DNA of 37,576 bases. Origin: Candidatus Servula neotermitis (lineage in GTDB: Bacteria > Actinomycetota > Actinomycetes > Actinomycetales > Bifidobacteriaceae). Below the pieces are notes generated by a model, which was not told the DNA's origin, did no database searches, and saw only the letters and a program-made list of their open reading frames with translations. Of this stretch, positions 1 to 37,576 are shown in pieces. Both the position numbers and the translations under genes were made by a program. Within the stretch, counting starts at the first letter, position 1. Each line of letters starts with the position of its first letter. The DNA is taken from positions 1 through 37,576 of the forward strand of contig JAITFB010000061.1 in NCBI GenBank assembly GCA_031281695.1. The letters are read 5' to 3'.

Positions 1-1
1 T

Positions 2-1576
2 GGCATATTATTCTTGAGCGTTTTAGCCTTTCAAACTGTGGCTTATCAATTTAGTCCTCTATACCATGAACCGTTTAATCCAGATTTGACAATGTATATT
101 AATGTAGGTAGAGGCTGGATTAAGGGGATTATACCGTATGTCGATGTGTTGGACGCTAAGGGGCCTGCTTTGTTCGAGATCTTTGCTTTTTTGGCATGGG
201 CGAAATGGGATCATTACTTAGGGGTTTTTGTGCTGTGTTTTCTGATTAATTCTTTAAGCGCGGTCTACATTTATAAAATGTGTTGTTTGTGGTATGCGAA
301 AGTTGTAGCCCTTGTCATCTCAGTTTTAGCTTTAGCGGTCATGTTCAACATCTTTACTGGTCAGGCTAGTTTATGCACAGAAGTGTTTTTACTGCCGTTG
401 TTTGCGCTGCCAGCATACTATCTGATTGAATCCTTTATATCCAATTACCCCATTTCAGGATGGAACGCGGTAGCTATCGGCGGAATTCTCTGTATATTGT
501 TTTGGGCGAAGATTAGTCTAATTATTCCGTTATTAATTCCATTTGCGTGGTGGATGTTGATATTGAACCGTAAAATTGCTGAAACAAAACACTGCATAAC
601 TTTAAGGTTGATTCAAGTAATAATTTCGTTCATAGTCGGAAGTTTATTAGTTTGGACCCCTTTGTTACTGTCGAGAAATTTTGTAGGAATGTTGAATGTG
701 TATTTAGGCGGGGTTGCAAGCAATCATTCTTTAGGTTTTTCTTGGCGACAATTGGTTTGGACAACTTCTATTTACAACCTTCCGGGGAGCGGACATTCTT
801 TCGCACCAATTATTTGGTTATTTTGCTGGTTATGTTTTGTATTGCTAATTGTATCAAAACGTATCTCATTTCAGATTAAAACGATGGTGGTAGTATCTTA
901 TTTTTTGAGTGCTTTGCTTTGTAATTTTTACACATACGGTGCTACGACTCTAACCTTTCAATTTCAAATTATATACTTTGTAATTTTCGGATTGGCAGAT
1001 GTGAGTTACTGGTTGTCGATGAAACGCGTGACTCAAATGATAGGTATTTTGACATTTTTTCTAGTAAACTTGATGTTCGTGCTCCATACGTATAATCGAA
1101 TTACCCTTAATTATGCTGTGCGAGCAGATAAATCTATCGAAATACATACTGATAAAGTTGGAGATTATGAAGTGACATTTGCTAACACCACAATAGGTTA
1201 TTATTATTGCAACTTATCCAAACATTATTTTTCAAGCGATTTTTACTCTTGGGGTAATTTTGTCGCCAGCAATCAAATAGCATATTATTGTTGTGAAAAC
1301 CGAGATGCTTATGTGCTAGGAACCAATGTGTTTTATGCCTGGGCTCATCAGGACGAATCGCTGAAGGAAACATTGGACAATTCTACTCGGAAAAACGTTC
1401 TCGAAAACAAGTATAGATATGTAATGATATATTTATCTGATATTTCTAATGTCGAAGAAGACCTCAATTTTAAATTCTTGAAAAATTTAGGCTATGAAAT
1501 GGTTGAAATATTCAATTCAAGTTTCGCCGCTCCAGATCGAAGCTTCGCTGTTTTATTTGAATTACCACCAGCGTGA
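2..1576 (+). CDS. GT-C/GT39-like polytopic membrane glycosyltransferase-like protein (5'-truncated by window edge)
   Basis: Hydrophobic multi-TM ORF with motif 'DLTMYINVGRGWIKGIIPYVDVLDAKGPALFE', typical of GT-C family first-loop motifs (D..Y...G....G..PY.D...KGP). The frame is open to the window start; 'GILF' at codons 2-13 aligns with 'GILF' of the downstream paralogue, so the TTG at 14 is unlikely to be the true start. Confidence 0.65.
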   Translation, partial: GILFLSVLAFQTVAYQFSPLYHEPFNPDLTMYINVGRGWIKGIIPYVDVLDAKGPALFEIFAFLAWAKWDHYLGVFVLCFLINSLSAVYIYKMCCLWYAKVVALVISVLALAVMFNIFTGQASLCTEVFLLPLFALPAYYLIESFISNYPISGWNAVAIGGILCILFWAKISLIIPLLIPFAWWMLILNRKIAETKHCITLRLIQVIISFIVGSLLVWTPLLLSRNFVGMLNVYLGGVASNHSLGFSWRQLVWTTSIYNLPGSGHSFAPIIWLFCWLCFVLLIVSKRISFQIKTMVVVSYFLSALLCNFYTYGATTLTFQFQIIYFVIFGLADVSYWLSMKRVTQMIGILTFFLVNLMFVLHTYNRITLNYAVRADKSIEIHTDKVGDYEVTFANTTIGYYYCNLSKHYFSSDFYSWGNFVASNQIAYYCCENRDAYVLGTNVFYAWAHQDESLKETLDNSTRKNVLENKYRYVMIYLSDISNVEEDLNFKFLKNLGYEMVEIFNSSFAAPDRSFAVLFELPPA

Positions 1577-3252
1577 ATCTTGAATCAGTGTCGTGCAGCA
1601 AAGAGTCAGGTTTACGAAAGTTTATAAATAGAATTCCGCTTCCTCGCGTAGAAGATTTTTTAGCAGGCGGAATCTTATTTATATGTGTGGTTGTGTGCCA
1701 AATAGTATCTTTGCAGTTTAGTCCTCTGTGGATTGAGCCGTATAGTGGAGATTTGGCATTATACATGAATATGGGCACGCATTGGTTCGAAGGGGTTCGC
1801 CCTTATGCGGAGGTTATTGATACTAAAGGTCCAGCTTTATTTGAGTTATTTGCGTTATTAGAAATAATGGGATTGAATAATTACGTAAGTGTATTGTTTT
1901 TAGTTTGTGTGTTTTGGTTCATAGGTGCTTGGTACATCAAGAAACTTTGTTTGTTGTTTTATTCGAATTTTACTGCTTTGGTCCTCAGTGTGGCATGTAT
2001 AAGTTTTATGTCTGTTTTTGGTTTAGGTGGATCCGCTTTGTCGGTAGAACGCTTGATATTGCCTTTGTATATCATACCGTGGTATTACTTTTTCAAATTT
2101 TATCAAAGTGGGAAAATAATGTCACGTAAGGTTTCTTTAGGGATAGGGGCGCTATTGTCAATATTCTTTTGGATAAAATTCAGCTTGGTGATTGGAGTAT
2201 TAGTGCCTTTCGTTTATTGGGGTTATTGCGCTATGAGGAACTTGCGAACCGGAAATAGCATATTATTTCGACGAATGATCCAGATCTGTGCAAGTTTTAC
2301 CGGAGTGACGCTAATTATCTTTGTGCCTCTGATTTTCTCCGGTAATTTGTGCTCTATGTTGCAACATTACGGTTTAGCATTTTTTCAGAATTCGGGTATC
2401 GGTTTTGATTTAAAAAGGTTTATTAAGACGATTACCTTATATTTTTTTGTTCAAGAAAATTATTCATTAGCAGTTCTAGTGTCCGGAGCTGTACTAGTCT
2501 CTTCAATAGGTTTTGCTATGTCCAGATCAATTGATTATAAAATTAAACTTTTGTCTGTCGCATCTTATTTGTTTACTGGGATCGTTTGTAGTTTTTATTG
2601 GCCAGGAGCCACATCTCTCACTTTCATTTATCAGTTGGTTTGGGTTTTCATTTCTAGCGGCAGTTTTTATAAGCAATATTTTCGATCTGTTCGTTTTCGG
2701 CGGAGGTTGTTTGTTGTATTATCGTTAGGATTTTGTTTTAGTTGCCTTGCTAATATTTATGACCACAATACGAGCTTAGTCACCGTTCGATTTGACCAAC
2801 CTATCGAAAACAATATTTCAGTTGACCAAAGTTTCACCGTCCAATCATCCAATATCACGCCCGCGTATCACTATTGTTATTTGTCAAATCAATTTGAAAA
2901 AGAGTCCACCTTGATGTTAACTGATTATGAGACTGCGAACCATATTTCATATTATGGTTGCATTGAGCCATCAACGGCTTATGTTTATCCTACCAACTTG
3001 CATTACGCTCAATTGATTCATGACAATAGTTTTCGTGATATACTTAATGAAAACGTGCGAAAACAGCTATCCGATGGGGTTTATAAACAGGTTTTGTTGG
3101 ATGTAAACGATTTAAAAAATTTTCAAAATAATACGTGGGTAAAAATATTGTACGGTTACGGTTTTGAGCTGAAGGAAATATATCGTTCGACATTACCTGT
3201 ATACTCTAATAAAGGTTATCAGTTTCGATGTTTATTTGCTGTGCGACATTGA
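1573..3252 (+). CDS. GT-C/GT39-like polytopic membrane glycosyltransferase-like protein (paralogue of preceding gene)
   Basis: Multi-TM protein with 'DLALYMNMGTHWFEGVRPYAEVIDTKGPALFELFALL' matching the upstream ORF; GTG start overlaps the upstream TGA (GTGA), suggesting translational coupling. Confidence 0.65.
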   Translation: MNLESVSCSKESGLRKFINRIPLPRVEDFLAGGILFICVVVCQIVSLQFSPLWIEPYSGDLALYMNMGTHWFEGVRPYAEVIDTKGPALFELFALLEIMGLNNYVSVLFLVCVFWFIGAWYIKKLCLLFYSNFTALVLSVACISFMSVFGLGGSALSVERLILPLYIIPWYYFFKFYQSGKIMSRKVSLGIGALLSIFFWIKFSLVIGVLVPFVYWGYCAMRNLRTGNSILFRRMIQICASFTGVTLIIFVPLIFSGNLCSMLQHYGLAFFQNSGIGFDLKRFIKTITLYFFVQENYSLAVLVSGAVLVSSIGFAMSRSIDYKIKLLSVASYLFTGIVCSFYWPGATSLTFIYQLVWVFISSGSFYKQYFRSVRFRRRLFVVLSLGFCFSCLANIYDHNTSLVTVRFDQPIENNISVDQSFTVQSSNITPAYHYCYLSNQFEKESTLMLTDYETANHISYYGCIEPSTAYVYPTNLHYAQLIHDNSFRDILNENVRKQLSDGVYKQVLLDVNDLKNFQNNTWVKILYGYGFELKEIYRSTLPVYSNKGYQFRCLFAVRH

Positions 3253-3404
3253 TTCTCTATATAGGTTTTCGGCATTATCTTAATCAGATCAGATGATTAA
3301 TATATTGATTGAAATTTTCGCTTTTCGACAAAAATTGCCGGGGCTACCCCCCATTAGTAAAAATAGTGACAACTATGCTAGGTAAAATGAAAGAAAGGAG
3401 TAAA

Positions 3405-4400
3405 TTGACAGGTGAAATTGTAATATACCAAAGAAATGGCTTGCCGGAAATAGAGGCGAGGCTAGAAAATGAGACTGTATGGTTAAGTCAACAACAAATG
3501 GCATCTTTGTACAATACCGCTCGTACGAATGTCGTTGAACACATCAAACACATATATGCGGATAAGGAATTAGAGGAAGTTTCAACCTGTCGGAATTTCC
3601 GACAGGTTCGAATGGAGGGGGAGCGAGAAGTTGCAAGAGAGATTCCCTTTTACAATTTAGATATGATTATCTCGCTCGGTTATCGTATCAACAGTAAAAC
3701 AGCGACCGCTTTCCGACAATGGGCAACAATCCGACTAAAAGAATACATTATCAAAGGTTTTGTGGTGGACGATTATCGCCTGAAAGAACTGGGTGGTGGA
3801 AAATACTGGAAAGAATTGTTAGATCGAATTCGAGATATTCGTTCATCCGAAAAAGTGTTGTATCGTCAAGTTTTAGATTTATACGCCACCAGCGTGGATT
3901 ATGACCCTAAAACCGAGACGACGTCAATGTTCTTTAAGACTGTTCAAAATAAATTGCATTATGCTGTTAATTTACATACGGCCGCGGAGACGATTTTCGA
4001 AAGGGCAGATAGCACTAAAGATTTCATGGGGTTGAGTACATTTCAAGGAGATTTACCAGTTAAATCAGAAGTGACAGTTGCCAAAAATTATTTGAATGAA
4101 GACGAAATTTTCCGGTTGAATCGTTTAGTCTCGGCGTTTTTTGATTTGGCTGAAATTAAGGCTCAAGAACATATTCCCATGACTATGAAAGACTGGGCTG
4201 ATGAATTAGACAAATTTGTTGAGAGCTATGGCAAAGGTAGATTATTAAATGCCGGAAAAATTTCTAAACGACAAGCTGAAGATAAAGCTATACAGGAGTA
4301 TAAGAAATTTCAGCAGAACACTTTAAGTAGCGTAGAAAAGGAGTATTTGGAGAACTTGAAAGATATAGAGCATAAAGCCAAAAAACGGATAAAGAGTTAG
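3405..4400 (+). CDS. RhuM-family (virulence protein RhuM-like) protein
   Basis: 'GEIVIYQRNGLPEIEARLENETVWLSQQQMASLYNTARTNVVEHIKHIY...FYNLDMIISLGYRINSKTATAFRQWATIRLKEYIIKGFVVDDYRLKE' is the characteristic RhuM family sequence. The track starts at TTG 3309; AAAGGAG at 3394-3400 precedes an in-frame TTG at 3405, the more likely start (alternatives ATG 3375 and 3387). Confidence 0.85.
   Translation: MTGEIVIYQRNGLPEIEARLENETVWLSQQQMASLYNTARTNVVEHIKHIYADKELEEVSTCRNFRQVRMEGEREVAREIPFYNLDMIISLGYRINSKTATAFRQWATIRLKEYIIKGFVVDDYRLKELGGGKYWKELLDRIRDIRSSEKVLYRQVLDLYATSVDYDPKTETTSMFFKTVQNKLHYAVNLHTAAETIFERADSTKDFMGLSTFQGDLPVKSEVTVAKNYLNEDEIFRLNRLVSAFFDLAEIKAQEHIPMTMKDWADELDKFVESYGKGRLLNAGKISKRQAEDKAIQEYKKFQQNTLSSVEKEYLENLKDIEHKAKKRIKS
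3584..3608. repeat. 25-bp palindrome (12-bp perfect arms, 1-nt centre) inside the RhuM-family CDS
   Basis: AACCTGTCGGAA-T-TTCCGACAGGTT read directly from the sequence. Confidence 0.95.
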
Positions 4401-4467
4401 AGCAAAATATTCTCTTACGTCTGATCGCTAGCCGCAACTTGTTCTTTGCTAATATAATAATATATCT

Positions 4468-5316
4468 GTGATACGAGATGTTTATTTTGCTGACAATTTG
4501 TCGGTGTTGGAGCAATTGCCGAGCGAGTTGGTTCAGTTGATTTATATTGACCCACCGTTTAATACCGGGAAGAAACAAGTTCGCAATAACATCAAGACTG
4601 TGCGTTCAGAGCAAGGCGACCATAGTGGGTTTGGTGGGAAAGTTTACCGAACAGAGTTTCTGTCTCAATCTAGTTATGATGATGCTTTTACAGATTTTTG
4701 GGCGTTTTTGAAGCCTAGATTGATTGAAGCCCACCGGTTGTTAAAAGAAACTGGAACGTTGTATCTACATTTAGACTATCGAGAAGTGCATTATGCTAAA
4801 GTGGAACTAGATAAAATTTTTGGGCGAGAAAATTTTTTGAACGAAATTATTTGGGCTTACGATTTCGGTGCCAAGTCCAAAAAACGCTGGCCAACCAAAC
4901 ATGACAATATACTGGTCTATGTTAAAAATCTGCAGAAGTATTATTTTAATTCTGAAAGAGTGGATCGCGAACCTTATATGGCACCCGGTTTAGTGACTGC
5001 CGAACAAGTTAAACGTGGAAAATTACCGACCGACACTTGGTGGAGTACTATTGTTTCGCCGACCGGCCAAGAAAAAACTGGATACCCCACTCAAAAACCC
5101 TTGAAAATTCTCAAACGAATTATTAACGCTAGTTCTGATAGCGATGATTTGGTTTTAGATTTTTTTGCTGGTTCTGGAACTACTGGGCAAGCCGCTTTTG
5201 AATTAGGTCGACAGTTTGTATTGATTGACAATAATATTCAAGCGATTGAAACCATGAAAAAACGTTTCGCTGGACTGCCAGTGAATTTTCATAATAAAAT
5301 CGATAAAGGAGGATAG
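4468..5316 (+). CDS. Site-specific DNA methyltransferase (beta-type motif order, N6-adenine/N4-cytosine class)
   Basis: 'LIYIDPPFNTG' (DPPF motif) upstream of 'LVLDFFAGSGTTGQAAFELGR' (FxGxG motif) and 'GYPTQKPLKILKRII'. Confidence 0.88.
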   Translation: MIRDVYFADNLSVLEQLPSELVQLIYIDPPFNTGKKQVRNNIKTVRSEQGDHSGFGGKVYRTEFLSQSSYDDAFTDFWAFLKPRLIEAHRLLKETGTLYLHLDYREVHYAKVELDKIFGRENFLNEIIWAYDFGAKSKKRWPTKHDNILVYVKNLQKYYFNSERVDREPYMAPGLVTAEQVKRGKLPTDTWWSTIVSPTGQEKTGYPTQKPLKILKRIINASSDSDDLVLDFFAGSGTTGQAAFELGRQFVLIDNNIQAIETMKKRFAGLPVNFHNKIDKGG

Positions 5317-5318
5317 TT

Positions 5319-5849
5319 ATGTATTATAAGACTTCGTACACTGCGCCGATTGGATCTCTAACTTTAGTTAGCGATGGACAAAATTTAGTGAGCATTCTGT
5401 TTGAACGTTCTGCCCGTCCTAGTCCAATTTTACAAAATGATCTGATCTTACAAGATGGCTTGCCAGTATTTGATTTGACTCGAAATTGGCTGGATCGCTA
5501 TTTTTCAAGACAACGACCGAAAACCTCTGAATTGCCGTTGCTGTTTACCGGCAGTGAATTTCAGCAAACTGTGTGGCAGATTTTACAAACTATTCCTTAC
5601 GGCGAGGTAATGAGTTACGGCGAAATTGCTAAAACGGTCGCGCAAAAATTCGGCAAAGTTCGGATGTCGGCTCAAGCGGTTGGCGGAGCGGTAGGGCATA
5701 ACCCGATCCCAATCGTTATTCCATGTCACAGAGTAGTGGGTGCCAACGGAAGTCTGACTGGTTATGGCGGCGGAATAATGACTAAAGTGAGATTGCTGGA
5801 GTTAGAAGGCACAGATTTGAGTAATATGTTTTTGCCTAAGAAAAACTGA
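5319..5849 (+). CDS. ogt: Methylated-DNA--[protein]-cysteine S-methyltransferase (O6-alkylguanine repair)
   Basis: Active-site motif 'IPIVIPCHRVVGANGSLTGYGGG' and 'FQQTVWQILQTIPYGEVMSYGEIA'; ATG 2 nt after the MTase stop, with AAAGGAGG upstream. Confidence 0.92.
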   Translation: MYYKTSYTAPIGSLTLVSDGQNLVSILFERSARPSPILQNDLILQDGLPVFDLTRNWLDRYFSRQRPKTSELPLLFTGSEFQQTVWQILQTIPYGEVMSYGEIAKTVAQKFGKVRMSAQAVGGAVGHNPIPIVIPCHRVVGANGSLTGYGGGIMTKVRLLELEGTDLSNMFLPKKN

Positions 5850-5919
5850 CTAAGTTATTCTGATGGTTTTCAAGTTTAGAATTATTTTCCTCAAGTTGAG
5901 GTCTGCCTAAACTGTAAAC

Positions 5920-6684
5920 ATGACGAAAACTTTCGTAAAACGGTGGGATTTGGCTCCTGAAGGTTTGTTTGCTAGTGAGTATATGGGCCTAGAGTGGTTG
6001 AATGTGCCTGGAGGCCCACGAGTTGTTCGTCCAATTTGTTATGACCAATCTCATATTGAGCTGGAACTCTTGAAGGAAGGTCCTCCGACTCCAGATCATG
6101 CATTTGAATTTGGACGACGACTCAAAATTTTGCATAATAGTCATACCCCCTCTGCAATTCCACGATTATACGGTCAATCTCCGTATCGTAATCAGTTGTT
6201 TTTTGGTCCTCAACGACGCCCCTTGATATTTCAAATGCGGCCAACCGATAATTTTTTCGATTATTTTGTTCAGTCAAAAATGGAACCCCTGTTTGGATAT
6301 GCCGGGACTATGGTCAATGCAGCAGACCGGAAACTGTTTGATCGAGCGGTCTCGAAGTGTCAATCTCAAGGAATGATACTCTTTGATTCGGCAATTGTCC
6401 ATGGCGATCTATGGGGCGGCAATGTTTTTTGGACTGCGGAAGCGGCTATAATGATTGACCCTGCTGCGCGAACTGGCCACCCTTTTGAAGATTTAGCGAT
6501 GCTGGATTTGTTTGGAGTCAATTTCTTTACCCAAATCTTGCAAGGGTATTTCAACGACAATTTGCCAACTGATTTAGAGTACCAATTTAAATTGCATAAT
6601 CTATTTCCGATTTTAGCGCACGCGGTTTTATTTGGCGGAGGGTATTATAGTCAATTTTTGTCAAATTTATATTATTTAGCTTAA
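5920..6684 (+). CDS. Fructosamine kinase family / aminoglycoside-phosphotransferase-like protein
   Basis: 'AIVHGDLWGGNVFWTAEAAIMIDPAARTGHPFEDLAMLDLFG' matches the catalytic HGDLWxGN...IDPAxxxGHxExDLAM pattern of fructosamine-3-kinase-like proteins. Confidence 0.8.
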   Translation: MTKTFVKRWDLAPEGLFASEYMGLEWLNVPGGPRVVRPICYDQSHIELELLKEGPPTPDHAFEFGRRLKILHNSHTPSAIPRLYGQSPYRNQLFFGPQRRPLIFQMRPTDNFFDYFVQSKMEPLFGYAGTMVNAADRKLFDRAVSKCQSQGMILFDSAIVHGDLWGGNVFWTAEAAIMIDPAARTGHPFEDLAMLDLFGVNFFTQILQGYFNDNLPTDLEYQFKLHNLFPILAHAVLFGGGYYSQFLSNLYYLA

Positions 6685-6711
6685 GTCTCATGGCATTGAA
6701 CGTCATTGTGA

Positions 6712-6870
6712 CTAAAAGGCCAAGATGAGGCGATTGGTTTAGATCCTCTCCTTCCTTCTGGTCATCCGAATGAATGCTTAAGCGGTCTAGCTTTACGATT
6801 AATTTTGTTTGGTGTACTGGGTGCTGTAAAAATACTTTCATCGTATCTTCAGATTTGGAGTAATCAATAA
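6712..6870 (+). pseudogene. Possible decayed coding remnant without an in-frame start
   Basis: 52-codon open stretch 'LKGQDEAIGLDPLLPSGHPNECLSGLALRLILFGVLGAVKILSSYLQIWSNQ*' that reads protein-like. A short ATG reading (MALNVIVTKRPR*) at 6690 sits in another frame directly before it. No family recognised. Confidence 0.25.
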
Positions 6871-6917
6871 TGTCACTAGTTCAAAAGATTCACTGTAATT
6901 TTTGGAATTTATAATCA

Positions 6918-6955
6918 AGCCGCCATCGCCAGTTGGTTAGCTAGTGATGGCGGCT
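6918..6955. terminator. Stem-loop in convergent intergenic region (candidate terminator)
   Basis: AGCCGCCATCGC ... GTGATGGCGGCT, 12-bp stem with one G-U, 14-nt loop, between convergent genes ending at 6684 (+) and 7001 (-). There is no strong T-tract on either strand. Confidence 0.5.
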
Positions 6956-7000
6956 GAAATTTGAATGAACTCTTGCGGCTCAATCGGGTATTTCGCAATA

Positions 7001-8419
7001 TTAATTTTGGAGATTGATGCCGCCGCTCACGCCCTGAATTTTGATATCTACAACGGGATTCCCAGGGTACGTAAAGTCATTTTCAGCATGACCTTTCAAA
7101 CCGTTTAGGTCATAACTAAGATCGCCTGATACTAAGTCGGCATCAACGTTCACCCCAGAGCCTTTGGGTAACTTGAGAGTGATATCGCTTGACACGTAGT
7201 CAATATCGATCTTCGTTGAAGGCTGAAGTTTCTCTAAATTGATTTGCGATTTGCCTGAAACCTGGTGTAGATTCATGGACGAGGTGGCTCCATTGAGGCT
7301 TAGTTCCCCAGAGACAGTGCTCAATACGAGCGTTTGCGAGTCGATTTCAGACACTTTCATATCGCCCGATACATTTTCCAAGGTCATGCTATCCCCTGAA
7401 ATATTGCCGTCAATGTCATTTACAGCGCTTAATTTGATTTGATGGTATTGTTTTTCAGGTAAATATAGTTTTACGTTCTCCGTTTCATGATTACCGAGCC
7501 AACTAAAAATTCCCGAAATAAAATTCCAATTAAAGATTCCCAAATTTTGATTGGTCAGATTGAGGGTTCGTTGATCCGAAGCATAATTCGCTTGATATCG
7601 CTGGATATTACGTCCTTGATAAGTCATATAAGGTTGTCCCGCGGTTTTTTCAATTTCGATTGACCCTGGGGAATTGACATTAATGTTCTCGACTTCGGCA
7701 GGAAATTCGAATTTAGTTTCGGATACAGTTGGTGGATTGAAATAATCTATCGCGACGAAAACGCCTGCTAAAGATATTGCGCAGGCTAACCCAGCCCCAC
7801 TGATTATATGCCAACGCTTTTTGAAAAACGGCAGGGATAAGGTTGGAGGAGTGATCCGATTGGGACTGTCGAAAATTCGTTTGTGATAGTTCAAAATACC
7901 CACGAGAAAACGAGCTTCTAATTGGGTAAATTTAATTAAGGGATAGACCAACAATAAGCCAAAAAATATCATTCCTACAATTCCGAAAGTGTAAGCAACC
8001 CCTTCGAAAGCGCTGTAGAACCAACCTGCTCCGGTTACGCTGGACACTAAATTGATTATAATATACACCGTTGCGCCGACTGTCAAAGCCAAGATCACTG
8101 CCCAGAACGTTAAAACGATAATGACTGTGACAGGAATAACCCATGAGAATACAAATACGTCCAAAACGATTAGGCCAAATTTTGACATCTCACTGTTAGT
8201 TTCGGAATTATTTTTCTCAACATCATTTTCTATATATTCTTTCGCAATCTCGAATGGTTGCCCGAGATTATTGGCGATTTGTTCTTCAGTTAAATTCGAA
8301 TCTGCTTCCTGAAAGTGTCTTTCGAATTCGCTGAGAATTTCTTTAATTTGAGGTTCGGAGGCACCGAGTAGTAACAACGCCTCCCTAAATTGTTTTAACC
8401 ACTTGGTTTTAGCATTCAT
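7001..8419 (-). CDS. HAAS/DUF1700-type N-terminal domain + TM segments + DUF4097-like beta-repeat membrane protein
   Basis: N-terminus 'WLKQFREALLLLGASEPQIKEILSEFERHFQEA...TEEQIANNLGQPFEIAKEY' (HAAS-like), several TM segments, C-terminus 'IDGNISGDSMTLENVSGDMKVSEIDSQTLVLSTVSGELSLNGATSSMNLHQVSGKSQI' (DUF4097-like). RBS AAAGGAG upstream. Confidence 0.8.
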   Translation of the reverse strand: MNAKTKWLKQFREALLLLGASEPQIKEILSEFERHFQEADSNLTEEQIANNLGQPFEIAKEYIENDVEKNNSETNSEMSKFGLIVLDVFVFSWVIPVTVIIVLTFWAVILALTVGATVYIIINLVSSVTGAGWFYSAFEGVAYTFGIVGMIFFGLLLVYPLIKFTQLEARFLVGILNYHKRIFDSPNRITPPTLSLPFFKKRWHIISGAGLACAISLAGVFVAIDYFNPPTVSETKFEFPAEVENINVNSPGSIEIEKTAGQPYMTYQGRNIQRYQANYASDQRTLNLTNQNLGIFNWNFISGIFSWLGNHETENVKLYLPEKQYHQIKLSAVNDIDGNISGDSMTLENVSGDMKVSEIDSQTLVLSTVSGELSLNGATSSMNLHQVSGKSQINLEKLQPSTKIDIDYVSSDITLKLPKGSGVNVDADLVSGDLSYDLNGLKGHAENDFTYPGNPVVDIKIQGVSGGINLQN

Positions 8420-8780
8420 TATTGTCTCCTTTCTGATTGCTGTGAATAAGGTGGTTCATGGCTTTCTGGAAATCAAGCCAATCATTTTCTTGGCACTTTT
8501 TTTCTTCCATCCCAGCGTGCGTGAGTTTGTAATATTTTCGAGCTGGACCTCCGCTGGTTGAGTCTTCTAAATGACTTTCAATTAAGCCGTTGTCTTTCAG
8601 CCTTTTTAATAATGGATAGATAGTTCCTTCAGTAACACTGATGGTTTGGGATACCAGTTTAACTAATTCATAACCGTATCGATCAACGCCCTGAGCGAGA
8701 ACTTCTAGAATACAGAGCTCCAATGCCCCCTTTTTTAATTGGGTGATTGCAGCGTCACGATTGCCGAGTTTTAGTGCCAT
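8409..8780 (-). CDS. PadR-family transcriptional regulator
   Basis: 'QLKKGALELCILEVLAQGVDRYGYELVKLVSQTISVTEGTIYPLLKRLKDNGLIESHLEDSTSGGPARKYYKLTHAG' is a canonical PadR winged-helix sequence; overlaps the next gene by 11 bp. Confidence 0.92.
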   Translation of the reverse strand: MALKLGNRDAAITQLKKGALELCILEVLAQGVDRYGYELVKLVSQTISVTEGTIYPLLKRLKDNGLIESHLEDSTSGGPARKYYKLTHAGMEEKKCQENDWLDFQKAMNHLIHSNQKGDNNEC

Positions 8781-9064
8781 ATATTATTAGGTTATACAAG
8801 GTAGTTGGTTAAGCCAAGTAGAATTTCAATATTATTATGAATTCTTCATGCGAAGTCGTTTTGGCGTAAGTAAATTCAATTCGCAATTAATAGTTAACAG
8901 TCCACAATCGGTGATTTTATCTGTCATAGCGTTAACGCATATATTTTGGATTTAGTACTGTTACGGAATCAAATCATCTACCTGAAATGATAATTCTCAG
9001 TCCTCAAAATCTAATGTAATTATTGATTATCAATTGATAACTATAAATTGGAAGCGCTGGCTAG

Positions 9065-9556
9065 CTAGGTGGCCCAAAATCTTTTCTTAGAGTTTTCCAC
9101 TTCTCGTTCAGCAGGATCGCGATCCAACCAAGTTAATGTATCATGAACATTTTTGTCGGGTTCTAACTCTTTATATACTTCAAAAAAGTGTTTTATTTCA
9201 TTGCGGTGACTTTGAGGAATGTCGCTTAAATTTTGGTAGTGGTCAAAGCGTGGATCTTCAGCAGGAACACAAATAATTTTATCATCGCCGCCAGCTTCGT
9301 CAGTCATATCTAACATAGCAATTGCGCGGCAAAGAATTAGACAACCAGGAAAAGTTGATTCCTCAAGTAACACTAGCGCATCTAAAGGATCGCCATCTTC
9401 TCCTAAAGTCTCTTCGATGAACCCATAGTCGTTGGGGTAAGATGTCGAAGTAAAAAGTCGTCGATCCAATTTCATGCGATGTTTTGCATGGTCGAATTCA
9501 TACTTGTTTCTCGATCCTTGGGGGATTTCAATGGTAACCCAAAATTTCATTGTCAT
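9065..9556 (-). CDS. ppa: Inorganic pyrophosphatase (soluble, family I)
   Basis: 'IEIPQGSRNKYEFDHAKHRMKLDRRLFTSTSYPNDYGFIEETLGEDGDPLDALVL' with the DGDPLD signature. Confidence 0.93.
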   Translation of the reverse strand: MTMKFWVTIEIPQGSRNKYEFDHAKHRMKLDRRLFTSTSYPNDYGFIEETLGEDGDPLDALVLLEESTFPGCLILCRAIAMLDMTDEAGGDDKIICVPAEDPRFDHYQNLSDIPQSHRNEIKHFFEVYKELEPDKNVHDTLTWLDRDPAEREVENSKKRFWAT

Positions 9557-9607
9557 ATTTTATTCCAATTATTAGTTTAATCATTTTTTGAACAATTGAC
9601 ATAATCT

Positions 9608-10252
9608 GTGACTCGATTTTTAGGTAAAATTTCATATATGGCTATGATTTTTTATCATCAATTCCAGCCTAGAGATTTGACTGAAAGCAATCTGAATAGT
9701 TTGATTCATAAATTACCCGATTTTCGAAAACGTCAAGCTCAACAGTATTATTTCTCGGAAGATACTTGGCTTTCGGTGACTGGTTTTTTATTATTAGCTT
9801 TTGCTTTAGGATATGTGCCGGAATCCTTTTCGTATAATCAATATGGAAAACCTGAATTAGAAGGAGTCTGTTTTAATATTAGTCACACAGCGGGATCGGC
9901 TTGCGTTTTGATCGATTCGCAGATGTGCGGCGTGGATATTGAAAAATTTACCAAGACTCCGCCGTGGGAGATTATGCCGCAAGTTTTTACGCGTGGAGAA
10001 ATTTCTTGGATTGGGCGAGAGCCGTTGAAATTTTGGGAAGTTTGGACAAGTAAAGAGAGTTGGGTCAAATTCTGGGGTAAGGGATTGTCGTTTCCGATAC
10101 CTCTCAATGAATGCAGCGTGAGCGGTTATCCTATCCAGACTTTTATGCTCAAAGAGCATTTGATTTCAGCATGTTTGATGCTCAGGCGTGGTCAAAGTGT
10201 TTCCGATATTCAGCTTCAATCTGTTTCATTTGACCAACTTATGTCTATTTAA
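9608..10252 (+). CDS. Sfp-type 4'-phosphopantetheinyl transferase
   Basis: 'FNISHTAGSACVLIDSQMCGVDIEKF' and 'FWEVWTSKESWVKFWGKGLSFP' match the Sfp/AcpT motifs (GVDIE; WTxKEsxxKxxGkGL). Start uncertain: GTG 9608, ATG 9638 or ATG 9644. Confidence 0.9.
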   Translation: MTRFLGKISYMAMIFYHQFQPRDLTESNLNSLIHKLPDFRKRQAQQYYFSEDTWLSVTGFLLLAFALGYVPESFSYNQYGKPELEGVCFNISHTAGSACVLIDSQMCGVDIEKFTKTPPWEIMPQVFTRGEISWIGREPLKFWEVWTSKESWVKFWGKGLSFPIPLNECSVSGYPIQTFMLKEHLISACLMLRRGQSVSDIQLQSVSFDQLMSI

Positions 10253-10271
10253 TTTGTTTTTGAAAGTTTTC

Positions 10272-10301
10272 TTGAGGCCGATTTTTAAGCTAAGCTATAA
10301 T
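10272..10301 (+). promoter_or_regulatory. Candidate sigma70-type promoter for the NRPS gene
   Basis: TTGAGG (10272-10277) - 18 nt - TATAAT (10296-10301), ending 13 nt before the ATG at 10315. Confidence 0.5.
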
Positions 10302-10314
10302 CAAGCGAATAAAA

Positions 10315-13300
10315 ATGGGTCAGAGTCTAATGAGCGGTTCTAACAGTCGAACGGTTCTCGAGCAATTTATATATAATGTTGAACGCGATCCTGAGCGACC
10401 TATTCTTTATTTTGGGGAAACTCCGATTAGCATGGGTCAAATTGAAGAATTGTCTAACAAAATCGCGACCTACTTAGAAAAGAAATTGTTAGCTACCGAT
10501 CAAATTATTCCCATTCAGCTAGATAAGAGCGCTGAAGCGGTCGCGGCCATAATGGCTATATGGAAACTCGGAAAGGCTTATTCATATCATGACTTAGAAG
10601 CGCCAGCTGACAAAGTCGAATTTGTGCGTAAACAGCTCAATGCTTCGTTAGTGATTAACGCGGATATCATTCAACAAGTTGGTTCGATTGAGCCAAAAAT
10701 TTATCGTCCCGAGTTGAATCCGACTTCGATTGCCTGCGTACTTTACACTTCGGGAACGACATCAGATCCTAAAGGAGTGGTCTTGACTCACCAAAATCTT
10801 TTATTAGAAGTCCAAGACGTCGATTTGATTTATCAAAATTATCAAAACATATTGTGTATAGCTCCTTTTTCCTTTATCGCAGGTCAACTGATGCTTTTTT
10901 TGGCTTTGTATTACGCTAAGCCTACTTTAATTCCACCCACGGTTACAGACCCAGGGGCACTTTTAGGTTATATTAAAACTCATAACATTGAAGCCGGTTT
11001 CTTGCCACCGCAGTTAGCGGGCATGTTTTTGCAATTTGCCGATGGGTTGATGAAAATTGTTTTGATGTCGAGTGATAAAGCTGATAATATTGTTGCTTAT
11101 CGATCCGATCTTTATAATTGTTACGCTGCGACCGAAACCACTGCGGTTTCGACGTATTTCAAAGTCGACCGAGCCTATCCTTCGACTCCAGTTGGTCGAA
11201 CTTTCGAGCATTATCGCATTTATTTAGTTAATGATGAATTTCAATCAATCACAGAGCCTGATGTAATGGGTGAAATTTTGATTGCTGGAAATGTAGCTTC
11301 GGGGTATTATAAAAATCCAGAGTTGACGCGCGAAAGATTTATATCCAACCCCTTTTCGCAAGATTTGGGTTTTGAACGAGCTTTTTTAACTGGAGATGTG
11401 GGCTATTTTGACCAAAATGGCGATTTAGTATATGTTCAGCGCAAAGATTTTATGTTTAATGTCCATGGTCGAAGAGTGGAACCGACTGAAATTGAAGAAG
11501 CCTTGAAAAATATTGACTATGTAAAAGATGCTGTTGTTGCGCCGTTTGATATTTCAGATAAAACTGGAATCGCTAACGATTTAGCCATCTACGCTGGTAT
11601 TGTGACCGATCAAAGCAGTATCGATGAACCGACGATTAAACAAGAAGCTGCGCAATATTTGAAGCCTTACATGATTCCAGCTGTATTTCAAAAAATCGAT
11701 AAAGTACCTTTAAATGATCGCGGGAAACTCGATCGAAATGCCATTTTGCCCGCAGACGTCGAACATTTAGGTGAAGAAAAACATGAACAGGTTTTGCCTC
11801 AAACTATGAGCGAATTACAGGTTTTAGGTATTGTAGCTGAACTGATTCAAAAACCTAATATATCAGTTACTGAAGATTTGACACACTTTGGACTGAACTC
11901 GATCTCGGCTATGACTTTATCGGCTCAAATTTTAGAAAAAACTCATAAAGATCTAAAAATCACCGACTTGATTCAAGATCCGACTATTAGGAATATCGCC
12001 GCTCTGATTGATCAGTCACCTAAAGTTGAAACCCAAACTTATCCCAAACTCGATCAATATTTACTCAAAGACAATCAATTGTCAATTTATTTCGATTTAT
12101 TACAACATCCTGAGTCGAATGCTTACAACATACCTTTTACAATTCAAAGCGATCAGCCTGAAGTGGCCCTGGAGGCTGTTCGACAGGCTATTAATTATCA
12201 CAACTATTTGAAAGCAACGGTCAAAGCCCAAGAGGATGGAGTTTATTTGGTGCGTCATGATTCCGCCGAAGTGGTAGTTGAAAATTTAGATCAACCTTAC
12301 GCTCCAATTGCTTTTGATCTGGGTCAACGGCTTTATCGGGTGGCACTATATCAAAATACGATTTATTTGGATTTTTCGCATTTAGTTTTTGATGGAGCAA
12401 GCGTAGATATTTTCGCTCAAACTTATGAAACTGTTTTGCACGGTCAAGTTCTTCCTCCAGCTCCTGATGAATTTATTACTCATTTGATTGAAGAAGGGGA
12501 AAACGACCAAGATTATTACGATCTTCAATTAAGTTCAGTCGATCAGCCCTCGATTTTACGCACTGATCGTCAGCTCCAAAATCATAACAGTCAACGTCAA
12601 TTTATCAAGCTTCCTAAAGCTTCAGTTGGAAAAGCTAGGAATTATAATAATTATTTTATGCAGGCTTTATTGGAGTCCTTGAAACTGTTTACGGCTTATG
12701 ATGGTTCAGATCATCTTCTAATTTCCAGTTCCATTCAAAACCGAGATAATCGTACGCTAAATCATTTGGGTATGTTTGTTAAAACTTTACCTTTGGCATT
12801 GCCAAAGAACTTTTTCAACACTGCTGACAGTCATTTTACGGATTCTAATCAAAACACTAACCCTCTTAAGTCCGATTCTATTGCTGAAAATGCAACTGAT
12901 AGCTCCATTATAGAGGACGCAGCGGTTGGACTAATGAATCATCCTTTTTATTCGTTGGCTCAAATGACCAAGTCGAAAGGTTTTATCCCGCAAATTAATT
13001 ATACATTTAGAGGCGCGTTAATTGATCATGGTGCAGCGATTCAACCGATTTTAGAGTATAAAAATTATCCTCAATTTCCTGTTTCGGTTGAGATTGATGA
13101 CGATTTGAATAATTTTTATATTACAGTTGAGTATGATTCTGCTTGGTACCGAGAAACTACCATTAAGTCCTGGGTAGATAATTTTACAGCACTTATAAAA
13201 AAACCTTATTTGCCGATTGCGCCAGTTCCAGAATATCAACCGATTCTAAAAAAAAACTTAATTGAGCTTTTCGAAGAACAAGTCCAAAAAACTCCTGATA

Positions 13301-16300
13301 TTGTCGCGTTAGTCTGCCAAGGGGTTCGCTTTACTTATGTGGAATTAAACGAACGCGCTAATCAGCTTGCAAATTATTTAACTTCCTTGCATCGTATTCA
13401 TCCTAATGATAAAATTGTTTTGCTCTTACCGCGCGACGAAAATATGGTTATTGCGATGCTGGCTGCATTCAAAACCAACGCTGCTTATGTTCCAGTGGCG
13501 ATTGATGTTCCTCCTAAACGTTTAGAGCGGATTTTGCAAGATACTCAGCCAGTTTGCATTCTAACTTCCAGCGCAGTCAATTACCCATTGTTGATCAATC
13601 AAAATGATAATCAACCAACGCCTAATTCTCAATTCATAGCTGCAAAAGTTTATAATTTGGATCAACTGGATCTTTCTTCTTGTTCAAAAGATTCTCCGCT
13701 TAGATCAGTTGGGGTTGATGATTTGGCTTACATAATTTATACTTCTGGAACGACCGGCACCCCTAAAGGTGTGATGCTCAGGCATTGGGGGGTGGTCAAT
13801 ACGATTTTAGATCAAATCCAGCGTTATAACTTGGTGAACGTGACTGGTCGAGGCGCTTTGGCATATGCTCAATACGTTTTTGATGCTTCAGTTTCGGAAA
13901 TTTTTTGCGCTTTACTGTCTGGAAACACTTTGCATGTAATTGATGATGATATTCGCTTAGACTACGTTAAATTGAGTCAATACATTCGCGAGCAAGCAAT
14001 TTATTTGGCTACCATACCCCCTGCTTTATTGGAACATAATGACATCTTGGCTTTAAATACGTTGGTTGTGGCCGGAGAAAGCGCCAGCCAAAATGTAATT
14101 GACCTTTATACAAAGTCTGCAGTGCGTTTAGTCAACGGTTATGGTCCTACGGAAGTGTCAATCTGCGCGACTACGCATACTTACCTCCCAGGAGATTTAG
14201 CTACTATTATCGGCCAGCCTCTGGCTAATACTCAAATTTACTTACTGGATGAAAATTTACAACCAGTTCCTCCTGGCGCGGCGGGGGAATTATATGTTTC
14301 AGGGTTGGGGTTGGCTTTAGGATATTTGAATAACCCTGAACTGACCAGCCAAAGTTTTATCCCTAACCCTTTTTATGATCGCATCCGAGATGATTCTTGT
14401 TTTGAGACCATGTATCGCACTGGAGATTTGGCTTTGCGTCTGGCTAACGGAAATTTTCAATATTTGTCTAGGATTGACGACCAAGTTAAAATTCGCGGAT
14501 TTCGGATCGAACTGTCCGAAATCTCTAAAGTATTAGAGCAATTTCCTTCCATCCAACAAGCTGTGGTGATTGCTCAAGATCAGCGTTTATTGGCGTATTA
14601 TGTTGCTGACATCACTGATGCGTTGACCAGGGTAACTGCCAGCATGACCAGTGCTGGCAGTTCAATTGGCGTCATCTCTTCCGAGAGTGACTCAGTTATC
14701 AATACGGGTATTGACGCTAAAGCGCATTTGGACGAATTGGATCATCAAAAACTGATCGAGCACTTGAAGAAATACTTACCAGACTATATGATTCCAACGT
14801 CCTTCCAGCGCATTGATCGAATTCCTTTAACCAGTAGCGGTAAGATAAATATTTCAGCTCTTCCCTCTATTAGTTTGGTCCAAAAGGTCTATCAAGCTCC
14901 GCGAACTGAAGTCGAGCAAAATTTACAAACTGCCTTTCAATCGGTCTTGGGCGTTGCGCAAGTTTCGATTGATGACGATTTCTTTTATTTAGGCGGAGAT
15001 TCAATCAAAGCCATTCAATTAGTCAATTATTTGACCAGTCATTTTAATTATCACCTCAAAGCCGCGGAAATTTTCAAATCCAAAACCATAGTTGAGTTGT
15101 CTCATTTAGTAAAACTTGAAGATCGGACTGAAATTGTCCAAGAAAACGGAGAACTCAACGGTGAGATTCCGAAACTTCCTATTCAGTCGCACTTTTTTGA
15201 GCTAAATTATCCTAACTCAAATTATTTTAATCAAGCTTTTATGGTTCAACTTACTGCTGACTTGGATTTAGAACTGCTTAAACAATCTTTATTGCATTTA
15301 TTCAACCAACATGATATTCTTCGAGCAATTTATCCCAAGTCAATTGGTCAATATCAGCCCTATTTAGAAAATATTGCCTTGAATATTTTGACACCGGTTA
15401 CACCAGATTCCACCATTTATCGTTTGAGCCCTGCTTATACGCCTAATCATTTTGGATCCAGCGCCGACCGTCGAGAGTCAACCGATCCTTTTGACTCGCC
15501 CGCATGGGATTTACATGAATATTTGGACGATGTACAAGCTCATTTTGATTTGGCAACCAGCTTATACTCCATCACCTTGATCCAAAATGATCCGCCATTA
15601 TTGCATTTTGCTTTCCACCATCTAGTTATCGACGCAGTGTCTTGGCGGATTTTGGTTTCCGATTTGAATACAATTTATCAGCAATTGAGACAAGGCCAAC
15701 CAGTGGAATTACCAGCTAAACTGACATCTTATCGACAATGGGCTGAATCGGTTGTTGATTATTCTGTTTACGCGAGCCAAATCGAATTAGAACATTTCGA
15801 TCAAATTAATCAGAAGGTGCTAACTTATAACGAGTCGCTCCAAACCATGAAACGCTCGAGTAGAGCTGAAAAATGTACTATATTGCTCGATCGAGAAATT
15901 AGCTCGAAATTGATGCATAGAAATGATGTCAACGCTGTTTTAATCACGGCTTTGGCGTGGCCTTTAGCGAAAATTACTAACAGTGAAACCAATTATTTAG
16001 CATTTGAGTCACATGGGCGAGCCGAATTGCCTGGGACTAATGTGACTAATACTGTGGGCTGGTTTACTGCCGAATATCCTTTGTCGCTTCATAAAACCAC
16101 AACTATCTTAGGTTCATATTTGAATTTAGTCGATCAATTGAATCAAGTTCAAAATTTTGGAATTGCTTATGGAGCGAAATATGGGTACGCGCATTTACCG
16201 AAGATTACTTTCAATTACTTAGGCGATCTATCTAGCTCTTTAGAACAATCGGATCAATTTCATTTAGTTAATCATTATGTTGGTAAAACAGTAGGCGACA

Positions 16301-19300
16301 ACAATCTTTCGACAGATTTAATCATTTTAAACGGGGCAATGGTGGATCATCAGTTGGAATTTCAAATAGAAACTCGATTAGACGCCGCTCAGTCGCAGAC
16401 TTTCGCTCAAGATTTTCAAAAATCGTTAGGTGAAACCATTGATTTTGTATCTTCGATGAGCGATATTTACGTTAAGGCCAGCCCTTTGCAAACTGGATTT
16501 TTGACTCATTCTTTGACTCAAGGCGAACACGACGATGCTTATAATATTACAGTAGCCTTTGATCACCACGTTGCTATAGATAGAGCAGTTTATCAAAAAG
16601 CTTGGCGCTTGGCTCAAAAAAAATATCCTGCGCTTAGACTCAATCTAGAGCTGGTGGATGGACAAATTTATCAAAAAATTCCACGTCAGTCGAATTTGGA
16701 TTTTCGTTATCTGGATTTAACTCAGCCTGATTCCAGCTCTTCGACTCCAGTCAATGGCTCCGTCGATGGGGTCGAGGATCGAATTCGCTCGATTATTCAA
16801 GCCGACCGGCAAGAACCTTACGATTTGACTAAAGATGTTTTGTTTAGAGTGTATTTGCTCAAACGTAGTGAACGCGAATTTACCACGATTTTGTCCAGTC
16901 ATCACGCGATTTTGGACGGTTGGTCGAACTCAGTGTTATTAGCTTTCGTAAATGACGCTTATCGTAAGCTGTTGAGTGGTCAAGCTGTGGATACAAGCGA
17001 GGACGTAGCTTATTTGGAGACGGAACAATATTTAGCAACGCACCCTTCTAGTCAAGCATTTTGGGACGAATATTTAAGTGATTTTGAAGTTGATGAAAAT
17101 TATCAAGCGCTTTTAAGACCGGAGCAACAGTCAGTCAATTTGCTGGAGTATAAATTAATCAAAAAGTCTCAGGATCGATCTATTCATATCGGGGGAGCTT
17201 TGTATGAGCAGTTGCAAGATTTTTCAAAGCAGCATGCGATTACTATGGGGACAGTCTTACAATATGCAACTCATCAAATGCTGAAGGTTTACTATCACGC
17301 TTCATCTACTTCGTTGGGGATTGTTCATTCTGGAAGAAATTGGCCTATTGATCATTTAGACCAGAGCGTGGGGTTGTTTATTAATACTTCGCCTCAAATT
17401 TTTGATCATCAAGTTGACCTGTCTATACTTGACGCTTTAACCAAATTGCAAAATCAAACTCAAAAACTCATCGAACATTCGATTATTCCACTGGCTCAAA
17501 TCCAAAAACGCTCGGAGCGCTTGTTTTCCACTTTGTTCGTGTTTGAAAATTATCCAATCGACCAACAATTACGCAATGATCCAGATTTAACTTTTAGAAC
17601 AACAATTGAAAAATTGGATTATCCCATTACTGTGGTTACCTCGGTTGGCGAAGACATTTCTTTTACGATCAAATATGCCCAAGAGTTATTTTTGGAAACC
17701 AAAATTGATCAGTTGCTGGCTTTTATTCCGCGAGTTTTACAAGAAATCATTACTAAAACTCAAATTAGCCAGATTGAATATATTGATACAGTCCCTCAGT
17801 TACAATACACTGAAATTCCCAATCAAACCTTGGTAGATTTATTTGAACAACAAGTCGAACGTTCTCCCGATCGATCGGCTTTAATCTTCAATGGGCGGAT
17901 TCTTACTTATAGAGAGTTGAATCAACGAGTTAATCAATTAGCCAATTTTTTAATTGATCATCATAAAATCCAGCCTAACGATAAAATTGTTTTAGTTTTA
18001 CCCCGTAGCGAGTGGATGATAATCGGAATTTTGGCCACTTTGAAGACCAACGCAGCCTATATTCCTTTAGCGACCGACATACCTCAAAAGCGTTTGGAAC
18101 ATATTCTGCATGAGGTCAAACCAGTTTGTCTTCTAACTTCAAGCGCTTTGGCCGATAACCCTATTATTTCCAGTTTGAATTCTAAGACTTCGATTATTGA
18201 TAACTCTGAAAATGCAAATTCCGAAATAAACGATCCAACTCTCGACTCATCGAAACCAAATCCTCATACAACTCATCGCCAATCCTCGATTCCTAATGTC
18301 TATAGCATTGATCAGATAAATATCAGTAATTATGCGAAGTCCTCTCCCGCAAGAAGCGTTTCTCCTGATGATTTGGCTTACATCATTTTTACTTCAGGAA
18401 CCACTGGAGTCCCCAAAGGCGTGATGTTGCGTCACATCGGGGCGGTGAACACTACCAATTATTTACATAAGTTATATAATTTGCCTGATGAGGCTGTTAG
18501 TTTGTTTTTGGCGGCTTATACCTTTGATGATTCAGTCAAAGAAATTTTCACAGCTTTATTGTACGGAAGAACATTATTGGTTACCGAAGAGCAAATGTTT
18601 AAAGATATGGAGCGTTTTTACCAGTATTTAATCAAGCACCAAGTGGCTTTAATCAATGCAACTCCTTCGTTTTTAGAACTATTAGATATTTCCCGTTTGA
18701 CGAATTTACAAGTGATTGATACTGACGGCGAAGGTTTTACCCAAGTTTTGTTAGACGATTTGGTTCGCGATTCTCTAACCTTAATCAATACCTACGGTCC
18801 AACTGAGAATACTGTTACCTCAACGTCATATATTTACACTTCGAAAAATGAGTTTCCGAATTTAATTGGCTCTGGCATTCAAAATTGTCAAACCTACATT
18901 TTAGATGAATATCTTCATCAAGTCCCCTTAGGCGCGATTGGAGAATTGTATCTTGCGGGGGTCGGACTGGCTTCCGGTTATTTGAATAATCCAGACCAAA
19001 ATGCTCAAAAATTTATCACTAACCCATTTTATGTTGACGGAAAGGATCCGCCTTGTTATGCTCGGCTTTATCGAACCGGCGATTTAGTTATGCAATTAGA
19101 TGATGGAGTTTTACGATATTTATCGCGCACGGATGGTCAAGTAAAAATTCGGGGGTTCCGGATTGAGTTACAGGAAATTTCTCATGTTCTAGAGCAATTT
19201 CCTTCGATTCAACAAGCTGTAGTGATCGCTCGAGATGAGCATTTGTTAGCTTATTATGTGACGCACCCTGTTGAAAGTGATTCTCCTCTAAGTGCTGCTG

Positions 19301-22300
19301 GATCCGATAGTTCTACCAGCACCAGTAATGATTCTAGCGCTGCCATTGATGTTAACCCCGCTGAAAGCAGCATTGTTCACGTGGCTAAAAATGACGCTGC
19401 TGGAGCTGATAGTGGAATGCCAGATTATGAATTAGATCATCAGCAATTATCTGAATTTTTGAAAAAGTATCTGCCTGACTATATGATTCCGGCTTATTAT
19501 AAACGCTTAGACAAAATGCCTATCACAAAAAATGGGAAATTAGACCGAAAAGCTTTGCCCGATATTATGATCGAGCCTGAGGTTTATGTTGCTCCGGCTG
19601 ACCAATTTCAAACCAATCTTCAGAGTGCTTTTCAAGAAATTTTGAATGTGTCGCCAGTTTCAGTTGCCGACGATTTTTTCTATTTAGGCGGAGACTCCAT
19701 TAAGGCTATTCAATTAGTGAATTACTTAATGACTCATTACGGCTATGGGTTGAAAGTCTCTGATATTTTTACCTATAAAAATATTGTGAATTTATCCAAA
19801 CAAGTTTCGCTTGCTAATCGCGCGGATGTTATTCATGAGACTGGAGAATTGGTAGGCGATATTCCTCTTTTACCGATTCAAAAGGATTTTTTCGAGAAAG
19901 ATTATCCTAATCCCAATTATTATAATCAGGCTTTCACTATTCAATTACCAGCGGATTTAAATCAAGCTTTGTTGGAAAAAGCTTTAGTTGAAGTTTTCAA
20001 TCATCATGATATTTTGAGAGCGAGCTATGTCAATCAATCTGGAAAATATAGACCTTACTTAAAAACTGTGCCTATGAATATTCTCACGCCTGATCCAAAC
20101 AACCTTAAGCACTACAAAGTATATGTAGCTCAAACTAATCATCGTCAGTCAAATGGTGACCGGCCATCAATGGTTGATAGCGCAAGTCTGCCCCTTAGCC
20201 AGGCTTTAGATGAATTGCAGTCCCATTTTGATCTGGCTAAGCGTTTATATTCGCTAACTTTGATCCAAGATAGTCCTGCGTTATTACATTTAGCTTTTCA
20301 TCACTTAATCATTGATTCCGTATCCTGGCGAATTATTACGACTGATTTAAATACCGTCTATCAACAATTGCTCAGAGGAGAAATTGTTCAGCTGGAAGAA
20401 AAAATGACCTCATATCGTCAATGGGTTGAGCTAGTTGAGGATTATCCAAAATATGCAACTGATGAAGAATTGGAAAATTTCGAGAATTTGAATTCAAAAT
20501 TACCCGAGTATAATCAATATTTAACTGATAAATTTACCACATCGGAGCCCGCTATTGAGCCAATTGAATCTCGGATTGAAATACCATCAGATCTTACTCA
20601 AAAGCTTTTGCGGCTCTCAAATGTGAATGATATTCTCATTACCGCTTTGGCTGCTCCTTTGGCTAAAGTGACAGGTCGTGAAATGAATTATTTGACTTTT
20701 GAATCTCATGGACGAGCCGAGTTGACAAACTCTGATATTACTAATTTAGTAGGTTGGTTGACTGCAATGTATCCAGTTCAACTCCAAGTCGATCCTAACT
20801 CTTTGGATACTTTCTTGTATACTAAAAATCAATTGGACCAAATTCGCAATTTCGGCATTGCTTATGGAGCAAAATACGGTTATGCTGACTTGCCGGCGAT
20901 AATATTCAATTACTTAGGTGATTTAAGTTCAACTAACGTTGATAATTCTCAGTTTCATTTAATTAATCACTACAACGGAAAACCAGTTGATGCGCGAAAT
21001 TTGACTCAAGATTGGTTGACTATTAATGGGGCTATTTTGGACGGGCAACTAAAATTTGATGTACTCTCACGATTTGGGCCACAATTAACTAAGCTTTTTG
21101 CTGAAGGTTTTCGCGAGTCTTTAATATCTACGATTGAATCGCGAGCAGCAGATTTGGACCTTTATATTAAAGCCAATCCTTTGCAAATTGGGTTTTTGAG
21201 TCACTCCCTTTTACAAGGCAAGATCGACGATGCTTACAATATTACTAACGCTTTGGATTACAATTATGCTATTGAGCGAGATGCTTATGAAAAAGCTTGG
21301 AACTTTGCGCAAGCGAAATATCCAGCTTTGCGCTTGAATATTCAAGTGATCTCGGGCGAAATTTATCAACGTATTCGAAATAGCTCGCATTTGGATTTTC
21401 ATTATATAGACTTTAGTCAAGAAGCTGATATTGATCAATGCATTCAAGAATTAATTGATAGCGACCGTCATCAACCTTACGATTTGGAACACGATGTTTT
21501 ATTTAGAGTGTACTTAATTAAACGCAGTGCCCAAAGATATACAACTGTAATCTCTAATCATCATTCAATTTTAGATGGTTGGTCGAATCCGATTTTGTTT
21601 AGCTTCGTTGATCAAGCTTATCGGAGTATTTTAGAAGGAAAGTCGGTCGATACGACCGAAGACCGAGCTTACATTTTAGCTCAAGAATATTTAGCTCTCA
21701 ACCCTTCTCCTCGAAATTTTTGGGAACGGTATTTAGAGGGCGTGACAATCAACGAAAATTATCAAGCTATTTTGCGCGAGAATAAAATTTCTACTAATTT
21801 ATTGGAGTACAAGTTCATCGAAAAACCTCAAAATAAATCCATTCACATTCAAGGAGAGTTGTTTGACCGAGTCTCGACTTTTATTGAGCAACATTCTTTG
21901 ACCTGGGGGACTCTTTTACAATATGTTACGCATTTGATGATGAAAGTCTATTACAATACTTCGACTACAGCTTTAGGGTTAGTTCATTCTGGTCGACATC
22001 TTCCTATAGACGATATTGCTCAAAGCGTGGGGTTATATATCAATACTTCTCCGCAAATTCTTCAACATCGGGGAAACCAGTCGGTTTTAGACACTTTGCA
22101 AACCCTTCAAAATGATACCCAAGCTCTCATAGAACATTCAAATATTCCTTTGTCCAGTATTCAAAAACAAGGCGAGCGATTGTTTTCAACTTTATTCGTT
22201 TTCGAAAATTATCCTTTCGATGAAAGTTTAAAAGAAGACCCCGGTCTTACTTTCAGAGAATCAATCGAAAAGTTGGATTATCCTATTTCGGTTATCGCTT

Positions 22301-25300
22301 CTCAGGACGAAGGAATCGTTTATCAAATTAAATACGCCAGCGAACTGTTCAGCGATCAAAGTATTGATCAGTTATTGCAATTTGTTCAAAATATTTTGGG
22401 CGAAGTTATTTCAAAAAGAATGGTGTCAGAAATTCAATACCGTTCGGATTTACCAGCGACAGTTTACGAAACAATCGGCGAATTGACTCTACCGGATTTA
22501 TTTGAAAAACAAGTTCAGCAAACTCCAGGTCATCCCGCGGTAGTTTTCGAAAATGTCCATTTAACTTATGCGGATTTGGATTATAAAGCGAATCAGCTAG
22601 CCAATTTTTTGGTTGAAAAACATAAAATTCAACCAAATGATAAAATTGTCTTGATACTCCCTCGGAGTGAATGGACGATCATTTCCATTTTAGCTGTCTT
22701 GAAAACTAACGCTGCTTACGTTCCGATTGCTCCGGATATTCCTCCTAAACGTTTAGAACATATTCTTCAAGATGTTCAACCAGTTTGTATTCTCACTTCA
22801 ACTATGGTCACTGATTTAGAACAACTGCTGGCTAACCAAGTTAAAGAATCTGACAACGAAAGCGTTTCGGATCAACCAATTCCTAATAATTTTGCTCGGA
22901 ATATTTATATGCTAGAGAAACTTGATTTAACTAACTATTTACGGACAGCTCCTACGCGTAAAGTCGTTCAAGACGATTTGGCTTATTTAATTTATACATC
23001 TGGAACGACTGGCGAGCCTAAGGCCGTTCAACTTCGACATCAAGGAGTGGTCAATTTCGCTATGGTTTTATTCAAAAAGCATGAATTGTCCCCAGTCCAG
23101 ACTAAAAATGTGCTGTTTCTTTCTAATTACACTTTCGATGCTTCTATAGCGCAGATTTTTCCAGCGCTTTTGAGCGGTTCGAAGCTGGTGGTGACTAAAG
23201 ACGACTTATATAAAGATCAAGTTGAATTTGAAAGATACCTTAATTATAATCGAATCAATTATATGCACACGACTCCAGCTTTAGCAACCAGTCTTAATTT
23301 AAACCACCTCAAGCATTTACAAATTTTAGTTTTGGGCGGAGAGCCCGTGACTGATGCGGTTTTAGCGAAATTAGCTAACCGCAAGTTTCAATTGTTCAAT
23401 TTATATGGTCCGACTGAGAATACCGAAATGACTTGTTCGCACCCTTACCAGCCCGGGGATTCGCCTAATCTCATAGGAACTCCCGTGCGTAATGTCCAAA
23501 CTTATGTATTGGACGAAAATTTGAATCGATTACCTGTAGGAGCGATCGGAGAGCTATACATTTCCGGCGCAAGCTTGGCTCGAGGCTATCTCAACCAGCC
23601 GAAGCTGAGCGAAGCCAAGTTCATTGATAATCCTTACTTCCAACCTGGAATCGATCACTCCTGGTTTTCTAAAATGTATCGCACAGGAGATTTAGTTCGC
23701 GAACTGGATGACTTGGGTCTGCAATACATTTCTCGTATCGACGATCAAGTTAAACTACGGGGATTTCGAATTGAGTTAGAAGAAATATCAAGCGTCATTG
23801 AGAAGCTTCCGCAAATTAAACACGCTGCAGTTATAGTAAAGTCGAACCAATTGATTGCTTATTTCGAAGCCAGTCAACCTATAAAGGATGTTCAAATTCA
23901 AGAACATTTAACGAAATATGTGCCAGATTATATGATTCCAAAGTACTATCAACAACTGGATAAGCTCCCTTTGAGCGATCATGGCAAATTGGATCGGCGA
24001 GCATTACCAGAGATTGAATTAGATCAAAGCGAATATGTTCCGCCGCAAAATGCAGTCGAGCGAAATTTACAAAATGCTTTTCAAGAGATTTTGCGTATTG
24101 AGCAAATATCGATCCAAGACGATTTTTTCTATTTAGGCGGGGATTCTATAAAGGCCATTCAGTTAGTTAATTATATCACTCGTCATTATAATTATAACCT
24201 AAAGGTTTTGGATATTTTCACTCGTAAGAATATAGCCAACTTAGCTAAAATAGTTTTTTCCAATGAGCATGAATTTAAAGTGACGCCATATCATTTCAAA
24301 TCGGTCCAAGAACAGGTTTTGTCGTTCGCTCAAGAACGTTTATTTATTGTCGATCAAATTGCTGATCAAACCAGCGCTTATGATATTCCGATAGTTTCCA
24401 AAATTGTCCAAGGCGCTAATTTATCAGCTTTAAAACAGGCAATTCTGGATATTATTCAACGTCATGAAGTTTTATCATCGAGAATCGTGCAAGATCCAGA
24501 CGGTCGAGTTTATCAAGCGAAATTGGATGAGCCTTTTATTATCGAAGAAGTCAATAGCGATCGTCCAAAACAAGTCATTGCTCAATATTCCAATTATGTT
24601 TTTGATTTATTTAACTCGTATCCCATTAAAGTCGTGATCGTGAACCAACAGTATTTAGTAATTACAATTCATCATATCGCTTTCGACGGCTGGAGTGAAA
24701 ACATTTTTATAGATGAGTTGGCTAAGCTATACCAATATTATTCTGGCTCGAATTTAATTAGCTCAAACTCTAACAGATCTGTAGCTATCTCCAACTCTTC
24801 AATGGACCTTGATCAAGCGAAATTAGACTTTTCGATTCCATCTGATTATCCTTTACCAGCTTTAGAAGTTCAATATAAAGATTATGCTGTCCGTCAAAGA
24901 CAATATTTGCAGGGGCAAATTTTCGACGATCAATTAGGTTTTTGGATTACTCAACTCCAGGATTTTGAGAATTTGAATTTACCGACTGATTTTAAACGAC
25001 CAGTGCAAAAAAGCTATGAAGGCGGAGTTTTTGATTTTGAAATTTCTGTCGATCAAGCCCAAAAGGTCAAAGATTTAGCTAAATCATTAGATATTTCAGT
25101 TTATGATGTTTTGCTGTCAGCGTATTATTTGTTTTTGAGAGCTTATTCAAATCAGTCAGATATTACTGTTGGGTCAGTTTTTGCCAACCGTCATTATCAA
25201 AATGTTGATAAAATGATTGGATTTTTTGTGAATACGTTAGCTTTGCGTATGCAAGTAGATCCCCAGCTAACTCTGATTGAATTTACTAAAACTGTATCAG

Positions 25301-28300
25301 ATTTAGGAAAAGATGCTCAACTAAACCAAGATATACCTTTTGAAGTTATCGTTGAGCGACTAAATGTTTCCAGGGATACTTCACGCAATCCCATCGTTGA
25401 ACATTTATTTACTTATCAAACTTTTGGAGAGAATTCTAAAGTACTTCAAAATGTTTTGACGCCTATTCAAGATGCTTCTCATAGGATCGCTAAGTTCGAC
25501 TTAGAGATGTTTATTTCCGACAGCGAGAGCGAATCGCTGAGTTGTCATTTGAATTATGCTAAAGCATTATTTAGACCCGAAACGATTCAAAGATTTGCTC
25601 AAACTTATCAATTTATTTTGACTGAACTGTTAGAGCATTTAGATTTAAAAATTTCTGACTTGAAGTACCCATTGTCGGTTCCAGCGGCTAAATATTCTAC
25701 TTTACCCAGTGGTTCAGTTGCCGATTTATTTGAGGCTCAAGTTGAAAAAACTCCGGATAATATCGCTTTAGTTTATGAAAGCCTTAAGTTAAGTTATCGC
25801 GATTTGAATAATCGAGTTAATCGTTTAGCCAATTTTCTATGCGAGCGCCACCATATCCGACCAAATGATAAAATCGTGTTACTTTTGCCGCGTAATGAAA
25901 ATATGTTGATTGCTATTTTAGCTACTCTGAAAACTAACGCTGCTTATATTCCATTGGCTCCGGACATCCCTCCGAAACGCTTAAAGCGAATTCTTCAAGA
26001 TGTTCGACCTGTTTGCATTCTCTCATCCAGTAAGCCAAATTATCAATCGTTAGACTCTCCAGTTTATGATTTAGATCAACTTGATTTGAATTCTTATCCA
26101 GTAACAGCTCCTATACGACGCGTGACTCAAGAAGATTTAGCTTACTTAATCTTCACTTCAGGAACGACTGGTGAACCTAAAGGAGTCATGATTAAACAAG
26201 CTGGCTTGGTCAATTTAGCTACTTCAATTTATGGTAAACATGGTTTAAAGGATATCCAAACTGATATAGTTTTGTTCTTAACTAATTACACTTTCGATGC
26301 TTCTGTCGCTCAAATTTTCCCAGCCCTTTTGAACGGCAAAAAGCTGGTCATAACACGCGATGATTTATATAAAGACCAAACTGAATTCGAAAATTACCTA
26401 AATTCAAATCAAATCACTTATATGCATACGACTCCTTCATTGGCTTCCAATATCAATTTGGATCATATACCCAGTTTGAAAGTTTTGATTTTAGGAGGCG
26501 AAGCCATTACGGAATCTGTATTAGAAAAATTATCGCATCGGAAATACGAACTGATCAATTTTTATGGCCCTTCGGAAAACACTGAAATGACTTGTTCATA
26601 TACTTATCAATTACATGACCAACCGGCTATTATTGGATCGCCGATTTCTAATTGTCAAGTTTATGTAGTTGACCAAAATTTGAATCTGGTTCCTTCCGGA
26701 GCCATTGGCGAGCTTTGCGTATCGGGGATAGGGTTGTCTTTAGGTTATTTGAACCAACCCGCATTAACTCAAGAGAAATTTATTGATAATCCTTTTTATA
26801 ATCCAGCTACTGACCACTCATGTTACGCCCGGCTTTATCGAACTGGCGATTTAGTTCGCAAAATGCTTGATGGGAATTTACAATATTTGGGACGAATTGA
26901 CGATCAAGTAAAATTGCGCGGGTTTAGAATCGAGTTAGGTGAAATCTCAAGAGATATTGAAAGGATCCATTCAGTGCATCAAGCGGTCACTGCAATCAAG
27001 GATCAACAATTAGTCGCCTACTACGTTGGGGACGAAAAGCTGGAGCAAAATTATATTGAGCGACATTTAGCAAAATATCTGCCTGAGTATATGATTCCTA
27101 TTCATTATGAACGTATTGCGCAAATTCCAGTTACAAGTCATGGAAAATTGGATGTTCGAGCATTGCCTGATGTGAAAATTGACCATCTGGGTTACGTAGC
27201 TCCGAAAGACCCTATTCAAAAAGATTTGCAAGAAGCGTTTCAAGCTATTTTGAATGTTCAACCTGTTTCTACTTTAGATGACTTTTTCTATTTGGGGGGA
27301 GATTCGATTAAGGCGATCCAAGTTGCGAATTATATCAACAATCATTTTGGGTATGTTCTAAAAGTTATGGATATTTTTACTTATAAAAATATTTACAATT
27401 TATCCAAAGCGGTAAAACTTTCCGGGACTCAAGATGTCGAAAAAGAAACTGGTGAATTAGCAGGGGAACTGCCTTTATTGCCGATTCAAACCTCTTTCTA
27501 CGATCGAAATTTTCCAGCTCCTAATTATTTCAATCAAGCTTTTACTATCCAATTGAAATCCCGCGTTAATCATAATTTATTAGAACAAGCTTTAGTTTAT
27601 CTATTTAATCATCACGATATTTTGCGTGCCACTTTCGCTGATCAAAAAGCCCAATATCACCCATATTTGAATAGTGTCCCTTTGAATATTCTGACTCCTC
27701 GAACCGGAGATTTGAGCGGCTATAGTTTTAGTTCAATTGAGGGTATGGAAAACGGACGGCCAATCAAACATCACCATTTGCCGGTTGATGATTTGCATGA
27801 GTTTTTAGACAATGTCCAATCCAACTTTGATTTGTCTAAAAATTTATTTGCCCTGACACTAATTGAAGGAGATCGACCGCGTTTACATTTGGCTTTTCAC
27901 CATATGATTATTGATGCCGTTTCTTGGCGGATTATTGCCAACGATTTGGGCGATATTTACGAACAATTGGAAAAGCATCATAAAGTTCGATTGAGCGAAA
28001 AACAGACCTCTTACCGACAATGGGTTGAAGCAGTTATGGATTATTCAAAATATGCTCGCGATGAAGAATTACAAAAGTTTGAATTAATCAACCAAAAGCT
28101 CCCTGAATATAATCAACATTTAGAGAGTTTGAGCTCTGATCGGCTAAACACCAAAGATCAAAAAGCGAATGCTTCTTCCTCTGAAGGTCCCATTTTGCGA
28201 AAAATCATTGATTTAGATACAAGGACCACTCAAAAATTATTGCATCAAACCAACCTAAATTCTACTTTGATTGCGGCTTTAGCTGGTCCTTTATCCGAGG

Positions 28301-31300
28301 CCACGGGACGATCGACTAATTATGTAACTTTCGAATCGCATGGTCGCGCTGAACTTCAACGAACTAATATTGCAAATACCGTGGGTTGGTTTACTGCGAA
28401 ATACCCACTTATGCTGGAAAAACAGAACAGTGCTTGGGCGACCAGTTTGCACGTAAAATCCCAAACTGATCAAATTCGAAATTTCGGGATTGCTTACGGC
28501 GCGAAGTTCGGCTACAACAATTTACCCAAAATCGTTTTTAATTATTTAGGAGACTTATCTTTTGGTCAAGCCGAACCAACTGGTTTTCATATTGTAAATG
28601 CGTATAATGGTAAACAGATCGATGAGCGTAATTTGACCCATGATTTAATGTCGATCAATGGGGCTGTTTTGGATAATAAATTACAATTTGAAGTGGCAAC
28701 GTTATTGCCTTCCAAAATTGCTCAGAGCTTTTTCCGAAGTTTTAGAAAATCCTTAATCGAAACTATCAATGCTGTGGCTAAAATTGACGATTTGTATATT
28801 CAAGCTAATCCTCTTCAAATGGGATTTTTAAGCCATTCTCTTCTACAAGGTCAAATAGACGATGCCTATAATATCACTTTAGCTTTCGACTACAATCGAG
28901 CTATTGACCGAAAAGCCTACGAACAAGCTTGGGGTCTAGCTCAACAAAAGTTTCCAGCTTTGCGGCTTAATCTTGAGGTAATCGCTGGCGAAATCTATCA
29001 AAGTATTCACTCTAAATCCCATTTGGATTTTCAATATATTGATTTTACTTCCAAGTCGAACCTAACGTCAAATGACTCTCTTCAATCTTCAAATACTTCG
29101 AGCGTAGTTTTGACTAAAACTCAAATTGATCAAAAAATTCAAGATATTATTCTCCAGGATCGAAAACGTCCTTATAACCTGAGCAAAGATATTTTATTTA
29201 GAGTGTATTTGATCAAACGCGGGCTTGACCAATATACTGTCATAGTCTCCCACCATCATGCGATTTTGGACGGCTGGTCGAATCCTATCTTGTTAGGGTT
29301 CGTTAACTTGGCCTATCAAGATATTTTGGCTGGGCGTTCGGTTGAGGTCAATCCAGATCAAGCCTATATTTCAGCGCAAGAATATATAGCTCAAAATCCT
29401 TCGTCTTTGGAGTTTTGGTCCAAGTATTTGGACGGTTTTGAATCGAATGAGAGTTATCAAGCGCTATTGAAGCCGGACCAACAAAATGTGAATTTATTGG
29501 AGTACCGATTGATCCAACAATCTTCAGATCGGACCATTCATATTGACGGAGTTTTATATCAAGACATTATGAATTATTGCGAAAAACATTCCGTTACTTT
29601 GAGTACTGTTTTACAATATGTGACGCATTTACTGATGAAGACGTACTACAATACTACCGAGACAGCTTTAGGAGTGGTTCATTCGGGCCGCCATCTTCCG
29701 ATTGCGCAAATTGACCAAAGTGTGGGATTGTTTATCAATACCTCTCCTCAAATTGTTCATCATCAACTTGATCAATCGATTGAAGCGGCTTTAGTTGATT
29801 TACAAAATAATACACAAGAAATCATTCGCCATTCCCTAATTCCGCTATCTAAAATCCAGTCCGGAGCTCAAAGATTGTTTTCGACTTTATTTGTTTTTGA
29901 AAATTATCCGATCGCTAAGAGTGCTCAAACTTGGTCTGACTTGAGTTTACGCGCATCTATTGAGAAGTTGGATTATCCTCTCTCTATCAGCACTGCAAAG
30001 GGCGATGATATTACTTACACGATTAAATACGCTCATGAATTATTCTCCGACGAGACTATCGATAGCTTGCTGAATTTCGTTCAGCACACTTTGTCTCAAA
30101 TCGTAACCCAAACTTTAGTAAAGGATATTCAATACCGAGATGATGTCATAGCCCTTGAGTATCATCCCATTCCTCAAAAAACCTTGATTGATTTATTTGA
30201 AGACCAAGTTCAAAAAACCCCTGATGTTCTAGCCTTGGTCTTTGGGGACATTCATTTCACTTACCAAGAATTAGACGAACGCGCTAATCAGTTGGCTAGT
30301 TATTTGATTGCTGAGCATCATATTCAGCCTAATGATAAAATTGTCTTGCTTTTACCACGTGACGAAAAGATGGTTATTGCTATGTTGGCTGCTTTCAAAA
30401 CTAATGCCGCTTATGTCCCTGTCGCAATTGATGCCCCGCCTAAACGATTAGAGCGAATTATTCAAGACACTCAACCTATCTGTATTCTAACTTCCAGTAC
30501 AGTTAATCATTTCTCATCAATTTATCCAGGCGACGAACGGACATCGGAAGCTAATAAAGTAGATATTTCTAACCTAGACCAGGCTTCCAATCAGCTCAGC
30601 CTGAACTCTCAATTCTGGTCTACTAAAATATACAACTTAGATCAATTAGATCTTTCGGAGTATCCTCGCGATTCCTTAGTCAGATTGGTCGATCCAGATG
30701 ATTTAGCTTACATAATTTATACTTCAGGAACGACTGGCACTCCTAAAGGTGTGATGCTTAGGCATTTAGGTGTGGTTAATGCGATTTTGGATCAAATTCA
30801 ACGTTACAACTTAGCGAATGTGAGCGGCCAGGGGGCTTTGGCTTATGCTCAATACGTTTTCGACGCTTCGGTTTCGGAGATTTTTTGCGCTTTATTGTCT
30901 GGGAACACTTTGCATGTGATTGACGATGATATTCGCTTAGACTACGCTAAATTGAGTCAATATATTCGTGAGCAACAAATTTATTTAGCCACTATACCTC
31001 CAGCTTTATTGGAGCATAATGACATTTTAGCTTTGAATACTTTGGTCGTGGCTGGAGAAGTTACCAGTCAAAACGTAATTGATCTTTATACAAAATCTCC
31101 AGTGCGATTAATTAATGGATACGGCCCTACTGAAGTTTCGATTTGCGCGACCACGCATGCTTATCGACCCAATGATTTAGCCACTGTTATTGGCCGACCT
31201 CTTTTTAACACTCAAATTTATTTATTGAATGAAAGTTTGCAACAGGTTCCTGTGGGAGCGGCTGGAGAAATATATGTTTCTGGCTTAGGTTTGGCTTTAG

Positions 31301-32874
31301 GATATTTAAACAACCCCCAGCTGACTAGTCAAAGTTTTCTCCCTAACCCTTTTTACGATAGCGCTCGGGATAACGCTTGCTTCAAAACGATGTATCGCAC
31401 CGGAGATTTAGCTCTGCAGTTGCCTAATGGAGATTTTCGATATCTCTCACGAGTGGATGATCAAGTCAAAATTCGAGGTTTTAGAATTGAATTGTCCGAA
31501 ATCTCTAAAGTGTTAGAGCAATTTCCCTCTATTCAACAAGCTGTGGTCATAGCTCGAGATGAGCGTTTATTGGCCTATTATGTGACTAAAGACTCCGATT
31601 CATCAGCCAATATTGATCCCCAAGACTTGCCCGATTCTAGTAGCATTAAGCCTAGTAACGATATTGTTAGCACCGCCAATATTGCGACTCAAACTGTCGA
31701 AGGCACTGGCACTGTTGCTGACCCAGAGCTCAATACCCAAGTTCATTCGGATGAACTAAAACCGCAAGAACTCACAGAATATTTGAAAAAATATTTGCCA
31801 GATTATATGATTCCAGCGGCATACCAACGCATCGATCGAATCCCTTTGACTAGCAGTGGCAAAATAAATATACCAGCTCTGCCTCCAATGGTTTTGACTC
31901 AAAGAGTTTACCGTGCTCCAAAAACTGAGGTTGAACAAAATTTGCAAATTGCTTTCCAATCTGTTTTAGGCGTCGAGCGGGTTTCGACCGACGATGATTT
32001 CTTTTATCTGGGCGGAGATTCGATTAAGGCCATTCAATTAGTCAATTATTTGACCAGCCATTATGACTATAGCTTGAAAGTCTTGGACGTATTTACTAAT
32101 AAAACCATTGTCGCATTAGCAAAATTAGCTCAGTCCGGAGCTTCATATTTGCGTTGCCTCAACCCTGGAAATAAGGAAATTACGCCATTGATTTTGTTCC
32201 CGCCAACTGGGGGGTCAGCCGAAGCTTATTTAGAATTCGCTAAAGTTTTGGATCAGAGCATTCCACTATATGCTTTGGAAAATTATAACTTGCTTAATTT
32301 GGATCACCCCATAGTCAACTTAGAGGAATTAGCTCAAGTTTACGTTGAGGATCTTAAACCTTTATTAAATGAACATTCAACAGTTTCTTTAGGCGGCTGG
32401 TCTTTCGGTGGAGTGGTCGCTATGGAGGTTTATCGAAAGATTCGCTCTAGTATAAAAGTTGAACAATTAATCATGATTGACAGTTTCATTTTCCCAGAAG
32501 TTCGAGCCACTGAGCAAAATCGAGAAAAACGTCTGAAAGATTTAACGGAACGGCCTGATTTACGTTTGCGTTTTGGGCATTTATCGCAGGCCGAACAAAT
32601 GCAAAAACTGCAAGAATTTTTACGTGAATCTGACCTGACCGATCAAATTATGGACGCATATGAGCCGACTCAATTGGACCATGGTATTATGTTGATCAAA
32701 TCTAATTTGACTGATCCAACTAATCGTTATCCTTTTAATGGCTTTGAGAAAATTGTCGCGAAAATTGACGAACGGCGAGTCAATTATGAACATAATTTTT
32801 TGATGATTGATCCTCAGGCTATTCAAGAGATTGCTGTTTTAGTTCAAGAAGTCACATTTAATTTTCATTCCTAA
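10315..32874 (+). CDS. Six-module nonribosomal peptide synthetase (A-T-C-A-T-E-C-A-T-E-C-A-T-C-A-T-E-C-A-T-TE)
   Basis: Single 7519-aa ORF with repeated A-domain cores (YTSGTTGxPKG, YGPTE, YRTGD, VKIRGFRIEL, GKLDR), five 'FFYLGGDSIKAIQ' plus one 'FGLNSISAM' carrier motifs, five condensation HHxxxDG-type motifs, three E-type 'HHxxIDxVSWRI' motifs and a C-terminal thioesterase 'GGWSFGG'. Confidence 0.97.
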   Translation: MGQSLMSGSNSRTVLEQFIYNVERDPERPILYFGETPISMGQIEELSNKIATYLEKKLLATDQIIPIQLDKSAEAVAAIMAIWKLGKAYSYHDLEAPADKVEFVRKQLNASLVINADIIQQVGSIEPKIYRPELNPTSIACVLYTSGTTSDPKGVVLTHQNLLLEVQDVDLIYQNYQNILCIAPFSFIAGQLMLFLALYYAKPTLIPPTVTDPGALLGYIKTHNIEAGFLPPQLAGMFLQFADGLMKIVLMSSDKADNIVAYRSDLYNCYAATETTAVSTYFKVDRAYPSTPVGRTFEHYRIYLVNDEFQSITEPDVMGEILIAGNVASGYYKNPELTRERFISNPFSQDLGFERAFLTGDVGYFDQNGDLVYVQRKDFMFNVHGRRVEPTEIEEALKNIDYVKDAVVAPFDISDKTGIANDLAIYAGIVTDQSSIDEPTIKQEAAQYLKPYMIPAVFQKIDKVPLNDRGKLDRNAILPADVEHLGEEKHEQVLPQTMSELQVLGIVAELIQKPNISVTEDLTHFGLNSISAMTLSAQILEKTHKDLKITDLIQDPTIRNIAALIDQSPKVETQTYPKLDQYLLKDNQLSIYFDLLQHPESNAYNIPFTIQSDQPEVALEAVRQAINYHNYLKATVKAQEDGVYLVRHDSAEVVVENLDQPYAPIAFDLGQRLYRVALYQNTIYLDFSHLVFDGASVDIFAQTYETVLHGQVLPPAPDEFITHLIEEGENDQDYYDLQLSSVDQPSILRTDRQLQNHNSQRQFIKLPKASVGKARNYNNYFMQALLESLKLFTAYDGSDHLLISSSIQNRDNRTLNHLGMFVKTLPLALPKNFFNTADSHFTDSNQNTNPLKSDSIAENATDSSIIEDAAVGLMNHPFYSLAQMTKSKGFIPQINYTFRGALIDHGAAIQPILEYKNYPQFPVSVEIDDDLNNFYITVEYDSAWYRETTIKSWVDNFTALIKKPYLPIAPVPEYQPILKKNLIELFEEQVQKTPDIVALVCQGVRFTYVELNERANQLANYLTSLHRIHPNDKIVLLLPRDENMVIAMLAAFKTNAAYVPVAIDVPPKRLERILQDTQPVCILTSSAVNYPLLINQNDNQPTPNSQFIAAKVYNLDQLDLSSCSKDSPLRSVGVDDLAYIIYTSGTTGTPKGVMLRHWGVVNTILDQIQRYNLVNVTGRGALAYAQYVFDASVSEIFCALLSGNTLHVIDDDIRLDYVKLSQYIREQAIYLATIPPALLEHNDILALNTLVVAGESASQNVIDLYTKSAVRLVNGYGPTEVSICATTHTYLPGDLATIIGQPLANTQIYLLDENLQPVPPGAAGELYVSGLGLALGYLNNPELTSQSFIPNPFYDRIRDDSCFETMYRTGDLALRLANGNFQYLSRIDDQVKIRGFRIELSEISKVLEQFPSIQQAVVIAQDQRLLAYYVADITDALTRVTASMTSAGSSIGVISSESDSVINTGIDAKAHLDELDHQKLIEHLKKYLPDYMIPTSFQRIDRIPLTSSGKINISALPSISLVQKVYQAPRTEVEQNLQTAFQSVLGVAQVSIDDDFFYLGGDSIKAIQLVNYLTSHFNYHLKAAEIFKSKTIVELSHLVKLEDRTEIVQENGELNGEIPKLPIQSHFFELNYPNSNYFNQAFMVQLTADLDLELLKQSLLHLFNQHDILRAIYPKSIGQYQPYLENIALNILTPVTPDSTIYRLSPAYTPNHFGSSADRRESTDPFDSPAWDLHEYLDDVQAHFDLATSLYSITLIQNDPPLLHFAFHHLVIDAVSWRILVSDLNTIYQQLRQGQPVELPAKLTSYRQWAESVVDYSVYASQIELEHFDQINQKVLTYNESLQTMKRSSRAEKCTILLDREISSKLMHRNDVNAVLITALAWPLAKITNSETNYLAFESHGRAELPGTNVTNTVGWFTAEYPLSLHKTTTILGSYLNLVDQLNQVQNFGIAYGAKYGYAHLPKITFNYLGDLSSSLEQSDQFHLVNHYVGKTVGDNNLSTDLIILNGAMVDHQLEFQIETRLDAAQSQTFAQDFQKSLGETIDFVSSMSDIYVKASPLQTGFLTHSLTQGEHDDAYNITVAFDHHVAIDRAVYQKAWRLAQKKYPALRLNLELVDGQIYQKIPRQSNLDFRYLDLTQPDSSSSTPVNGSVDGVEDRIRSIIQADRQEPYDLTKDVLFRVYLLKRSEREFTTILSSHHAILDGWSNSVLLAFVNDAYRKLLSGQAVDTSEDVAYLETEQYLATHPSSQAFWDEYLSDFEVDENYQALLRPEQQSVNLLEYKLIKKSQDRSIHIGGALYEQLQDFSKQHAITMGTVLQYATHQMLKVYYHASSTSLGIVHSGRNWPIDHLDQSVGLFINTSPQIFDHQVDLSILDALTKLQNQTQKLIEHSIIPLAQIQKRSERLFSTLFVFENYPIDQQLRNDPDLTFRTTIEKLDYPITVVTSVGEDISFTIKYAQELFLETKIDQLLAFIPRVLQEIITKTQISQIEYIDTVPQLQYTEIPNQTLVDLFEQQVERSPDRSALIFNGRILTYRELNQRVNQLANFLIDHHKIQPNDKIVLVLPRSEWMIIGILATLKTNAAYIPLATDIPQKRLEHILHEVKPVCLLTSSALADNPIISSLNSKTSIIDNSENANSEINDPTLDSSKPNPHTTHRQSSIPNVYSIDQINISNYAKSSPARSVSPDDLAYIIFTSGTTGVPKGVMLRHIGAVNTTNYLHKLYNLPDEAVSLFLAAYTFDDSVKEIFTALLYGRTLLVTEEQMFKDMERFYQYLIKHQVALINATPSFLELLDISRLTNLQVIDTDGEGFTQVLLDDLVRDSLTLINTYGPTENTVTSTSYIYTSKNEFPNLIGSGIQNCQTYILDEYLHQVPLGAIGELYLAGVGLASGYLNNPDQNAQKFITNPFYVDGKDPPCYARLYRTGDLVMQLDDGVLRYLSRTDGQVKIRGFRIELQEISHVLEQFPSIQQAVVIARDEHLLAYYVTHPVESDSPLSAAGSDSSTSTSNDSSAAIDVNPAESSIVHVAKNDAAGADSGMPDYELDHQQLSEFLKKYLPDYMIPAYYKRLDKMPITKNGKLDRKALPDIMIEPEVYVAPADQFQTNLQSAFQEILNVSPVSVADDFFYLGGDSIKAIQLVNYLMTHYGYGLKVSDIFTYKNIVNLSKQVSLANRADVIHETGELVGDIPLLPIQKDFFEKDYPNPNYYNQAFTIQLPADLNQALLEKALVEVFNHHDILRASYVNQSGKYRPYLKTVPMNILTPDPNNLKHYKVYVAQTNHRQSNGDRPSMVDSASLPLSQALDELQSHFDLAKRLYSLTLIQDSPALLHLAFHHLIIDSVSWRIITTDLNTVYQQLLRGEIVQLEEKMTSYRQWVELVEDYPKYATDEELENFENLNSKLPEYNQYLTDKFTTSEPAIEPIESRIEIPSDLTQKLLRLSNVNDILITALAAPLAKVTGREMNYLTFESHGRAELTNSDITNLVGWLTAMYPVQLQVDPNSLDTFLYTKNQLDQIRNFGIAYGAKYGYADLPAIIFNYLGDLSSTNVDNSQFHLINHYNGKPVDARNLTQDWLTINGAILDGQLKFDVLSRFGPQLTKLFAEGFRESLISTIESRAADLDLYIKANPLQIGFLSHSLLQGKIDDAYNITNALDYNYAIERDAYEKAWNFAQAKYPALRLNIQVISGEIYQRIRNSSHLDFHYIDFSQEADIDQCIQELIDSDRHQPYDLEHDVLFRVYLIKRSAQRYTTVISNHHSILDGWSNPILFSFVDQAYRSILEGKSVDTTEDRAYILAQEYLALNPSPRNFWERYLEGVTINENYQAILRENKISTNLLEYKFIEKPQNKSIHIQGELFDRVSTFIEQHSLTWGTLLQYVTHLMMKVYYNTSTTALGLVHSGRHLPIDDIAQSVGLYINTSPQILQHRGNQSVLDTLQTLQNDTQALIEHSNIPLSSIQKQGERLFSTLFVFENYPFDESLKEDPGLTFRESIEKLDYPISVIASQDEGIVYQIKYASELFSDQSIDQLLQFVQNILGEVISKRMVSEIQYRSDLPATVYETIGELTLPDLFEKQVQQTPGHPAVVFENVHLTYADLDYKANQLANFLVEKHKIQPNDKIVLILPRSEWTIISILAVLKTNAAYVPIAPDIPPKRLEHILQDVQPVCILTSTMVTDLEQLLANQVKESDNESVSDQPIPNNFARNIYMLEKLDLTNYLRTAPTRKVVQDDLAYLIYTSGTTGEPKAVQLRHQGVVNFAMVLFKKHELSPVQTKNVLFLSNYTFDASIAQIFPALLSGSKLVVTKDDLYKDQVEFERYLNYNRINYMHTTPALATSLNLNHLKHLQILVLGGEPVTDAVLAKLANRKFQLFNLYGPTENTEMTCSHPYQPGDSPNLIGTPVRNVQTYVLDENLNRLPVGAIGELYISGASLARGYLNQPKLSEAKFIDNPYFQPGIDHSWFSKMYRTGDLVRELDDLGLQYISRIDDQVKLRGFRIELEEISSVIEKLPQIKHAAVIVKSNQLIAYFEASQPIKDVQIQEHLTKYVPDYMIPKYYQQLDKLPLSDHGKLDRRALPEIELDQSEYVPPQNAVERNLQNAFQEILRIEQISIQDDFFYLGGDSIKAIQLVNYITRHYNYNLKVLDIFTRKNIANLAKIVFSNEHEFKVTPYHFKSVQEQVLSFAQERLFIVDQIADQTSAYDIPIVSKIVQGANLSALKQAILDIIQRHEVLSSRIVQDPDGRVYQAKLDEPFIIEEVNSDRPKQVIAQYSNYVFDLFNSYPIKVVIVNQQYLVITIHHIAFDGWSENIFIDELAKLYQYYSGSNLISSNSNRSVAISNSSMDLDQAKLDFSIPSDYPLPALEVQYKDYAVRQRQYLQGQIFDDQLGFWITQLQDFENLNLPTDFKRPVQKSYEGGVFDFEISVDQAQKVKDLAKSLDISVYDVLLSAYYLFLRAYSNQSDITVGSVFANRHYQNVDKMIGFFVNTLALRMQVDPQLTLIEFTKTVSDLGKDAQLNQDIPFEVIVERLNVSRDTSRNPIVEHLFTYQTFGENSKVLQNVLTPIQDASHRIAKFDLEMFISDSESESLSCHLNYAKALFRPETIQRFAQTYQFILTELLEHLDLKISDLKYPLSVPAAKYSTLPSGSVADLFEAQVEKTPDNIALVYESLKLSYRDLNNRVNRLANFLCERHHIRPNDKIVLLLPRNENMLIAILATLKTNAAYIPLAPDIPPKRLKRILQDVRPVCILSSSKPNYQSLDSPVYDLDQLDLNSYPVTAPIRRVTQEDLAYLIFTSGTTGEPKGVMIKQAGLVNLATSIYGKHGLKDIQTDIVLFLTNYTFDASVAQIFPALLNGKKLVITRDDLYKDQTEFENYLNSNQITYMHTTPSLASNINLDHIPSLKVLILGGEAITESVLEKLSHRKYELINFYGPSENTEMTCSYTYQLHDQPAIIGSPISNCQVYVVDQNLNLVPSGAIGELCVSGIGLSLGYLNQPALTQEKFIDNPFYNPATDHSCYARLYRTGDLVRKMLDGNLQYLGRIDDQVKLRGFRIELGEISRDIERIHSVHQAVTAIKDQQLVAYYVGDEKLEQNYIERHLAKYLPEYMIPIHYERIAQIPVTSHGKLDVRALPDVKIDHLGYVAPKDPIQKDLQEAFQAILNVQPVSTLDDFFYLGGDSIKAIQVANYINNHFGYVLKVMDIFTYKNIYNLSKAVKLSGTQDVEKETGELAGELPLLPIQTSFYDRNFPAPNYFNQAFTIQLKSRVNHNLLEQALVYLFNHHDILRATFADQKAQYHPYLNSVPLNILTPRTGDLSGYSFSSIEGMENGRPIKHHHLPVDDLHEFLDNVQSNFDLSKNLFALTLIEGDRPRLHLAFHHMIIDAVSWRIIANDLGDIYEQLEKHHKVRLSEKQTSYRQWVEAVMDYSKYARDEELQKFELINQKLPEYNQHLESLSSDRLNTKDQKANASSSEGPILRKIIDLDTRTTQKLLHQTNLNSTLIAALAGPLSEATGRSTNYVTFESHGRAELQRTNIANTVGWFTAKYPLMLEKQNSAWATSLHVKSQTDQIRNFGIAYGAKFGYNNLPKIVFNYLGDLSFGQAEPTGFHIVNAYNGKQIDERNLTHDLMSINGAVLDNKLQFEVATLLPSKIAQSFFRSFRKSLIETINAVAKIDDLYIQANPLQMGFLSHSLLQGQIDDAYNITLAFDYNRAIDRKAYEQAWGLAQQKFPALRLNLEVIAGEIYQSIHSKSHLDFQYIDFTSKSNLTSNDSLQSSNTSSVVLTKTQIDQKIQDIILQDRKRPYNLSKDILFRVYLIKRGLDQYTVIVSHHHAILDGWSNPILLGFVNLAYQDILAGRSVEVNPDQAYISAQEYIAQNPSSLEFWSKYLDGFESNESYQALLKPDQQNVNLLEYRLIQQSSDRTIHIDGVLYQDIMNYCEKHSVTLSTVLQYVTHLLMKTYYNTTETALGVVHSGRHLPIAQIDQSVGLFINTSPQIVHHQLDQSIEAALVDLQNNTQEIIRHSLIPLSKIQSGAQRLFSTLFVFENYPIAKSAQTWSDLSLRASIEKLDYPLSISTAKGDDITYTIKYAHELFSDETIDSLLNFVQHTLSQIVTQTLVKDIQYRDDVIALEYHPIPQKTLIDLFEDQVQKTPDVLALVFGDIHFTYQELDERANQLASYLIAEHHIQPNDKIVLLLPRDEKMVIAMLAAFKTNAAYVPVAIDAPPKRLERIIQDTQPICILTSSTVNHFSSIYPGDERTSEANKVDISNLDQASNQLSLNSQFWSTKIYNLDQLDLSEYPRDSLVRLVDPDDLAYIIYTSGTTGTPKGVMLRHLGVVNAILDQIQRYNLANVSGQGALAYAQYVFDASVSEIFCALLSGNTLHVIDDDIRLDYAKLSQYIREQQIYLATIPPALLEHNDILALNTLVVAGEVTSQNVIDLYTKSPVRLINGYGPTEVSICATTHAYRPNDLATVIGRPLFNTQIYLLNESLQQVPVGAAGEIYVSGLGLALGYLNNPQLTSQSFLPNPFYDSARDNACFKTMYRTGDLALQLPNGDFRYLSRVDDQVKIRGFRIELSEISKVLEQFPSIQQAVVIARDERLLAYYVTKDSDSSANIDPQDLPDSSSIKPSNDIVSTANIATQTVEGTGTVADPELNTQVHSDELKPQELTEYLKKYLPDYMIPAAYQRIDRIPLTSSGKINIPALPPMVLTQRVYRAPKTEVEQNLQIAFQSVLGVERVSTDDDFFYLGGDSIKAIQLVNYLTSHYDYSLKVLDVFTNKTIVALAKLAQSGASYLRCLNPGNKEITPLILFPPTGGSAEAYLEFAKVLDQSIPLYALENYNLLNLDHPIVNLEELAQVYVEDLKPLLNEHSTVSLGGWSFGGVVAMEVYRKIRSSIKVEQLIMIDSFIFPEVRATEQNREKRLKDLTERPDLRLRFGHLSQAEQMQKLQEFLRESDLTDQIMDAYEPTQLDHGIMLIKSNLTDPTNRYPFNGFEKIVAKIDERRVNYEHNFLMIDPQAIQEIAVLVQEVTFNFHS
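10345..12012 (+). other. NRPS loading module: A1 (about 10345-11750) - T1 (about 11806-12012)
   Basis: A1: 'LYTSGTTSDPKGVVLTH', 'FLTGDVGYFDQNGDLVYVQRKDF', 'DRGKLDRNAI'; T1: 'LTHFGLNSISAMTLSAQIL'. Boundaries approximate. Confidence 0.85.
12037..16452 (+). other. NRPS module 2: C1 (about 12040-13230) - A2 (about 13252-14871) - T2 (about 14890-15110) - E1 (about 15148-16452)
   Basis: C1 'DFSHLVFDGAS'; A2 'IIYTSGTTGTPKGVMLRH'; T2 'FFYLGGDSIKAIQLVNY'; E1 'FHHLVIDAVSWRIL'. Boundaries approximate. Confidence 0.88.
16461..21140 (+). other. NRPS module 3: C2 (about 16461-17755) - A3 (about 17821-19563) - T3 (about 19585-19809) - E2 (about 19840-21140)
   Basis: C2 'SSHHAILDGWSN' (post-E type); A3 'IIFTSGTTGVPKGVMLRH'; T3 'FFYLGGDSIKAIQLVNY'; E2 'FHHLIIDSVSWRII'. 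Confidence 0.88.
21154..24258 (+). other. NRPS module 4: C3 (about 21154-22420) - A4 (about 22480-24015) - T4 (about 24034-24258), no E domain
   Basis: C3 'SNHHSILDGWSN'; A4 'LIYTSGTTGEPKAVQLRH'; T4 'FFYLGGDSIKAIQLVNY'; followed directly by C4. Confidence 0.88.
24295..28770 (+). other. NRPS module 5: C4 (about 24295-25665) - A5 (about 25711-27174) - T5 (about 27193-27417) - E3 (about 27445-28770)
   Basis: C4 'LSFAQERLFIVDQI...IHHIAFDGWSENIFI' (LCL-like start); A5 'LIFTSGTTGEPKGVMIKQ'; T5 'FFYLGGDSIKAIQVANY'; E3 'FHHMIIDAVSWRII'. Confidence 0.88.
28786..32871 (+). other. NRPS module 6: C5 (about 28786-30090) - A6 (about 30175-31890) - T6 (about 31909-32133) - TE (about 32146-32871)
   Basis: C5 'SHHHAILDGWSN'; A6 'IIYTSGTTGTPKGVMLRH'; T6 'FFYLGGDSIKAIQLVNY'; TE 'ILFPPTGGSAEAYLEFAKVL' and 'LGGWSFGGVVAMEVY'. 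Confidence 0.88.
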
Positions 32875-32944
32875 TTTTTTCTTGAACTAGGGATTTTGTT
32901 TCCCCAGAGCTTTTCGATTGTCTAAAATGATGAAGTAGGATCTC

Positions 32945-33952
32945 GTGCACATTGTAACCAAAATCGACCATTATTTAGCCAAGTATATGTCATTGGTTAC
33001 CCCTATCGGCGTGGCGGTCGCAGTTCTATGGCCAGCTGGGTTTTTGTGGCTGACTACTCCAGTCAATTTAGTAAGCCCCGGTTCGGATTGGGAATTTTTC
33101 AACCAACAAATTCAAGTCTATGTATTTATTTTGCTAACACTGCCTGGCTCGCTTACCTTGAAATTCAAAGACTTGCTGGAACCGTTTAGACAACCGAAAC
33201 TTTTGTTGACTTATTTTGCCTTAGCTTCAATTATTATGCCGGCGGTAGCTTTCTTCTCTATGAAACTTTTGTTCCCCGGCGATATCAATACAGCAATCGG
33301 ATTTTTGCTGGTCGCAACTATTCCCTCCGGGGCTTCGTCGTTCATTTGGGTGACTATATCTAAAGGTAATAAAGAGTTTAGTTTAGGCGTCATTTTGATT
33401 ACTAATTTATTGGCAGTCGCCATTATCCCAGCCACTTTACAGATTTTTGTCGGCGAAACTGTGCCCTTTGATATTCCTAAATCCATCTGGCAACTTTGCG
33501 TGATGTTGTTGATTCCGACCTTGATTGGCGTATTTTTGAATGAAATTTCCAACGGCAAAATTCCAGCCAAACTGATTCCCATATTCAGTCCCATCGCTAA
33601 ATTGTCTTTGATTTGGATTGTAGGTGGCTCATCGGCGATCGCTCAATCTAAAGGCCAATTGCTTTGGACTGATCTAAATTTCTATAAGCACATGCTCCTC
33701 TGTTTCATTTTGTGCCTACTCCTATATTTATCAGCCTGGGGCTTGGGTGACTTGTTCAAACAACCCTTAGACATCCGAACTTCTCTATTCTTTAGCCATG
33801 GTTGTAAAAACATCGGCTCAGGATTGATGCTGGCAGCTCAACTGTTCGCCAATTCCCCTGGTGCTTTGGTTCCTTTAGTCGCGACTGGCCTATTTATGCC
33901 AGCGCTCGGCGGCTTGCTGATTAAATTGTTAGCGCGTAAGCATCGGCATTGA
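32945..33952 (+). CDS. Bile acid:sodium symporter (BASS/SBF)-like family permease
   Basis: Multi-TM protein with 'LLVATIPSGASSFIWVTISKGNKEFSLGVILITNLLAVAIIPATL' and 'TSLFFSHGCKNIGSGLMLAAQLF', BASS-like; GTG start 70 bp after the NRPS stop. Confidence 0.7.
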   Translation: MHIVTKIDHYLAKYMSLVTPIGVAVAVLWPAGFLWLTTPVNLVSPGSDWEFFNQQIQVYVFILLTLPGSLTLKFKDLLEPFRQPKLLLTYFALASIIMPAVAFFSMKLLFPGDINTAIGFLLVATIPSGASSFIWVTISKGNKEFSLGVILITNLLAVAIIPATLQIFVGETVPFDIPKSIWQLCVMLLIPTLIGVFLNEISNGKIPAKLIPIFSPIAKLSLIWIVGGSSAIAQSKGQLLWTDLNFYKHMLLCFILCLLLYLSAWGLGDLFKQPLDIRTSLFFSHGCKNIGSGLMLAAQLFANSPGALVPLVATGLFMPALGGLLIKLLARKHRH

Positions 33953-34013
33953 AATGGTTCTCCAGCACAATTTCTCTCGCACAGTGATAACCTGTAAGTG
34001 AAAGGATATTTCA

Positions 34014-35726
34014 ATGAAAGATTCAGATAAAACCCCTATAGATAAACTTTGTGAAGAGTATTTAGCGGGCGAATTTAAACTATCACCTATTTTCGCTTCG
34101 GTGGTGGGCAAAGAAGAATTGAGCCAAGACCCAGATGGGTTGGATGATTTTTCTCCAGCTACGGCTCAAAAACATTTGGCTCTAATGAAAGACATTAAAG
34201 CTAAAGCGGAAAAGGTGGAATTGATTAATCGGACTGACGAAATTATTCAGAGGCAATTGTTGTCAATTATTGATACTCAGACTATTATTTACGAAAAGTT
34301 TCAAGATCATTTGCGTTCAGTCAATAATTTGGCCACTCCTTTACAAGATGTGCGCATGTTGTTTGAACGTTTGCCGCGCGGAACTGTCGAGGAAATGACT
34401 AAAATTGGTCGGAAGCTGGCGAATGTGGCTAAGTCCATTGATTCATTTAGAGCATCGTTGGAGGTGGGACTTTCCAAGAATATTATGCCAGCCAAACGCC
34501 AGGTTAAAGCTTTGGCGAAACAAGCAGCTGATTTGGCCGATCCTCAAGAATCTTATTACCAACAAATTGCTAATGAAGCCAAAGCTTTAGTGCCTGAACA
34601 AGCTGAGGCGTTTCAAGCTAGCGCTGATGCTGCGATTGCGGCTCATCAAAAGTTGGTGGAATTTTTGCAAGGTGAATATTACGACCAAGCAGTGGATCAA
34701 GATGCAGTCGGAGAAGAACGTTATCAAGTTTACGCGTTCCAATTTAGCGGCAAAAAATTAGACTTGCAAGCCACGTATGAGTGGGGAGTTTCGGAAGTTG
34801 AGCGTTTGGTGGACGAACAAAACCAAATTGCTCAAAGAGTTTTAGGTTTGGATACCCGGGCCACTGATTTCTTTGAAAAAATTATTCAAAACCGCGAAGC
34901 TTCTAAGAAGTTGGATTCGGACCCTAAACAACAATTGCAAAGTAAAGACGAATTGTTGGGCTATATGAAAGAAACTTCTAAAACTGCGATGAGCTTTTTA
35001 ATTGACAACCATCATTTTGATATCCCCGAACCAGTTCGGACTTTGGAATGCCAAATCGCTCCCTCTAATGATGGGGAGATTTATTACACAGAGCCCACCG
35101 ATGGGTTCACTATTCCGGGGACTATGTGGTGGAGCATTCCTAATGATGTAAACAAGTTTTATAAATGGCGTGAAAAAACCACTATCCACCATGAAGGAGT
35201 TCCAGGACACCATTTACAATTAGGCATTCAAGTTTATAACGCTGCCAAAATTAACGATTGGCGTCGCTTAGGTCTGTTTCTTTCGGGCTACGGCGAAGGT
35301 TGGGCTTTGTATGCTGAACAATTGATGGATGAATTTGGATTCTTAGACGATGCTGACCGTTTCGGCATGCTGGACGGACAATTAATGAGAGCTGCGCGTA
35401 TTGTGATCGATATTGGAACGCATTGTCAAAAACCGGTTCCTGCATCTTGGCAAGCTCGCTATGGCGCTGGAATTTGGGACTGGGACAAATGTTTCAAATT
35501 GCTGGACGATACGACGGCTATGAATGAAGGTTTTCGCTTGTTTGAACTGACTCGTTACTTCGGTTGGCCAGGACAAGCTATTTCCTACAAACTCGGCCAA
35601 CGCGCTTTCTTAGAACTGCGCGATCAAGCCATCGCTAAAGGCTGGACTCTTAATGAATATCATAAACGCGTTCTAGATTTAGGCACCCTGGGCTTGGACA
35701 ACTTAGAATTCGCTCTCTTTGGTTGA
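34014..35726 (+). CDS. DUF885-family protein (predicted zinc metallopeptidase-like)
   Basis: 'TTIHHEGVPGHHLQLGIQVY' metal-binding motif and 'GYGEGWALYAEQLMDEFGFL', diagnostic of DUF885; RBS AAAGGA upstream. Confidence 0.88.
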   Translation: MKDSDKTPIDKLCEEYLAGEFKLSPIFASVVGKEELSQDPDGLDDFSPATAQKHLALMKDIKAKAEKVELINRTDEIIQRQLLSIIDTQTIIYEKFQDHLRSVNNLATPLQDVRMLFERLPRGTVEEMTKIGRKLANVAKSIDSFRASLEVGLSKNIMPAKRQVKALAKQAADLADPQESYYQQIANEAKALVPEQAEAFQASADAAIAAHQKLVEFLQGEYYDQAVDQDAVGEERYQVYAFQFSGKKLDLQATYEWGVSEVERLVDEQNQIAQRVLGLDTRATDFFEKIIQNREASKKLDSDPKQQLQSKDELLGYMKETSKTAMSFLIDNHHFDIPEPVRTLECQIAPSNDGEIYYTEPTDGFTIPGTMWWSIPNDVNKFYKWREKTTIHHEGVPGHHLQLGIQVYNAAKINDWRRLGLFLSGYGEGWALYAEQLMDEFGFLDDADRFGMLDGQLMRAARIVIDIGTHCQKPVPASWQARYGAGIWDWDKCFKLLDDTTAMNEGFRLFELTRYFGWPGQAISYKLGQRAFLELRDQAIAKGWTLNEYHKRVLDLGTLGLDNLEFALFG

Positions 35727-35861
35727 TCACTAATCGCTAATCACTGTTTGTAATTAATTACCTTATGAAACCGCAACTCGGTTAACTTGAGAGTAATACC
35801 ACTTTTTGCTGAGGTTCTCCAGTAGGGAAATCTAGCTGAAAGTGATATGAAAGGAAAAAAA

Positions 35862-37576
35862 ATGAAAAAAATTGTAACTGCATTTGGTGCATTTGCACTG
35901 GCTATCACGTTGATTGGGTGCGCGCCAGGTGAGGATGAAGGAGGAGGTGGTAATGAACCGGCGGCGGAAACGCAAGTTACGACAGTTATCACGCTCGACT
36001 ATACTTCTTTGAATAACCTCACCGCTGTTGGCAACTCATCTTACAACAATAGTGTTAACTTCTTGTTGCAAAACCCGTGGAGCTATTATGATAAGGATCT
36101 GAATTGGCTGACCAACGATAAAGCCGTGACTATTGAAAAAGTTTCGGATGAGCCTCTTACAATCAAATATACTATTGCTGATGATTATAACTGGAGCGAT
36201 GGCGTTCCAGTGACTGGAGCTGACATGGTTCTAATGTGGGCTGGCGTTTCGACCAACCGCAATGATGACGTTACCGAATTTGATCCTGATACCGGCGCTG
36301 GAAAGCCTGCCGCTGATCAGGTGTGGTTCGATTCAGATGACGGCTTGACTAAAGACATCAAAGAGCCGCCTTCGATCAATCCTGAAAACCCTAAAGAGGT
36401 TACTGTGACTTGGTCGAAGTATGTTCCTGACTGGATTTATACTTTCGCTTACGCCGGGATCCCCGCGCACAAAGTGGGCCAATTGGCTTTAGGTATTGAA
36501 GATGCGACCGAAGCAGCCGATGCTGTAGTAGCCGCTATTAACGATGAAACCAAAAAGGAAGATTTGATTAAGGTTGCCAACCAGTGGTCGAGGGGTTACG
36601 ATTTCACTTCCAAGCCGGAAGACGAGGGTCTTTTGGTGGTCGATGGGGCTTATGAATTCAACGAAATTAAAGCAGGCGAATATGTCTCTTTGAAAAAACG
36701 CGCTGACTACACCGCCGGTCCAATCCCCAGCATTGACAATGTGGTTTACCGGGTTATTTCCGATCCCAACGCTGCTCAGCAAGCTTTGTTGAATGGTGAA
36801 GTGGACATCATCTCGCCTGATTCACCGTCGGTCGATATGGTTCAAGCTTTGACTTCAGCGGAAGCCTCAGCCAGCATTGCCACCAAAGATTTCCAAAACG
36901 GAATTTTTGAGCACGTTGATCTTTTATTCAACCCTGAAGCTGGCGATTCGCCATTCTCAGCCGCTCATTACGGTGGAGACGCTGATAAAGCCAAAAAAGT
37001 TCGTCAAGCTTTCTTGAAAGCCTTGCCGCGTCAAGAAATTTTGGATGCGATTATCACGCCGACCAATGCTAATGCCAAGGTTATGAACTCTTACGTAGTT
37101 TTGCAAGATGATCCTAAGTATGCTGACATCGTAGCTGGAAACGGTTCCGATGCATTCCCTGGTTCTGACGTTGAAGCTGCTAAAGCTTTGTTGGAAGAAG
37201 CTGGCGTTACGACTCCAGTTGATGTCAAATTGGTTTACGCCAAGGAAAAGCCTTTGCGCGTCCAAGCTTTCCAGCTGATTGCTGAAGCTATGCAACCGGC
37301 TGGCTTCAATGTAATCGACTCTTCAGTTCCTGGAACTGAAGTTGGAGGCGCTTACGGAAGTGGCAAATATGATGTGAATATGTTCGCTTGGCAGAAGACT
37401 AACACCTCACCTTTGGACAGTCGTTCGACTTATGAAACAGGTGGACAAAACAACTTCACTGGTTTCTCTAACGCTGAAGCAGACGATCTTTGGTCACAAT
37501 TGTCTGAAGTTGAACCTGAAGACGTTGCTAAGCAAACCGAATTGGTCGCCCAAATCGAAAAAATCCTTTGGGATGA
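35862..37576 (+). CDS. ABC transporter substrate-binding lipoprotein, family 5 (oligopeptide-type), 3'-truncated by window edge
   Basis: Not in the ORF track because no stop lies in the window. AAAGGA(N6)ATG start; signal 'MKKIVTAFGAFALAITLIGC' with lipobox LIGC; 'YTIADDYNWSDGVPVTGADMVLMW', 'DNVVYRVISDPNAAQQALLNGEVDII', 'VRQAFLKALPRQEIL' typical of SBP_bac_5. Confidence 0.9.
   Translation, partial: MKKIVTAFGAFALAITLIGCAPGEDEGGGGNEPAAETQVTTVITLDYTSLNNLTAVGNSSYNNSVNFLLQNPWSYYDKDLNWLTNDKAVTIEKVSDEPLTIKYTIADDYNWSDGVPVTGADMVLMWAGVSTNRNDDVTEFDPDTGAGKPAADQVWFDSDDGLTKDIKEPPSINPENPKEVTVTWSKYVPDWIYTFAYAGIPAHKVGQLALGIEDATEAADAVVAAINDETKKEDLIKVANQWSRGYDFTSKPEDEGLLVVDGAYEFNEIKAGEYVSLKKRADYTAGPIPSIDNVVYRVISDPNAAQQALLNGEVDIISPDSPSVDMVQALTSAEASASIATKDFQNGIFEHVDLLFNPEAGDSPFSAAHYGGDADKAKKVRQAFLKALPRQEILDAIITPTNANAKVMNSYVVLQDDPKYADIVAGNGSDAFPGSDVEAAKALLEEAGVTTPVDVKLVYAKEKPLRVQAFQLIAEAMQPAGFNVIDSSVPGTEVGGAYGSGKYDVNMFAWQKTNTSPLDSRSTYETGGQNNFTGFSNAEADDLWSQLSEVEPEDVAKQTELVAQIEKILWD

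Follow-up and report, generated by a model that had tools for sequence, protein, structure and literature searches.

Why should a small actinobacterial genome from a termite gut carry a 22.56-kb non-ribosomal peptide synthetase (NRPS) gene, from where did its parts come, and what would it make? The window analyzed here (37,576 nucleotides) is an entire contig, C94, of a genome of 1.12 Mb in 101 contigs that is 77% complete and the sole genome of its genus in the set examined. Its RpoB is closest to actinobacterial chains, and 16 genera of its family are represented in the genomes examined, several of them by small genomes, in an order whose genomes otherwise measure 2–5 Mb; the host is probably a flagellate-associated termite-gut endosymbiont of the Bifidobacteriaceae. 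Termite-associated Bifidobacteriaceae comprise Ancillula, Opitulatrix, Nutricula and Servula, of which Servula neotermitis, in a single-species genus, has the type MAG Nm470_bin85 (1.10 Mbp, GC 42.03%) (PMC11707648). The host fits this group, most closely S. neotermitis, to which it possibly belongs. Symbionts inside termite flagellates are regarded as exchanging nutrients. For the host clade, an automated antiSMASH search reportedly found no secondary-metabolite clusters (PMC11707648), a result with which contig C94 conflicts if the MAG was in the set searched. We consider it likely that the contig encodes a functional modular NRPS of type I, borne by a reduced, Bifidobacteriaceae-like and probably flagellate-associated genome, its activity being predicted from sequence. 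The machine is of an ordinary type and a new member of it; it stands in an unexpected host and has an unexpected archaeal link in its loading domain.

Gene Organization of the Locus

The genes of the locus and its flanks are as follows.

9065..9556, minus strand: inorganic pyrophosphatase (PF00719 7e-56), divergent flanking housekeeping gene
9608..10252, plus strand: Sfp/AcpT-type 4'-phosphopantetheinyl transferase (PPTase), 214 aa (PF01648 1.7e-11; NCBIfam AusB-like 2.7e-16, below cut-off; motifs GVDIE and WTSKESWVKFWGKGL)
10315..32874, plus strand: six-module NRPS, A-T/C-A-T-E/C-A-T-E/C-A-T/C-A-T-E/C-A-T-TE, 7519 aa (ORF, Pfam, NCBIfam, motifs)
32945..33952, plus strand: SBF/BASS-like permease, 335 aa (PF01758 6.4e-20, PF13593 6e-19)
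34014..35726, plus strand: DUF885 metallopeptidase-like protein (HEGVPGH), flanking Actinomycetales gene (PF05960 6e-117)

The ORF listing gave the PPTase, NRPS and permease genes exactly as the original prediction had them, all on the plus strand with gaps of 62 bp and 70 bp. The pyrophosphatase gene lies 51 bp from the PPTase gene in divergent orientation. Downstream, the run of plus-strand genes continues past the permease without a clear break, through the DUF885 peptidase gene to a family-5 solute-binding protein gene (35847 to the contig end). A promoter-like site between the PPTase and NRPS genes was at chance level, and promoter and terminator scans in general were near chance. No RNA family or tRNA was found in the window. 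The window had also been said to hold no MbtH-like gene, and a signature search found none there or in 451 kb of the other contigs of this genome.

Domain Architecture of the NRPS

The NRPS is one uninterrupted open frame, as expected of the single-protein assembly line originally proposed. Pfam (AMP-binding, PP-binding, Condensation and Thioesterase domains), NCBIfam and motif scans gave six adenylation (A), six carrier (T), five condensation (C), three epimerization (E) and one thioesterase (TE) domains. Their limits were drawn by hand from motifs, to about ±20 aa; all are on the plus strand.

10315..11784, plus: A1, starter adenylation domain without Asp235, code IALFLSCAVK (PF00501 5e-47; clade with Methanovirga starter A domains)
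11797..12039, plus: T1 carrier, GLNSI (PF00550 9e-11)
12040..13314, plus: C2 condensation domain, divergent, SHLVFDG (PF00668 2e-15)
13315..14874, plus: A2, code DASTVAGICK, aromatic, Tyr/Phe-like (Pfam, code alignment)
14887..15114, plus: T2 carrier (Pfam)
15115..16524, plus: E2 epimerization domain (PF00668, weak TIGR01720; HHLVIDAVSW, ESHGR, NYLG)
16525..17889, plus: C3, DCL-type (55% identical to C4 and C6, 26% to C5)
17890..19569, plus: A3, code DDKNDDTVTK (Pfam, code alignment)
19570..19809, plus: T3 carrier (Pfam)
19810..21174, plus: E3 epimerization domain (HHLIIDSVSW, ESHGR, NYLG)
21175..22554, plus: C4, DCL-type (identity among C domains)
22555..24024, plus: A4, code DAAHVGLEMK (Pfam, code alignment)
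24025..24249, plus: T4 carrier, in a module without E (Pfam)
24250..25674, plus: C5, distinct class, LCL-type expected (PF00668 1.4e-84; 22–26% to other C domains)
25675..27174, plus: A5, code DAAHIGFEMK, same substrate class as A4 (Pfam, code alignment)
27175..27414, plus: T5 carrier (Pfam)
27415..28854, plus: E5 epimerization domain (HHMIIDAVSW, ESHGR, NYLG)
28855..30204, plus: C6, DCL-type (identity among C domains)
30205..31884, plus: A6, code DASTVAGICK, same as A2 (77% identical to A2)
31885..32124, plus: T6 carrier (Pfam)
32125..32871, plus: type I thioesterase, GWSFG, candidate Asp and His (PF00975 2.5e-16)

Catalytic motifs were found in every domain of the predicted order. The A3, A7 and A10 motifs are present in all six A domains, and the carrier serine (GGDSI/GLNSI) in all six T domains. 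Of the motif HHxxxDG, the second His and the Asp-Gly are retained in each of the five C domains, with SHLVFDG in C2. E2, E3 and E5 each carry HHxxxD[AS]xSW, ESHGR and NYLG, and TIGR01720 matches, with scores below its cut-off, were confined to these three domains. Release by a TE, likewise part of the original prediction, agrees with the PF00975 match, the GWSFG motif and the candidate Asp and His. The features of a type I modular NRPS, that is, repeated C-A-T modules in one frame, carrier serines accompanied by a PPTase with Sfp motifs, and a release domain, are thus all found here.

Kinship of the Starter Domain with Archaeal NRPSs

A pattern-based contig scan with A1-T1, an insensitive method, returned one relative, L024, with 36% identity in Ca. 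Methanovirga aequatorialis Nm470_bin38 (JAITEE010000031.1). This genome (G211) has three genes with an A1-type starter. Among 100 relatives of G211, the best A1 matches came from five genomes, G211–G215 (E 1e-94 to 1e-123, 32–44% identity), and the rest gave E 1e-63 or weaker with 25–30% identity. We take G211–G215 to be Methanovirga, a genus with five listed species (PMC10684969) that is intracellular in gut flagellates of lower termites (PMC13135261). The best A1 match in 397 Actinomycetota genomes had E 2e-54 and about 31% identity, and that in 72,556 plasmids was 26% identical over the whole span; these two sets gave generic matches (≤31% identity) and no member of the starter clade. A vertical actinobacterial origin of the starter was unsupported in the 397 genomes. 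Note that these searches spanned Actinomycetota, plasmids and methanogen relatives.

In a 50-row tree of A domains with methanogen, actinobacterial, proteobacterial, bacillota and cyanobacterial rows, A1 of the window fell within the starter clade (support 100/100), the monophyly of which was supported in two trees. This clade takes in all five genomes G211–G215, and its members other than A1 are all from Methanovirga and its nearest relatives. The sister of A1 is the starter domain of L159 from G215 (44% identity, support 100/97), and identity to the archaeal starter A domains as a whole is 34–44%. In an AU test, a tree holding the archaeal rows together without A1 was not rejected (p 0.088), so that the sequence kinship of A1 with the archaeal starter clade is firm within this sampling, and a transfer may have run either way. 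A kinship of the whole NRPS with Methanovirga was also considered, since a methanogen-only tree placed A2–A6 beside Methanovirga A2. This support was lost with wider rows, where plasmid A domains were closer (39%), and we therefore limit the claim of kinship to the starter A domain.

Because A1 shares an ancestor with the Methanovirga starter A domains, the domain would have been passed across domains of life either by one symbiont lineage or by a shared donor. We regard it as an even question whether the two lineages, rather than exchanging it, acquired it separately from a third source that is not sampled, such as a clostridium of the termite gut. Such a donor would suit the 34–44% identity of the starters, which is not recent, the AU result, which does not reject a clade of Methanovirga only, and the likeness of modules 2–6 to generic bacterial NRPSs (up to 39%), which implies that other donors were involved; NRPS genes of M. 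ruminantium have, moreover, been called possibly bacterial in origin (PMC2812497). On the other hand, neither the 397 Actinomycetota genomes nor the plasmid set held a further starter-clade member, and the best tree nests A1 among archaeal rows, paired with L159. A fuller proposal, which we put forward as tentative, is that the archaeon and the genome-reduced bifidobacterial actinobacterium, two unrelated endosymbionts of termite flagellates, exchanged an NRPS loading domain of previously unrecognised type, and that the bacterium bears it on a six-module line built by internal duplication, which makes a capped D-rich pentapeptide that acts in or around the protist. If the loading domain is shared with archaea of that niche, biosynthetic parts would have crossed between domains of life within a single protist habitat.

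PPTase and Permease

The PPTase, proposed to be dedicated to this NRPS, gave the sole PF01648 match in the 77%-complete genome, in keeping with a predicted priming activity. The GTG at 9608 is a doubtful start codon for it, and the ATG at 9638, in the same frame, would serve at least equally well.

The three genes had been described as a self-contained unit. The linkage of PPTase and NRPS is plausible; the place of the permease in the unit is less secure, given that it is only distantly SBF-like, departs from a solved relative at several Na+-site positions and has no linked homologue elsewhere. It belongs to the SBF fold family by its PF01758 match. Against ASBT_NM, phmmer gave 58 bits, with F, S and K in place of N115, E260 and Q264 in an alignment that is uncertain at such low identity. 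We take these three positions to be Na+-site residues of ASBT_NM. Since the permease does not conserve them, its canonical Na+ coupling is doubtful. A single-sequence AlphaFold model (pLDDT 41) was uninformative.

Membership of the permease in the NRPS cluster is possible. We are doubtful, though we would not dismiss the idea, that it serves for export of the product or for uptake of either the carboxylic starter or a precursor of pantothenate. It lies closely downstream of the NRPS on the same strand, and BASS proteins transport pantoate and 2-keto acids (PMC10645422). SBF homologues in the family are only 22–28% identical, and none was found in the termite-clade genomes searched, so that the permease is not a conserved housekeeping neighbour. 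The substitutions at the presumed Na+ site speak against such a role, as does the fact that no linked SBF gene was seen with any relative of the locus; its GC3 (0.47 vs 0.33 in the NRPS) also differs.

Predicted Chemistry and Product

Codes of the A domains were read by alignment to GrsA PheA, using a fragment that was checked against its published code and the LgrA alignment. Both Asp235 and Lys517, as in A domains for alpha-amino acids, are present in A2–A6. A1 has Lys517 and carries Ile at position 235; the Methanovirga relatives read have Leu or Ile there. Asp235 binds the alpha-amino group (PMC11355689), and A domains for keto acids usually have an aliphatic residue in its place (PMC10949194), as A1 does. 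Given the absence of Asp235, A1 probably loads a non-amino carboxylic acid, most likely an alpha-keto acid, with another acyl or aryl acid possible. Known keto-acid-activating depsipeptide modules carry a KR domain; no KR domain was found in A1-T1 by Pfam or by comparison with solved relatives. An AlphaFold model of A1 (pLDDT 76) had the NRPS A fold, nearest to GrsA PheA and LgrA, and serves as confirmation of the fold only.

The chain would therefore probably start with something other than an alpha-amino acid, and its product, originally called a hexapeptide, is better described as a capped pentapeptide, a reading in which the substrate of A1 rests on one pocket position and general rules. 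We think it unlikely that A1 activates an ordinary alpha-amino acid through an unusual pocket to give a true hexapeptide. A1-T1 is otherwise complete, with A3, A7, A8 and A10 motifs and a PP-binding domain, the solved structures closest to it are A domains for amino acids, LgrA among them, and some A domains may tolerate the loss of Asp235; nevertheless, the residue that binds the alpha-amino group is replaced both in A1 and in the archaeal relatives read.

Concerning the residues of the capped pentapeptide, the Tyr code of CepA is DASTVAAVCK and the Phe code of GrsA is DAWTIAAICK (PMC11355689). The code shared by A2 and A6 agrees with the former at 8 of 10 positions and with the latter at 7 of 10, and the substrate is therefore read as aromatic. 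The codes of A3, A4 and A5 were matched with confidence to no known substrate code, but the substrates of A4 and A5 are predicted from their codes to be the same or similar. C3, C4 and C6, each of which follows an E domain, are 55–57% identical to one another, and C5, which follows the module without E, is 22–26% identical to them; because the module upstream of C5 has no E, C5 is expected to be LCL-type. These identities fit DCL and LCL classes and predicted D residues at positions 2, 3 and 5, in agreement with the E-domain motifs of modules 2, 3 and 5 and with the configuration first proposed.

In the assembly that we envisage, the adjacent PPTase would put the phosphopantetheine arm on the six carrier domains, A1 would activate the non-amino carboxylic acid, and T1 would hold the resulting cap, which C2 would couple to the aromatic residue selected by A2. 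Modules 3–5 would contribute three residues and module 6 a second aromatic one through A6, the sister copy of A2. The E domains would invert the residues of their modules, C3, C4 and C6 would accept D-configured donors and C5 an L donor, and the TE would free cap-D-Aro-D-Xaa-L-Yaa-D-Yaa'-L-Aro in linear or cyclic form, a prediction in which stereochemistry and substrate classes alike are deduced from domain sequences. A1-T1 offers a concrete enzyme to test.

Internal Duplication and Maintenance of the NRPS

A2–A6 form one clade in the trees (support 100/100), with identities of 77% between A2 and A6 and 59% between A4 and A5. Between A2 and A6, dN was 0.11 and dS 1.31 (dN/dS about 0.08); other copy pairs had dN of 0.30–0.43 and dS from 1.9 to saturation, with dN/dS of 0.13–0.20 where dS was measurable. 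These values indicate that modules 2–6 grew by internal duplication and that the copies are under strong purifying selection. A2 is 39% identical to plasmid A domains, and modules 2–6 reach 39% with generic bacterial NRPSs. The E-C pair is 31% identical to Photobacterium, the E domains have relatives at 33–34% within one gene of G215, and C2 is weakly similar (23–25%) to Methanovirga. By these similarities the enzyme is a mosaic. Note that the genome is a MAG of 101 contigs, and that internal repeats in a gene of 22 kb may lead to assembly errors.

That the gene is a relic on its way out of an eroding genome is very unlikely: genome reduction and pseudogenes are reported for termite-associated Bifidobacteriaceae (PMC11707648), but 7519 codons run without a stop, all motifs are kept, and dN/dS between the copies is low. 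The NRPS gene is intact and takes up about 2% of the assembled genome. That selection has maintained it in a lineage which reportedly can no longer make most amino acids points to a chemical role beyond nutrition; communication or defence would be a guess.

Authenticity of the Contig

The contig has a GC content of 39%, and 40 sampled contigs of the genome have 41.5%. The pyrophosphatase has its best match in a genus of the same family (g9, 66%) and the DUF885 protein in another (g5, 45%), each followed by Actinomycetales. Tetranucleotide z-scores of the two halves of the contig correlated with those of the genome's own contigs at 0.60 and 0.62 (own-own mean 0.62), and two same-family contigs from other genomes gave 0.16–0.32; the first 9.6 kb alone fitted at 0.40. 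GC3 was 0.334 in the NRPS gene and 0.331 in rpoB. Since the flanking genes, the tetranucleotides and GC3 all agree with the rest of the genome, we regard the contig as genuine. The NRPS gene has genes of the lineage's chromosome on either side and has been there long enough to take on host composition. Misbinning of a contig from another gut bacterium or the methanogen, conceivable in a MAG whose closest named starter relative, M. aequatorialis, is from sample Nm470, a code shared with the Servula type MAG, is highly improbable and was rejected on these three lines of evidence and on GC content (39% vs 28% in the Methanovirga contig L024).

Comparison with Known Systems

The Methanovirga starter NRPSs are L158 (G214, 1896 aa, A1-like-T-C-A-T-TE), L024 (A-T-C-A-T-TE), L118 and L162 (A-T-C), and L117 and L160 (A-T-TE). 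They share with the six-module NRPS the A-T start, the one starter-A clade and the lack of Asp235 in those read, and L158 and L024 also end in a TE. They differ in having one or two modules and no E domain, in their archaeal hosts, in an identity of only 34–44%, and in their neighbours (radical SAM-SPASM, YcaO and nitroreductase genes).

The best solved relatives are LgrA and related Bacillus NRPSs, at about 25–30% identity. They share with the six-module NRPS a modular plan of the A-T/C-A-T-E kind, in which a DCL-type C comes after each E. Compared with LgrA, the latter has no formyl-transferase domain, a different starter pocket and the whole line on one protein. The aureusimine system AusA/AusB likewise combines an NRPS with a PPTase, and the PPTase of the locus scores best to the AusB model, although far below its cut-off (59.7 v 225). 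We take the aureusimine NRPS to have two modules with a reductase, unlike the six-module line ending in a TE.

NRPSs of two same-family genomes, G030 and G013, share with the host the actinobacterial family, a PPTase of the genome's own and a gut NRPS. They differ in their C-A-T-C-A-T-reductase order, with two modules and reductive release, and the G013 gene ends at a contig end. Both are accompanied by STAS/SpoIIE-type regulators and that of G030 also by a MATE exporter, as around M. ruminantium mru0068, and their A domains fall in other clades of the 50-row tree than those of the NRPS.

Additional Observations

In G030 (contig C29, 1111–13053; L025), genes for STAS, a C-A-T-C-A-T-reductase NRPS (2518 aa), a MATE exporter, a SpoIIE-type phosphatase with HATPase and a PPTase are lined up, a set that comes close to the one surrounding mru0068 of Methanobrevibacter ruminantium (PMC2812497); it resembles a family of dipeptide-type NRPSs of the gut, here in an actinobacterium of the termite clade. 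In G013, an NRPS of the same kind (A-T-C-A-T-reductase) lies at the end of one contig (C13; L026), and another contig (C43; L027) carries STAS, SpoIIE-type phosphatase and PPTase genes.

Among the archaeal loci, the starter-type A-T-TE proteins L117 (G211, 7016–10771) and L160 (G214, 6290–10049) each have a radical SAM-SPASM gene directly before them, a two-gene set in archaea that was matched to no known system. L158 (908–9955) follows nitroreductase and YcaO genes and is possibly part of a heterocycle-forming archaeal cluster. In L159 (2064–4105), the starter A domain is truncated, and next to it lies a transposase-like ORF on the other strand.

Upstream in the window, positions 2–3252 encode two tandem, related multi-pass membrane proteins with no match in Pfam, NCBIfam or PADLOC. 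Positions 3309–5316 encode a RhuM-family protein (PADLOC PDC-S05, 9e-139) and, after it, a DNA methyltransferase (MTase_II 1.5e-136), possibly a defence or mobile stretch, within the first 9.6 kb of lower tetranucleotide fit. On the minus strand, positions 7001–8780 encode a PadR regulator and a HAAS/DUF4097 (LiaG-like) membrane protein, a Bacillota-style envelope-stress set in an actinobacterium.
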